This document shows, piece after piece, positions 1 through 64,000 of a DNA stretch of 64,000 bases. The notes under the pieces are model-generated. The model saw only the letters and a program-made list of their open reading frames with translations, was not told the DNA's origin and did not search any database. Both the position numbers and the translations under genes were made by a program. The stretch comes from Aradus depressus (taxonomy: Eukaryota; Arthropoda; Insecta; Hemiptera; Aradidae): contig OY759225.1 in the NCBI GenBank assembly GCA_963662175.1, positions 17,099,601 through 17,163,600 of the forward strand. Direction: 5' to 3'. The first letter of the stretch is position 1; each line of letters opens with the position of its first letter.

Positions 1-202
1 TTTTTACGAAATCCGATACCCATACCTTCTAAATGTATTCTATTTGACCTTAACACTCATTAGTGAAATATCAGCTCTTTAGGATAACGTTAAACCGTGG
101 CGAATTGACGACAAAGAAAAAAAAATGGGCGCTTCGCACCTCTTCGTGGGCCTACACCCCCTGGACCCTCGGTTGATATTCATTTACCGACTAACGTATG
201 AG

Positions 203-357
203 GAACATGGAACATGCTTTTGCAAAATTTCCGATTGAAAAATCATGTGTTTATAATAAATCATAACGTATTCCATATGACGTGACGATTTTTAGTGTCA
301 CTATTTCGTGGTGTTTTTTGAGGCTGTTGGTGAGAGCAAAATTATGTTCCATGTTTA
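203..357. mobile_element. Short inverted-repeat element (MITE-like)
   Basis: The two ends are inverted copies: left gaacatggaacatgcttttg, right caaaattatgttccatgttt. About 20 bp pair with few mismatches, enclosing about 115 bp of AT-rich sequence with no coding potential. The target duplication is not clear, so the superfamily is unassigned. Bases 1-202 hold nothing I recognise. Confidence 0.45.
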
Positions 358-370
358 AAAAATGATAGGT

Positions 371-702
371 TTTATGACTCATGCCCGGGCTTTAACTACG
401 AGGTCATATCGCCTACTACCAAAGCGCTCTTTCGTCACTCTGGTGGACATGAGCCGACTCTACTGTGGGAGTCCTAAATTTTGCCTACCCTAAATTTTTA
501 TTCACCTAGGGCAGGGGTCTTTAACGAGTACCGGACATCCTACAGGCTCGGGACCATCGCTTAACGTCCCATCCGAAGGACGGCGTGCTTAAGTTAATTT
601 TACCTCCCAGATAAAATAAACTGAAGGCCTCGGTCGGGTTACAAACCCATGATCTTGAGCTCAGAAGACAAGCACGCACACCACTGAGCTACCAGCGCCC
701 TC
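371..702 (-). mobile_element. SINE1, nearly complete copy
   Basis: Member of the dominant SINE of the window. In sense orientation the family begins gagggcgccggtagctcag and carries a pol III A-box-like word (tagctcagtgg) and a B-box (ggttcgaaacc), which marks a tRNA-derived head. A middle block follows, with ccttcggatgggacgttaag and gatggtcccgagcctg. Next come a paired tttagggtaggcaaaattta segment, a 3' part ending gcccgggcatgagtcataa, and finally a CCTAA-rich tail. This copy has all parts on the minus strand (tail at 371, head at 702), with a mutated B-box. No target duplication was found. Confidence 0.85.
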
Positions 703-710
703 ACAACGAA

Positions 711-1326
711 GGAAATATTGTTTTTGTTTTCTCAAAACCCTAATAACTGTCGATGTAATGAATGTATCGACATGAAATTTCATATTTAAAGTCAAAACCC
801 AATAAGGATATAACATATCAAATTTAAGCGATATCGGTTGAGAGAAAATGGGGGTTTGAGTTGTGTTGGGGAGGGGGCTCAACTCATAAACCCCAATAAC
901 TGCCGATGTAATGAATTTATCAACTCAAAATTTAGTATGAGAATTTAGGAACCCCTACTTTTTTTCTACTACTAATAAACATCATATTCTCTGGAAATTA
1001 TCTTATATTGAACTTGACGTTTTAGAACATGAAAGCAACATGGGGCCTGACATTTTTCGATATTTATAGTTACATTTATTAGTCAAATGTTAAATCCTTG
1101 GAGTATAATAACTAAAAGTAATAAAAAGAATAAAAGAGTTTCAATCTTACTTAGACACTGCATGGTGCATGAAAAGATGATAAGAGATGTGTGTTTTACG
1201 AGTACTTGGAGTCTGTTTTACAACTTTCTACAGACATTATACAAGACATCGCCACACCGAGTACACTTTAAAACAACTTTCAACAGTAATTTTTACTGTA
1301 ATGCAACAAAAGTGAAAAAGAAAAAA
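711..1326. other. Unassigned AT-rich stretch with dispersed family G fragments
   Basis: Bases about 735-970 carry two worn copies of a dispersed sequence (words such as taactgccgatgtaatgaat) that recurs through the window; I call it family G. The rest is AT-rich. The reading frame over 1087-1434 has no recognisable domain and overlaps a repeat, so I do not call a gene. Confidence 0.4.
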
Positions 1327-1329
1327 AGT

Positions 1330-1432
1330 AATATCGGTATTACAGGACATTGTTATACCAACCACTTTTGTACAGATCATTCTTTTTCTCTTTCTCTCTC
1401 AAATTCATTTTATACCGGTATTACTGGGCATT
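1330..1432. mobile_element. Fragment of the palindromic MITE family P
   Basis: Shares the words cattgttataccaac, cagatcattct and tattactgggcatta with fuller copies at 14140, 43188, 50300, 54047 and 59570. The full copies are inverted-repeat elements whose ends read taCAGGattttcttatacca beside TA, as in Tc1/mariner MITEs. Only one half survives here. A run of G follows at 1447-1459. Confidence 0.55.
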
Positions 1433-1494
1433 AGGGGAGTACCTAGGGGGGGGGGGGGGATATGGGGGATCAATCCCCACGAAATTTTAAAAGA

Positions 1495-1735
1495 CATGCC
1501 CGGGCTTCAACTACGAGGTCATATCGCCTACTACCAGAGCGCTCTTTCGTCACTCTGGCGGACATGAGCCCGACTCTACTCTACAAGGCCCCCTTGGGTT
1601 TTTTTTTCTGGAAGGTGAAAAAACCTTGAGCATGACATCTTTCGGATGATCCTATGCCTGTACAGGAACCCGTTAAGGACCCTAGCCTAGGTGAACAAAA
1701 CTAGGTAGACAAAATTTGGGACTTCCAAGTCCTGA
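1495..1735. mobile_element. SINE1 pieces in head-to-head arrangement
   Basis: Bases 1495-1585 match the SINE1 3' part on the minus strand. Bases 1586-1735 match the middle and 3' part on the plus strand, starting near aaggccc. Both tRNA heads are missing at the junction. The same minus-then-plus layout is seen at 1861-2550 and 33738-33895. Confidence 0.6.
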
Positions 1736-1860
1736 GTTACAATAATTAATTTTTCGAGACAAGAGACTATTTTCGCGTAAATGAAGGAAACGTCTAAACA
1801 ATTTGAATTTCAAAACAATATTTCAGGGCAGTTATCTTTATAAAAAGTTGATTGTTTATA

Positions 1861-2550
1861 GTGACTCATACCCGGGTTATTAATTGAGTGGTTGACGCGA
1901 AAAAGGTTCTAAGCGCCACTTTAGTCGAAAATGAGATTTCTGTGGAATCAGGTTCTATAGGTCTCTAGGGACTGTGTAGGGAAGTTTTTTTTTGCCGTTA
2001 CAGCAGCAGTTGGTAGTATTGAGCCCACGTCAGCGTTGAGCCTCATGGAAGAAGGTTCTAACAGCCACCAGTAGTTCTCAACATGGCAGAGGAAGGAAGT
2101 GTTATTTTGGCGTTTAGAACCTTTTTCGCGTCAACCACTCAATTATGAGGTCAAATCGCCTACCACCAGTGCGCTCTTTCATCGCTCTAGTGAACATGAG
2201 CACGAGAACCTAGTACAGGGGTCTTTTGCTTGACATAGTATAGACTCGCGATCATCGCTTTACGTCTTCTCCAAAAGATGGCGTGCGAAAAGATGTCCCA
2301 TTTCTCAGATAAAAACCCGACCGAGGTATAGATTTTTTATCTGGGAGGTGAAATAACCTTGAGCACGTGCTTCGGATGTGACGTTTAGTGATGGTCCCGA
2401 GCCTGTACGATGTCAGGTACTCATTGAAATACCTCTTATCCTAGGTGAATAAAAATTTAGGGTAGGCAAAATTTAGGACTCCCATAGAAGAGTCGGGCTC
2501 ATTTCCACAAGAGCGATGAAAGAGCGCTCTGGTAGTAGGCAATTTTACCT
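1861..2550. mobile_element. SINE1 head-to-head pair split by a MITE
   Basis: Minus-strand SINE1 sequence runs over 1861-1880 and resumes at 2146-2300, interrupted by the inverted-repeat element at 1881-2145. From 2312 to 2550 the sequence is SINE1 on the plus strand, beginning in the B-box/cccgaccgagg region, so the tRNA head is mostly lost at the junction. Sequence quality is that of an old copy. Confidence 0.65.
1881..2145. mobile_element. MITE inserted in SINE1
   Basis: Perfect inverted ends taattgagtggttgacgcg (left) and its complement (right) continue as aaaaaggttctaa. The element separates two parts of one SINE1 copy, which proves insertion. The target duplication is ambiguous because the flank and the end both read taatt. 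No coding sequence. Confidence 0.75.
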
Positions 2551-2581
2551 TTATATATGTATATTCATTAACCTATATATA

Positions 2582-2972
2582 CACGGAGAAAAATATATTC
2601 TTGTGGCAAGAAAAAATGTTCTTGCGGCAAAGAGATTTCTTCTTGCGGCAAAAAAGTTTCATTCTGTATTTTGTGTCGGTGATAGGGAATAATAGACACC
2701 AGTCGGTGATAGGGTATAGTAGACATCAGTCGGTGATAGGGTATAGTAGATATCAGTAGGTGATAGGGAATAGTAGCAACCAGTAGGAGATAGTATAGTA
2801 GACACCAGTCAGTGATAGGGTATAGTAGATACCACTTGGTGATTCGCTCGATGAGAATAGAGTTTTACCACACAAGCTATACAAAATATGAGGACTGTTT
2901 TTTAATGTAATTCTGTAAGAAGATAATATCAAGAAGATATCTTCTTGCAGCAAGAATATAGTTTTCACCGTG
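2582..2972. mobile_element. MITE with internal minisatellite
   Basis: Inverted ends cacggagaaaaatatattct and agaatatagttttcaccgtg flank about 350 bp. Words of the type ttcttgcggcaa recur near both ends. TA precedes the left end. The interior holds the 27-bp tandem array at 2675-2834. No transposase frame is visible; a Tc1/mariner-type MITE is the best guess. Confidence 0.6.
2675..2834. repeat. 27-bp minisatellite, six copies
   Basis: Unit near gtcggtgatagggtatagta+gacatca. Copies begin at 2675, 2702, 2729, 2756, 2783 and 2808; the fifth is 25 bp. The array lies wholly inside the MITE. Confidence 0.9.
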
Positions 2973-3261
2973 CATATATCCACTTCAACGACACAGATAG
3001 CAGAAATGTATTGGGACATACAGAACTGTATTAGTTAAAAAAACTTTCACTCACACAAACAGCTCTAATTACCTTAAACAAGTATGACACTAATTTGCTA
3101 AAAGCCTTCGAAATATGCTTTCAAACGATGTGTTATATGACCATATTGAACAAAGTTGGTTCCGCACACTAAACTTTCAAGAGGAATATGTCAAACAGTA
3201 ATGAGAGAGCCTAATATTACACTACATTAAAATTCTATTTCTCAAAAGCTTTTTTATAGTT

Positions 3262-3398
3262 TTAGATTTGCATCTGAATATCATGTATGAATATTCCAAT
3301 ATATAGCACATTGAAAAGACGGAAAAATGTTTTATTTCAATAATTATTAAATATTAATTTTAACATATTTCCCTAAATTTCTTACTTCACCAGGTGTG
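3262..3398. repeat. Dispersed repeat shared with 17838-17980
   Basis: Shares long words with 17838-17980, for example cattgaaaagacggaaaaat and ttttatttcaataattatta. On the minus strand it contains cctgatgaagtaag...gaaa, which has hammerhead-like spacing but only a weak possible stem II, so it may be a worn Penelope-like terminal repeat. Bases 2973-3261 are unassigned. Confidence 0.5.
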
Positions 3399-3401
3399 TA
3401 C

Positions 3402-3999
3402 CTTGACAACAATCCCATCTCTTTTTTTTTTTGTTTGGCTTCATGTACGGTGCATATTAGCCATGTCAATGTGTTATATATAATTATTTAAGACATCCAT
3501 GGCCCCGGGAGGGAGTTCTATCTACGAAATAAAACTCACTCCCGGACGGGATTCGAACCCGCAAACCATGGTGAGACCATGCGACCAAAGCCCTACGCTC
3601 TAGCCCGCACGGCCACCATGGCCCCCCATCTCTTTAAAAAACGAAGTTCGCTATCTCGGCCTCATACTAGACAAACGACTAACTTGGAATCCTCATACGA
3701 GACTGGAAAGACAAGAAATGAACAGACGTTATAAACTTTTACTAAGATTACTATACAAAAGAGCAAAATTAATTTTGAAAACAAAACGACTTATATACAA
3801 CGCAGTACTCAAACCTATGTGGACTTACGGACTTGAACTCTGGTGTTCTGACAAGGCTTTCAATCTCCAGCGCATCCAATCCTTTCAATCAAAAATCCTT
3901 CGTAAAATAGCCAATGCTCCTTATTACGTCTTCAACAAAACTCTTCACATTGACCGTAACGTACCTTTTGTCACCGAGGTCGCTAAGTTCCCACAATAA
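3402..3999 (+). pseudogene. Jockey-type reverse transcriptase C-terminal fragment
   Basis: With the SINE2 insertion left out, one frame reads LDNNPISLKNEVRYLGLILD and continues through LTWNPHTRL, YNAVLKPMWTYGLELW and NAPYYVFNKTLHIDRNVPFV to a stop at 3999. The YLG-x-x-LD, WTYG-x-x-x-W and N-x-x-LH-x-D words are typical of the segment just after the polymerase core in jockey-clade LINEs. Everything upstream is missing (5' truncation). The frame also ends earlier than the 22123 copy, which continues to an RRLKRTWQREL tail. Function is therefore lost; this is a retrotransposon remnant and not a host gene. Confidence 0.85.
3425..3624 (-). mobile_element. SINE2 copy
   Basis: Second SINE family: sense strand begins gagccatggtggccgtgcgg, has a B-box gggttcgaatcccg, then gggagtgagttttatttcg, a block with gccatggatgtcgtaa and a poly-A tail. 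The head looks like a class II (serine/leucine-type) tRNA, which is an inference. Here it is on the minus strand with poly-T at its left end. It interrupts the LINE reading frame and is flanked by an exact 11-bp target duplication, cccatctcttt (3414-3424 and 3625-3635). Confidence 0.92.
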
Positions 4000-4093
4000 T
4001 CCTCTAGACAAGTCCTCTCCTTTCTGTCATACTTCCCCAACGACGGCTTAAGCCTCAATGTCCTAGAGACCTCCTTAGCAGCAGCTGTGACAG

Positions 4094-5040
4094 TTAAGGT
4101 TCAATCGATGCCACAAAGTATCGATACTTTTACTCATGAGTAGTATCGAATAAAACTTACGATATTACTCAAATATCGAATAAAAAGTACCGATACCTAC
4201 TCGTATCGATGAGTCGAGCAGTTCGTTATAATTAATTTTTAAAAATCTATATAGATTTAAATAAAAATCGTATTTCATCGAGTACTTCGTTATAATTAGT
4301 TTTAAACCATGTATAATATATATACCTATATAATAATAATAAAATAACACAATACAATTTGAAAGATATAAATGACATATTGTAATGGACTTAAGAAACA
4401 AATAAAACAAATCGAATAAGATAAAATTATATTATTAAAAACATACTGAAAATAATAAAAAGTCTTATAAAATAAACATACAATTTATTTTTACTAAGGA
4501 TATAAAACTGCTGGAGACTATTTCACTTTTTTAAAACACTTTTTGCAAGTCGCTGAGATCGAATCGTTATTAGTGTAATAAATCCACATTTTCGCCGAAG
4601 GACGAGGCATTATAATTTCTAATTGACAAAATGAAATGTAAAAATAAAATAAAATGCTGAAATTGTTATCATGTTCACGGTTCTGTTCAAAATTAAACAA
4701 ACGTACAACTTCATAAACGATAAACCATTTAATGTAAATAAGGTAAGAAATAAGGACGCATCATTTGTACGTGGACCGTTATTTGAGTTCAGTACTTTAT
4801 TGCAACAACAAATAAAAGAAAATAGTAAGAAATTAAACGGTGAACGATTTTGATTAATTGAAACATTTATATAATTTTTTTTAATTGTTGAAATTTGAAA
4901 CGAGTATTTTGAATCGATACAAGTAATATATATTCAATACCTACTTGGTATTGAAAAAAAAGTATCGATACCAAAAGTACTTGGTATTGGCCAAAAGTAT
5001 CGATACTTTACTTGTATTTACTTGTATCGATAGATCCCTA
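4094..5040. mobile_element. hAT element inserted in the LINE 3' UTR
   Basis: 947 bp between two copies of gtgacag (4087-4093 and 5041-5047). Compared with other LINE copies this is an insertion with a 7-8 bp target duplication, as for hAT. The ends are imperfect inverted repeats: left ttaaggttcaatcgatgcca, right (complement) tagggatctatcgatacaag. Sub-terminal repeats of agtatcgatactttt occur at both ends. A BED-finger fragment on the minus strand supports hAT. Confidence 0.85.
4518..4610 (-). pseudogene. BED zinc-finger fragment of a hAT transposase
   Basis: The frame reads MPRPSAKMWIYYTNNDSISA and then TCKKCFKKVK and stop. A start rich in S/K, a tryptophan and an aromatic pair before C-x-x-C is the first half of a BED-type zinc finger, the DNA-binding domain at the N-terminus of hAT transposases. 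The His-x-His half, the dimerisation domain and the RNase-H catalytic domain are absent. Host-gene origin is unlikely because it lies inside a hAT element with terminal repeats. Confidence 0.65.
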
Positions 5041-5168
5041 GTGACAGTGACTAGTTACAAATGAGAGGAAATCAGTGACTAGGCAGTGTCACCACTGGGT
5101 GATTTCTTCCCTCTTGACATTTTGACATTGCCATTATCTCTCAATTAGCATATTCGCTAATCTGCTCG

Positions 5169-5570
5169 GTGGATACCGTCGTAACTGGCTGCTGATCGAT
5201 CGTAACTGTGGGCGAGCGCATTCATCTTCAAGCTACTGTTAATATTGTACTGAGGTTAGTCCGTGTTTGTATCTTATAATGGTCCGTTTCAGGTTATTTG
5301 TTTATCTCTGTGGTCCGTCTCAGGTAGTCTGTTTGTCTATGACTTTGGTCCCAGGTAAGGTATATCAATGTCTCATGTCTGGGTGTGTATGTATTAGTAT
5401 AATGTACACAGAGCCACAGAGATAAACAAATTACCTGAAACGGACCATTATAAGACAACAAACACGGACCAACCTCAGTACAACATTAACAGTGGCTTGA
5501 AGATGATGTCATCACATCGACAGCGCTCGCCCACAGTACTCGACCAGCAGCCAGTTACGACGGTATCCAC
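5169..5570. mobile_element. Foldback element with about 165-bp arms
   Basis: Left arm from gtggataccgtcgtaactgg and right arm ending in its complement at 5570. The arms share gcgagcgc/gcgctcgc, ttataatggtccgtttcagg and ggttatttgtttatctctgt, separated by about 75 bp. No coding sequence. The superfamily is unknown. It truncates the LINE 3' UTR. Confidence 0.8.
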
Positions 5571-6300
5571 TGAAAGGTAATACGTTCTCAGACACAAACA
5601 CATTTCATTTTTGGAATCAAGAGGTCCGGAATTCCGTTGAAAATTCCGCATCGAATTTTTTGACCAATTATACAACTTCCCCCATACTTCGTATAACTGG
5701 GGAAGTAAAAAAATTTAACACGGTCCTATAAAATATTCCTCTCGATGAAAAATTCATTTTCACTTCTTTCAAACCTTTAAAAAACAATTATCCAAAGCTT
5801 TTAATTTTAACGGAGAGATTATTAAAAACTCTGAGACTGTGGGATAACTTTTAAGCATCATGTTTAAATAATTTAGGTTAGCGATAACTTTTCAAAATGT
5901 TACCCCCCCTCATTTATAAATAAATTATAAATTTTATAGATTTTACCGTTCATTGATGTAGACAGGATTCAGTCAATAGAGTGCGACACTTTTTTTCAAC
6001 CATTTTATTTTCCCAGCTATACAAAATATAGGAGAAGTAATGAAATTGGATGGAAAGTTTACCAAAATTCTGGTTCAAAAAAAAAAAAAAAAAAAAAAAG
6101 GAACATTTTCTGTCTGTATGTGACAATGAACACGATAACTTCCAATAGAATGAATGTATCGTTTTATATGTGTAACAACGTCTAAGGACGACATCTAATG
6201 ATTTTCAGCCAAATCGACCAAAGGGAAGACAGGATTAGAGATATTGTATAAAAACGCTAATAAATTGATGTAAAGTATGTATCGCCACATGTTAATTGAC
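5571..6300. other. Family G remnants and hairpin words; no gene
   Basis: Bases 5600-5706 carry family G sequence ending in a hairpin: acttccccc (5675) pairs with ggggaagt (ending 5706) around atacttcgtat. Bases 6005-6250 carry further family G pieces around an A19 run (6079-6100). Otherwise AT-rich, nothing recognised. Confidence 0.45.
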
Positions 6301-6560
6301 TTTTTTTTTTACGGGTGCTCCGGCAAATCACCCCCTTAATATCGCCCGTTTATCGTCGTGGAGGGAGGAAGTACATATATAATATTCAGTTTTATTTACA
6401 ATAATTTGTGTTGCTGTGGGTGTCCGGGTGCGACAGCCTTTAGTCCCTTATGGGACAGACTGGCGCTCCCGGAGCCCCTTGAGTTGCGGCTGCCAGGCGG
6501 CGCCGAGAGAGCTACATCGCGGTCGCCGGGGGTAGAACTCGGGCCTGGCCCGTCAATAGC
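6301..6560 (-). mobile_element. SINE3 (GC-rich retroposon), older copy
   Basis: Matches the complete copy at 15842-16130: shared words gacagactggcgctcccgga, gttgcggctgccaggcggcg and ccgagagagct. Poly-T at the left end indicates minus-strand orientation. No pol III boxes are obvious. A 77-codon frame read across it on the plus strand is antisense to the element and not a gene. Confidence 0.7.
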
Positions 6561-6565
6561 ATGTA

Positions 6566-6692
6566 GGAGTGCTAAATTTTGGATGCCCTAAATTTTTTTT
6601 CACCTTGGATAGGGGTCTTTAACTAGTAACTGACGGCTTAACGTCCCATCCGAAGGATGGCGTGCTCACGGTTTTATCACCTTCCAGATTTA
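6566..6692 (-). mobile_element. SINE1 fragment
   Basis: Middle part of SINE1: taggggtctttaac, taacgtcccatccgaaggat and ggcgtgctc. Head and 3' end are missing. Confidence 0.75.
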
Positions 6693-7085
6693 AAGCTTAT
6701 GTGCTTTTTAACTATTAGACAATAAAGTTAGTATGAGGAGTATAGTATGAATGATTCAAATGTAGGGAGCAGATGTCAGATTCAGCTGGGTAGGGAGGAG
6801 GGTGACATATTGAGTTGGGTATGTACGACGGTGTGTGATTCAGAGCTACGGAGGAGGGTGCGATCACTCCTCCCCCTACCTTCCCTAATACTCCTCTGCC
6901 CCTAATCCTCCTCCTCCTAGTGGAGACCTCTGCCATTCTCCTCTGGGTGGACCGAGAAGTCTCCACTTACAACTACTTTCAGAAGACCTTGTGACTTCTG
7001 CTATTATTAATTTTCAGCACAAACGTTTTGGAAAAAGAACAACAACTTAACTAATAAATTCGTGCTGGGGAAGTCATACACTAAT
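6693..7085. other. Unassigned stretch
   Basis: Contains a purine/pyrimidine-biased part (6740-6960, many ggagga and cctcct words). At 7020-7075 there is a family G type end, with ttaactaataaattcgtgct before ggggaagt. No gene. Confidence 0.35.
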
Positions 7086-7097
7086 ATCTTCAGTTCT

Positions 7098-7755
7098 TTT
7101 TTTATTCTTATTTTATTTACAAATAGCTATTTACAACTGTATACAAATAAATACAACAAGCAAATGTGCTAATAAGGAGATAATGGCAATGTCAAAATGT
7201 CATGAGGGGAGAAATCACCAAGTGGTGACACTCCGTAGTCACTGATTTCCTCTCATTTGTAGCTAATCACTGTCACTGCTGCTGCTAAGGAGGTCTCTAG
7301 GCCATTGACGCTTAAGCCGCCGTCGTTGGGGAAGTATGGCAGAAGAGGTCACGGACTAGAAAATTATTGTGGGAGCTAAGAAGGGAAAATAATTTTTTAT
7401 ATTTGGATTTAGCGACTTCGGTGACGAAAGGTACGTTAAGGTCAGTGTGAAGAGTTTTGTTGGAGACGTAATAAGGAGCATTGGCTATTTTACGAAGGAT
7501 TTTGAATTGAAAGAATTGGAAGCCTTGGCAGAACCCCAGAGTTCAAGTCCGTAAGTCCACATAGGTTTGAGTACTGCGTCTTATATAAGTCGTTTTGTTT
7601 TCAAAGTTAGTTTCGATCTTTTGTATAGTAATCTTAGTAAAAGTTTATAACGTCTGTTCATTTCTTGTCTTTTCAGTCTCGTGTGAGGATTCCAAGTTAG
7701 TCGTTTGTCGAATATGAGGTCTAGAGAGCGGAAATCGTTTTTTAAAGGGATGGGA
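7098..7755 (-). mobile_element. 5'-truncated jockey-type LINE
   Basis: 658 bp inserted between exact copies of atcttcagttct (7086-7097 and 7756-7767), with a poly-T at the left end equal to the 3' poly-A tail of a minus-strand insertion. The minus strand encodes the same C-terminal segment as 3402-3999, with codons for TEVAKSKYKKLFSLLSSHNN extending beyond the stop of that copy. The 3' UTR words gacattttgacattgccatt and ctgctgctaag are also shared. Frameshifts are present. Confidence 0.88.
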
Positions 7756-7767
7756 ATCTTCAGTTCT

Positions 7768-8043
7768 ATTTAATAATTTAAGTATTCTCAATGGTAGTTC
7801 GGTATTTACATACTGGGGTCCACACGAACGTGACTGTCATTGAACTTACAATTAGTGCCATCATCAGGTGACGTAACTGAAACCTATACAGGCAGTAAAA
7901 ACTACGCTACCTTAATAAACGTGATCGTGGTGAATTCCTGAAAACACACGTCTATTATTTATAAAATTGATTTTTTATAGTATTTTCAGAAAAAAAAATA
8001 TTATTTTTGCATATTGTCAATTTAAGAGGGAACTTGGCCGAAA
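7768..8043. other. Possible worn Penelope-like terminal repeat
   Basis: The minus strand reads cctgatgatggcactaattg near 7858, the CTGATGA-plus-stem start of the hammerhead families described below, but no matching GAAA follows at the right distance. The remainder is AT-rich and unassigned. Confidence 0.25.
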
Positions 8044-8340
8044 TTGTTGAGTTTTATGTTTGTCTGTTTGTTGCTTATGTCAGTGGATACGATAACTCCC
8101 GATAGAAAGAATGTATCGTTTTTATGTGTATACAGAACCTCACAAGGGCGACAGATTTCAGCTAAATCGGCCAAAGGGAATGGGGGATTAGGGGGTGACT
8201 CTCAACATAAAAACTCCTATAACTGCCGTTGTTATGAATGTATCGAGACAAAATTTTATATGTAAATTCAAAACTTCATAAGGATAACACATAATAATTT
8301 TCCACAAAATCTGCCAAAGATAAGGCGGGATCAGAGAAGA
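8044..8340. repeat. Family G copy
   Basis: Contains gataactcccgatagaaaga, cagatttcagctaaatcggc and taactgccgttgttatgaat, words repeated at about 43500, 35290, 51810, 55330, 59200 and 60600. No coding function is apparent; a 73-codon frame here is simply a read through the repeat. Confidence 0.55.
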
Positions 8341-8361
8341 GGCTTAACTCAAAAACTCTAA

Positions 8362-8545
8362 ACCCGGCCAAGGTCATTAGGTTTTTCATCTTGGAGGTGA
8401 AAAAAACTTTGAAGATTCCGACTTCGGATGGGCCTTGAGGGATGGTCCCGAGCCTGTGTGATGTCAAATACTCATGTCCACCAGAGTGACGGAAGAGTGC
8501 TCTGGTAGTATGCGATATGAACTGATATTAGTCACAATAAATAAC
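8362..8545 (+). mobile_element. SINE1 fragment
   Basis: From the B-box region (aaacccggccaaggtcatta) to the 3' part (gagtgctctggtagtatgcg), with the paired tttaggg segment deleted. Confidence 0.7.
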
Positions 8546-8830
8546 TAACCTAACGTATGGAGTGTATCGACATAAAAACTCCAATATCGATTATTAACTC
8601 AATTATTATTAATGATTTATCCCGATTCTAGCCACGCTTTGAACCCATTATTTACGTCACAGAGGAGAGAAGACTTCTCGTAGATTGGGGTCGGTGTGAA
8701 GGCCGATGTCTTCCTGGAGGGGGTAGTCGTGGCACCAAGCCGTCTAGAGCTAGAAACGTAGTCTGTGAGGAGCTGTATGACACCTCAGGTCAAGGTGAGC
8801 TATTACTCGATAAATCGCATTCGCATATTG
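8546..8830. other. Unassigned stretch
   Basis: Bases 8640-8820 are more GC-rich than their surroundings and may be an old retroelement piece, but I cannot place them in a family. No gene called. Confidence 0.25.
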
Positions 8831-9013
8831 GTTGGGGCTTTAACTGCGAGATTATATCGCCTACTACCAAAGCGCTCATTCGTCGCTCGACAGATGAGCG
8901 CTCTGGTGGACATGAGCCTGATTCTATTGTGAGAGTCATGTTATAGGTTAGAAGGGATCTTTAACGAGTACCTCACATCAGACTATCTAACCAGCGATCT
9001 TGAGATCAGTAGA
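8831..9013 (-). mobile_element. SINE1 fragment
   Basis: Minus-strand 3' half of SINE1 with an internal duplication of the gagcgctc region (8870-8905), ending near a worn head (gatcttgagatcagtagac). The next element begins within a few bases of its end. Confidence 0.7.
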
Positions 9014-9018
9014 CAATA

Positions 9019-9991
9019 GGGTGGTCGTTAATAATGCAAGGTTCAAATTTTAACGCTCTCACCCGAAAATCTCGATCAACATGATAAAAAAATACTATTG
9101 GCATTATTCCGGGCCCATAATAAATTATTTAACCCATGACGGCAGAGGAATCAAATTTTCCGTGTATTTTAAATGGCGTTTAGTGATGTTTCGAGTTTTT
9201 GTTCTATAAGTATGAAACTGTCTATCGTAAATCTCTGAAAATTTGTACACTACTATTTTCAAAGTTGCTGAACACGAATATTTCATCAAAAATTATATTG
9301 GTCGTCAAAACTGTCAAAATTGGCTTCCGAATTTGCGAAAAATATTTTTCGATTTTTTTGAGGAATAAAAAATCTAATTCATATAATTTTTTTTTCTTGA
9401 ATTCTATTTTGCACCTCAAAATGTCGATTATATGCTGAATAATAAAATGTGAGTGAAAATTGAAAATTTGAAATTCAACCGCTTTTCGATGATTACGCGA
9501 TATTTTCATGAAGAACGCTCTCCATTCGAAAGTTACGCACATGTAGGGATGGGTATCGACAGACGAAACATCGATTAATGACATCGATTATTGGTTTCTA
9601 TTAGTTAATCGATACACTTAGAATGGTACAATTCTTTTTAACTACATATTCAAAAAACCTGAAATATATGTCAATTTCTATAACGAATTTCGACTAATTT
9701 AACTTGTCAAACTTAACTTTTGATGAAATATTCGTGTTCAGCAACTTCAAAAATAGTAGTGTACAAATTTTCAGAGATTTACGATAAACAGTTTCATAGT
9801 TATAGAACAAAAACCCGAAACATCACTAAACGCCATTTAAAATACACGGAAAATTTGATTCCTCTGCCCGCACGGGTTAAATAATTTATTATGGGCCCGG
9901 AATAATGCCAATCGTATTTTTTTTATCATGTTGATCGAGATTTTTGGGTAAGAGCGTTAAAATTTGAACCTTGCATTATTAACGACCATCC
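9019..9991. mobile_element. DNA transposon with about 285-bp terminal inverted repeats
   Basis: The left end gggtggtcgttaataatgca and the right end (complement gatggtcgttaataatgca) start inverted repeats. These continue through tttaaatggcgtttagtgat and aaatctctgaaaatttgtac to about 9300 and 9708. TA lies at both outer edges. The interior (9301-9707) holds a frame of about 120 codons on the minus strand without a known domain. A tagggatgggtatcgacag word at 9545 resembles a hAT end and may be a nested piece. Probably a non-autonomous element of the Tc1/mariner type, but the superfamily is inferred only from TA. Confidence 0.75.
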
Positions 9992-10258
9992 TAGTAGTTA
10001 AGTTAGAAACGGCCGATTAGAGGAAAAGCAAAAACTCAGTTGATTTATTTCTACTGGGGAAGTACATTTTCGATGATTCCTGACGACTTTTATAAGACTA
10101 CAAGGGCAAATAGACGTTATAAGGGTTTTGTTTTGTGGTTTTGACCTATACAAGCCCGTTTCGAATCAGTTTCTAAGAGGCATACTTCCGTGTCTGTCCG
10201 TGGTAATTGGTAAATCAGTGTTACCTCTAATTTATCATAAATCTAGCAACAATTTTCA
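9992..10258. other. Unassigned stretch
   Basis: Contains ctggggaagtacatt at 10055, the family G border word, and nothing else I recognise. Confidence 0.3.
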
Positions 10259-10400
10259 ATTATTTAAATATTTATTCACTTAAACTGATTCTATTTAAAT
10301 ATTTATTCACTTAAACTGATTCTATTTAAATATTTATTCACTTAAACTGATTCTATTTAAATATTTATTCACTTAAACTGATTCTATTTAAATATTTAGT
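10259..10400. repeat. 31-bp minisatellite, about 4.5 copies
   Basis: Unit tatttaaatatttattcact+taaactgattc, repeated without visible changes, so the array is young. Confidence 0.92.
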
Positions 10401-10512
10401 AATAATGAAATTTCTCAAGTATAATTCATTTTAATTTTATTTATTTGTTAGATATTTTTCTCAGCTATACCAGGTATATGGGAAATATATATTTGGGAAA
10501 ATATATAATTCT

Positions 10513-10785
10513 TTAACTACGAGGTCATACCGCCTACTACCAGAGCGCTCTTTCGTCACTCTGGTGGACATGAGCCCGACTCTACTGTGGGAGTCCTAAA
10601 TTTTTTATTCATCTAGGGCAAGGGTCTTTAACGAAGTACCTGACATCGTACAGTCTCGGGACCATCGCTCAACGTCCCATCCGAAGGACGGCATGCTTCT
10701 GTTTATTTTACCTTTCAGATAAAATAAACTAAGGGCCTCGGTCGGGTTTCGAACCCACAACCTTGAGCTACCGGCGCCCTCTTGG
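10513..10785 (-). mobile_element. SINE1 copy with deleted head segment
   Basis: Complete 3' part, middle block and B-box (complement of ggtttcgaaccc). The A-box segment between the anticodon-like region and the first bases is lost: ccttgagctaccggcgccct joins directly. Confidence 0.85.
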
Positions 10786-10839
10786 GCATATATACATATA
10801 AATAAATTTTAAAAAATTACTTTTTCGCATTTACGTACT

Positions 10840-11150
10840 TCCACTGTTATATTTTTCACTCCTACTTGGTTCACTTCTCTCACTCAGACCCTTTAACCCT
10901 TAAACATCTCTCTCTAGTCTGTCCACTTCCACAACACAACTTAGACTGTTCCTCACTATTTAAAACAGCTGTTTTTCGTCTCTTGTCCTGCATTCATTGG
11001 TTGCTCACATTTCATTTCAAAACAAAATGCGACTGGTCCATCTTTGTATATTTATTCACTATTTAAGTTACTTCACTCCTAACAGCTGTTTTTATACAAA
11101 TAATAATAATTGATTTTGTAATATATTAATAATAATGTGTGTAATTGTTT
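10840..11150 (+). mobile_element. Harbinger-related non-autonomous element
   Basis: Shares ttcactcctacttggttca, cactcagacc and tttaaaacagctg with four other copies. The first of these words, followed by actcagacc and a shared ...caaaaacaggtgatggccg type leader, also precedes the PIF/Harbinger transposase at 62015. I infer a non-autonomous derivative. No coding sequence. Confidence 0.55.
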
Positions 11151-11449
11151 ACATCACAATTTAAAAGACAGGATGTACGTTAACGACAGTGACATAAAAT
11201 ACGTTTTTTCTCCCCTTTCAAGAGTACGATGTCATATTTGTGTTGTCATAAAAAAAGGAAGACTCACACCTGAGTTGTCAGAAATTTATTAAATTCTTTT
11301 TCATCCATTCATAAAGATGTTGTGAGTATTTCCTGGAGGAAAATGATAAGAGAAACTTCATATCCGGTATCATGAATGAATGATAACGCTATTGATGTCA
11401 TCGCGTTCTTCACTATCTATAGGGGGTTCCCAATATATATACATATCTA

Positions 11450-11725
11450 AGAAGATACAAGATCGTAGGTTTGAAACCCGGCCGAGGCCCTTAGCTTATT
11501 TTATCTGGGAGGTAAAATAAACTTGTGCATGCCATCCTTCGGATGGGACGTTAAGCGATGGTCCCGAGCCTGTACGATGTCAGCTTCTCGTTGAAGACCC
11601 CTGCCCTAGGTGAATAAAAATTTACGGAAGGCAAAATTTAGGGCTCGTACAGTAGAGTCGGACTCATGTCCACCAGAGTGATGAAAGAGCGCTCTGGTAG
11701 TAGGCGTCATAATAACTAACTATAT
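11450..11725 (+). mobile_element. SINE1 copy lacking the first 40 bases
   Basis: Starts at gatcgtaggtttgaaacccg (B-box), with intact middle block (ccttcggatgggacgttaag) and 3' part (gctctggtagtaggcgtcat). Confidence 0.85.
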
Positions 11726-12523
11726 ATGACTATAGGAACAGAATCAATTGTAAGGATATGTGTAGTTGAGGCCTCAAAAAGAAAATTCGCCATTTTGGAT
11801 CGCTATAGCGTAAAGAAAAGTCATAATGCAGCAAACGAAAAAAAAAATCGTTAATGAATATATCCCCTGTATATCCCATCGATAAATTGGTACCGAAGTG
11901 AGAGTGACTTAGTTGAAGAGTTCCAACCAATGAATAGAGAACAAAAGATGACGATCAGTTGTTTTAAATAGTGTGAAACAGTCTAAGTTGTGTTGTGGAC
12001 GTTGACAGTCTAGTGAGAGAAGTGTTTTTAGAGTTAAGGTGTAGTGAACCAGTCTGAGTGAGAGAAGATGTAGAGGAGATGTAGGAGTGAAAATAACAGT
12101 GAAGTAGATGTGCAAAGGTACTTTTATTTATTTATATGTTTATATGACCAAAATAACATTGAATTAAAGAATGGCGGCAATATTAAAAAACAAAAACAGA
12201 CTAAACTAGATGTATAAATTAGTTTGTAAGATTTTTATTGTAAGTAATTTGATTTTTTATTTGATATTAATATTTTGATTTTATTTATAATGTGGGTTTA
12301 GATAAACAAACCCAATATTTGTTCTCGTATTCTATGCTATTCATTTTCCCTGTGAACCCAGTAAGATCATTTATATCTTTGGATTAGATTTAAAATTTTT
12401 TTGAAAATTTAGGAGAACAATATGGCATCTCATTATTATATTTAGAAGAAATCCAAATTAAATAATTACTAATTGAATTTTTAATAGAAATAAAAGACGT
12501 TGTCTTCCCACTGTTTTATTTAT

Positions 12524-12565
12524 ACCAGAACCGGTTTTCGACGCAACAGCGTCATCATCAGTGGT
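12524..12565 (-). ncRNA. Hammerhead ribozyme motif, family A
   Basis: Read on the minus strand: stem I ACCA, core CTGATGA, one unpaired T, stem II GACGC-tgtt-GCGTC, core GAAA, palindromic stem III ACCGGT, then TC (cleavage after C) and stem I partner TGGT. All core bases of a type I hammerhead are present. The six-base palindromic stem III without a loop suggests activity as a dimer, as reported for minimal hammerheads in retroelements. Activity has not been tested. Confidence 0.85.
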
Positions 12566-13180
12566 TCATCTATCATAGAATAACAAAAATATACAAATAA
12601 TAAAAAGTATAAATAATTCCTAAAGCATCAGGGTACAGAGTAAAATTATAAAATAAACTTACCCACCCACACAGCACAGCGGTTGGAAGATAACTGGCAT
12701 AGCTCTAAGGGGTGGGGGTAGCCAGGTTCACTCACTCTCTCAACATGCAAAAACCATTCATTCTAATAAATACAATAAGTCTGTACACAATATTACCTAT
12801 ACATAAATTTTTTTTTAAATAAATACATAAATAAATACAATGTTAAAAATATCACATTTTATTTCTAGTCTGTGATATTTTTAACATTGTATTTATTTAT
12901 GTATTTATTTAAAAAAAATTGTATGTATAGGTTATATTATGTACAGACTTATTGTATTTATTAGAATGAATGGTAGATATTAGAATGAATGGTTTTTGCA
13001 TGTTGAGAGAGTGAGTGAACCTGGTTACCCCCACCCCTTAGAGCTATGCCAGTTATCTTCCAACCGCTGTGCTGTGTGGGAGGGTAAGTTTATTTTATAA
13101 TTTTACTCTGTACCCTGATGCTTTAGGAATTATTTATACTTTTTATTATTTGTATATTTTTGTTATTCTATGATAGATGA

Positions 13181-13222
13181 ACCACTGATGATGACGCTGT
13201 TGCGTCGAAAACCGGTTCTGGT
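13181..13222 (+). ncRNA. Hammerhead ribozyme motif, family A
   Basis: Inverted partner of 12524-12565 with the same core: ACCA (13181), CTGATGA, unpaired T, GACGC-tgtt-GCGTC, GAAA, ACCGGT (13211-13216), TC with predicted cleavage after C13218, TGGT. No core change between the two copies. Confidence 0.85.
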
Positions 13223-13514
13223 ATAAATAAAACAGTGGGAAGGCAACGTCTTTTATTTCTTTCAGAAATCTAGTCCCACAACATCTTACTATCACATATG
13301 AATTGAATTTTTTTTAAATACGTACACTTTCTTCAAAATTGCAAGTCTTGAACTTTCGACATTTTTTTAGGGCCGGAAATTACTGTAAAAAAAAAATTTC
13401 CAGCTATAATTTCTACAGAAAATGTGGTAATATTTATTATTTGTTCATTTATTATTAATTTTATTCTATTTTACATAATTTTCATTATCACAGATCATAT
13501 TTGATATATACATA

Positions 13515-13730
13515 ATTTCGAGGTAATATCGCCTATTACCAGAGGGTTGTTTTGTCGCTCTGATGGGCATGAGCCCGACTCTACTAGGGAGACCTAAATT
13601 TTTATTCATCAAGGCTAGAGGACGAGTACCTGACATTCTACAGGCTCCAGATAAAAAACCTAAGGACCTCGGCCGGGTTTCGAACTCGCGATCTTGAGCT
13701 CAGTAAGCAAGCATGCATACCACTGAGCAA
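13515..13730 (-). mobile_element. SINE1 fragment
   Basis: Minus-strand copy with a deletion of most of the middle block. Head region (complement of ggtttcgaactcgcgatctt) and A-box area (cactgagcaacaggcg) are recognisable but worn. Confidence 0.75.
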
Positions 13731-14139
13731 CAGGCGATTTGTAAGTCCCTGGATCCCACAGTATTCTCGTTGACATTTATTCAGAATAATATCTTTTCAC
13801 AGTAAGTTAGCGATTTTCTATGCATGAATAGCTCTATAGATGAACACGAGCAAAAAAAATTAATGTATAAATAATTCGTTCTAACTCATGAGAGAAAAAT
13901 AAATCGATAAGGAAGACAATAAGCTTGTCAAACATCGATAATAATCTCATTTGTACATGATGTGACTATAACACAAGTAAGCTTTGATCTGTACTCAAAT
14001 TAATTAATCCGTTATTATGACAAGTCGAACATGAAACAGTGTATTTTATGAATTCGTTTGAACCAGTGAACTGCAGTTGTAATGCAAACTGCATAAAGTG
14101 AAAATTTACCGGAATAAATTGTAAATAATGAAAAAAAAA
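13731..14139. other. Unassigned stretch
   Basis: AT-rich, no repeat family recognised and no coding signal. Confidence 0.3.
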
Positions 14140-14410
14140 ACATGATGTAACCATTACAAGACTTTCTTATACCAAACACGTTTACAGATCACACTCTCTG
14201 CCCTCCCCATCTCAAAATTATTTCATATTGACATTCATATACCCAGTAAAGTAATGAGTTGCCGTCAAATATTTTTGTTTCTTTGTACAGCGTTATCTTG
14301 AGAGTAGACATTCTTATACCCAGTAATGTCAGTATGAAATGATTTTAAGAAGGGGGATGGGGAGTGAGCGTGATTGGCATAAGAAAGTATTTTATTGGTC
14401 ACATCACATA
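14140..14410. mobile_element. MITE family P, full-length copy
   Basis: Two half-elements face each other: left gactttcttataccaaacac, right gcataagaaagtattttatt. Internal words include atttcatattgacattcata and gtcagtatgaaatgatttta, and cagcgttatcttgagagtag marks the middle. Non-coding. Same family at 1330, 43188, 50300, 54047, 56385 and 59570. Confidence 0.7.
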
Positions 14411-14479
14411 TTTTATAATTCGCTACCCGATACAATTTAAAATGTATTTTGAAATATTTCCTACAAAAAGTTATTTTTC

Positions 14480-14700
14480 ATTCTTTGAGCCACTATAACT
14501 TTAACCTTTTCTATCTCAAATCTGAGGACTACTAACGATTGGTAATTTAATAAGGAACATTTTTGATGATGCACAATTTTTCGATAGGACTAACAGTTTT
14601 CGGGTAAATAAAGGAAATGTCTAAAATTATGTGTATTTCTACACTACATTTCAAGATGGTTTTGATCGTAAAATGTACAATAATATATAAGTTAGAACAT
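14480..14700. repeat. Dispersed family E copy
   Basis: Contains tttttcgataggactaacag, ttttcgggtaaataaagg and ctacatttcaagatggtttt, repeated at 1740, 41900, 50890, 56840 and (inverted) 60290. Non-coding; class unknown. Confidence 0.55.
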
Positions 14701-14745
14701 TTGACATCTACATTCCAAATTTCAAATTTATAGCTACTTAAGACG

Positions 14746-14940
14746 ATGTTCTCAAATACAAAAGACCCTACGGGCCTTACACAAAAATCCGGCGTTTATA
14801 AAGTAAATAGTAAGAATTGTAGTTGTTTTTATCCTGGACAGACAGGCCGAAAGCTCAGGTCTGAAATGGGGGAACATTTGAGAAGGGGCGACTCGAAATT
14901 CTTCAATCTCCAAAAAACAGATGAAGGCAGCTCGGCCTAG
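14746..14940 (+). pseudogene. GIY-YIG endonuclease fragment of a Penelope-like element
   Basis: The frame reads KSGVYKVNSKNCSCFYPGQT and then GRKLRSEMGEHLRRGD. GVY and Y-x-G stand for the GIY and YIG motifs, and QTGR-x-L-R-x-x-x-x-EH fits the endonuclease that follows the reverse transcriptase in Penelope-like elements, where it nicks target DNA. Isoleucine of YIG is proline here, the arginine usually found before the MGEH helix is glutamate, and the first cysteine of the C-x-x-C linker is serine, so this copy is unlikely to be active. It ends at a stop after DEGSSA. Confidence 0.85.
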
Positions 14941-15089
14941 TTGCAACACAATACCCCCAAAAAAGTAGAAATATTCATATAAATATTTTAGAAAGTACAG
15001 AGATACTACTGTATCTACTCGGATTCTCTAGAAGCTACCCAAAAAGTGCTTGAGGGTGTCAAAAGAAGGACTTGTTTTCCCTTAAGAGG

Positions 15090-15311
15090 ATGTTCTCAAA
15101 TACAAAAGACCCTATGGGCCTCACACACAAATCCGGCGTTTATAAAATAAATAGTAAAAATTGTAGTTGTTTTTATCTTGGACAGACAGGCCGGAAGCTG
15201 AGGACTTGGATGGGGGAATATTTGAGAAGGGGCGACTCGAAATTCTTCAATCTCCAAAGTACAAATGAAGCCGACTCAGCCTCGTTGTTACACAATACCC
15301 CCAAAAAGTAG
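15090..15311 (+). pseudogene. Second GIY-YIG endonuclease fragment (Penelope-like)
   Basis: The frame reads KSGVYKINSKNCSCFYLGQT and then GRKLRTWMGEYLRRGDSKFF, continuing NLQSTNEADSASLLHNTPKK to a stop. It is closer to the family than the 14746 copy (leucine in YIG, alanine-rich tail kept), but the conserved arginine is tryptophan and the histidine of the EH pair is tyrosine. Both copies lack the upstream polymerase. Differences between them show the duplication is not recent. Confidence 0.85.
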
Positions 15312-15841
15312 AAAATTTTATATAAATATATTACAATGTATAGAGATACAATTGAAAAGGAAGAAAGGTCCCCCCTCCTCAATTCTAGAGAGGGGGTTAG
15401 TTCTTCTGCTCTCCCACACACCGTACTGCCTGTGACTCAGATGGAGAACAGGAATAACGTGTATATCCCTTTCCATGATATTTTAAATAATTAATTTTAT
15501 TTCAATTAAAAATATATGCTTTCACCACCTATATCGATCTAAATTTCAATTTTGTCTCTTATCGATTATATCAGTTTAGTGCACTCGTTTAACAGTTACA
15601 GTAATGAGTAACTACTAAATGACTAGTATTATCTAAAATGACTAGTACTTACTAAGTGTAGACTGCAATTACCTGTAACAGACAATCATTTTCATTAATA
15701 ATATGTTTATATTACTTTACAAATAGATATTTACAACTGTATAAAAAATAAATAAAACAAGCAAATGTGCTAATATAGAGATAATGGCAATGTCAAGAGG
15801 AAAGAAATCACCCAGTGGTGACACTCCCTAGTCATTGAGTT

Positions 15842-16130
15842 TTTTTTTTTTTTTTTGCACGGTCAATCACCCGGCCCGGCTATTAACGTCGGGGAAGAGG
15901 AAGTGGAATGCTGAATTGTATTTTTAATAAGAATTTGTTGCTATGTGTGTCTGGGAGAGGCAGCCCTTAGTCCTTTACAGGACAGACTGGCGCTCCCAGA
16001 CCTCCTCTTCGTTGCGGCTGCCAGGCGGCGCCGAGAGAGCTCGAGGTCGTTGGAGTGGACTGCTTCTACATCGGGGAAGAATTCAGGCTAGGCCCGTCAA
16101 ACGCCCCCGGCGCCGGGTCAAAAGGCCTTT
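15842..16130 (-). mobile_element. SINE3, complete GC-rich retroposon
   Basis: 289 bp between exact copies of gtcattgagtt (15831-15841 and 16131-16141), with poly-T at the left, so a minus-strand retroposon with a poly-A tail. GC-rich against its AT-rich surroundings: gttgcggctgccaggcggcg, cccccggcgccgggtc. No clear A or B box. It may be a SINE or the 3' end of an unidentified LINE. A related older copy is at 6301-6560. Confidence 0.85.
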
Positions 16131-16183
16131 GTCATTGAGTTACTCTTATTTGTAACTAATCACTGTCACTGTCACTGCTGCAG

Positions 16184-16679
16184 CACAGAGTGAAATTTAT
16201 GAGTTTTGATTTTCAAAATTCGAGCCCCCGCTCAATTGTTGATCAATTTGATGAAACTAGGTGCAAAATATTTATGAAAGCTGGTTTTTTATCAGATAAC
16301 TTCGGGTTTCACAATGAAGGTATCACATATAAGCCAGTGGCAAAAATAGCCAATATTTTGAATTTGGACCACTTTAGGTCAAAATGACAACATTAGGACC
16401 ACTTTTGGCTAAAATAAATATTGAATTCGTAATCAGCAACCCAAAAAACATTAATTTAAGTTGTAAAAATCCGTTAACGAAAACAAACAAAATAAATTAA
16501 AATTTTCGCGGGGTTTTGGCAGCTGTCAATTGGCAAATAATACCTTGATTGTGAAACCCGCAGTTACCTGATAAAAAGCCAGCTTTCACAAATATTTGCA
16601 CCGAGTTTCATCCAAATTGATCAAAAATTGAGCGGGGGCTCGAATATTGAAAATCAAAACTCATAAATTTCACACTGTG
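16184..16679. mobile_element. hAT-like MITE
   Basis: 496 bp with inverted ends cacagagtgaaatttatgag and (complement) cacagtgtgaaatttatgag, continuing for over 100 bp through attcgagcccccgctcaatt. The flanks tgctgcag (16176-16183) and tgctgctg (16680-16687) form an 8-bp target duplication with one difference, as for hAT. No transposase. Confidence 0.8.
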
Positions 16680-16725
16680 TGCTGCTGCTAAGGTGGTCTC
16701 TAGGCCATTGAAGCTTAAGCCATCG

Positions 16726-16927
16726 TTTTTTTTTTTTAATTGGCCTTGGCAAACACCACACTAGCCATCCATGTGTTATTTAGTTAGTTTTAAGACATCC
16801 ATGGCCCTGGGAGGGAGTTCTATCTACGAAATAAAACTCACTCCCGGACAGGATTCGAACCCGCAAACCATGGTGAGACCATGCGACCAAAGCCCTACGC
16901 TCTAGCCCGCACGGCCAGCATGGCTCC
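16726..16927 (-). mobile_element. SINE2 copy
   Basis: Minus-strand SINE2 with poly-T left end, B-box complement cgggattcgaac-type sequence and head ending at ccagcatggctccc. Target duplication cttaagccatcg / cttaagccgtcg (16714-16725 and 16928-16939), one difference. Confidence 0.9.
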
Positions 16928-17121
16928 CTTAAGCCGTCGTTGTGGAAGTGTGGCACGGACTAGATGGTTATTTTTATGCTTGGATTTAGCAACTTCGAGT
17001 GACAAAAGGTACGTTAAGGTCAGTGTGAAGAATTTAGTTGGAGACGTAATAAGGAGCATTAGCTATTGTACGAAGGATTTTGAATTGAAAGGATTGTCTG
17101 CGCTCGAGATTGGAAGCCTTG

Positions 17122-17540
17122 GATTTAAGAGTGTAAGTCAACTATTGGATATGAGCACGAACGGTCGACCAATTAATTAATGAATTCGTTCTGAAAATTG
17201 CCGGTGATTCACCGATTTTTTTTTCGTAGTAATATAGCCTCTTGCCGATAAAATTCTCACGTTCCGAATATTCAATGGGTTCGGAGAATAAAAGCGATGC
17301 TGTAAAATGACAGTTAACGGAAATAGAGTTACCGCTAAGAAAATTATCAGCTTTGAGTGACGATGAGTGAACAGATATTGAATCAATGTCACTCAATTAT
17401 ATTCTTCTCCCTTTAGCCTTTCTGAATAAAAAAGTACTTCCCCAGATCAAATTATTTATAATCAAGTAAGTTTTCACTCTCCCTCGGTTTTTTTTTTAGA
17501 CAATTCGGTTGAAAAGTAGTAGGTGTCGTCCTTATGTCTC
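17122..17540. other. Family G border sequences; no gene
   Basis: Contains attgccggtgattcaccga (17197) and aagtacttccccaga (17439), the two kinds of family G end, about 240 bp apart. Overlapping short frames on the minus strand have no known domain. Confidence 0.35.
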
Positions 17541-17750
17541 ACAGGTTATAAAATAAAATATAGTCTGACCTATCACAGATTTTATTGATATTTGCTAGCC
17601 GGCTTTCGCGGTTGCCCTCATCATCAGGCAGTCTTATGAAACTTAAAAAATTTAAATAAAAATGCATAAAAACTATCTTAAAAAACTAACAACTTTAACA
17701 ATTTAAAATTGCATGGATGTGGACAGATATCTTATTCCTGTCCCCCATCT
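17541..17750 (-). mobile_element. Penelope-like short element with hammerhead (family B), single copy
   Basis: Shares ctcacaggttataaaataaa, atagtctgac, gctagccggctttcg and ttaaaaaatttaaataaaa with the foldback at 45294-45673. Here only one half is present. Confidence 0.7.
17593..17630 (-). ncRNA. Hammerhead ribozyme motif, family B
   Basis: Minus strand: stem I TGC, CTGATGA, unpaired T, stem II GAGG-gcaa-CCGC (one mismatch), GAAA, palindromic stem III GCCGGC, TA (cleavage after A), stem I partner GCA. The core is intact; the stem II mismatch is repaired in the 45.5-kb copy (GAGG/CCTC). Confidence 0.75.
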
Positions 17751-17837
17751 GAGTCCCCCCCCTAATTTGGCTGAAAAACAGTAAGGGTCGTCTTTATAGA
17801 GATATATGTGTATCCATATTTCTTAATCAAATGTCAG

Positions 17838-17980
17838 ATTTACATCTGAATATAATGTATGAATATTGCAAAATATAGCGCATTGAAAAGACGGAAAAAT
17901 GTTTTATTTCAATAATTATTAAAAGTTCATATTAACATATTTCTCTAAATGTCTTACTTCATCAGGTGTGTGAAGTGTGA
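17838..17980. repeat. Dispersed repeat shared with 3262-3398
   Basis: See the first copy. Ends in cttacttcatcaggtgtgt. The following 18000-18210 is unassigned. Confidence 0.5.
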
Positions 17981-18214
17981 AGTTTCATACTGAGTTTTCA
18001 ATTCAGTTCACATCTTCTTCACCCTTCGTCGAAAATATACCAGGAAACTTCATGAAGGGCTTGGTTCAGGTAGTATAAACATACAGGTAATATAATAGGG
18101 GGAAGCCCAGCGCTTCCAGGGAAGGGATAAGAGCACTGGATGCTTAGGTCCCTAGGTTCCCACCAATAATATATATATAACTGTGACTGAGAAAAATTGT
18201 AAATATCCCGTAGT

Positions 18215-18305
18215 AGTTCATGTCCGCTAGAGTGACAAAAGAGCGCTTTGGTAGTAGGCGTGACCTCATAGTTAAAGCCCAGGGATGAGTCATAATAACT
18301 AATTA
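18215..18305 (+). mobile_element. SINE1 3' fragment
   Basis: Last 90 bp only: catgtccgctagagtgacaa to gagtcataataactaatt. Confidence 0.75.
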
Positions 18306-18329
18306 CAAAATTAGGTTTCTGAGAACCTT

Positions 18330-18602
18330 TTAAGGGGTAGTTGGGACGTCATGGGTTTGTATGCAATGTGATAGTGGTGGTGGTAAGTAGGCGTCATGAG
18401 TTAGGTACGTTATTGTACTCCAAGCCCCCTCCAGTACTATACTGACGTAACCAACGTATATACCGTGCGGTGATACAAAACCCGGCAGTCCAGTTCTGTG
18501 CCTTCTTAGTGAGTGTGCCCTGTTAAACGTATTGTCTAAACATCGCAACTCCCCGCCAAACATACTCCACATAAGGTATGCATATAATTTTTTATTTATC
18601 AT
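18330..18602 (-). other. Open frame of unknown nature
   Basis: A 90-codon frame with a moderately GC-richer composition than its flanks. No domain, signal peptide or membrane segment is convincing, and no splice context is clear. It may be a fragment of an unrecognised transposon or a chance frame. Confidence 0.15.
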
Positions 18603-18666
18603 ATTAATTTATTCATTTACCATAACCATTAATACGTGCTCCCTAAACAATTATATAGTCATGAAA

Positions 18667-19014
18667 GAGGGCGCCGGTAGCTCAGTGGTATGCGTGCTTG
18701 ACTTCTGAGCTCAAGGTTGTGGGTTCGTAGCCCGATCGAGGCCCTTAGTTTATTTTATCTGGGAGGTAAAATAAACGTAAACACTCCGTCCTTCGGATGG
18801 GACGTTAAGCGATGGTCCCGAGCCTGTACGATGTCAAGTACTCGTTAAAGACCCCTACCCTAGATGAATAAAAAAATTTAGGGTAGGCAAAATTTAGGAC
18901 TCCTTTAGTAGAGTCAGGCTCATGTCCACCAGAGTGACGAAAGAGCGCTCTGGTAGTAGGCGATATGACCTCGTAGTTAAAGCCTGGGCATGAGTCATAA
19001 AACCTAACCTAACC
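18667..19014 (+). mobile_element. SINE1, complete copy with target duplication
   Basis: 348 bp from gagggcgccggtagctcagt to the tail aaaacctaacctaacc, between exact copies of tatagtcatgaaa (18654-18666 and 19015-19027). A-box region tagctcagtggtatgcgtgc and B-box gggttcgtagcccg, middle block ccttcggatgggacgttaag. This copy defines both ends of the family and shows that the CCTAA-type tail is part of the element. Confidence 0.95.
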
Positions 19015-19067
19015 TATAGTCATGAAAATAAATTTATTACATTTAAAGAAATAGAAAAAATTTATAT

Positions 19068-19840
19068 GTAAACATCTGTTTTAGTTTCAAAAATTTGCTG
19101 TCGTGCACTGATTTTGATTAAAATTTGTTTTATAAAGATACAATAAGAAAATTAGTATGAGGAATTAAACTTTCAAATTTATTGTTCTTCAATTTCTTTT
19201 TTACATACAATTATAGGTTTGGGATAGCTAAAATAAGATATATACAACTGTGATTGTAGTATCTCTAAATACCGCGAGAATACAGCGATGATAGTTTTCG
19301 AATTTGTTGTTGAAATGCTTCGATTCGTATTCATTTGTAGATTAAGTTTGTCATTTAAAAATGAAATAAGCTGTTCGGTATCTCCTGAAATGGGTAAAAA
19401 CATTGCATTATTTGTTGTGACAATATGACAGCAAATATATTATTTATTGATCGATATTTTCAATAGTTATAATGAATACTATATATTCTATTTTTTTTAG
19501 ATTTATACTGCTATATTATTTTCTTTTACCACAGATTTTATTTATTGTTACCAATTTAAGCTATCGAAGCATCTTAACCTGAAAGTTTCTTACCGAAAGA
19601 TCATTTTATAGTTCGTAATATTGATATTTTAGTTAAATTCACTACAACGGTGAATATGATCAATAATGTTGTAAAAATACAATAGAAATGCTCATAAACA
19701 GCTGACATCACAGATAAAGAAGTGTGTAGTTGTGTGTGTGCGCTGCGCGCGCAACCGTCCGTCACACACACTTACGCATGCACATCAACGAGACTTACGC
19801 TCTGACATAGCCCCTACCGAGAGCTAAGATGTTTCCACAT
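19068..19840 (+). mobile_element. Uncharacterised element, copy 1 (inverted relative of 51908-52516)
   Basis: Long colinear match to the complement of 51908-52516: caaaaatttgctgtcgtgca, cactacaacggtgaatatga, agaagtgtgtagttgtgtgt, gcgcgcgcaaccgtccg and catcaacgagacttacgct. Ends read gtaaacatctg and (complement) ggaaacatctta, a short inverted repeat. A 74-codon minus-strand frame (19179-19403) has no known domain. A GC-rich patch with alternating gt/gc bases lies at 19728-19775. Probably a DNA transposon of unknown type. Confidence 0.6.
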
Positions 19841-20553
19841 CATAAAGTCGTCGGTATCATCTATGTAAAACCGAGGTAAAATGTTTAAGGCTTAACTTTA
19901 AAAAAAAAAAAAAAAAATTCCTTTGTACTCCAAATTAATGTAGAATTTATATGACACTCAGTGTTTTTTGAAAAAATTTTAAATTCCGAATATCATTATT
20001 TATAAATTTTTTTTACATGTTATCTTTTTATTTTTTTTAAATTACAGGTAGGGCGATGAAAGTAGACGGTTCAAATCTTTTTTCAGAATCAAAATTAGAT
20101 TAACAAATGAAACGGAAACAGAAAAATACTAAATACGTATTGGGGGTCCGGGCGCGGGGCGGATTGAACACAATATTTCCCCGGTATTTCAAGGTCGATG
20201 CTCCCCAACCCCACTGCATTGTTTTCACTTGAAAACTCCGAAATAGTAAACAAAAAAGAAGACACTAATGTGAAGTTAGGACCCAACTTTCAAAAATCAA
20301 ACTTTTTTTTTTATTTCGATAGAACTTCGTTGTCATATCAATTCTAAATTTATATTGAGTAAAAAGGAAAAAAAAAATATTTGAAAAAAGTTGAGCCGTT
20401 TGGCCAAAATACCTTTAATATTTTTGCTACTACTAGTGCTGTTATCTGTTGAAATAAATACATAATAAAATACAGGACATTTAACCTTAACACAAAAACT
20501 CTAATAACAGCAATTGTAATGAATCTATGGACACAAAATTTATATAATCAAAT
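19841..20553. other. Unassigned AT-rich stretch
   Basis: Homopolymer A/T runs at 19899, 20009 and 20304, with a family G trace at 20490-20540. No gene. Confidence 0.3.
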
Positions 20554-20882
20554 AGAGGGCGCCGGTAGCTCAGTGGTATGCGTACTTGTCTTCTGAGCTC
20601 AAGATCGTGGGTTCGAAACCCGACCGAGGCCCTCAGTTTATTTTATCTGGAAGGTAAAATAAACTTAAACACGCCGTCCTTCGGATGGGACATTAAGCGA
20701 TGGTCCCGAGCCTGCAGGATGTCAGGTACTCGTTAAAGACCCCTACACTAGGTGAATAAAAATTAAGGGTAGACAAAATTTAGGACTTTCACAGTAGAGT
20801 CGGGCTCATGTCCACCAGAATGACAAAAGAGCGCTCTGGTAGTAGGCGATATGACCTCGTAGTTAATGCCCGGGCATGAGGA
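20554..20882 (+). mobile_element. SINE1, nearly complete copy
   Basis: Best preserved promoter of the family: ggtagctcagtggtatgcgt and gggttcgaaacccgaccgag. Middle block has cattaagcgatggtcccgag. Ends at gcccgggcatgag, so the CCTAA tail is lost. Confidence 0.92.
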
Positions 20883-22109
20883 GATAATTAGCTATGTGTC
20901 GATTGGTTTTGGAGAGAGAGCAAACACTTAATTAATTACTTCGTGTTGGGGAAGTACATTGTCATTTTTTATTTTTTTATTAGAAATAAAAAAAATAATA
21001 CAATAATTGTGTATAATAAGAACGTGTCTTTCCTTAACTTCTTGTAATTATTGTTAGTTGTAATTATTATTAAAATAGTTAGGGCAAGATTATTGTTATT
21101 TAAATTAGGGTACTTTTGTTCATGCTCTTTGTACAAAAATAAGAGAAAAGATCATACAAATTTGGGTCATTGAACCCTTTGTTTTTGAGTTATGAATTTC
21201 AAATGTGTATTTAACTATATGCCCTATTCACAAATATGATAATTTATTCATATGTATTTTTACCTGAAGAACAAAAAAAAAAATACATTTATATATTCGT
21301 TGTATTTTTAGTTGCAGCCCTTTTTTCTCTCATATTATATTAAAAAATATAATTACGAAGGTAAGGATTTATTTTGATCAAATATTTAATAAAAAAGTTG
21401 TTGGTGAATCACCGGCAAAGTATTTCTCCTGAACGAATTACTCTATTAACTTTATGCTCCCCTCTCCAAATTTACTAAATACTAAATTTTGTGTTGATAA
21501 ATTCATTAGCTCAGTTATTAGGAGGGTTTTTTGAATTGAGCCCCCTCCCCTGAACCCCCTCTTTGGCCGATATCGCTGAAATTGTACAGGTTATGTCTTC
21601 ATTTGGTTTTGACTTCAAATATAAAATTTCATGTCGATACATTCATTATATCGGCAGTTATTAAAATTGTTGTGTTAAGTCTCCCCCCTAATCCTCCTTC
21701 TTTGAATGATTTGGTTGAAAAACAAATATTTGTCGTCATTAAAGGATTCTGGATAAACATATCAAATCTGTCGATACATTCATTCTATCGGGAGTTATCG
21801 TGTTCACAGACACAGCCATGAAATTCCTTTGAAAACTCCGCATCGAATTTTTGACCGATTACATAACTTTCCCTATACTTTGCATAGCTGGGGAAATAAA
21901 AACCCAAAATGTGTTAAATACAATTAATTAACTTGAACATAATTAAATTCAGAAAAATTTTAATTTAAATAAAATATAACTCTAGCTTCAACTTTGCGAA
22001 ATTTGAATGTTTAAACTATAAAATTTTGCGAAATTTGAATGTTTAAACTATAAAATTTTATAAACTAAACTTTAAAATCATTTGAAATAAGCTTCAATTT
22101 TATAAACTA
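20883..22109. other. Family G copies and AT-rich sequence
   Basis: 20895-20960 holds a family G end (ttcgtgttggggaagtacat). 21480-21900 is a fairly complete family G copy with ttcatgtcgatacattcatt and cattctatcgggagttatcg, and a terminal hairpin with tttccctatactttgcatag before ctggggaaa. 21993-22055 is a short direct duplication of tgcgaaatttgaatgtttaa. No gene. Confidence 0.45.
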
Positions 22110-22120
22110 ATCATTAAAAT

Positions 22121-22707
22121 ATGTCCGATATCTAGGACTTCATTTAGACAGACGTTTAACTTGGATGACTCATATCAGACTGAAACGCACAGACCTCAAA
22201 AGACGATTTGGACGACTGAAATCAATCATCGGACGACGATCGACATTATCGCTTGAAAACAAACTTCACATTTACAACACTATACTAAAACCCATCTGGA
22301 CTTACGGAATCGAGATATGGGGATCAGCCAAAAAATCAAACATACAACGCCTTCAGTCATTACAATCCATCATACTACGCCACATTGCCAATGCCCCATT
22401 TTACGTTTCCAACCTCACATTACATAATGACCTCAACATCCCATTTGTACCTTCTGTTATCAAGACACGGTATCAACATTTTCACGACAAACTCCATCAT
22501 CACGCCAATCCACTTATTCTCCAATTATCCACGAATCCGCCAAGACGTCTAAAGCGGACATGGCAGAGGGAACTGCTCCAGGACTAGCCTGGACTCCTCT
22601 TCGGGCACGTACCTCAGCAGTACAGCGACACACTTGCCACAGCACATCATCACAATCACTAGTGACAAATGTTGTCGTTGTGAATATGTAAATAAATAAA
22701 TAAAAAA
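22121..22707 (+). mobile_element. 5'-truncated jockey-type LINE insertion
   Basis: 587 bp bounded by exact atcattaaaat (22110-22120 and 22708-22718). It ends in an aataaataaataaaaaaa tail. The 3' UTR is short (about 120 bp) and unlike that of the 3399/7098/15700 copies, so this is a different jockey subfamily. Confidence 0.92.
22123..22587 (+). pseudogene. Jockey-type reverse transcriptase C-terminus, open frame
   Basis: Uninterrupted from the truncation point: VRYLGLHLDRRLTWMTHIRL, then YNTILKPIWTYGIEIWGSAK, NAPFYVSNLTLHNDLNIPFV and the tail PPRRLKRTWQRELLQD before the stop at 22587. It holds the post-polymerase region only; no catalytic FADD box and no endonuclease. Lack of stops and the clean target duplication suggest a fairly recent insertion. 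It is dead on arrival from 5' truncation and not a host gene. Confidence 0.9.
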
Positions 22708-22718
22708 ATCATTAAAAT

Positions 22719-23557
22719 AATTTGAAATATGCTTCAATTTTAAATATTCAGGGAGGTCTTTTGTATATTCGATTTCACTTTTGGCATTTTGACGCCACAA
22801 AATGGGTGATATATTACCAGTGACTGAGTAAAATTGTAAATTATTTTTTGAACATTATGAATAACCGAACTGCAAATAAAGCTCATGATTAATTGATAGG
22901 GTACCTACTTTTTATGTTATTCGGCTAGACCCTTTACTCTATATTCATGATCATTTATTCTCTCGAAAACTAAATATTCGAAAAATTAAAAAAAAATTGA
23001 TTACTTCCATAGGTTGTATTTAAACCCAGGTCTGTAGTTTACTCAAAGCTCTCTTCTTGTATAGATGAGACTTAAAATCGATATGTTAATCAGGTACTTC
23101 TTAAACCAGACATAAAATTTCATGTCGATATATTTATTTATTTTATCGGGAGTTACCGTTTTAATAAATAGGCACTTCTGCGAAATTTACAGTCGAATTA
23201 AGGACCCTACCAACGATAGAGTTACTAGCGACTTCACGAGCACTGTTGCCTGTCGCGACGCTTATAGTCTCTCTAAAAGATAACTGAGAGAGGGGAATTT
23301 CGTAGCCCGATTTCATTAATTATGTTCGCTGAATACGAAAACTAACAAATAAAAAAAAAAGAAGAAAAGAAAAATAATTAGTTAACATTCTTGACCCATT
23401 GTCTTAAAGACTGCAACCAGATTGGCTGCAGCGTCTTTAAATGACATGATCACAAGGTACATCCCATGTACGAGTTATTCAATTAAGTTATCGCTGTCCC
23501 CCAAGTCAATCCACCTTTTGTAATAAAACTCAACAATATTTAACTTCAGAATTCTTA
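22719..23557. other. Unassigned AT-rich stretch
   Basis: Scattered family G words (gataactg..., ttcatgtcgatatatttatt at 23120). No gene or intact repeat recognised. Confidence 0.3.
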
Positions 23558-23559
23558 TA

Positions 23560-24333
23560 CAGTAAAAACTCTATAAGTCGAACATCAAGGGAGACGCCAA
23601 AAAATTCGAGCTATAGAGTTTTCGACTTATGGAGAATTTCGTCTTAGGCGGATTTTGATTCGACTTGTAGAGGTTAAGATTCATTCTAACTAATTTTGAG
23701 TTAGAGAGGTGAAATAAATAAAAATTCAAGTTACAGAGGTAACAAACATATTTATATTTATTATAAATCAACATTATTTCAAAACATCCTTAAAATAAAA
23801 AATACGTAGTATGTATGTATATGTAGGTATTAAAAAAAGTCAGTAATATTTTTTTGCTTTAGATAATTCGGTTATTCTCTTTCTATAGCATTGTCTAAGG
23901 TATAAAGAGCAGAAAATTCTTGTTCTTCCGAGTTGCTGGTTTGAACCAAACTACTTCTCACAATTTTTCAACCGACACAAAATGACTTGCTTCGCTAAAC
24001 TTCAAATGAAATCAATAATAATATGCTTTATCATTTCTTAGAATTGGTAATCCTATTTATTGTATACTCCTAAATTGTTTTCTAAGAAACAATGGTGTAC
24101 ATTGTCGGCAAATGCTTAAGTCGGTAACTTATTTTTCTTCGAGCTTTTTTCGAGTTATAGAGGGGAAATATGTACCAAAATGGCTTGTAGGGACTCACTG
24201 ATTATTTCGACTAATAGAGGGTTGAGATTTCGAGTAATGGAGGTTTTGGGGCTTGAAGGGAAAGGAACAAAACTTTTTTTCGAGTTTTGGAGGTTTTCGA
24301 CTTATCGAGGTTCGACTTAAATAGGTTCTACTG
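23560..24333. mobile_element. Pogo/Tigger-type non-autonomous element
   Basis: 774 bp with inverted ends cagtaaaaactctataagtc and (complement) cagtagaacctatttaagtc, flanked by TA on both sides. Sub-terminal copies of cgagttttggaggttttcga appear inverted near both ends. The cagtanaacct-tcgaa end is typical of the pogo/Tigger group. No transposase frame. The right end of a second copy lies at 60707-60872. Confidence 0.85.
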
Positions 24334-24721
24334 TACTTAATTTTGTGTGTATACATTCTATACATCGGTAATTATTATGGTATTTATGTACTTCTCTGGT
24401 GTTCACAACCTTTTGACCCATTTCGCAGATAATTAATGTGTCCTTATGGTTTTGAATTAAAATATATAATTTCGTGTTCATACATACAATACATCGGGAG
24501 TCATTCGAATTATTGTGTTGAAAAATCTCCCCTAAAATCCTTCCCTTCTCTTTGGTCGATAAGCTCTTGTAACCCTTAAAAGGACCGCTTTCTGGCAACA
24601 GAATCATGCGCTGCCGTTTCATGAGGAAGTGCCAATAACCAACAGCAGCATATCTTGCTACGGCCAAGAATACTCCGGTGTAGTATGATAAAAAAATTAT
24701 GTTAAATAAAAATTAAAAAAA
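24334..24721. repeat. Family G copy
   Basis: Contains atacattctatacatcggta and catacaatacatcgggagtc. A 116-codon frame on the minus strand is a reading of this repeat. Confidence 0.4.
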
Positions 24722-25140
24722 TTACCACATTTCCTGTAGAAGCTGGTCTTCTACGAAATTTTGATTTCTATAATAGTTTCCGAAAAGGGGCCTATAAAAA
24801 TATCAAAAATTCAAGACGTGCAATTTTTCATTTGGATTTCTTCTAAATTTACTAAAGAGATGCCATCTTGTTTCTTTTCAAAAATTTTAAATTTAATCCC
24901 AAGGTATAAATTATCTTACTGGGTTCGCAGGGAAAATTAATAGTATAGAATAAGAGAACAAATATTGGGTTTATTTACCTAAATCCACAAAAAAAAAAAA
25001 AAAAAAAATCAGAATTACAAGCTAATTTCTACATCTACTTTAGTCTCTTACTTTAGCATCTACTTCACTGTTATTTTCACTCCTACATCTCCTCTACATC
25101 TTCTCTCACTGAGACTGGTTCACTCCACCTCTCTCTAGAC

Positions 25141-25705
25141 CATAGGTTCCCAAACTTATTTTGTCTACTGCCCACTTTGAGAATAAATTATTTTTTAGCG
25201 CCCCCCATTTTTCACCTACTTAAAAACCACTATAACTTCAAATTAAATTAATTATTGTGAGCTATATTAGCGGATATTAAACATTCATTCTAAACGAGAC
25301 TTTTACTACAACCCGCAAGAGTTAACTTGAGACCTGAGCGCAGTAGGTAGTTCACAAGTTAACTCTTACGGGCTACACCTGCCAATGAGAATGATTATTG
25401 AAACGCAACTTTATAGTATTCAGACAGAGTATCTTTTATTCAAAATAAAACAAACATAAGATCAAGTGGAGGAAGGTTACGCAGGGCTTTGTTTACCTAC
25501 ATTTGCCCCGTCACGATTCACGTATACATAGGTTCAGAAATAAGCCACTAGATCGCTCCTAACCTAAGGACCTAGATGAAATTACAAATCGCCCCCTATG
25601 CCTCTACACAACAACGCCACAATTTTTTTTCTGGGTCTCTTACCGCTCCCCTTTAGGCCTGCAGCGCCCACAAGGGGGCGTTATCGCCCATTTTGGGAAA
25701 GGCGG
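25141..25705. mobile_element. hAT element, non-autonomous
   Basis: 565 bp between exact 8-bp duplications ctctagac (25133-25140 and 25706-25713). Ends cataggttcccaaacttatt and (complement) ccgcctttcccaaaatgggc are imperfect inverted repeats of the ggttcccaaac type common in hAT. No transposase. Confidence 0.88.
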
Positions 25706-25754
25706 CTCTAGACTGTCCACATCCACAACACAACTTAGACTGTTTCACACTATA

Positions 25755-26664
25755 CAGGGTGTAACAAGTCGAGAGGGCGATACTGAGGGATCTTATAGTA
25801 AACTTAATTCTGAACAAAAACGTTCCTATAAACATAGGTCCGCAAATGCTTTGTTTAAAAGTTATAATCAAAAAACTGCAGGGCAAAGAAAGAAATACCT
25901 GCAACTGGTATAAGGGATTAGGATCTTAATAGGGTTCAAGGTTCAATACCATTCATGTTTATGAATGTTGGGTTCTATTTCAATGCAACTAATCTCATTT
26001 ATTGTGAATCAGTTTTGCATAAAATGCAGCGAATGTTCACCGCTATCTCCTTTCGCCAATATTTCTTCCTGCCCGATTCAATTCGGATGCAATGCTAAAT
26101 CTATTGGAAAATGATCTAGTGGACATCCTCGAGGATATCCTATTGAACCTGCGAGTACATAGTTGGTTTCAAATGGATGGATGCCCAGCACATAATGGCA
26201 GAGTCATTCGTGATTGGATGGACAGAAATTATTCAAGGAGATAGATTGGATGCTTTGGACCAGTAAGATGGCCTGCAAGAAATCCCGACTTAACGCCCAT
26301 GGATTTTTACGTTTTGGGGGCGTTAAAAACTAACGCTTATTCGCAATCTGTGAACACTAGGGAAGAACTGGTTGAACGGATTCAGAGCGCTTGTGACGAA
26401 ATGAGAGGACAGGAACAAGAGGTACTAACAGCCATAAATTCAGTTGCCCGGAGGTGTCAATTATGTGTACGACAACAGGGAAGACATTTTGAACAATTAT
26501 TGTAGTTACTCTTTACTTTCAAGTGATTAGTGTTGTATTAGCGTTTTTTTATTATAACTTTTAAACAAAGCCTTTGCGGACCTATGTTTATAGAAACTTT
26601 TTTGTTCAGAATTAAGTTTACTATAAGATCCCTAAGTATCGCCCTCTCGACTTGTTACACCCTG
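25755..26664. mobile_element. Mariner-like element with TA duplication
   Basis: 910 bp, ends cagggtgtaacaagtcgaga and its complement, flanked by TA. The inverted repeats continue for over 100 bp through ggtccgcaaatgctttgttt. The right half encodes a worn transposase C-terminus. It sits in the Harbinger-related element. Confidence 0.92.
26085..26505 (+). pseudogene. Mariner/Tc1-superfamily transposase C-terminal half
   Basis: The reading is LLENDLVDILEDILLNLRVH, SWFQMDGCPAHNGRVIRDWM, then (after a stop or shift near 26240) GPVRWPARNPDLTPMDFYVL and NTREELVERIQSACDEMRGQ to a stop at 26505. FQMDGCPAHN carries the second catalytic aspartate, and NPDLTPMDF carries the third acidic position as D. 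The N-terminal helix-turn-helix and the first aspartate are missing. The element also has its own terminal repeats, so this is an inactive transposon remnant. Confidence 0.88.
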
Positions 26665-26850
26665 TATAAAACAGCTGATCGTCGTATTTTGTTCTTCATT
26701 CATTGGTGACTCGTCCATCTTTGTATATTTATTCACTATTTAAGTTAGTTCACTACTAACAGCTGTTTTTATACAAATAATAATAGTTGATTTTATAATA
26801 TATTAATAATCTTAATGTGTGTAATTTTTTTTACATCACAGTAGATTGAC

Positions 26851-28179
26851 TTATACGCAGAGCAGCCGAGGCTCCACGTCGCGCGGGCTAGGCTGCTCAG
26901 GGCGTTAAAAATGGCGGTTGTCCTTTCTTTAATCGCTACAACGTGCGGCGTTTCAACCCCGGCGCAATTCCCACCCCTAGGTACTTTCACCCCATTTCTG
27001 TTCTATTACATAACTTCCCCCATACAGCATGTAAAAATATATACAATATGATGAATCTAGTATGAATACATAAGTATGGACCCAGTTTAATAGAATAAAT
27101 TTCAGATTGTATACATTGATATGTACATACAAATGTAAATACCTTTTAAAAAATAAATAAAAAAACATTTTCCCGACAATGTTATACTGAGATAGGTACC
27201 TCTTGGGAACAAGGAAACTGGAGAAAATTCAAATGAAGTGCTTTCCGCCCATCAGAGGAATGTGAAATAGGTTGGAAAATATAAATTGTCTATCTGAGCC
27301 AGGTGTGGTACAGTGGCATTCTCACTGTCTTCAATAATTCCCACTCCTGGTAGGAGAATTTCATTTAAACACAGAGCCCGTTTACTTCTTTTTTTTTCTC
27401 TCTCTTTTTTTCTCATTTTCTTTTATAAATTATATGAAGAAAAACGTCCAACTTTTCTTGTTAAGCTTAGGGAAATTCTGTAATCATGTTAAAATTGAGT
27501 GAAAAAATTATTTTAAAGACGAAATTAGTACGTCATTTTTTATTTATAAGATATTGTAAATTGTGTAAAAATGTGAGAACGAGTTTTTAAATTTTTAAGT
27601 CTCCTGATGAACACATTCGAACCATTTTCACGATGATTTTGAGGTCACAGGGAATAAATTGGTAAGTCTAAATTCGTAACTGTTTAGAGCAGCACTTTTT
27701 TACTTTTGTAATAATCGTGTAAATCCAGTTTTTGGAATAAATAAATTATGTTTGCATTATTAATCATATACCTTCTAAATCTATAGGAGAGAATGAAAAT
27801 GAATATTGTTAATAATTTCTTGGATTTTTCCTTAGTTATCTAATCATTCCCCATCACTTACCTAATTATTAACCATACTTTTTGAAATACTCGTGAATGA
27901 TGCCTCTCTAAAGTTGATTTAACCGAAAACACCCTCTTCACTTGGAATAGTCTGCCGTAGTGAATAAATGGTTAAATGCAGTTATCTCGAAATGATTCCT
28001 CAAAGCCCTGAGCTCACCACTTCTTCACAGTGCGCAGATGACTTGGGAGATCATCACAGTACACTTAACTCTTTTGGCCATTTCACGAGTTAATAACTTA
28101 TTCCCTGTGACTATAGAACTGACTCCGATAAAGTACACTTTACATGGTTACATTTATGACAATAAAAAGCGTTAATATT
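26851..28179. other. Unassigned region
   Basis: 26860-26990 is a GC-rich island (ccacgtcgcgcgggctaggc, aacgtgcggcgtttcaaccc) of unknown origin. 27300-27375 has a weak tRNA-like look (tggtacagtggcattctcac) without a B-box. The rest is AT-rich. No gene, splice pattern or known repeat could be supported. Confidence 0.3.
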
Positions 28180-28397
28180 TTGAGCACGTTGTCCTTCAGG
28201 TGAGATGTTAAGCGATGGTTCCGAGTCTGTGTGGTGTCAGGTATTCGTTAAAGACTCCTACCCCCAGGTGAATAAACCTATGTAGGCAAAATTAAACACT
28301 CCCACAGTAGAGTCGGGCTCATCTTCACCAGAGTGAAGAAAAAAGGGCTGTGGTAGTAGGCGTAGTTAAAGCCCTGGCATGAGTAATAATAATTAAC
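28180..28397 (+). mobile_element. SINE1 3' two-thirds
   Basis: Starts in the middle block (ttgagcacgttgtccttcag) and runs to catgagtaataataatta. The head is missing. Confidence 0.8.
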
Positions 28398-28916
28398 AGT
28401 TCTTAGAAGCCTGGCGAAGTTCGAATTTTCAATATAATAACGAAAACCAATTGAACAAAAGCATAATAAAAATATAAATACAATTCCATTTTATTCATGG
28501 TAATATCATGAATTCGTTTACCATATTTTCATTTAAAGTTGTGAATAGACTCGTTATCAGTGATGCCATTGCTCACGGTATTTCAGTAAGGTTGGTTATT
28601 GATATAGCAGGCTGTGGTTGGGTGTGCGCAGCCTGGTGAGAAGATCATGAATCATTTCGTTGTCAACTTTGTTATCGATACAACACTTGTTATTTATGTA
28701 AGAAAACTGGGGGGTGCCTCGAAGGAAGTGAAAAATTGGTCTGGAAAATATCACCCAGTTACGAGAGAAGAAAATTGGTTGGTAGTTTTTGTAATGGGCC
28801 CAGTAGATAGGTTGAAGTTATAAAAATTGAGGAACTTTAATAATTAAAATTAATCTTGATTTATTATTTTGCAATATAACTTAGTAAGTTTCCACTCTCC
28901 CCTAAGACAGGATTTT
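28398..28916. other. Unassigned stretch
   Basis: AT-rich with one 69-codon frame (28614-28823) that shows no known domain. No repeat recognised. Confidence 0.25.
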
Positions 28917-30084
28917 TTTTTATAGCATTTGGTTAGTTATCATGACTCATGCCGCTAATATCGCGTACCAGAGCGCTCTTTCGTCGCTATAACTCAATAT
29001 TTGGCTTACATAGTGGCTTCTGAATCCTCATAATAGATTTTGGTTGGTTAGTTACTATGATTCATGCCCGGGCTTCAAATACAAGCTAATATCGCGTACC
29101 AGAGCGCTCTTTCGTCGCTATAACTCAATATTTGGCTTACATAATGGCTTCTGAATCCTCATAATAGATTTTGGTTGGTTAGTTACTATGATTCATGCCC
29201 GGGCTTCAGCTCCGAGCTAATATCGCGTACCAGAGCGCTCTTTCGTCGCTATAACTCAATATTTGGCTTACATAGTGGCTTCTGAATCCTCATAATAGAT
29301 TTTGGTTGGTTAGTTACTATGATTCATGCCTGGGCTTCAGCTTCGAGCTAATATCGCGTACCAGAGCGCTCTTTCGTCGCTATAACTCAATATTTGGCTT
29401 ACATAGTGGCTTCTGAATCCTCATAATAGATTTTGGTTGGTTAGTTACATTCATGCCCGGGCTTCAGCTTCAAGCTAATATCGCGTACCCGAGCGCTCTT
29501 TCGTCGCTATAACTCAATATTTGGCTTACATAGTGGCTTCTGAATCCTCATAATAGATTTTGGTTGGTTAGTTACTATGATTCATGCCCGGGCTTCAAAT
29601 ACGAGCTAATATCGCGTACCAGTGGGCTCTTTCGTCGCTATAACTCAATATTTGGCTTACATAGTGGCTTCTGAACCCTCATAATAGATTTTGGTTGGTT
29701 AGTTACTATGATTCATGCCCGGGCTTCAAATACGAGCTAATATCGCGTACCAGAGCGCTCTTTCGTCGCTATAACTCAATATCAGGCTTACATAGTGGCT
29801 TCTGAATCCTCATAATAGATTTTGGTTGGTTAGTTACTATGATTCATGCCCGGGCTTCAAATACGAGCTAATATCGCGTACCAGAGCGCTCTTTCGTCGC
29901 TATAACTCAATATTTGGCTTACATAGTGGCTTCTGAATCCTCATAATAGATTTTGGTTGGTTAGTTACTATGATTCATGCCCGGGCTTCAAATACGAGCT
30001 AATATCGCGTACCAGAGCGCTCTTTCGTCGCTATAACTCAATATTTGGCTTACGTAGTGGCTTCTGAACCCTCATAATAGATTT
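28917..30084. repeat. 131-bp satellite, nine copies
   Basis: Units begin at 28917 (shorter), 29041, 29172, 29303, 29434 (127 bp), 29561, 29692, 29823 and 29954. Each unit joins a minus-strand SINE1 3' piece (catgcccgggcttca, accagagcgctctttcgtcg) to a non-SINE piece (ataactcaatatttggctta, cttctgaatcctcataatag) that also occurs near 44330 and 57510. Units differ by only a few bases, so the array is young. Confidence 0.95.
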
Positions 30085-30592
30085 TGTGCCAATAAATTAC
30101 AAAACGGTAGTTCAACACCTTGGATTCCCCTCCCAGGAACATCTTCGACTGCCGGCATGTGGTCTTTTCTGTCCATGTACGCTCCAAAAGATCCTTAGTC
30201 CACTCTCATATATATGTACATATAGGTATATATTTACTTTGACATATGATGAGCAATGGTGCGTTCTCCCCAGTTGTTCTCTGCGAATACATTTCGTCGC
30301 CCACGACCCACAGAAGACTACTTATGGAAAAGCCCACGTACCGATACACGACATTGACATTGACCGTACCATATAGACTCAAACATATCCTATTTTAGAA
30401 GCCCTTTTAAAAAAACCTTGAAAAAACCAGTTCATATTGTTTTTCGTTTTCTTTTTCTTTTCTTGGACGGTATCTGAAGAAGGGTGTGTTAAGACACGAC
30501 AAGGTTGGACTTTCAAAAACAATTAACTAATTGAATCTCATTATTTCACTTGTTAATTTTTACTTTCAGCAAATTTCTTTAGTAGTAAGGAA
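30085..30592. other. Unassigned stretch with a 96-codon frame
   Basis: Bases 30086-30376 are open and more GC-rich than the flank, with two cysteine-rich patches but no recognised domain. A lost exon or retroelement piece cannot be told apart. 30470-30515 reads ctgaagaagggtgtgttaag-acacgac, which only loosely resembles a hammerhead. Confidence 0.2.
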
Positions 30593-30890
30593 GTACAGTA
30601 GATATGTTATATATAATCAGGACACCGATTATCCGGACATCCGGTTAATCCGGACGGGATTTTTTAAAAAATCATTAAAATTTAGTAAACTTTTGTTTTT
30701 TTTGTCTTTTATTTATAAAGATACAACTGTTGCTAGGGTGCAACAACCAGTATCTATGATGGTACTATGTTGGCGTGAGTGGCATGTGAGAGGAAGGCCA
30801 CCCAGTCCTCGTGACGAAAATTTATTTTCATTATTAGAACAAGAACAGAAATTTTTTTTTTTTTTAAATAAATAAATAAAAAGGAATTGA
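30593..30890. mobile_element. Pogo-like element fragment
   Basis: Starts cagtagatatgttatatat and contains accgattatccggacatccg-gttaatccggac, a sub-terminal repeat pattern typical of Tigger/pogo elements. The rest of the element is not identifiable. Confidence 0.4.
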
Positions 30891-31323
30891 AGGACAATTT
30901 TGATGGATGGGTTAAGAGTGATGATAAAAGTGAAGGAAAATAATGTTAAAAAAAATATTAAGAACGAATAGGCTCAATTCAAAATAAGGCAAAATAATAG
31001 GCTCAATTCAAAAATCCTAATAACTGCCGATGTAATGAATTTATAGACACAAAATTTAGTATGAGGATTTACGAGCCCCTACGTAAGTAAACTATTGAAT
31101 ATTAACTTAAACGAAAAGTTTTTTGATTAATTGGTTCTGGGGCAGTAAATTGCCGGTGATTCATCGACGATTTTTTTTTTTTTTTTAAATTTATCCTTGA
31201 AAAATAAATAATTACAATAATTATTTATAAATAAATAAAACAATACAATGAGTCGTGAATGACTGGAGTGCCTAATGTTTTTTTTTCGATGGTAATGGCC
31301 CATAATCCACCACATATGGTATA
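30891..31323. other. Family G pieces
   Basis: 31010-31080 (taactgccgatgtaatgaat) and 31140-31175 (attgccggtgattcatcgac) belong to family G. Otherwise AT-rich. Confidence 0.4.
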
Positions 31324-31665
31324 CTATAATCCTTGGTACTCATTTTGGATAATGAAGTCATAAGGTTTTCCAAAAAGGTTGTTCTGTATATGGTTTGCAA
31401 GATGGACGGAATACAAAACAGTTGCTTTTGTATTCCGTTCTACTGAAGTTGCTTGTAGCCTACAGTCATTAGCAACCTGAATATGGTAATTGCCCATGTT
31501 GTTTACCATGTTTTTGTTACGGGAAGAATGGTAACCTTCAGTTAATTTTAAGGTAGATACCATAAATGTTTCATGAGGTAAGAATATCAAAATTAAAATA
31601 AATAATTCTCGAATTGCCCTTTTATTTTTAATTTTTTTTTTATATATTGAACATCTATTCGTCAT
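31324..31665 (-). other. Open frame of unknown function
   Basis: 113 codons, with the C-terminal part (from ETFMVSTLKLTEGYHSSRNK onward) more protein-like than the K/I-rich start. No domain, transmembrane segment or catalytic motif recognised. It is AT-rich with no splice signals that decide matters. It could be a decayed transposon exon. Confidence 0.2.
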
Positions 31666-31670
31666 TTTAG

Positions 31671-31880
31671 TTATGACTCACGCCCGGGCTTTAAATACAA
31701 GGTCATATCGCCTACTACCAGAGCGCTCTTTCGTCACTCTGGTGAACAAGAGCCCAACTTTACTTGATAGTCCTAAATTGTGCCTACCCTAAATTTGCCC
31801 AAGATTTTTTTCACTTCCCAGATAAAAAATCTAATGGCCTCGGCCGGGTTTCGAACCCTCGAACTTGAGATTAGTAAGCA
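31671..31880 (-). mobile_element. SINE1 internal-deletion subtype
   Basis: 3' part followed by a deletion that joins cctaaatttgcccaagattt to the B-box region. The same deletion, with the same substitutions (gtgaacaagagcccaacttt), is found at 32899-33093, so the two are a subtype or a duplication. Confidence 0.85.
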
Positions 31881-32075
31881 TTTTTGTAAGGGGAGGGGGG
31901 AGTTTTACCGTAACATAACATTTACAGATATTTAAGTTGTCAATAATATATGACGTATGCCGAAACCGATACACTTTATGTATTTATTTTTGTGGAATAC
32001 ATAAGTTAAACAAATTCTTTGTTTTTATATATTTTATTAGCTCTCCACTATATCTACCACAGAAATGTTTTCAGA

Positions 32076-32139
32076 TTATAACATTACTTGCTATAACATT
32101 ACTCGCCTTAACATTACTTGCTATAACATTACTCGCTAT
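32076..32139. repeat. 15-bp minisatellite, left part
   Basis: Repeats of gctataacattactc. The array is split by the Penelope-like insertion and continues at 33571. Confidence 0.85.
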
Positions 32140-32190
32140 TTGTAGGAATATTGAGGGTCAATCAAAGATGGAAGAAAACACTATTCAAAC

Positions 32191-32231
32191 GCCAACGTTT
32201 CGATATATATTTTATACCATCATCAGGGCCT
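32191..32231 (-). ncRNA. Hammerhead ribozyme motif, family C
   Basis: Minus strand: stem I GCC, CTGATGA, unpaired T, stem II GGTATA-aaata-TATATC (one wobble), GAAA, two-base stem III CG, TT (cleavage after the second T), stem I partner GGC. Core intact. Confidence 0.75.
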
Positions 32232-32898
32232 ACAAACATGGGAGGGAAATCAAGATTAGAATCACAATTAAACAAAATTAGTGCATTGATAAACATTACT
32301 GAACGTTAAAATAGACATTGTAACAAATTAAAAATTGAACCTGACTTACTATGTATTATATGTTAAAATTAAATATATGTAGATACATTGTTAACCATAA
32401 ACATGAACTCTTCACACTTTAATTCCATCCCAGTCAACTTTCATCTAATTGTTCAACTTCATTTTTATTTAAAACATATCAAACCACAGTGCACCGTTTA
32501 AGAGCTAGCTCACGACTCCATTCCATTTTTTACACTATTTTACAGCTGTTTTTTATATGTTTTCTTGTTTTGTTTCTCAAACACCTTGATATATATCTAA
32601 TATATATATGATATTAGATTATAATAAAAAAAATTACTTTTTATTCATAAAATATTATAATTTGAGTAACATGTTTTTTCTACGTAAATTTGTTTAATAG
32701 AGAGAGTAGATGAGAATGGGAAGAGTTGTAGGAGCAAATTATATAACTTTAGGAATAGGAACAAACAAAGGGTATATTAATTAGAGAAGTTAATAGAGAA
32801 GTTTTGAATTCAATTGCTGATGACATTCTTTTAGACGTCGGGATTATATTGATTTGTTTTGGGAGATATTTTTTTAAATCCTAGTAAGAGCTAGTGAG

Positions 32899-33093
32899 TT
32901 ATGACTCACGCCCGGGCTTTAAATACAAGGTCATATCGCCTACTACCAGAGCGCTCTTTCGTCACTCTGGTGAACAAGAGCCCAACTTTACTTGATAGTC
33001 CTAAATTGTGCCTACCCTAAATTTGCCCAAGATTTTTTTCACTTCCCAGATAAAAAATTTAATGGCCTCGGCCGGGTTTCGAACCCTAAAAAC
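32899..33093 (-). mobile_element. SINE1 internal-deletion subtype
   Basis: Nearly identical to 31671-31880, including the deletion joint; ends at the B-box region (cggccgggtttcgaaccct). Confidence 0.85.
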
Positions 33094-33570
33094 TTGTTTG
33101 CTACCACATTTCCTGTAGAAATTTGATCTCTTTTGTTTATTTAAATTTTGATTTCTACAGTAGTTTGTCGAAAATTAATAACTTTTAATACAAATTAAAA
33201 TTAAATTAGACAAATAGGTGGAACATAATAAAGAGTAAAAATTAAACTGACTATGAATAAGCAGGGTTGGGGAGAAGACATGTACACTGGATGGAGTCTT
33301 ACATTGCAATGAAATGGTACAATAATACAGGGGTGGTGAAGGCACCAGGTACAGGGAGCTAGGAAAACCCAGTCATAAATGTCACATTCCAGCCAGAAAT
33401 GTTGAAAATAATATAAATATAATGATTGAAATTGGAGAAATATGATGTCTGTATTGGCTAAGTAACCTTTTTAAATATACTGTAATAAACATATATATAT
33501 ATATAATAAAAATAGATAATATAGATATTGGAGACAGAACTATAGTGTCAGCTCTTGCTAAGTAAATTGG

Positions 33571-33673
33571 CTCGCTATAACATTTCTTGCTATAACATTA
33601 CTCGCTATTACATTACTCGATATAACATTACTCGGTATAACATTACTTGCTATAACATTACTCTATAACATTA
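33571..33673. repeat. 15-bp minisatellite, right part
   Basis: About seven units of gctataacattactc with single-base changes (ttacatt, gatataac, ggtataac). Confidence 0.88.
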
Positions 33674-33737
33674 ATCTCATCGGTCCTATCTCAAATCTGA
33701 AGACAGCGTTTGGAAATGAACAGCAAACATTTTTGGT

Positions 33738-33895
33738 TAGTTAGTTATTCCCGGGCTTTAACTATGAGGTAATATCACCTACTAACCCATGCCGGACTCC
33801 CCACAGTAGAGTGGGCTCATGTCTATCAGAGCGACGAAATAGCGCTCTGGTAGTTGGCGATATGACCTTGTAGTTAAACCCATGGGCATGGTCAC
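33738..33895. mobile_element. Two SINE1 3' ends head to head
   Basis: 33738-33785 is minus strand (cccgggctttaactatgagg) and 33790-33895 is plus strand (cacagtagagtgggctcatg to gttaaacccatgggcatg). The pieces make a short foldback. Confidence 0.7.
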
Positions 33896-34107
33896 AATAA
33901 GGAAGTATTGCACACAGTTGCATAAATTCCTTGAAAACAAAAAATTCTATTGTATAATAGTCTGAATTTTGTTTGTTGCTTCTTATCGCGGCTACTAGAG
34001 CCTTCTTATCGACTATGATTCTTACAATAATAAAGAAATTACTGCCAGTTCAATAAAAATGATTCATCTTCGTGACTAAACATTTTCTTAATACACAATA
34101 ATTCCTA
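33896..34107. other. Unassigned AT-rich stretch
   Basis: Nothing recognised. Confidence 0.3.
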
Positions 34108-34209
34108 TATGGATAATATAGGTAACATAATCGTTTACGTTTGTCAGGAGATCATTTCATGAATTCTCATAGAAATACAAGATGTTGTCTTTCCACTGTT
34201 TTATTTTAG

Positions 34210-34251
34210 ACCAGAACTGGTTTTCGACGCAACAGCGTCATCATCAGTGGT
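34210..34251 (-). ncRNA. Hammerhead motif, family A, stem III changed
   Basis: Minus strand core CTGATGA, GACGC-tgtt-GCGTC, GAAA, then ACCAGT in place of the palindrome ACCGGT, TC and TGGT. Core and stem I are intact; stem III is weakened for self-dimer formation. Confidence 0.7.
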
Positions 34252-34310
34252 TTATCCCACCTACACAGCACAACGGTTAGAGGACAATTGTCCTTTGTGT
34301 GGGATGAACA

Positions 34311-34352
34311 ACTGTAGATGACGCTGTTGCGTCGAAAACCAGTTCTGGTCTA
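34311..34352 (+). ncRNA. Decayed hammerhead motif, family A
   Basis: Partner of 34210-34251. The first core block reads ctgtaga instead of CTGATGA, so cleavage is not expected; the second block GACGC-tgtt-GCGTC-GAAA is intact. Confidence 0.6.
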
Positions 34353-34687
34353 AAATAAAACAGTGGAAAGACAACATCTTGTATTTCTATGAGAATACAT
34401 GAAATGATCTCCTGACAAACGTAAACGATTATGTTACCTATATTATCCATCGAAAACCGGTTGTGGTCTAAAATAAAACAGTGGAAAGACAACATCTTGT
34501 ATTTCTATGAGAATACATGAAATGATCTCCTGACAAACGTAAACGATTATGTTACCTATATTATCCATCGAAAACCGGTTCTGGTCTAAAATAAAACAGT
34601 GGAAAGACAACATCTTGTATTTCTATGAGAATACATGAAATGATCTCCTGACAAACGTAAACGATTATGTTACCTATATTATCCATC
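34334..34687. repeat. 118-bp tandem repeat, three units
   Basis: Units at 34334, 34452 and 34570, nearly identical, each ending tgttacctatattatccatc. Part of the Penelope-like structure. Confidence 0.92.
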
Positions 34688-34928
34688 GAAAACCGGTTCT
34701 GGTCTAAAATAAAACAGTAGGAAGACAATCTCTTTTATTTCTATGAGGTCTCGACCCACAACACCCTACTATCACATATGATTTAATGTATTCATTGTTG
34801 ATCTAGAATGGCCCGGGTCATGTTCTATTATGTAACCATGTTATTCGAACGTGCGAAAATGAAAATCCGAGATGGAGTTTTTACCGAAATTTCACGTTTC
34901 CAGTTTTTTTCATTTTTGCGATGATGTT

Positions 34929-35120
34929 TGTTAGTTATTATGACTCATATCCTGGCTATAACTACGAGGTCATATCGCCTACTACCAGAGCGCTCTATCG
35001 TCGCTCTGTGAACGTCTATTATGGCAGTCCTAAATTTTTATTCACCTTTGGGTCTTTAACGAGTATCTGATATGAAACAGGGTCGGTCCCATCCGAAGGA
35101 CGGCGTGCTCAAGTTTATTA
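34929..35120 (-). mobile_element. SINE1 fragment
   Basis: Minus-strand 3' part and middle block (cccatccgaaggacggcgtg) with small deletions; head missing. Confidence 0.8.
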
Positions 35121-35465
35121 CATGTTTAATACATAAAATAGTGAAAATCACTTTCGGTGAAATGGAATCCATTTTTAATACGAAGGATCAGACGAAAAAC
35201 AAGGATATAGATGAACCCCACCTTCGAACTAGTTTTAAAATTCAATTTGAAATTTTGTATCGATACATTCAGCAGTTACTAGAGTTTTTGAGTTAATGCC
35301 TTTTCCCTTTGGTCGATTTGGCTGAAAAGCAGCAGGTGTCGTCATTGAAGGGTTATGGATTAACGTATAAAATTTCGTGATCATCATTCATTCTATTGGG
35401 AGTTATCATGATCACACAGGAATTGTTTTATTCACATTTGGAATCTATCATAATATATATACATA

Positions 35466-35496
<31 letters not shown>

Positions 35497-35800
35497 TTTA
35501 CTCCTTTCTATATTATGTTCATCTGTTATGTAATAAGCATGTATTGTGAGTGGAAATGTTGTATTCTGAGACGATTCCATGGAGGTAACTCTATATTATC
35601 TTTTTTATGTTAATAATTTGGAGAGGGGGGAGTCAACATAGCTTCAAAATCACTGAACCGATTTGTAGAATGTTTTTCATTTCGACTTTATATATAGCTA
35701 TGCCATCGATGTATTCATAGCATAATTTAAAATGTAGATCAAAGACTGTTTTTGAATCTCGATACAAACTACTTTATCCTCTATAAAGGCAATTGACGAC
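35121..35800. other. Family G copy, (TA)n tract, AT-rich sequence
   Basis: 35220-35410 is family G (cattctattgggagttatca). 35459-35496 is a (TA)n microsatellite. 35600-35720 has further family G-like words. No gene. Confidence 0.45.
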
Positions 35801-35801
35801 A

Positions 35802-35802
<1 letters not shown>

Positions 35803-35839
<37 letters not shown>

Positions 35840-36080
35840 TTATTTCCGTTAAACCAATACATGGTAATAGGATACTCAAATGAATTTATACATTATGATA
35901 GCTTATATATTAGATATATAACTACTTGAGTCTAACACATCTATGATTAGTAGTAACATGAAAAACATTAAAAAAAGTAAAATGAAATTAATAAAAACTG
36001 TACAAATAAATACTTAAAAATATATGAGTATATATAAAATAATAATAACAATACAAGATACGTTCATAAAAAGTAGACAA
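35803..36080 (-). mobile_element. LINE 3' UTR with (AAT)n tail, inferred
   Basis: A trinucleotide (ATA/AAT) array at 35807-35840 is followed by tttatttccgttaaaccaat-acatgg. Its complement, ...ggtttaacggaaataaatta-(TTA)n, is a common LINE 3'-end design. No coding part is seen, so the clade is unknown. Confidence 0.4.
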
Positions 36081-36106
36081 ATTTTTTTTTTAAGTATTTA
36101 TATATA

Positions 36107-36448
36107 TAGAGGGCGCTGGTAGCTCAGTGGTATGCGTGCTTGCCTTCTGAGCTCAAGATCATGGGGTTCGAAACCCGACCGAGGCCCTTAATTTATTTTA
36201 TCTGGGAGGTAAAATAAACTTAAGCACACCGTCCTTCGGATGGGACATTAAGCGATGGTCCCGAACCTGTACAACTTCAGGTACTCGTTAAAGACCCCTG
36301 TCCTAGGTGAATAAAAATTTAGGGTAGGCAAAATTTAGGACTCCCATAGTAGAGTCGGGCTCATGTCAACTAGAGTGACGAAAGAGCGCTCTGGTAGTAG
36401 GCGATATGACCTCGTAGTTAAAGCCTGGGCATGAATCATAATAACTAA
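36107..36448 (+). mobile_element. SINE1, complete head to 3' part
   Basis: Starts gagggcgctggtagctcagt; the B-box has an inserted G (atggggttcgaaacccgacc). The tail is replaced by taataactaacta. Confidence 0.92.
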
Positions 36449-37029
36449 CTATATGGTGTTTGGGCAAAATAGCGACTAAATGCATTAAAATATTTTTGGA
36501 TGTCGAAAAACATGTAAATTCCGTTAAAAACTCCGAATCAAATTTTTGACCTATTTCATAACTTCCCCTATACTTGGTATAGCTGAGGAACTAAAATAGC
36601 TAAGGGCCTCAGCCGGGTTTCGAACCACCTTATCGAAGGACAAGAGCCCTATAGCCTCGGTATTTATGGAAAAACCGATCTCCGGATCAGACAAACAGAT
36701 CTGATGTCCGGGTCGCCCCCTATCATCTCTGAGAGATAACACACCCAAGGAAGCCTGTCTCTTATTGTAAAGATCAAGGTTGAGGGCTATGAGTCAAGTC
36801 TGGGTTGTTGAACTCTCTCTGGATCACTAACTTTATATAAGTGCAGTGAGAGAGCACCTAATTGCACTTTGGATAGAGATTTAACTGACGTAAGGACAAC
36901 TGGCGGCGTAAAACCATCCCTTCCCACCAATATGAAAATTGTCACACTCACACATTTGAAATTCAGTATAATGTCGATTTTTAAATAAGTTGAATGGTGT
37001 TGTGTAAAAAAATGTGAAAAATATTATCA
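36449..37029. other. Family G end and unassigned GC-richer stretch
   Basis: 36515-36595 is a family G end with hairpin acttcccctatacttggtat-agctgagg. 36600-36625 is a SINE1 head trace. 36640-36920 is GC-richer, with no known repeat and no supported gene. Confidence 0.35.
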
Positions 37030-37224
37030 ATCAACTATGTATTTTCCCTCATTTTGTACAACGTTTTTCCACCTAATTTTCAAGTCTTCTATTCCTTTTT
37101 TTTTTTTTTTTAATTATAAAATTGACTCACTATCTTATTTACTTCTTCTGACGACTTCATTGTTTTTCCCTTCAAATAATTGGGGGTATTGAGGGTCAGT
37201 CAATGATGAAAACACTATTCAAAT

Positions 37225-37262
37225 GCCAACTTTTCGATATATTTCATATCATCATCAGGGCC
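37225..37262 (-). ncRNA. Hammerhead ribozyme motif, family C
   Basis: Minus strand: GCC, CTGATGA, unpaired T, stem II GATAT-gaaat-ATATC (perfect), GAAA, AG, TT, GGC. Stem III is AG instead of CG, so its pairing is lost; the core is otherwise intact. Confidence 0.7.
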
Positions 37263-37786
37263 TAACAAACATGGGGGAATCAAGATTACAAAAATATAAT
37301 GAGTGATTGATTAAAATGATATATAGGTACATAAATATACATTCACACATACACAAATCCACATAAATACATAAATATACATCCATATACATACACATAC
37401 ATATACACATTGATGAAAAACAAGGAAACTTACTATGAATATAGATGGTTGAGGAGAAGGCAAGAAGACTGTGAAGTCTTACGTTCAACTAAGGGTACAG
37501 AAGGGTCGAGGGTAACAGATAATAAATCCAGGGAAAACCCCAGTTAACGGCACTTAAAACTACCTACTGGCTAACAGATATTCTACTATGTTAAGAAAAA
37601 AAAAAACTCTATAATTAAGTATATAAATAGGAACATAATTTAACTTATTAATTAAATGAAGAATTTTAGACAGAATGTAGACACTGAAACTACAGTCGCT
37701 AGCAAACATCTACTCAAATGGACTTGAAAAATAAAATAAAACTTGTTTATTTTATATATTGTCTAATTTCACTAACTATATATACA

Positions 37787-37822
37787 TGGGAGTACTTTCG
37801 GTATTTCTACCATCCTCAGCCA
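37787..37822 (-). ncRNA. Hammerhead ribozyme motif, family D
   Basis: Minus strand: stem I TGG, CTGAGGA, unpaired T, stem II GGTA-gaaa-TACC, GAAA, palindromic stem III GTAC, TC (cleavage after C), stem I partner CCA. All elements present. Confidence 0.82.
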
Positions 37823-37836
37823 AAAGCATAAGAGAT

Positions 37837-37872
37837 GATCTGAGGATGGTAGAAATACCGAAAGTACTCCCA
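37837..37872 (+). ncRNA. Hammerhead motif, family D, without stem I
   Basis: Same core as its inverted partner (CTGAGGA, GGTA-gaaa-TACC, GAAA, GTAC, TC), but the bases before CTGAGGA are GAT and do not pair with CCA. Reduced activity is expected. Confidence 0.7.
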
Positions 37873-38429
37873 TGTATATATAGTTAGTGAAATTAGACAA
37901 TATATTAAATAAACAAGTTTTATTTTATTTTTCAAGTCCATTTGAATTATTTCACAATATCTCTGCAATAATGTCAGTTTTCATCTACTCAAATAATTGT
38001 GTAGACTCCGGAAAAGATGGTAATCTGCGGGGGCTAAATCAGGCGAATAAGGTGGGTGAGCCATAATTTCCCAAACAAAGCCATAGATTTTTGTAATCGT
38101 GTTTTTGGCAGTGTGAGGCCTTGCGTTGTCCTGATGAAACAAAACTTCAAGTCTTCTTACTAAAGGCCGTTTTTCTGAAATATCTTGATTTAAACGGTCA
38201 AGCTGTTGACAGTAGACCTCTTTGGTGATCGTTTCATTTGTGAATTATGCCTCCCATATCCCACCAAACAGAAAGCAAAACCTTTTCGGGATGGAGGCCT
38301 GCTCTAGGCTGAGGTATTGGTTCTTGCCCTGGACTGAGCCATTGTCTAGAACGCACAACATTGTTGTAATGAACCCACTTTTCGTCACTAGTGAGGATCC
38401 TAGCGAGACTCTTTAAGCCTAGAGATTAA

Positions 38430-38807
38430 TTAAGAGCAAATGGAGATACGCCCTCTAAGATTTGCCTCGCTAAGCTCATGTGGCAGCCATTTTCCTAATT
38501 TGGAAATTTTTCCGATCTGATGGAAATGCCGGTGGATGGTGGAATGGGTTGATTCAAGTTTGTTGGCAAGTTCTTCATCTGTTACAGCTGGATTTTCTTC
38601 AACTGCAGCTCTCAGAAGATCCTCGTCTAATTGAACAGGTCGGCCTGAGCGATGCTCGTCTATAAGGTCGAAATGTCCACCTCGAAATTTTTCAAACCAT
38701 CGTTGCACCTGCCTCTCACTTATTTGACCCTCGCCATAAACGTCTTCAATTTTTCGATGCATGGGAGCCGCTTTTTCGCCAGGGTCGGGCCCCCATCTCA
38801 TAGTCAT
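38430..38807 (-). pseudogene. Mariner transposase, N-terminal part
   Basis: The frame reads EDVYGEGQISERQVQRWFEK, RGGHFDLIDEHRSGRPVQLD, ELANKLESTHSTIHRHFHQI and GKWLPHELSEANLRGRISIC. These are the paired helix-turn-helix domains of a mariner transposase, with the RSGRP linker and the WVPHEL-type (here WLPHEL) hallmark. Full mariner transposases are about 345 residues; this frame ends at about 125. The catalytic part survives only as shifted fragments below 38430 (a DNARPHTA-like region near 38100 and a YSPDLAP-like region near 38050). Inactive transposon gene. Confidence 0.92.
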
Positions 38808-38830
38808 GTGCTATATTATAATTACATGCT

Positions 38831-39887
38831 TATTTTTTAACCTTTTTACAATTTTATTTAAACTAAAAATAGATTGTAAGGTATAATTAATGTTACAGTA
38901 TCAGTTAGATTTTAAAACCAAACTTTATTGATTAAATTATTTCACACATCAATTGCTACCGTGATTATATCATTTACTTTTATTTTACTGAAATTAACGT
39001 TTAAATTTTTAGATTTCTTTGACTCACTAACATTAAAATAAAAATTGACAAAAACTAGTATTACGATCTAAAAAAAAAATAACATTAAGAGCTCTAAAAA
39101 TTACGATGTTTGTGTGTGTTTAATATACTGGCTACAACAAAAGCTTACTTATAGCCTAACTGCCCTAAATTATCATAGCTTTCCTAGCTTTCTTTTGACT
39201 AAATTTATCAATAACATCTGAAAAGTCAATAGTTTTGGCCAATTCATTTTCAATTGCCAATATTGCCAGATGGTTGAGACGAGTTTGGCTTTAAATATAC
39301 TAAATTTTCTTATAATTATATATTTGCCTTTTCAAGCTATGATCCCTTGCAAAATCTACTAAAATGAAAAAATAAAAAAGACTGGACCCGGACCCCCTTG
39401 GGCCCGGGCCCTGCAACCAAAGTTGCACCAGCCCCACCCTTGTGGGGGCCATGGCCATCCCTAGCAAAGTGCCGCCCACGCTAAGCCACTGTATCAAGTC
39501 TCAAGAAGACTTATAAGAAAGGAAGTCTGTGACATAAAGCGGTTGGATTCGAGGTTGTCAGACTCATTTTTAAGAGGAAGAATATGCGTTTTGATCGTTC
39601 CATACTAGCTTTATTTCACGTTTGTGTTTGTGAAATATTCTTTGTCAATAGGAAAAGTGATAAGAATTTAGGTCACGTCAGTGTAAATAAAAAGTAGAAT
39701 CCCACTGACGGAGGAAGATTGGGGAATCTCCTTTTTTTTGACGACCACTTTATGAAATTGTCATCTTTAAAGGCATTTTATAGGATTTAGGAGCGATCAA
39801 GTATGTGAATTTTTTGGGATAAGATCATCTATTGAAAAGCTATCAAGTAAAAACCCTTCTGATTTTTGCTAATGTGATGTAAAAAAT
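38831..39887. other. AT-rich stretch with a MITE end
   Basis: 39360-39490 is GC-rich. Its complement starts cagtggcttagcgtgggcgg-cactttgctaggga, matching the end at 41350 (cagtggcgtagcgaga...) and at 48160. The rest is AT-rich; no gene. Confidence 0.4.
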
Positions 39888-39939
39888 ATATACACATTAT
39901 AAAATCAATAATTGATTTTATAATGTGTGTATATTTTGG
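39888..39939. repeat. Short perfect foldback
   Basis: aatatatacacattataaaa and its complement lie around the centre tcaataattga. About 24-bp arms. Confidence 0.8.
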
Positions 39940-39949
39940 ATAATTATTA

Positions 39950-40430
39950 TCATTACCGACCTCTCTGGACCTATGGCTTACAAATATATGGTACAGCCAA
40001 GACTTCGAACATCAAAAGAATACAGGTATTTCAATCCAAGACTCTCCGACTGATCACGCAATGCCCACCATACGTTAGCAACAAGACTTTACACCGCGAC
40101 TTGAACACCACACCCATAGACACAAACATTAAACATTTATACCATCGTTTCTACACCAAAATTTACTTACACACCAATCCAGAAGTTCGCAAAATCCTAA
40201 GTATTTTACCCCACAATCCCCCAAGAAGATTAAAGAGAGTTTGGCAAGAGATCTCCTGGTATGAAGTGATGTCATGAGGGCTCACCGCTGGGTGTTTTTC
40301 CTCTCTCAAGCCTTTCATGTCATATTTATTTTTATTATTTTTGTATATTACAGGTCAGCCCAGCCGCTGGTTGTGCACTTTTTTTACATAGGTGTGGCTT
40401 TAAATAAATAAATACAAAAAAAAAAAAATT
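39950..40430 (+). mobile_element. Jockey-type LINE 3' end
   Basis: Coding end followed by a 3' UTR of about 140 bp and an A13 tail (40418). Begins directly after the foldback at 39888, in the middle of the codon series for the LWTYGLQ word. Confidence 0.88.
39954..40277 (+). pseudogene. Jockey-type reverse transcriptase C-terminal fragment
   Basis: The frame reads RPLWTYGLQIYGTAKTSNIK, FQSKTLRLITQCPPYVSNKT, LHRDLNTTPIDTNIKHLYHR and ends PPRRLKRVWQEISWYEVMS. Same region as 22123-22587 but diverged: the NAPFYV word is QCPPYV. No stops interrupt it. It is 5' truncated, with no polymerase or endonuclease core. Confidence 0.88.
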
Positions 40431-40439
40431 ATCATTATT

Positions 40440-41790
40440 TATATAAAAACAGCTGTTAGGAGTGAAGTAACTTAATTAGTGAATAAATATACAAATATGG
40501 ACTAGTCGGATTTTGTTTTAAAAAGAAATGTGAATAATCAATGAATGAAGCACAAAAGAGGACGATCAGCTGTTTTAAATAGTGAGAAACAGTCTAAGTT
40601 GTGATGTGGAAGTGGACAGTCTAGAGAGAGAAGTGTTTTTAGGATTAATGTGGAGTGAACCAGTCTGAGTGAGAGAAGATGTACGTTTTATTTTTATGTA
40701 TATATGCCCAAAATATAAAAGAATTATGAATAATGGCCACTATAAAACAGAAAAAAAAAACTAAAGTAGATGTAGAAATTAGTTTGTAAGAGAAGTCTGT
40801 AGAGGAAGAGTAAGAAAGAAGTTAATTGCAAATAATTCGAGTTTGGGGAATTTTTAAAGAAATTGTTCTCAGAGAAGTTGGCAACTAGGTTTAGTTCACT
40901 TACTGACCACCTAAAGATCCTTGGCTGCCCACACTAGCCTCCTCCACATATGACGCACGCTACTGATCGCCAGTTCATCAGTTATTCCATGGCATTCTTC
41001 ATCTGATCAGCCAGAATACTTGGTATTCCCCGTTGGCGATTGTCGTCTGTCGTCCGCTTCACACCACATTCTTATCCCAACCTTGTCTTTTTAGCTCCAA
41101 TATCTTCCTACACTGAATCAGATGTTCCTCACAAAGACTAGAAGAGCATTCTATGTTTTACACCTATAGATGAAGACGGTATATTCTGTTCTTCAAGGGG
41201 AATGAGTTCTGGAAGTATCTCTGTGCAGAAGTTTTCTGTCTACCTCCTCAAACGAGTTGATGCTTGTCACTGTAAACCCGATATATCTCAAAGAGAGGAT
41301 CCATATCTCTACTCTAGATCTCCAACTGCCGTCTCAGTGGCGTAGCGAGAGGGAAGAGAGGCGGCGCCCCCCTCGGGCGGCACTTTGCTAGGGAAATTTT
41401 GAAAAAAAAAATTCAATAAAAATTTGATAATATAGGTAATAGGTATATTATCTAGGTATATAATTTTATAATGTAGATGTATGAAAATAAACCCAATTAT
41501 TTGTTCTCGTAAATTCTATTCTATTAATTTTCCCTGTTGGCCCAGTAAGATAATTTGAAAACCTTTGGATTAGATTCAATATTTTTGCAAAATTAAAAAA
41601 AAACATATGGCACCTCTTTAGAAATCCAAATAAAAATTTGTTAATTGAATTTTTTTTTAATTACGTGCACTTTCGTCTTGAATTTTTGATATTTTTTTAG
41701 GACCCTTTTCGGAAATTACTGTAGAAATCAAAATTTAGTAAAATACCAGAGATATAATTTCTACAGGAAATGTGGTAATTTGTTGTTTAT
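40440..41790 (-). mobile_element. Harbinger-related element in two parts
   Basis: 40440-40800 is the complement of the 10840-type segment (cagctgttaggagtgaagta, gtgagaaacagtctaagttg). 41390-41790 is the other part (gggaaattttgaaaaa..., cctgttggcccagtaagata, caggaaatgtggtaattt). Between them lies 40801-41389, unassigned. Confidence 0.6.
40801..41389. other. Unassigned insertion-like stretch
   Basis: More balanced in composition than its surroundings, with many stops in all frames. The end near 41330 reads cagtggcgtagcgagaggg, a MITE-type terminus seen also at 39480 and 48190 (inverted). No family named. Confidence 0.3.
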
Positions 41791-41899
41791 TTAATTATTA
41801 TTATTTTATTTGTTTAATTTTATTAAATCAATTATTTTTATTTTATTTATATATTTATTTTTATTTATTTAAATTCTTTTACCACAATATATATATATG

Positions 41900-42102
41900 A
41901 CCCAATTTTTCGATAGGACAACTGTTTTTGTGTAAATCAAGGTCACGTCTAAAAATATGTTTCAAAACTACATTTCAGGACGATTTTTTTGGCATATGTC
42001 TCAAAATCGAATTGATATAAAATATTTATTTTAGTTTTCTCTACAACTTTTACTTGAAACGAATTTTGATTAGGTCATAAACCTAAGCGGCATCTTGCAA
42101 AA
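41900..42102. repeat. Family E copy, cut by a hAT
   Basis: Words ttttcgataggacaactgtt, aaactacatttcaggacg. The family continues after the hAT at 42772. Confidence 0.5.
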
Positions 42103-42771
42103 CAGGAGTGGCCAACCCGCGGCCCGCCTTCAATAATTTTGTGCCCCGAGAGATTTATCACAATTTTACAAAATATGTTTTTGTAACATATACAAAACTT
42201 GTGCCAATACACGCATTGAGATCGACTTGCAAAAGCTAAGTGAAAGAGTTAAGAAACAAATATCTCACTAATTAACTACATTAAATATTATTACATCATT
42301 TGAGTAGGTTATTTCCAAAACCAGCCATTTGTCCGTAAACAACTTTTGGAATAATCACCAAAAACTGATAAAAATTAACCGTTTTAAGTTGAAGTTCCAA
42401 ATTTTTTTTTTCATGGATGGGTAATAACTTTATCTCTCATCTTGCAAACGTTGCCAAATATATTGTGACTAGAAAATTTGCTATTTTTTATTTAAGTTTT
42501 CTAATAGCTATTTTTGGCACTCAACATTAGAAATGGCTGGTTTTGGAAATCACCTACTCATTTCATTATTATCATTATTATATTATCTATGTTTATATGT
42601 AACAATAATAATAAAAACAATAATAATAATTCATTCTGTTTTAAATTTTTATTACAAAAAATTTTTGTAGCCCCAAATCTAATATGGGGATATATAATTT
42701 TATATGCGGCCCGCGGGATTATAATGCATTTCCAAAGTGGGCAGCAAGATCATTTGGGTTGGCCACTCCTG
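42103..42771. mobile_element. hAT element, non-autonomous
   Basis: Ends caggagtggccaacccgcgg-cccgcc and its complement (ggttggccactcctg) are of a well-known hAT type. Flanks ttgcaaaa and ctgtaaaa agree at 6 of 8 bases. A second inverted pair, aaaccagccattt and aaatggctggttttggaaat, lies inside. No transposase. Confidence 0.8.
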
Positions 42772-42856
42772 CTGTAAAATGTACTTAGGTCCCGAAGTAA
42801 ATAAATTTTCATCCGATTCTGGTCATGATCTAAGTTAACACACGTAACTTCTCCGC

Positions 42857-43031
42857 GCCTACTACCAGAGCGCTCTTTCGTCACTCTGGTGGACATGAGC
42901 CCGACTCTACTGTGGGAGTCCTAAATTTTGCCAACCCTAAATTTTTATTCATCTAGGGTAGGGGTCTTTAACGAGTACCTGACATCGTACAGGCTCGGGA
43001 CCATCGCTTAACGTCCCATCCGAAGGACGGC
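42857..43031 (-). mobile_element. SINE1 fragment
   Basis: Minus strand, from gcctactaccagagcgctct to the middle block (cccatccgaaggacggcgta). Confidence 0.85.
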
Positions 43032-43187
43032 GTAATTCAAAAATACATTACTTCTCCAGATATACGAAATATAGGGGAAGATTTATATGATTCCTCAGTC
43101 AAATCTACTCAGATAATAATTATTATTGGTAGTTATTAGAAAAATTGTAAAAATAAAAATTAAATATATATATGTATATTTGATGAG

Positions 43188-43356
43188 GCCATGACAGGGC
43201 TTTGTTATACCAATCAATCTCACACATTACTGTCTTTCCCCCTCCATTTTCTCAAAATCATTTCATACTTGCATTACTGGGTATAAGAAAGTCACCTTTA
43301 GAATTACGCTGTACAATGAAACAAAGAAATACCACTGACGCCAACTCATTACTTTA
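43188..43356. mobile_element. MITE family P copy
   Basis: gacagggctttgttatacca at the left, attactgggtataagaaagt and ttacgctgtacaatgaaaca in the middle; the right half is truncated. Confidence 0.6.
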
Positions 43357-43805
43357 ATATATTTCTTCAAATATACAAATAGACTAAAATATTTTATAGA
43401 AATTTAAACGAAAATTCCCTTAATGTATATGTATTTTGGGGTTATGTTATCTCTTCGTTCATTCAAATATATGTCCTGTGTGAAATGCTGTGGCCTTTCT
43501 ACGAAATGACGATTTACGGCTTTCGTCGACATATTTACGTTCTATCGGGAGATATTGTGACTACAGATACGCACTAAATCACGTGTATAGCCATAATTTT
43601 TACTTTCCAAAGTACATGAAATGTAGAGAAAGATTTGTAATCGATGTTGATCTTTCACCGGAGTTTCATGTTTTCGAACCAAAAGATGAAGTATAAATGT
43701 CTGTCTATCTGTGTGTATCCAGAACGTCAAAAGGACGACCACTTTCTGATTTTCAGCCAAATCGATCAAAGGAAGGAGAAAATAGAGAGAGACTCAACTC
43801 AAGAA
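43357..43805. repeat. Family G copy
   Basis: cgttctatcgggagatattg, ggacgaccactttctgattt-tcagccaaatcgatcaaa. Two overlapping open frames here follow the repeat and show no domain. Confidence 0.45.
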
Positions 43806-43818
43806 CCCTAGAAACGGT

Positions 43819-44284
43819 TAGGTTAGGTTTTATGACTCATGCCCGGGCTTTAACTACGAGGTCATATCGCCTACTACCAGAGCGCTCTTTCGTCACTCTG
43901 ATGGACATGAGCCCGACTCCACTGTGGGAGTCCTAAATTTTGCCTACCCTAAATTTTTATTCATCTAAGGTAGGGGTCTTTAACGAGTACCTGACATCGT
44001 ACAGGCTCGGGACCATCGCTTAAAGTCCCATTCGAAGGACGGCGTGCTTAAGTTTATTTTACCTCCCAAATAAAATAAACTAAAAGGCCTCGGTCGGGTT
44101 TCGAACCCACGATCTTGAGCTCAGAAGACAAGCTGAGCTACCGGCGCCCTCTGTGGAGGTCCGATGTGTCCCGCGGTCACGATGACTCAAAGACATTTGT
44201 CTGCCCTTCCAAAAGGCGCGAAGCTCTTTAAGAGAACTACAATGTTCTTAGCCCTCACCCCAAAGTGTCTACTTTGTGCGCAAT
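43819..44284 (-). mobile_element. SINE1 chimera with an extra 132-bp 5' segment
   Basis: A SINE1 copy (43819-44152) with a ggttaggttttat tail. Exact duplications ccctagaaacggt stand at 43806-43818 and at 44285-44297, which is 132 bp beyond the SINE head. The inserted unit therefore includes the segment 44153-44284, upstream of the head in sense orientation. The host sequence is a family G copy (aaccctagaaacgg-tctatgtaatg), which reads on correctly when the whole 466 bp is removed. A small deletion removed part of the A-box region. Confidence 0.85.
44153..44284 (-). other. Unidentified 132-nt segment fused to SINE1
   Basis: Sense strand starts attgcgcacaaagtagacac and ends gggacacatcggacctccac-ag, directly before the SINE head. 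Near-balanced GC unlike its surroundings. One frame is open for about 29 codons. I did not recognise it as 5S, 7SL, U1-U6 RNA or tRNA. It is probably a cellular RNA or mRNA piece picked up by template switching. Confidence 0.6.
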
Positions 44285-44297
44285 CCCTAGAAACGGT

Positions 44298-45280
44298 CTA
44301 TGTAATGTATGGACCCAAAATTTAGGATTCAGAAGCCAACTATGTGAGTCAAATATAGATTTTTAGCTCAAACGGTCGGTTGATTTTGGAGGGAGAGCAA
44401 AAATTTTAATTGATTAATTCGTGGTGGGGAAGCGTTGGCGTAGCTAACGGGGGGCACACCCCCTCCCAGAAAAACACTATATAATGTATCTAATTTAAAA
44501 AAAAATCATATATAACGACAACTCCACCACAGACAAACATTACAGTCAAGTCATTAGAAGGATATAGAAAGCTTCGGTTCCCAGTCAAACGTTATTCGGA
44601 TTCAAATTTCACTTTCTTAAAGTTTGGACTCCAACGAATGCTATCAATCGACGAAGTATGAGAGTATAGCGACCGCATCGTCGTGCATGTCACAACAAAA
44701 CGCGCAACAATTTTAAAATCTCTCGTGTCGCTGCTGCACATAGAAAATGAAATATGTAGTAAAAAAGAAAATGAAGGCTTATTTAATTGGCCAAATATCA
44801 GCCGAAACTTCGGCCACGCTGAAACGCAGTCTGCGTGACTTGTGCGTCGTTCGACTAACTTCGGATGAGTTCGTGGCTTGTGAGTCGTGTGTGGTTGCCA
44901 TACGAATACTAAAATTAATTAGTAATCTAATAATAATATTCCTTTTTTTTCTTTTGATGTTATAACTGTTTTTTAAACTAAGTAATTACTCAATAGTCGT
45001 ACACATTATTGTAATCGTTGTTAAGACTGATAATTAGGCAATTCTTTAATCACCAAGTGCTAAATACAAGATCTCAGTAGAAAATAAATTAATCTTAAGA
45101 ATATTGTGAACACTATTAAAATAGGTACTTACTTAATTAAGGAGTCTGTACTTTATATCTAATCTAAGTGTTGATTTTTGACAGTTTACTTACAAGGTAG
45201 GTCTTTACTTTAACGTGTTTATTATTTTTGTTCATGTTAAATTGTTAATGTAACATAAATAAATAACTATTTTTGTTACA
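44298..45280. other. Family G end, AT-rich sequence, no gene
   Basis: 44300-44435 finishes a family G copy ending ttcgtggtggggaagc. At 44437 a gttggcgtagctaacgg word resembles the cagtggcgtagc MITE ends. 44640-45280 is AT-rich; a 72-codon frame at 44747 has no domain. Confidence 0.35.
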
Positions 45281-45319
45281 TACTTCAATTATTTCACAGG
45301 ATGTCAAATATAAGATAGT

Positions 45320-45355
45320 CTGACGCTTTCGAGGTTCCCTCATCCTCAGGCAGTC
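45320..45355 (-). ncRNA. Hammerhead motif, family B, truncated
   Basis: Minus strand: CTGAGGA, unpaired T, stem II GAGG-gaa-CCTC, GAAA, GC and then a deletion that removes the rest of stem III and the cleavage site. Confidence 0.65.
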
Positions 45356-45537
45356 TGATAAAAAATTAAAAAATTTTGAATAAAACTAAATAATATAATA
45401 AAAATAAATAAATATCAATCTAAAACATTAACAATTTAAAATATCATGGATTAAATTGTTAATGTTTTAGATTGTTATTTATTTATTTTTATTATATTAT
45501 TTAGTTTTATTCAAAAAAATTTTAATTTTTTATCAGA

Positions 45538-45580
45538 CTGTCTGATGATGAGGGAAACCTCGAAAGCCGGCTAGCTATTA
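45538..45580 (+). ncRNA. Hammerhead ribozyme motif, family B
   Basis: CTGATGA (45542-45548), unpaired T, stem II GAGG-gaaa-CCTC (perfect), GAAA (45562), palindromic stem III GCCGGC (45566-45571), TA. Stem I is weak (TGT against GCT). Confidence 0.75.
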
Positions 45581-45792
45581 CTACCAATAAAAATCTGTGA
45601 GAGGTCAGACTATTTTATATTTGACATCCTGTGAAATAATCCCTTCTCACTACATCAGCCATCTTCATATTATTACTTCAATTATTGTTTTTTATTTCAT
45701 TTAACACGAGTCAACTGTCTGTAGGTAGGTGTATGTATAAAAAATACACTGAATTTCAGTATACAATGGAAATTTTAACATGTCTAAATAAG

Positions 45793-45880
45793 TTTCGGTT
45801 TCGGCCTAAACTAAGACCGAGGCCGAAGATTCGGTTTCGGTTTCGGCTGAAAATCCTGTTTCGGTCGGCCACTACTTACT
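45793..45880. repeat. ttcggt-rich repeat, possible hAT end
   Basis: Repeated ttcggtttcgg and its relatives (ttcggcctaaactaagaccg-aggccgaa) ending tttcggtcggccactac. Such cgaaac tandem words next to a gtggccg end are seen in some hAT elements, but the partner end was not found. Confidence 0.3.
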
Positions 45881-46269
45881 ACTACTACTTACTGTATAAG
45901 ACTGGATGACGAGACTGATGACAATTTTAATTGTTGATTTAAAGTGTTGATTATTTTTTTATAACACACTAATAATTTGTAGTACCTCATTGTTAATTAT
46001 TAAGTTTAATTAAACTTAAATTAAAAATATGATAGTGAAATGTGAACTATTGTTTTATTATCTCGGTCGTGTTGACCGGCTGCCTCCTCCCAGAGAATAA
46101 TGCTAGGTACGCCAATATGGGGTAGTACATTGCCGGTGATTCATCGAAGCTTTTCTTTTAGTTGGTGAAGTAAATATGGATATTAGCGATGGGCCATACG
46201 GTAACCACTTGGATTTCTATAGCTCACTATCTTTCCTGTACATCGAATGTTGGCTCTTTACTGTAGACA

Positions 46270-46391
46270 GCTTCTGGGTGAGAGCAACCTTGAAAGCGTG
46301 CTAGCACAAATGTAAAACTATGTTTATTAAAATAAATATTACAATTTGGCATCCCCACAAGGGATGCCAAATTGTAATATTTATTTTAATA
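46270..46391. repeat. Decayed hammerhead (family B) and a 31-bp perfect foldback
   Basis: 46273-46306 reads ctgggtgagagcaacc-ttgaaagcgtgctagca, alignable to family B but with CTGATGA broken. Then 46325-46355 and 46361-46391 are perfect 31-bp inverted copies around cacaa, with ttacaatttggcatccc and complement. Probably the remaining half and centre of another head-to-head pair. Confidence 0.6.
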
Positions 46392-46399
46392 TAGTGCTA

Positions 46400-46950
46400 A
46401 TTGTTATTATTTAATAGTTTATACTTTACGATCTCTGAAAATTAATTTTTCCGCAATTTGAAGGTTGTTTTGAGGCAAGAATAAAATACGTCTTTCAATA
46501 AAAAGTGATAAAAAAAAATTTAATATTATTTAATAAAAATTGTAATAATTTTTCAAGTGGCTCCCACCAGGTAGAGCAGAGATAGATTTAGGTGAGGATC
46601 AGATCAGAGTTTACGATGGATGGATCAGTTATATGGAGGTAATAATTTATAGGAGCCTTCACAATAGCAATGATCCGGATTATAGTAGGGTCGTAACTGA
46701 GCGGGGGTGAACCTACCTACGTCAGCACTGGACAGAAGCAAGGTTCACAATTCTCTCTCTTGTGCAACCCGGATAAGAGAGAAGAGAAATGAAGGAGGAA
46801 TCCAGCATTCTTAGCAGTGGCGTAGCATAGGTTTCTGCCACAAAACAAGATTTAAATCGATCTTTAAAAATCGGCGTGTCTTCATAGTGTAAATGTGTAA
46901 ATCCAGCAGTGCGTATAAAAATCCGTATATGTTAATTATCCGCATTGGAC
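46400..46950. other. Unassigned stretch
   Basis: 46560-46800 is more balanced in composition and may be an old LINE piece; 46808 has cagtggcgtagcataggttt, a MITE-type end. No gene. Confidence 0.3.
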
Positions 46951-46954
46951 CTTG

Positions 46955-47687
46955 AAAATTCGCACGAATACAAACAAATTTATAAAAAGACTACCTAGAA
47001 AGAACGAGTTTCTGAAGTCGGTTAAACCTCAAATCGACACTGCTGATGTGACGTCTCTTTCCCGGAAAGAAATAATGGTCCTGACGAGGCTAAGAGTCGG
47101 ACACACTTGGCTTACTCATGTTCACATTTTATTGCGGAGACGCCCACCACTATGCAAGGAAGAACTTACTGTCTTCCACATACTACAGTCCTGTGAAGCT
47201 CTCAAACCTTATCGAGAAAGAGATGGATAGCCTCATGATGTTAGGTTTAGGTTAGGTTTTATGACTCATTTTATTACGACCGGGCTTTAACTACGAGGTC
47301 ATATCACCTGCTACCAGAGCGCTCTTTCGTCACTCTGGTGGACATGAACCCGACTCTACTGTGGGAGTCCTAAATTTTGTCTACTCTAAATTTTTATTCA
47401 CTTAGGGTTGGGGTCTTTAACAAGTACCTAACATCGTACAGGCTCGGGACCATCGCTTAACGTCCCATCCGAAGGACGGCGTGCTTAAGTTTATTTTACC
47501 TCCCAAAATAAACTAAGGGCCTCAGTCGGGGTACGAACTCACGTTCTTGATCTCAGAAGTCAAGCACGCATACCACTGAGCTACCGGCGCCCTCGCCTCA
47601 TGATGTTCGAGCAGCTGAAAGATAGCTCGGCGTACACATCTCAGCTGTTGCAATTCTTGCGAAACACTGGTCTGTATCACCAATAAA
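46955..47687 (+). pseudogene. I-like LINE ORF2 C-terminus, interrupted
   Basis: The frame reads SLSRKEIMVLTRLRVGHTWL, THVHILLRRRPPLCKEELTV and FHILQSCEALKPYRERDG; after the SINE1 insertion it continues MMFEQLKDSSAYTSQLLQFL and RNTGLYHQ to the stop at 47687. LTRLR-x-GHT and PPLC...VFHIL-x-x-C are the post-RNase-H zinc-knuckle region of I-type LINEs. The cysteines are incomplete because a few residues are lost after PPLC, and one stop (TAG) precedes the SINE. Inactive remnant. Confidence 0.88.
47243..47594 (-). mobile_element. SINE1, complete, inside the LINE
   Basis: Exact duplications gcctcatgatgtt (47230-47242 and 47595-47607). The tail aggtttaggttaggttttat is kept; small insertion near 47270. 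Inserted in LINE coding sequence. Confidence 0.93.
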
Positions 47688-47756
47688 TTAAATGGTGCCA
47701 TTCACGGAGGAATAGCTAATATCCAGAGAGATAGCCTTAGCCACATGATGTCACCC

Positions 47757-47970
47757 ACATGATATAAAAAACTAATAGACTTTCTTCAGGACATTGAAAT
47801 AGTCATTTAATTTATTTATTTTTTATTTATTTATTTATTTTTTATTTATTTATTTATTTTTTATTTATTTATTTATTTTTTCTTTACAATTCATTACTGT
47901 ACTTATGATTTTTACTGTTGATTCCTTGTTGTTTTCACATGACAGTATAGCTTGTAATTGAGCTGTTGTC

Positions 47971-48006
<36 letters not shown>
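47757..48006 (+). mobile_element. Short poly-A retroposon, 5' truncated
   Basis: 250 bp between exact atgatgtcaccc (47745-47756 and 48007-48018), ending ttgtcaataaataaatt and an A24-plus tail. The interior includes a minisatellite of tttatttatttattttttat (47808-47880). Probably a truncated LINE 3' UTR; family unknown. Confidence 0.85.
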
Positions 48007-48007
<1 letters not shown>

Positions 48008-48149
48008 TGATGTCACCCTATCTACTATAATAATAGTTGTGCTGGCGCTAATGGCCTCTGCAGTCGATGCGCCTGATAAAAAAAATAGGAAATGAAAAAC
48101 GAAAAAATTAAATGAAATAATATATTATCAAATTTTTATTTAATATTTT

Positions 48150-48620
48150 TTTTCAAAATTTGCCGCCACCAGCAAAGTGCCCCCTCTCCTCCCCTCTCGC
48201 TACGCTTTTTTTATTTTTATTTTAGCCATTCTTCAAATCAAAGTTATATATTTTTGGGGCATATATATTTTGTAATTATAAATAAATAACAGTACCTTCT
48301 TTGCGCATTAATTTTACTGTTAATTCACACTTCCTTAGTTCCTAAACAAGAACTCTCAGCCCACCTTTACATCTCAACTCAGACCATCTCCACTCAACCC
48401 AGAACTCGACTCGACTCTAAATCAAAAACAGCTGATGGCCGCGTTCGGTTTTCTACTCATTTGTTTTAAAAGAAAATGCATTCATATTATTTATTTACTT
48501 ATTCAGTTGCTTCTTGGATTTTATACAAAAATAAATATAATTAATTTTTTTATATTAACTAGGTCAATAACCGCGCTGATTATATTTCACATATTTTTTG
48601 TTTGTATCTATCAATTTTAA
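48150..48620 (+). mobile_element. Harbinger-related element
   Basis: Begins (inverted) with the gcaaagtgccccctctcctc/cgctacg end. 48310-48480 is closely similar to the leader of the PIF/Harbinger gene at 61850-62020 (ttaattcacacttccttagt, actcagaccatctcc, caaaaacagctgatggccg, tttgttttaaaagaaaatgc). The transposase is absent. 48435-48620 is a frame of K/I-rich codons without a domain. Confidence 0.6.
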
Positions 48621-48877
48621 TTCAAATTTTTAAGGATAAACTACAGTATTTACCGTATTTTATCTTAAAATTTCTTTAAATACGTAATTTTTCACTTTGT
48701 GGTCGTTTTTACTATTATCAATATAAATTTTTAACCCACTTTTCGAACGTACTCTTGACAAAGCTACATGAAGATGCTCATGACTAAAAACATCGCGACG
48801 TAAATCAATTCCAATTTTTTATAAAAGTAAAATACTAATTGAAGGCAAAAAACAACAATGACAAAATAAATAAGGGA

Positions 48878-49062
48878 GCCATGGTGGCCGTGAAGGGCTA
48901 GAGCGTAGGGCTTTGGTCGCATGGTCTCACCACGGTTTGCGGGTTCGAATCCCGTCCGGGAGTGAGTTTTATTTCATAGATAGAACTCCCTCCCGGGGCC
49001 ATGGATGTCGTAACACATTGACATGGCTAATATGCATCGAACATAAGGCCAAAAAAAATAAA
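48878..49062 (+). mobile_element. SINE2 copy
   Basis: gggagccatggtggccgtga to a poly-A tail broken by aataaataaat. B-box gcgggttcgaatcccgtccg intact. Flanking aaaataaat words may be the target duplication, but they merge with the tail. Confidence 0.88.
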
Positions 49063-49249
49063 TAAATTTAAAAAAAAAAGTTCTTGTTTTTTTTAATAAA
49101 AAAAATTAATTAATATTAACATCACGTGATACATCCGGTATCTCTCGACCAATCATTTAATTTGAAAAATCTGACGGAAGTAGCGTTACAAACGGATTGT
49201 TTAATGTAGGATAATTTAGATGTGTGTATTTTTTATACATCACTATATA
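49063..49249. other. Unassigned AT-rich stretch
   Basis: Nothing recognised. Confidence 0.3.
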
Positions 49250-49261
49250 TATATTTTATTT

Positions 49262-49603
49262 GAGGGCGCCGGTAGCTCAGTGGTATGCGTGCTTGACTTC
49301 TGAGCTCAAGGTCGTGGGTTCGTAGCCCGACCGAGGCCCTTAGTTTATTTTATCTGGGAGGTAAAATAAACGTAAGCACGCCGTCCTTCGGATGGGACGT
49401 TAAGCGATGGTCCCGAGCCTGTGCGATGTCAGGTACTCGTTAAAGACCCCTGCCCTAGGTGAATAAAAATTTAGGGTAGGCAAAATTTAGGACTCGGTAG
49501 AGTCGGGCTCATGTCCACCAGAGTGACGATAGAGCGCTCTGGTAGTAGGCGATATGACCTCGTAGTTAAAGCCCGGGCATGAGTCATAAAACCTAACCTA
49601 ACC
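49262..49603 (+). mobile_element. SINE1, complete copy with target duplication
   Basis: Exact duplication tatattttattt (49250-49261 and 49604-49615). The tail is aaaacctaacctaacc. Very close to the 18667 copy, including gacttctgagctcaagg and ggttcgtagcccga in the head, so the two form a young subfamily. Confidence 0.95.
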
Positions 49604-49615
49604 TATATTTTATTT

Positions 49616-50018
49616 CAGCCCGTTTTGGTGAGATAGCAAAAACGTGATTGTTTAATTCGTGCCGTGGAAGTTCATTGTCTGTGTTTCACCAACAAATCAT
49701 TCTCTTTGGGTTTAGCATTACATCCACAGCCCAGATTATTACCGACGGACCTACAGGTAGGCAGGGGCCCATTTTAAATAGCTCTATCTGCATGAAACTG
49801 CAATCAAGTCACGTTAGTACTTTCTGAATTTAAACCATCATATCCTCAGTTGAAGTTTGAACTAATTGTCACTATAATTCATCAGGGTGATGCAAAAATA
49901 ATCTATTTCTATGACATTACACCATGACGTATTATGGTTATTTTTTCAACTAAATGTAAATTATAGTCTGGTCTCTGTGTAGTCAAGGCAACGTACTTCA
50001 AGGCTTACAGTGAAAGGT
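49616..50018. other. Family G border and unassigned sequence
   Basis: 49650-49695 has ttaattcgtgccgtggaagt and a caccaacaa trace of the family G border. Nothing else recognised. Confidence 0.3.
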
Positions 50019-50225
50019 TTGGTTAGGTCTTATGACTCATGCCCGGGCTTTAACTAGGAGGTTATATCACCTACTACTAGAGCGCTCTTTCGATAATCTG
50101 ATGGGCATGAGCCCGACTCGGCGTACTTAAGTTTATTTTACCTCCCAGGACCTCGGTCGGGTTTCGAACCCACATTCTTGAGCTCAGAAGACAAGCAAGC
50201 AAACCACTGAGCTACCGGCGCCCTC
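50019..50225 (-). mobile_element. SINE1 with large internal deletion
   Basis: Exact duplications tacagtgaaaggt (50006-50018 and 50226-50238). 207 bp: the 3' part joins gcccgactcggcgtacttaa, skipping about 135 bp of the middle. The duplication shows that the loss is either in the source RNA or a later deletion. Confidence 0.92.
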
Positions 50226-50299
50226 TACAGTGAAAGGTATATTCTGTTTCAACTTTCTATCGCGGAAAACAAACCAATTTTTTTTATTTAAAAAAAATA

Positions 50300-50525
50300 T
50301 GTGATGTGGCCATTACAGGTTCTTATGCCAACAACACTTACAGATCACTGTCTCTCCTCCTTCCCCTTCTCAAAACTATTTCATACTGGCATTACTGAAT
50401 ATAAGAATGTCTACTCTCAAGATAACGCTGTAACAAGAGACAAAATTAAATGATTTGAAAAAGGGGAGAGAGAGTGATTTGTAAGCGTTGTTGATATAAG
50501 AAAATCCTGTAATGGCCACTTTACA
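50300..50525. mobile_element. MITE family P, full-length copy
   Basis: The clearest copy: left gtggccattacagg-ttcttatgccaacaa and right (complement) gtggccattacaggattttc. TA next to the CAGG ends; centre gaatgtctactctcaagata. Non-coding. Confidence 0.8.
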
Positions 50526-50647
50526 TATATTTTTCTTAATTTTTATAATTAAAAAAAAAAAATACCAATACATAAACCATATTTTAAATTTTGTTGCTAT
50601 GAATTACGATTCAAAAATTACTTTAGATATATTCCTTATAGACATTT

Positions 50648-50860
50648 AGTTAGGGTCATAGTGGCCGTGCGGGCTAGAGCGTAGGGCTCTGGTCGCATGG
50701 TTTTCACTATGGTTTGCAGGTTCGAATCCGAGAGTTAGTTTCATTTCGTAGATAGAACTCCCTCCCGGGCCATGGATGTCGTAAATAACTAGATAACACA
50801 GTGACATGGCTAATATGCATCGAACATAAGGCCAATAAAAAAAAAACAAAAAAAAAAAAC
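50648..50860 (+). mobile_element. SINE2 copy
   Basis: Head tagggtcatagtggccgtgc, B-box ggttcgaatccgaga (a deletion follows), tail of A runs. Duplication agacattt (50640-50647 and 50861-50868). Confidence 0.88.
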
Positions 50861-50889
50861 AGACATTTTGTTTACATTTTTGGGCCGCT

Positions 50890-51230
50890 ATAAACTTCGT
50901 CGCATTCATCCTATCTCAAATCTGATGACATATTGGCGATTGCAAATTTTATAAAAAATTGATAAGAATCAATTTTTTGATAGGACTAACCGTTTTCGGG
51001 TAAATCAAGGAAACGTCTATAAATATATGTTTCAAAACTACATTTCAAGATGTTCGGTTTTCGGTATTATCTCAAAAACCGAACGACCTGATAAATTATG
51101 TACTTTAATATTCTCTACAACTATTCCTTGAAAAAAATTTTGATTAGGTCATAAACATAAGCTGTACGTTGTAATATGTAGTTCGGTTCCGAGGGAAAGT
51201 GGGGGAAAATCTAATCAGAACTGTTAGCAC
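50890..51230. repeat. Family E copy
   Basis: ttttttgataggactaaccg, ttttcgggtaaatcaaggaa, tcatttc-type words; continues to cataaacataagctgtacgt. 51231-51780 is unassigned. Confidence 0.5.
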
Positions 51231-51780
51231 ATGTTACCCCTTCATTCCAAACAAGCTACTATCGTTTTGGTTGGAGAGAGCTCACACTTTCTAATCACAC
51301 ACACACGCAGTTGGACACCGCGAAAATGGTCAAAACGTATTCAAGAGACCTTGAAACATGAATATCCGTTGAAAACTCGATCTCTGATTTTTGCACGTTT
51401 ACAATAGACTTCCTTACACTATAGGTACAAGAAAATAAAAATAATAAATAATAATACTGTAAATTAATGGTGTTGATATTGTCAGGTGAGCGGACAGCAG
51501 CCAAAATTGATGTTAGTCAACAGGTTAAAGAGATTTATAACGATGGGTCGTTAGTGTAATGGCCGGTAGTTCGAACAGTAAGTAGTTTAAGTGCAGTTTC
51601 AGTAAAGCATCCTTGCCTCCGTCCATAGTGAGCTATCCATAGTGAAAACTAAATTCAAACTATACGTAAACATAAATTTAAATTTCTTCTTTAAAAAAAA
51701 ATATATATCGCCTCGACAGAGGTTAATTTTTATTTTATTTTTTAAATAATTTTTTTTTGCATATTTATAATCAGCTCTAA

Positions 51781-51907
51781 ATAATCATAGGTAAATCAAT
51801 AGGTGTCATACTTGAAGGGTTCTGGATATGCTTATAAAATTTCGTGTCGATAAGTTCGTTCTATCAGAAGTTATCGTGTTCACAGACACATTTTGATGTG
51901 TAAATAT
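51781..51907. repeat. Family G fragment
   Basis: cataaaatttcgtgtcgata and gttatcgtgttcacagacac, cut by the next element. Confidence 0.5.
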
Positions 51908-52516
51908 GTTAGCTCTCGATAGGGGCTATGACCGACCGTCAGAGTAAGTCTCGTTGATGTGCATGCGTAAGTGTGTGTCGGACGGTTGCGCGCGCAGCAA
52001 ACACACACACAACTACACACTTCTCTATCTGTGATATCATCTATTTTTTAGCATTATATTTCGATTGCATTATCGTGTAATATATTTCATCACGTATGAG
52101 TTAATGTAAAGGTAAATATATAATAAAACCAATAACAATAAAACAACTCTAAAAAACATGATATATATATTTTTACAACATTATTCATCATATTTACCGT
52201 TGTAGTGAATTTAACTAAAATATCAATATTACTAAATATAAAATGATCTTTCGGTAAGAAACTTTTCGATAGCTTAAATTTGTCACAAAAAATAAAATTC
52301 GTGGTAAAATAAAATAATATAACAGTGTAAATCTAAAGAAATATAATTATTTTAGCTATCACAAACCTATAATTTCATGTATAGAAGAAATTGAAGAACA
52401 ATACATTTGAATATTAAATTCCTCATACTACTTTTCTTATTGTAACAGTATAAAACAAATTTAAATCAAAATCAGTGCACGACAGCAAATTTTTGAAACT
52501 AATGCAGATGTTTACA
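51908..52516 (-). mobile_element. Uncharacterised element, copy 2
   Basis: Inverted relative of 19068-19840; ends atatgttagctctcgata and gcagatgtttac. It replaces the end of a family G copy, which is consistent with insertion. Confidence 0.6.
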
Positions 52517-52999
52517 CAATTGGGTGAGTACCGCGTCGCTCACACATGTTTTTTATTTTTTATTTTTGGGATCAGATCGAACCTTATACTTCGTACATTG
52601 TGAGTGAATCTTTTTCTTATTTTCACCTCTCGATGGAGTGACATTACATCTTGATATATATTCTTGACATACTGTCAACCAGCATTATCTTGATTTGGTC
52701 AGAATGCTCAATGACTTCGAGTTGAGAGCTGTCAGTGTTGACCCACAAAGAGGACCCTGTTTTTTTGAACATATGCGTGTCAAGTCCAACATATGTACCA
52801 CACATGTTGCTGATGTCTGAACAAGATGTAGAGGATTTAAATGTTTAGTTTTGATTTGTCACTCATGCCCGGGCTTCAATAAGCTTTCAAGAAAACTGAA
52901 GCGTAGTGAAGATCCGAGTTATGAAATTCATTTGTTTTTTTTCTTACAGTTAGTTCAATCAATTCGTGTCAACATTTACTCTCACGTCAACTGACAATT
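52517..52999. other. Unassigned stretch
   Basis: A short SINE1 trace (tcactcatgcccgggcttca, 52860). Otherwise nothing recognised. Confidence 0.3.
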
Positions 53000-53407
53000 G
53001 AAAAAACCTAGATTCTAACAGGTCACGGCGACTTCAGCGATAAGCTCTTCTTCTTTAAGAAGAAGAACAGCCCTGCCTGCTCGTGTGGCGGCGTCGAGAC
53101 TGCGGAACATGTAGTTCTCGAATGCCCGCTATACGAGCCCAGGGCGGCGCTGATTCGCCAGACAGGATCATACCTGGGACTGGACCTGCCTGGACTGATG
53201 ACAGAGGCAGGCTACCTGGCTTTTGGTCGGTTCGTCTCCTCCTGGCGGAGAATCAAGAAAGCCTTCTTCCGGGGGCCCCGCCGACCGCCGACAGGCGTGA
53301 TCCCGAGTTCACTCGGCGTAAAGCACCGGAAACCTAGGACGACTGTGGACCGTAGCCATCGAGCCGGTCCACAGCTGAAGAACCCATTTCCCAACGCAAT
53401 AGGGTGA
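53000..53407 (+). pseudogene. R1-like LINE ORF2 C-terminus
   Basis: The frame reads ILTGHGDFSDKLFFFKKKNS, PACSCGGVETAEHVVLECPL, GLMTEAGYLAFGRFVSSWRR and on to a stop at 53407. LTGHG followed by a C-x-C-x(9)-H-x(4)-C knuckle is the nucleic-acid-binding end of R1/LOA-type LINE proteins. A TAG replaces the Q expected just before ILTGHG. Polymerase and endonuclease are missing. The frame is otherwise open, and its strong GC bias shows it is foreign to the local composition. Confidence 0.88.
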
Positions 53408-53456
53408 TGTGACTGACCTCTCAGGAGGTCAGGAGCACCCAACAAAAAAAAAAAAA
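53000..53456 (+). mobile_element. R1-like LINE 3' end
   Basis: GC-rich against AT-rich flanks, ending in an A-rich tail at 53441-53456. Encodes the region below. Confidence 0.85.
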
Positions 53457-54046
53457 AAGAAAGAAAAAAGATAATTTTCTAAAAATGTTATGAAAACTTT
53501 TTTAAGTACTTTTTTTTCTTTTCTTTTTTTAAATATGCACCAAAAATATGCAAAATAAATGTTGCTTTAATTGGTTCCCTTTGGTCCAAAACACATTTTA
53601 AAAACAGTGATGTGTGAAGCATAGAAACGAATACGCAAATGCATATAAATCTAGGCCCTATTATAATCTACTCTTCTCCATGAAAATAAATCAAAATTGC
53701 GGGCTACTGCGCCTCCCTCTACCTCTTGCCTACGGCCAACCATGACTACCCTAACCTGCTCAATTTAATTTTCCACCTTAAGAACATCTATGGAAAGAGG
53801 TGACAGAAAGATACCAGATTTTGTCCAGTGAATGAAGCCAAGGGAGGGGAAGTAGGATATTGAAAATTGTACATGGGGAAGGGGGGAGTCTTTTTGGTAA
53901 TGGGTCCCCGGTGGGGTTACCATGCCAACACTCCCGTCTGCTTCCTCCTTCCACGGCCACCTCGGTCACTCTGTAATCCAGGGCCCACAATCACTGCACA
54001 CCTTCACACCCGCCTCCCACTTCAAGGTGGGCAGAATGATAAATAA
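53457..54046. other. Possible LINE 3' UTR; otherwise unassigned
   Basis: 53690-54046 is GC-richer and ends in aaggtgggcagaatgataaataaata, which looks like a retroelement 3' end. No coding evidence. Confidence 0.3.
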
Positions 54047-54218
54047 ATAGGCCATTATAGGACATTCTTATACGCGCTTACGGATCACTCTTTCACCCCC
54101 TTCTCAAAATAATTTTATACTGGCATAACTGGACACATGAAAGTAATGGGCGTCAGCGGTATTTTTTTGTTTCATTGTACAGCGTGGTTCTGAGTAACTT
54201 TTCTATACCCAGTATGAG
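54047..54218. mobile_element. MITE family P, truncated copy
   Basis: ggccattataggacattctt, ttttatactggcataactgg and ttcattgtacagcgtggttc; the right end is lost. Confidence 0.65.
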
Positions 54219-54433
54219 AGGGCGCCGGTAGGGATCTATCGATACAAGTAAAGTATCGATACTTTTCTTTCGATACCCAAGTAGGTATCGAATAGATAAT
54301 AATTGTATCGATTCAAATTTCAACAATTAAAAAAAATTATGTAAATTTTTCAATTCGTCAAAATCGTTCACCGTTTAATTTATTACAATTTTCTTTTATT
54401 TGTTGTTGCAGTAAAATACTGAACTCAAATTCC
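54219..54433. mobile_element. SINE1 head remnant and hAT end
   Basis: gagggcgccggtag at 54219 is a SINE1 head. From 54234 tagggatctatcgatacaag is the right-end inverted repeat of the hAT at 4094-5040, and 54330-54430 matches its interior (gaactcaaat..., cagtaaaatactgaact). A partial copy of that hAT. Confidence 0.75.
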
Positions 54434-54620
54434 GGTCCACGGACAAACGATACCGGCAGGTCGGTTCCATACGACAAGTGTTGGACACATGATTTGTGTT
54501 GGATACATTTGAGTCTTCAGTGTGAAAGCCCCCATTGATTTCTCGGTTTCATTCTCGGGGACAAATGTGTCCAACACGTGTGGCGTCGCATGTCGCTCCG
54601 GTGTGAAAGCCACCTTAGAG
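54434..54620. mobile_element. MITE with gtgtccaac repeats
   Basis: acaagtgttggacacatgat and its near complement gacaaatgtgtccaacacgt face each other; the right end reads ggtgtgaaagccacctta and the complementary sense is tggctttcacaccggagcga. Type unassigned. Confidence 0.4.
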
Positions 54621-55537
54621 TCTGACACACATGGATTAGAATTAAAAATTCTACTAAAAAATAAAATGAAATAAATAAATACTTAAAAATATGAGTACAA
54701 AAATAATAATATTCTGTATGTCTAAGCGTCTGTATGTCGTTGAACAATATTACGGCAAAATGTAGAACTAGTATATATATATACTAGTTCCTTTAGTAGC
54801 ATAGATACTCATATTTAAACTTTACAATTAATGCAGACCAAAATTTTACGAGTGAGCGATATAACCAAAAACTATAATTCTCTCGCTTGTGCTGGGTACT
54901 AATAACATAATTTATGTAGGATCAATAGAAATTTTTATGTTCTTATCATCTTCAACATTCTGAGTGCGTGTCATATAAAGAACTTGATGGTTATGTCTGT
55001 GCACATAAATTTTATGACTGATGAGACTGAATGTAATGAAAACGAAATGTCCAACATTAAATTTTGGGACTTAGTAGCAGTATTGTCGTATCTCAATCAC
55101 GGTATCTACACCTAATATTGGTTTTAAGTGTTGGCCACAATTTTAATTTTAATTTACTGCTGCCTGGAACTTCACGAAATTCGATATTGAGTTTTCACAG
55201 GAATTTCATCATGTTCAATCCCTTGACTTTAAAATTGAAAAAAAAAAAGTTTATGTCGATTTGTGGGCGTCTGTAGCGACACAAAATTTTAATTTTTTTA
55301 ACTAGAACCCCAAAACGACAGCACTTATTTCTAGTCAAATTCACAAAGGAAATAAGAGGATTATAGGGAGAAGAGGGCTTAACACAAATGCCTTAATAAC
55401 TGCCGATGTAATGGATATCGCCAAGAAATTTTATATGTGAACTCAAATGCCCATGAGGACTAGACCTATACATTTTCAGCCAGATATATTGATTTTCAGT
55501 CAAATCGTTAAATTTGGTTAAGAGGGTGACCAAAAAA
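54621..55537. other. AT-rich region with family G
   Basis: 55320-55520 is family G (taactgccgatgtaatggat). No gene; a 70-codon frame at 55064 has no domain. Confidence 0.35.
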
Positions 55538-55758
55538 CTCATGCCCGGGCTTTAACTACAAGGTCATATCGCCTACTACCAGAGCGCTCTTTCGTCACTC
55601 TGGTGGACATGAGCCCGACTCTACTATGGGAGTCCTAAATTTTGCCTACCCTAAATTTGTATTCACCTAGCCTAGTGGTCTTTAACGAGAACCTGACATC
55701 GTACAGGCTCCATTGCTTAGAGCCCCATTCGAAGGACTGCGTGCATGGTCAACGTAAT
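55538..55758 (-). mobile_element. SINE1 fragment
   Basis: 3' part to the middle block (agccccattcgaaggactgc); head missing. Confidence 0.85.
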
Positions 55759-56066
55759 TTCCACCTTTCAAATCAAAAACTAAACAAGTACGCATACCAT
55801 TAATTTGTAAATATGTTTTTTTGTGTTCACTTATTATTTTTTTCAGCATGATTGATTGCTGACTTACTTTGCATAGTACATAAAATTAATAAAAAAGGAA
55901 TTGTAATATAATTTTAATATAAAAATAATATTATTTCAAGAGCATAGAGGGGGAAAGAGAGTATCTTAAGTCTTCCCGATAACAGATATTATAAAATAAC
56001 AGACTGCCTGCCAGAAAAAGTCCCAGTTTCGTTGTATGACTCTCACTTTTAAAAGATAGCACTTTA
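55759..56066. other. Unassigned AT-rich stretch
   Basis: Nothing recognised. Confidence 0.3.
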
Positions 56067-56080
56067 AACTGTTATAACTG

Positions 56081-56280
56081 GAGCCATGGTGGCCGTGCGG
56101 GCTAGAGCGTAGTGCTCTGGTCGCATGGTCTCACCATGGTTTGTGGGTTTGAATCCCGTCCGGGAGTGAGTTTTATTTAGTAGATAAAACTCCCTCCCGG
56201 GGCCATGGATGTCGTAAATAACTAGATACACAGTGACATGGCTAATATGCATCGTACATGAGGCCAAAAAAAAAAAAAAA
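56081..56280 (+). mobile_element. SINE2, complete copy
   Basis: gagccatggtggccgtgcgg to an A18 tail; exact 14-bp duplication aactgttataactg (56067-56080 and 56281-56294). B-box gggtttgaatcccgtccggg. The reference copy for SINE2 ends. Confidence 0.95.
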
Positions 56281-56384
56281 AACTGTTATAACTGCTATTT
56301 AAAAATAGCAGTAATGGCAGTTACACAAAAACAGTGCCTTTTTACTATCTACAAAATGACTACAGGCGATTTTCGAAAAATATA

Positions 56385-56475
56385 CCTGACGTGGACAATA
56401 CAAGATTTTCTTATACCAACAACGCTTACAAATCATTCTCTCTCTTTCCCCTTTTCAAAATCATTTCATTCCATT
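56385..56475. mobile_element. MITE family P fragment
   Basis: caagattttcttataccaac to ccccttttcaaaatcatttc; only the left half. Confidence 0.65.
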
Positions 56476-57112
56476 TCGGTTAATCCAATCGATAATATAA
56501 TGTTACTAACTATACATTTTACTATAGAGCAGGTATTGATGGTTTTCCTATGTTTCCCCGTTGAAGTAGGTGCATGTTCCCCTCACAGCTCATGACCGCA
56601 GCCCATTCAATTTGCATTCAGACAGGTGACTATAGTTAGTAGATCCCCTCGTTTTAAGGTGCAATATAGGCCAGTTAGCACTAATTGTTGTGGGAAGTGC
56701 GCCCTCTCATGTGGTCACCTTGCGGTTTCAATATCCCACCCAACACAACAGAATTGCATTTAATTTACCTACCTCACTACCTCATTCTAGTCCACAGTCG
56801 CAAAGGATACAAAACGAAATTTTGTCGTCTCTTTTGTATCTCTAATTTGAGGACTTAGTAATGATTGGAAATTTTATAAGTAATAATATTGGTAAGAATC
56901 AATTTTTCGATAGGACTAAAATTTTTCGAGTAAATTTAGGGAACGTCTAAAAATAAGTGTTTCAAAACATTTCAGGATTTATATGAAACAAATAAAAAGA
57001 ATTAAAGGAGAATCACCGGCTATGTACTTCCCCAGCATGTATTAATCAATTACATTTTCGCTTTTCCTCCAAAACCAATCGACCATTCTGGCTAAAACTC
57101 AATATTTCACTT
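56476..57112. other. Unassigned, with family E and family G pieces
   Basis: 56840-56975 is family E (ttttcgataggactaaaatt). 57000-57110 is family G border (gagaatcaccggctatgtac-ttccccag). 56560-56770 is more balanced in composition, with no family recognised. Confidence 0.35.
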
Positions 57113-57114
57113 AT

Positions 57115-57494
57115 ACAGGGTGATTCCCTCGTAACTTTAAAAAAGGTGAGGTTTAAATTGAGGTGAAACTAGACCGAAAATGGAGTAGAATGCCAACCGC
57201 ACCTTTCTATCTCAATCCGTTGCCGAGATATAACTTTTTTTTAAAAATGTTTCGAGAAAACCACGTTTTTTGCCATCAAGTCCCACATTTCTCCCCTTTA
57301 AATCAACTTTTCTCAACTTTTGACCACATTTTCAATTTCCAGTGGGTCTTGATGACAAAAAACGTGGGTTTCTCGAAAAAGTTTTTGAAAAATCGTATCT
57401 CGGCAACGGATTGAGATAGAAAGATGTGGTTGGCGGCATTCTACTCCATTTTCAGTCTAGTTTCATCCAATTAGGTTACGAGGGAATCACCCTG
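57115..57494. mobile_element. Tc1/mariner-type MITE, foldback
   Basis: Ends cagggtgattccctcgtaac and complement, flanked by TA (57113-57114, 57495-57496). The arms extend about 160 bp (atctcaatccgttgccgaga, aaaaaacgtgggtttctcga and complements). Inserted in a family G copy. Confidence 0.92.
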
Positions 57495-58638
57495 TATATT
57501 GGCTTCTGAATCCTCATATTAAATTTTGTATATTACGATACATACACATCGTCAGTTATTTGGGTATTTGAGACGACTCCTCCTTTTTTCCTCTTCCTCT
57601 TCCCTTTGACCGATTTTTGAGTCCCTCACCTCCGGCCGATTCCGCTGAAAATTAATAGGTATCATTCTTATGGGGCTTTGAATTTAATTAAATATAAAAT
57701 ATCATGTGAGACATTCATTACTGACAGTTATTGGGATTTTTGAGTCCCTCACCTCCGGCCGATTCCGCTGAAAATTAATAGGTATCATTCTTATGGGGCT
57801 TTGAATTTAATTAAATATAAAATATCATGTGAGACATTCATTACTGACAGTTATTAGGATTTTTGAGTCCCTCACCTCCGGCCGATTCCACTGAAAATTA
57901 ATAGGTATCATTCTTATGGGGCTTTGAATTTAATTAAATATAAAATATCATGTGAGACATTCATTACTGACAGTTATTGGGATTTTTGAGTCCCTCACCT
58001 CCGGCCGATTCCGCTGAAAATTAATAGGTATCATTCTTATGGGGCTTTGAATTTAATTAAATATAAAATATCATGTGAGACATTCATTACTGACAGTTAT
58101 TAGGATTTTTGAGTCCCTCACCTCCGGCCGATTCCACTGAAAATTAATAGGTATCATTCTTATGGGGCTTTGAATTTAATTAAATATAAAATATCATGTG
58201 AGACATTCATTACTGACAGTTATTGGGATTTTTTAGTCCCTCACCTCCGGCCGATTCCGCTGAAAATTAATAGATATCATTCTTATGGGGCTTTGAATTT
58301 AATTAAATATAAAATATCATGTGAGACATTCATTACTGACAGTTATTGGGATTTTTGAGTCCCTCACCTCCGGCCGATTCCGCTGAAAATTAATAGGTAT
58401 CATTCTTATGGGGCTTTGAATTTAATTAAATATAAAATATCATGTGAGACATTCATTACTGACAGTTATTGGGATTTTTGAGTCCCTCACCTCCGGCCGA
58501 TTCCGCTGAAAATTAATAGGTATCATTCTTATGGGGCTTTGAATTTAATTAAATATAAAATATCATGTGAGACAAATAAATAAAACAAACTTATTTTTGA
58601 AATATTGTCTATTCCACTAAAGATATATATACATATAT

Positions 58639-58673
58639 AACTACCGGTTTCGGCTTTATACCATCGTCAGGTC
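58639..58673 (-). ncRNA. Hammerhead ribozyme motif, family E
   Basis: Minus strand: stem I GAC, CTGACGA, unpaired T, stem II GGT-ataaa-GCC (one wobble), GAAA, palindromic stem III CCGG, TA (cleavage after A), stem I partner GTT (one wobble). Confidence 0.75.
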
Positions 58674-58690
58674 TAGTTATGAACTAACTA

Positions 58691-58725
58691 GACCTGACGA
58701 TGGTATAAAGCCGAAACCGGTAGTT
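58691..58725 (+). ncRNA. Hammerhead ribozyme motif, family E
   Basis: Exact inverted partner of 58639-58673: CTGACGA at 58694-58700, GAAA at 58713-58716, CCGG at 58717-58720, predicted cleavage after A58722. Confidence 0.75.
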
Positions 58726-59150
58726 ATATATGTATATATATCTTTAGTGGAATAGACAATATTTCAAAAATAAGTTTGTTTTATTTATTTATTACAAGTT
58801 TCCACAATATGTCCGCGTTTCTCAACTTAGATCATGTGAGACATTCATTACTGACAGTTATTGGGATTTTTGAGTCCCTCACCTCCGGCCGATTCCACTG
58901 AAAAGTAATAGGTATCATTCTTATGGGGCTTTGAGTTTAATTAAATATAAAATATCATGTGAGACATTCATTACTGACAGTTATTGGGATTTTTGAGTCC
59001 CTCACCTCCGGCCGATTCCGCTGAAAATTAATAGGTATCATTCTTATGGGGCTTTGAATTGAATTAAATATAAAATATCATGTGAGACATTCATTACTGA
59101 CAGTTATTGGGATTTTTGAGTCCCTCACCTCCGGCCGAGGTATCATTCCT

Positions 59151-59475
59151 ATAGGGCTTTGAATTTACTTATGAATTTTCCTGTCAATACTTTCATTACA
59201 ACGGTAGTTATTAGAGTTTTTGTGTTGTGGCTTCCCCCTAATGTCCCTTTTCCTTTGGCCGATTTGGCTAAAATTCAATAATAGTCGTTCTTAGAGAATT
59301 CTGTGTACACATATAAAATTTCGTGTTCATCGGGAATTATTGTGTTCACAGACAGACATTTGTTTTTTTTTAATATTTGAAATCAGGAGGTCGGAATACA
59401 TAAAATTCCGTTGAAAACTCTGCATCGAATTTCTGACCGATTACATAACTTTCCCTATACTTCGTATACTAGCTA
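59151..59475. repeat. Family G copy with terminal hairpin
   Basis: cattacaacggtagttatta, ataaaatttcgtgttcatcg, ttccgttgaaaactctgcat, and ending ttccctatacttcgtatact. The fullest copy of the 3' part of family G. Confidence 0.6.
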
Positions 59476-59569
59476 TCTACAAAATTACTAGTAAAACATA
59501 GTTCATTAAATCGCGCTGGGGAATTACATTACTAGTGATGCACCGACTGCCTTTTTTAATGTAATAAAG

Positions 59570-59765
59570 TCTAGTAAAAGCAGTTTACAAATCACTCTCT
59601 TCGCCCCTTCTCAAAATTATTTCATACTGCCATTACTGGGTATAAGAATGTCTATTCTCAAGATAACGCTGTACAGAGACAAAATGAAATGATTTCGAGA
59701 AGGGGAAGGGTAGAGAGAGTGATCTGTAAGTGTTTTTGGTATAAGAAAATCCTATAATGGCCACT
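59570..59765. mobile_element. MITE family P copy
   Basis: tttacaaatcactctcttcg, ttactgggtataagaatgtc and ggtataagaaaatcctataatggccac; left end truncated. Confidence 0.7.
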
Positions 59766-59819
59766 TTACATATATTTTTCTTAATTTTTTTAATTTTTCA
59801 AAAAAAACTATCAATACAT

Positions 59820-60003
59820 AGTTAGTTATTATGACGCATGTCCAGGCTTTAAATACAAGGTTATATCGCCTTCTACCAGAGCGCTCTTTCGTCATTCTGG
59901 TGGACATGAGCCCGACTCTACTATACGAGCACTTTTAGCCATCCGTAAATTTTTATTCACCTAGGGTAGGGGTCTTTAACGAGTAGAGGCTCGGGACCAA
60001 CCC
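59820..60003 (-). mobile_element. SINE1 fragment
   Basis: Minus-strand 3' part, up to gagtagaggctcgggacc. Confidence 0.85.
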
Positions 60004-60479
60004 TTTGTGCAAAGAAACCTGGAAAAAGAATTACTTTGTATCATTTTGTATTTTTCCAGGTTTCCCGAAGGATTTAGACGGTATCATCCCTATTGTCAAG
60101 TATAATTTCCCAAAGGAGGAGATATAATGAAAGACCTGTTTGTCAATCTCTGGCAATTTGCCTAATTTAATTTCACAAAAATAATATTGTTTATTCATTA
60201 TAATAATTATTATATAACCTGCCTATAATTTAATATAACAAAGTATTTAATACAATACCGCCATTGATAAGGTGTAACTCGTTACCTTACTTGTGCGTTG
60301 CATATTAATTTTTAGACGTTTGTTTGATTTACGCAAAAACGGTCAATGTTATCGAAAAATTGGTCGTTTCAAAAATGTTCTTTATAACATTTTTAACACT
60401 ATGACGTCCTCAAATTTAAGATTGAACAATTAATTTGCCTTAGACCGTTTGTGCTAATATTCAACAGTTGACTTATATA
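60004..60479. other. AT-rich stretch with an inverted family E copy
   Basis: 60290-60440 is the complement of family E (ttacgcaaaaacggtcaatg). 60009-60065 holds a short hairpin with aaacctgg and ccaggttt. No gene. Confidence 0.35.
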
Positions 60480-60700
60480 TGGGCTCAGAAATCCTCATAC
60501 TAAATTTATTTTCGATAAATCGTAGTTATTAGAGTTTTTAAATTGAGCCCACTGAACCCCCCTTCCAATCAGCTGATATCGCTCAAATTTTCTGTTATAT
60601 CCTCATTGGGTTTTTGACTTTAAATATGAAATTTCATGTCGATATATTCATTACATCGGCAGTTATTAGGGTTATTTGATTTGATTTTGTTTCAAATCAA
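60480..60700. repeat. Family G copy
   Basis: tgacttt-aaatatgaaatttcatgtcg, cattacatcggcagttatta. Confidence 0.5.
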
Positions 60701-60706
60701 TCAGAG

Positions 60707-60872
60707 ATCATATGTACCAAAATGGCTTGTAGGGACTCACTGATTATTTCGACTAATAGAGCGTTGAGATTTCGAGTAATGGAGGTTTTGGGGCTTGAAG
60801 GGAAAGGAACAAAATTTTTTTTCGAGTTTTGGAGGTTTTCGACTTATCGAGGTTCGACTTATAGAGGTTCTA
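60707..60872. mobile_element. Right end of the pogo-type element
   Basis: Nearly identical to 24168-24333: tggcttgtagggactcactg through cgacttatagaggttctac. Followed by a (TA)n tract at 60879-60900. Confidence 0.85.
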
Positions 60873-60900
60873 CATACATATATATATATATATATATATA

Positions 60901-61159
60901 AGTGATATCCAAAATTAAATTATATAAAAACAATTATAGCGTATAATTTAATAAAGAGGGTTTTATAGATGTTTATATCTCCTGAAAATTTAAAAATGAT
61001 GAATTATCCCATCTTACAAATAAGCAACAATTTGGAAAATATTTATAAATAAAATTGTAAGGGATCGGTTTGGCACATTGATATCTCTTTGTCCCCTATG
61101 GAAAAATGTCTGAACTTATTTCAACATAACTTCATATTTTGAAACTGCCTATAAAACAA
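60901..61159. other. Unassigned AT-rich stretch
   Basis: Nothing recognised. Confidence 0.3.
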
Positions 61160-61164
61160 TATAT

Positions 61165-61450
61165 TTTCATCATCATCATCATCATCATCCTCGGCGCTAC
61201 AGATCCATTCGAGCCTTGGCCTTCTCCAGAGACTTCCCCCAAAGATTCCTTTCCAGCGCAAGCGTTCTCCAGTTTTGCATCCGAAGGTTCCTTGCGTCCA
61301 TCCATCTCTTCCTCGGTCTTCCTCGTCCTCTGTTTCCCTCCGGGATCACTACCATCATTCTTCGTGAGGTTTCACCCTCCTGCATCCTCTACACATGGCC
61401 TGCCCATCGAAGACTCGCCAGTCTTATCATGTCTATAATCTTAGGCTAAC
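61165..61450 (-). mobile_element. RTE-like LINE 3' end
   Basis: On the minus strand the coding end is followed by cgaatggatctgtagcgccg and a (ATG)n tail (61168-61190), a common RTE-type 3' end in arthropods. GC-richer than its flanks. Confidence 0.75.
61197..61385 (-). pseudogene. RTE-like LINE reverse transcriptase C-terminus
   Basis: The frame reads GRGRPRKRWMDARNLRMQNW and RTLALERNLWGKSLEKAKAR. The basic GRPRKRWMD word, followed by W-R-x-LA-x-x-R-x-x-W and EKAKA, is the usual end of RTE-type LINE proteins. Only the last 60 or so codons survive. Three other frames across the same bases are shadows. Confidence 0.75.
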
Positions 61451-61829
61451 ACTATTGATTCTATGTAAAAATGTTTTCAACCAAACTTCATATTTTGAAT
61501 CTGCCTTTTCCGGAATAACATTTAGAATACATATAATATTATAATGTATGTAATATGTTATATATATAATATTATGTTTTAATGTTTAGGGAAAAGTTTT
61601 TTATTAATTTCCCAAAATACAGGACCTCTCCACTTTTTGTTAACAAAACTCTCTAGGTTTTATTATCATGTTTAAAACAGTTTCTTTCTAATGTAGGGGC
61701 TCATCTGGTAGCCAAATTTGTTTAAAAGAGACATAATTATATTTGTACTTCTCCGACTATACAAAGTCTAGTAGTTGTATATTCGGTCAGAAAAGTCGAA
61801 GTTGAATTTTCAACGGAATGTATATATTG
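61451..61829. other. Unassigned AT-rich stretch
   Basis: At 61745-61775 a tacttctccgactatacaaag word is a family G-type end. Nothing else. Confidence 0.3.
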
Positions 61830-62501
61830 TCCTTTCTTTGTGGATCAATTTTATTGTTAATTCACTCCTACTTAGTTCATCACATCTTAAGCCTAAACAC
61901 AACTCTCCGTCTTCACTCAGACCGTCTCCATTGACTCAGACCTCGAATCTACACACTAATTCAAAAACAGGTGATGGCCGTGTTTTCTTTTGTACTCATT
62001 TGTTTTAAAAGAAAATGCATTCTAGTAAGTTGTGTGCAAGTGACTGTTGTGTCGCAAAAATGGATGTTTTAATGCCAATTGCCGCAGGTTTTGCAGCTGC
62101 TGCAATAGCCATAGCTGTGGCGAAAAAAAATAAACATAAGAATGTAAAGAAACGTTTGTGGGTAAGACCTTGGGTTTATGAGCGTCCATCAGAATTTACT
62201 GAAAGAACTGTCCATGGAAGATACAAAAATTTACTTCAACTATTTGAGGATGAATAAAAAAACCTTAGATTACTTGCTTCTGAAGGTGGCACCAATAATA
62301 TCTCGGGAAATGACACATTTGCGTAACCCAATACCCACTGAGGAACGACTTATCGTTACTCTGCGATTTCTTGCCACAGGCGAGAGCTACTCAAGCCTTC
62401 AAAACAGTAGTCGCGTACCTCAGTGTACACTTTCAACCATTATATCTGAAACTTGTAACTCTATATATTAGAGTCTGAAGGACGAATTTTTAAAAGTAAG
62501 T
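61830..62501 (+). mobile_element. PIF/Harbinger element, 5' part
   Basis: Leader (ttaattcactcctacttagt, actcagaccgtctcc) shared with the non-autonomous relatives at 10840, 11905, 24722, 40440 and 48150, followed by the transposase first exon. The downstream exon and the far end are not in place. Confidence 0.8.
62015..62501 (+). pseudogene. PIF/Harbinger transposase, first exon
   Basis: Starts near MDVLMPIAAGFAAAAIAIAV, then RLWVRPWVYERPSEFTERTV and HG. The frame then shifts near 62215, with a loss of about ten codons, to EDTKIYFNYLRMNKKTLDYL, PIPTEERLIVTLRFLATGES and YSSLQNSSRVPQCTLSTIIS. WVRPW, NYLRM, LRFLATG-x-SY and the S-x-ST-I-S-x-x helix match the DNA-binding half of Harbinger transposases. 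TAG at 62469 interrupts SIY-SLKDEFLK, and gtaagt at 62496 is a donor site at the usual exon end. The DDE catalytic exon is absent. Confidence 0.9.
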
Positions 62502-63550
62502 ATTCAAAATGGTATATAAAATATTTATTGTAAAGATAAATGTATTATACTTAATTATTATTTCTAGATAATTATTATATTTATTGGGAGGGAGATATGC
62601 GCATGCGCGGCACGCGTACAACGTGAAGAAAGGAAACAGCAGGAGAGGGAGAGACAACATTTATCAAATATTGGATGAGAATGAAAACTATGATAAAAGA
62701 ACTTTTATAAAACTTGAGCTATTACACTATCACATTTATCGTAAAAGTTCTTTTATAAAAGATCTTTGTCAAAAAACTTTTATAGTGTAATACCCGCCTT
62801 ATTAAATGTATCAATACAAAATTTCATATGTGAATTCAAAACCACATAAGGACGATACATAAATAGCGGATTCGGCTAAAGGGGGGGGGGGGGATCAGAG
62901 GGGGCTCAATTTAGTATGAGGATTTAGGAACTTTATGTGAGTCAACTGTTGAATATTAGGGAAGCGAAAATTTATTTGATTAATTCACTCTGGGTAACTA
63001 CATTGCCGCTGATTCACCGACGAATTTTCTTTCAGCATGGAATTTCTGACCGATTCTTATACTTTGTATATTTGGGAAAGTAAAAAGCACAGTAACTTAA
63101 GTGATATTCCCTAAAATTATCTAAAAGTTTAACATTTAATAGAAATTAGGAAGCTTTCAGAAACCATTATTTTTCTGCTGTAAGGAAAAGAATTTTTTAA
63201 TTACTTTATTATTTCAAAATGTTTAAAAACTTTTTTAAGCTATCATTTTTTGGAATTGCAAATGTTTCACAACTTAATTTATTGCTAATGTAAAAAAATA
63301 GTTTAATTATTCTTTAAAAAAACGAAAAATATACGTTGTTGTCTGTGGGACGATGGTCGGAATTCCTATACAGTAGAGCATCGATTATCCGAATACCAAT
63401 TATAATTATAATTAATAATAAATGAATATTAATAATATATAAACAGGAATTTTTTTTTTTTTTTTTTTTTCTTGTATTTGTATTATTGTCGAGTAGAAAT
63501 AGTAGATACAACCCCTCAGACGGTCAGTTTGACCATGAGTATTGTCTGTC
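62502..63550. other. Family G pieces, hairpin and pogo-like end; no gene
   Basis: 62675-62790 holds a hairpin with ataaaagaacttttataaaa and near-complements. 62800-63080 is family G, with a G12 run at 62881 and attgccgctgattcaccgac. 63370-63410 reads cagtagagcatcgattatcc-gaat, a pogo-type end, before a T24 run at 63447. Confidence 0.4.
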
Positions 63551-63551
63551 A

Positions 63552-63688
63552 ATATTAGGTTAGTTTAGATTTTATGACTCATGCCAGGGCTTTTAACTAT
63601 GAGGTCATATCGCCTACTACCAGATCGCTCTTTCTTCACTCTGGTGGACATGAGCCCGACTCTTCTGTGGGAGTCCTAAATTTTGCCT
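63552..63688 (-). mobile_element. SINE1 3' part with tail
   Basis: Tail taggttagtttagattttat, then catgccagggcttttaacta to tcctaaattttgcctac. Confidence 0.85.
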
Positions 63689-63689
63689 A

Positions 63690-64000
63690 CGGGGGAGTTC
63701 AAGTATTACGTAACGCAATTTTTGAAGATTTTTGACCCTCCCTCCCCCCCATGTAACGCGTCGTAACGTTTTTCTGTACCCCCCTCCCCCATACAGTCGA
63801 GGGATTCCCCGTAAAACATAAACGAAGAGGGTTGCCAACTTGGGAGAACAAAATAAAAATGGCGTACAATACAGTCGAGGGATTCCCCATAAAACATAAA
63901 CGAAAAGGGTTGCCAACTTGGGGGATTTTAATTCCCTAGTTTCCCCCCTCACGCCCCTGTAACGCGTCGTAACGTTTTTCTGTACCCCCCTCCCCCATAC
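63690..64000. repeat. C-rich element with internal tandem copies, running off the window
   Basis: gtaacgcgtcgtaacgtttt-tctgtaccccc occurs at 63753 and 63959 (206 bp apart), and atacagtcgagggattcccc at 63791 and 63870 (79 bp apart). A gtattacgtaacgc word near the start resembles a DNA transposon end. Frames on the minus strand are by-products of the repeat. Confidence 0.65.

Follow-up and report, generated by a model that had tools for sequence, protein, structure and literature searches.

Hammerhead ribozymes, inverted pseudo-LTRs (pLTRs), one-sided tails and TSDs have already been published for Penelope-like elements (PLEs), and the window analyzed here (the whole 64-kb stretch of DNA) adds members to them. 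It has likewise been published that PLE hammerheads act as dimers via a palindromic stem III. For PAc of Anolis, the available part of the report by Frangieh and colleagues describes that in vitro both target strands are cut and extended and that RT starts at two sites (PMC11167929). In the same part of that report, RNA-seq ends at the hammerhead site and protein-free cleavage were not found, and the insertion in vitro was independent of hammerhead cleavage (PMC11167929). The Penelope elements of Adineta vaga possess a 31-bp tail and TSDs of 8-10 bp, and self-priming has been proposed for them (PMC3846280).

Short insertions without coding capacity occur in the window, and several of them are head-to-head foldbacks. 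The features, with the motif families named A to E, are as follows.

12471..13312, no strand, A1 foldback insertion; 12-bp TSD at 12471-12482 and 13301-13312, right-arm tail at ~13270-13300
12528..12561, minus strand, A hammerhead motif in the A1 left arm; descriptor match
13185..13218, plus strand, A hammerhead motif in the A1 right arm; predicted cleavage after C13218
17596..17627, minus strand, B1 motif in a solo arm; stem II broken
32194..32226, minus strand, C hammerhead motif; inverted partner not found in the window
34214..34247, minus strand, A hammerhead motif in the A2 left arm; descriptor match
34312..34345, plus strand, decayed A motif in the A2 right arm; core CTGTAGA
34332..34747, plus strand, 118-bp tandem array of A pLTR pieces, which begin within stem II and lack the core
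37228..37258, minus strand, second copy of the C hammerhead motif; descriptor match
37707..37994, no strand, D foldback insertion; 13-bp TSD at 37707-37719 and 37982-37994, right-arm tail
37790..37819, minus strand, D hammerhead motif in the left arm; descriptor match
37840..37869, plus strand, D hammerhead motif in the right arm; stem I pairs not found
45281..45686, no strand, B2 foldback insertion; 13-bp TSD at 45281-45293 and 45674-45686, right-arm tail
45325..45349, minus strand, B motif in the B2 left arm; stem III and cleavage region lost
45542..45573, plus strand, B hammerhead motif in the B2 right arm; descriptor match
46274..46303, plus strand, decayed B-like motif; core lost
58562..58843, no strand, E foldback; 256-bp insert at 58575-58830, 13-bp TSD at 58562-58574 and 58831-58843
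58642..58670, minus strand, E hammerhead motif in the left arm; descriptor match
58694..58722, plus strand, E hammerhead motif in the right arm; predicted cleavage after A58722
58791..58830, plus strand, E one-sided tail; TTTCCACAATATGTCCGC region

The insertions A1, B2, D, and E have TSDs of 12, 13, 13, and 13 bp, respectively, and each carries a similar tail on just one of its arms. The E insert sits inside a 123-bp satellite array. An earlier note on this DNA had placed the motifs in five unrelated contexts; this did not hold, as the flanks of D and E are alike by eye and A1, B2, D, and E display one anatomy.

A window descriptor consisting of CTGANGA, 0-1 bulged base, a stem II of at least 3 bp and GAAA matched 12 sites, compared with an average of 0.26 and at most 2 in 100 dinucleotide shuffles. 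Eleven of the matches were among the 14 sites listed previously and represented all five families, while the twelfth, at 33697, looks like chance. All 14 had been called hammerheads, but only 11 retain a stem II flanked by the minimal type I core elements CUGANGA and GAAA; the others are decayed, with the core changed to CTGTAGA (site 34311), stem II broken as GAGG/CCGC next to an intact core (17593), or the core lost (46270). The unpaired T noted after CTGANGA was present in all 11 intact sites as one extra U between the core and stem II, and the predicted cleavage positions C13218, C37790 (minus strand), and A58722 had been counted correctly. Stem I pairs numbered 2-4 at nine of the 11 sites, and none were found in the right D and left B2 copies. 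Rfam listed nothing for the window at gathering scores and no hammerhead family at E up to 10, just microRNA and other chance matches. A PDB sequence search gave no match. Monomer folds of the motifs showed no hammerhead. In dimer folds, stem II was kept and the palindrome paired intermolecularly for the A and window B motifs, while this combination was not kept for the C, D, E, and L049 B motifs; with such mixed results, folding neither supports nor excludes a hammerhead. We take the window motifs to be minimal hammerhead ribozymes, probably of the dimer type, located in PLE pLTRs.

Counting the strict hammerhead motif across the 698-Mb host genome gave 17,308 occurrences, compared with 31 of the reversed pattern. 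Many distinct motif types are present, in agreement with the earlier claim that several PLE lineages have used this genome. The claimed covariation of stem II also holds: in 39 motif strings, many of them close variants and 34 with pair 1 fixed by the pattern, 101 of 117 cells were paired, and the maximum in 10,000 shuffles was 96.

In the host genome, a single ORF with RT and GIY-YIG adjoins the same ribozyme in families B and E. The B motif lies 147 nt past an 859-codon open frame and ahead of the next one, in 2819-bp tandem units at four loci, and the E motif lies 331-336 nt past its ORF in five loci. RVT_1 and GIY-YIG were detected in all three proteins scanned, and a protein search returned PLE-like RT proteins. 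We take the coding relatives to be PLEs from the RT and GIY-YIG domain pair. The pLTRs are present both in direct tandem (2819-bp units) and as inverted ends, and the foldback arms match the ends of coding PLEs from the same genome. The proposed PLE origin is thus backed for B and E by coding relatives with the same ribozyme, for A and D by the shared insertion anatomy, and for C by the motif plus three foldbacks with a C-like motif elsewhere in the genome (L009, L063, and L064). On this comparison of sequences, the hammerhead motifs in the window are the ends of PLEs of several families.

Being short, non-coding, inverted, and flanked by TSDs, the foldbacks could be read as a non-autonomous family in its own right, similar to MITEs or retrozymes and mobilized as a unit. 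The arms, however, match coding-PLE ends as described above, and the central junction differs among copies except L026 and L027, which share one junction, indicating that most foldbacks were made anew. Animal retrozymes, according to the available part of their description, consist of tandem units in direct orientation, each carrying a ribozyme (PMC7229834), while the only tandem array of the window (A2) has no core in its repeated units. What the window does contain is the optional tail on one inverted pLTR, plus a TSD, that characterizes PLEs. We regard an independent family as highly improbable.

The explanation that we consider probable is that the motifs are PLE pLTR ribozymes, that each foldback combines two cDNAs, one primed from each strand of the target, and that cut RNA sets some of the ends. 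The PLE RNA would start ~12-19 nt upstream of the ribozyme core. The PLE protein would cut the target with a stagger, leaving two 3' ends that would each start reverse transcription on PLE RNA; one would do so at the outer RNA site (the tail) and the other ~43 nt further upstream. Each cDNA would extend to the RNA 5' end or halt early, and the two cDNA ends, sometimes from two different RNAs, would be joined head to head by microhomology or filler. If the RNA were cut first by the ribozyme, the cDNA would end exactly at the cleavage site.

The TSDs of the foldbacks are mostly 12-13 bp and the E tail is 40-45 nt long. In a non-random sample of loci, one tailed and one tailless arm were found in all 19 E-type foldbacks, of 23 examined, whose TSD measured 8 bp or more, in six out of seven B-type foldbacks, and in all ten loci joined at the cleavage site (see below), while L017 and L067, E-type foldbacks without TSD, have two tails each. 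The arm 5' ends are clustered. In the likewise non-random sample for arm length, the arm reaching further 5' was tailless in 13 of 26 loci and tailed in eight, and the arms were within 2 nt in five; among the 21 loci whose TSD has 8 bp or more, the numbers were 10, 7, and 4 (equal). The tailless arm of L040 is 788 nt as against 156 nt for the tailed one, and L049 and L050 carry an entire extra 2819-bp unit on the tailless side. The count takes in L065, L069, L070, L072, and L074, in which no TSD was sought, and omits L062 (close pair with two tailless ends, tailed piece separate), L048 (TSD unclear), L010 and L011 (outer end truncated), L017 and L067 (both arms tailed), L019 and L024 (no close upstream reference), L051 and L061 (extending past the fetched stretch), and L009, L023, L063, L064, L073, A1, B2, and D (upstream reference lacking or tail not clear).

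These figures bear on self-priming, in which a single cDNA, or an antisense RNA, snaps back at the upstream end to be copied, so that one arm derives from the other. Palindromic junctions are indeed common, the window E junction with its 5-nt loop and 3-bp closing stretch suits a snap-back, and the tailed arm is longer in eight of the 26 loci, as the model requires. The arms are also often near-identical, differing by 0-1 site in 11 of 20 foldbacks compared, which is expected from a single template as well and counts against the two-template view. However, the 13 loci whose tailless arm extends beyond the tailed one in the 5' direction leave no way for either arm to have been copied from the other, which speaks against the published self-priming and fits two cDNAs from both target strands. 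Further evidence against it comes from junctions without any loop (L011, L026, and L027) and from arms of different subfamilies or haplotypes within one foldback (L027, L010, L013, and probably L028). Snap-back was dropped as the reading of the palindromes on the loopless junctions, the tail pattern, and the arm lengths; self-priming, already disfavoured, would be tenable only if the first-arm tail were usually trimmed at one fixed point after synthesis, and we consider it distinctly unlikely. The earlier suggestion that inverted pairs would allow sense and antisense ribozymes is true as geometry, but the inversion itself is better explained by the mode of insertion.

Ten foldbacks meet at the predicted family E cleavage site, the pattern search giving 10 places versus 1 for the reversed pattern. 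By alignment, 12 out of 19 E arms at these junctions stop exactly at the predicted cleavage site (simulated P ~1e-6); the commonest end is the G right after the scissile A, while just two of the 19 end one nt before, in a search whose pattern starts at the post-cleavage G and therefore leaves E arms ending downstream of it unsampled. Reverse transcriptase might instead have stalled on the structured but uncut RNA. The motif is structured in predicted folds, and PAc insertion in vitro needs no cleavage, as stated in the available part of that report (PMC11167929). A stall at the predicted GCCG/CGGU hairpin, though, should leave the A or more, in conflict with the 12 and two arms above, so we find stalling unlikely. 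The E junctions are a likely, though unreplicated, scar of in vivo cleavage. Against this reading, the sole two B arms ending near their own cleavage site lie at +2 and +13, not 0, and the E copy in the window stops at the upstream cluster instead of the cleavage site; the PAc findings given at the outset weigh against it as well.

We lean slightly towards the view that the genomic copies record the PLE reaction itself, in which the hammerhead would cut PLE RNA in vivo, either ahead of reverse transcription or in its course, and the two cDNAs of each foldback would start at two set RNA positions, in many cases on separate RNAs. If this is true, the ribozyme would set one of two alternative template 5' ends and the transcription start the other. 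The genome scars suggest genuine ribozyme cleavage of RNA in living cells and the assembly of new copies from the two sides of the target break. With ~17,000 motif copies, and foldbacks each having their own junction, TSD, and tail, such questions become testable by counting ends.

Like the Penelope/Poseidon PLEs and PAc, the latter as described in the available part of its report (PMC11167929), the host elements combine an RT and GIY-YIG ORF, tandem copies, and a hammerhead by the ORF start. In the proposed model, two RT start points lying a tail apart and the use of both target strands would likewise be shared with PAc. In contrast, the PAc ORF starts in the ribozyme (AUG = A9-U-G), whereas in host B 150 nt separate the core from the first Met, and the E sequence is ATG GTA TAA; accordingly, the idea that the shared extra T is the U of the ORF's AUG was discarded for both B and E. 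Ends at the cleavage site, seen in host family E, were not seen for PAc in that part of the report. The Adineta vaga Penelope families resemble the host elements in their head-to-head inverted pLTRs, one-sided tail, TSDs, and palindromic junctions, but differ in the lengths of TSD and tail given above, and the host arm-length test speaks against the self-priming proposed there (PMC3846280). Metazoan non-LTR retrozymes, in the available part of their description, share the type I hammerhead and low G+C, but are direct tandem repeats having a ribozyme per unit with classical tertiary contacts (PMC7229834), while the host copies are inverted arms of coding PLEs with minimal ribozymes.

A descriptor search of the window returned 12 hammerhead-like sites; 100 dinucleotide-shuffled versions averaged 0.26 and never held more than 2. 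The earlier note had proposed 14 sites in five families (A-E); 11 of these were recovered by the descriptor, while those at 34311, 17593 and 46270 proved to be decayed. The single extra T described between CTGANGA and stem II was present in 11 out of 11 intact sites. With Rfam, nothing was found in the window at gathering scores, and hammerhead families were absent even at E-values up to 10. In the host genome (698 Mb, 74 contigs) the pattern CTGANGATGN{8,20}CGAAAC gave 8790+8518 matches and the reversed pattern 18+13. The proposed covariation of stem II was assessed on 39 distinct motif strings, 34 from 100 listed genome places and five from the window, and was borne out: 101 of 117 cells paired, whereas 10,000 rounds of re-dealing the 3' strands averaged 84.7 and never exceeded 96. 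Since the pattern itself dictates pair 1 in 34 of the 39, and since many of the strings closely resemble one another, this signal comes from pairs 2 and 3 and from fewer than 39 independent cases. In other registers the same strings gave 45 pairs (without the extra T) and 40 (one base further). Lunse 2017 is said to have reported that hammerheads of Penelope-like elements (PLEs) act as dimers.

The window also carries the following features:

10261-10398: perfect tandem repeat of 31 bp, 4.5 copies
28954-30086: tandem array of 131 bp, about 8.7 copies, 96% alike
624-702, 13663-13741, 44084-44162, 47516-47594, 50147-50225: dispersed repeat (family D15), tRNA-derived-SINE-like by eye
3604-3999, 22111-22587, 39924-40277: open frames resembling what we take to be the end of a non-LTR (Jockey-type) reverse transcriptase
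38430-38810, minus strand: open frame presumably resembling a mariner-type transposase
57612-58574 and 58831-59138: array of a 123-bp satellite, about 98% alike, split by the E insertion

ARAGORN found zero tRNAs in the window, the D15 repeats included.

Four foldback insertions in the window, A1, B2, D and E, are flanked by target repeats (TSDs) of 12, 13, 13 and 13 bp, respectively, and in each of them the tail is confined to one arm. The cleanest is E, with 256 bp inside the 123-bp satellite, the phase of which fixes its borders. Of 23 E-type foldbacks examined in the genome, 19 had flanking repeats whose best match spanned at least 8 bp (12-13 bp in 12 cases), and all 19 have one arm ending at reference 136-143 and the other at 81-103, counting L016, whose arm end was at 109 until a 13 bp TSD overlap was subtracted. 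The four exceptions all lack a TSD, L010 and L011 being truncated and L017 and L067 two-tailed; L067 lies within a far larger palindrome with arms of more than 400 bp. For B-type foldbacks the arm ends were at 128-131 and 91-102 in six out of seven, one of which, L062, turned out to be complex. At L062 (1219-8409) one 12-bp flanking repeat encloses a B head-to-head pair, tailless on either side, together with a tailed piece that stands apart on its left. At L055 (4664-6171) a B-type foldback sits between two E elements, and the match of both its arms to the B reference starts only at 39 nt upstream of the cleavage site. Most foldbacks in the sample were reached through GIY-YIG matches or lie within the initial 6.2 Mb of contig 1.

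The GIY-YIG domain search of the genome gave 1852 first-look candidates, and all 150 scored passed the cut-off. Among 14 PLE loci fetched, the B motif lies 147 nt 3' of an 859-codon open frame and again ahead of the next frame, and 2819-bp tandem units carry it at L049, L050, L052 and L053. In family E the motif is 331-336 nt downstream of its own ORF, at L055-L058 and L060. Both RVT_1 and GIY-YIG were present in the three proteins scanned. The B protein had 359 relatives at E-values up to 0.001 (8000 candidates scored), the first species-named one among the 120 matches listed being from Schistocerca gregaria (29% identity). Their shared insertion anatomy points to A and D being PLEs as well, as do, for C, its motif and the C-like foldbacks elsewhere in the genome.

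The published reading is self-priming, in which a single cDNA, or an antisense RNA, would snap back and be copied into the second arm. PMC3846280 deduces this from palindromic head-to-head junctions and calls for discriminating experiments. Were either arm copied from the other in this way, the tailed one would have to extend further 5' too. Of 27 loci examined L062 was set aside; in the remaining 26 the tailless arm extended further 5' by at least 3 nt in 13, the tailed arm in eight, and the two were equal within 2 nt in five (10, seven and four, respectively, among the 21 whose TSD measures 8 bp or more). At L040 the tailless arm reaches 788 nt, against 156 nt for the tailed one, and L049 and L050 have an entire additional 2819-bp unit on the tailless side. 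At the junction, eight of the 26 loci show an overlap of 3-7 nt between the arms. The arms of L027 differ at seven sites, while each arm is within 2-3 sites of other loci, and the upstream arm parts of L010 and L013, and probably of L028, are different haplotypes; in 11 of the 20 foldbacks compared the arms differ by 0-1 site, which is uninformative. Arm lengths and arm divergence fit two cDNAs, one primed on each target strand, that start from two RNA sites and are later joined.

Of 88 listed E arms, 31 have their 5' end 26-60 nt upstream of the predicted cleavage site. Of these, 20 fall within an eight-position stretch (-48 to -41) that lies 12-19 nt upstream of the hammerhead core; we infer that this cluster marks a transcription start. 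The window's E copy belongs to this upstream class. A pattern for E arms joined at the cleavage site matched 10 places, and its reverse one. Each of the 10 is an insertion bordered by repeats of 8-16 bp, and only one of its arms carries a tail. The plus-strand arm of L078 reads far past the site, leaving 19 of 20 arms; 12 stop exactly at the G after the predicted cleavage and the others before it, two by one nt, one by two, two by four and two by seven, in a sample that covers arms ending at or upstream of this G, where the pattern starts. Both arms stop there in five of the 10 loci. With random ends simulated under the same pattern constraint, P was about 1e-6 counting arms and 1e-7 counting loci. 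An internal piece of L076 likewise begins at the post-cleavage G, probably through a template jump. Two B arms end near their cleavage site, at +2 and +13. L014, L060, L075, L076 and L083 show internal deletions or short pieces of arm in repeated copies, which resemble template jumps in reverse transcription.

The hammerhead finding is sound and its class already known. PLE hammerheads without helix III are described in PMC6155905 and PMC7761336, as are inverted pseudo-LTRs, tails and TSDs of PLEs in PMC3846280. Neither genomic ends at the hammerhead site nor an arm-length test was found in the full-text literature searched; Cervera 2014 and Lunse 2017, two key papers on PLE hammerheads that lie outside it, may report one. 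The insertion mechanism of PLEs and ribozyme activity in vivo may become readable from DNA copies. The two reverse transcriptase start sites and the tail of PAc, as given in PMC11167929, match the two arm end points seen here.
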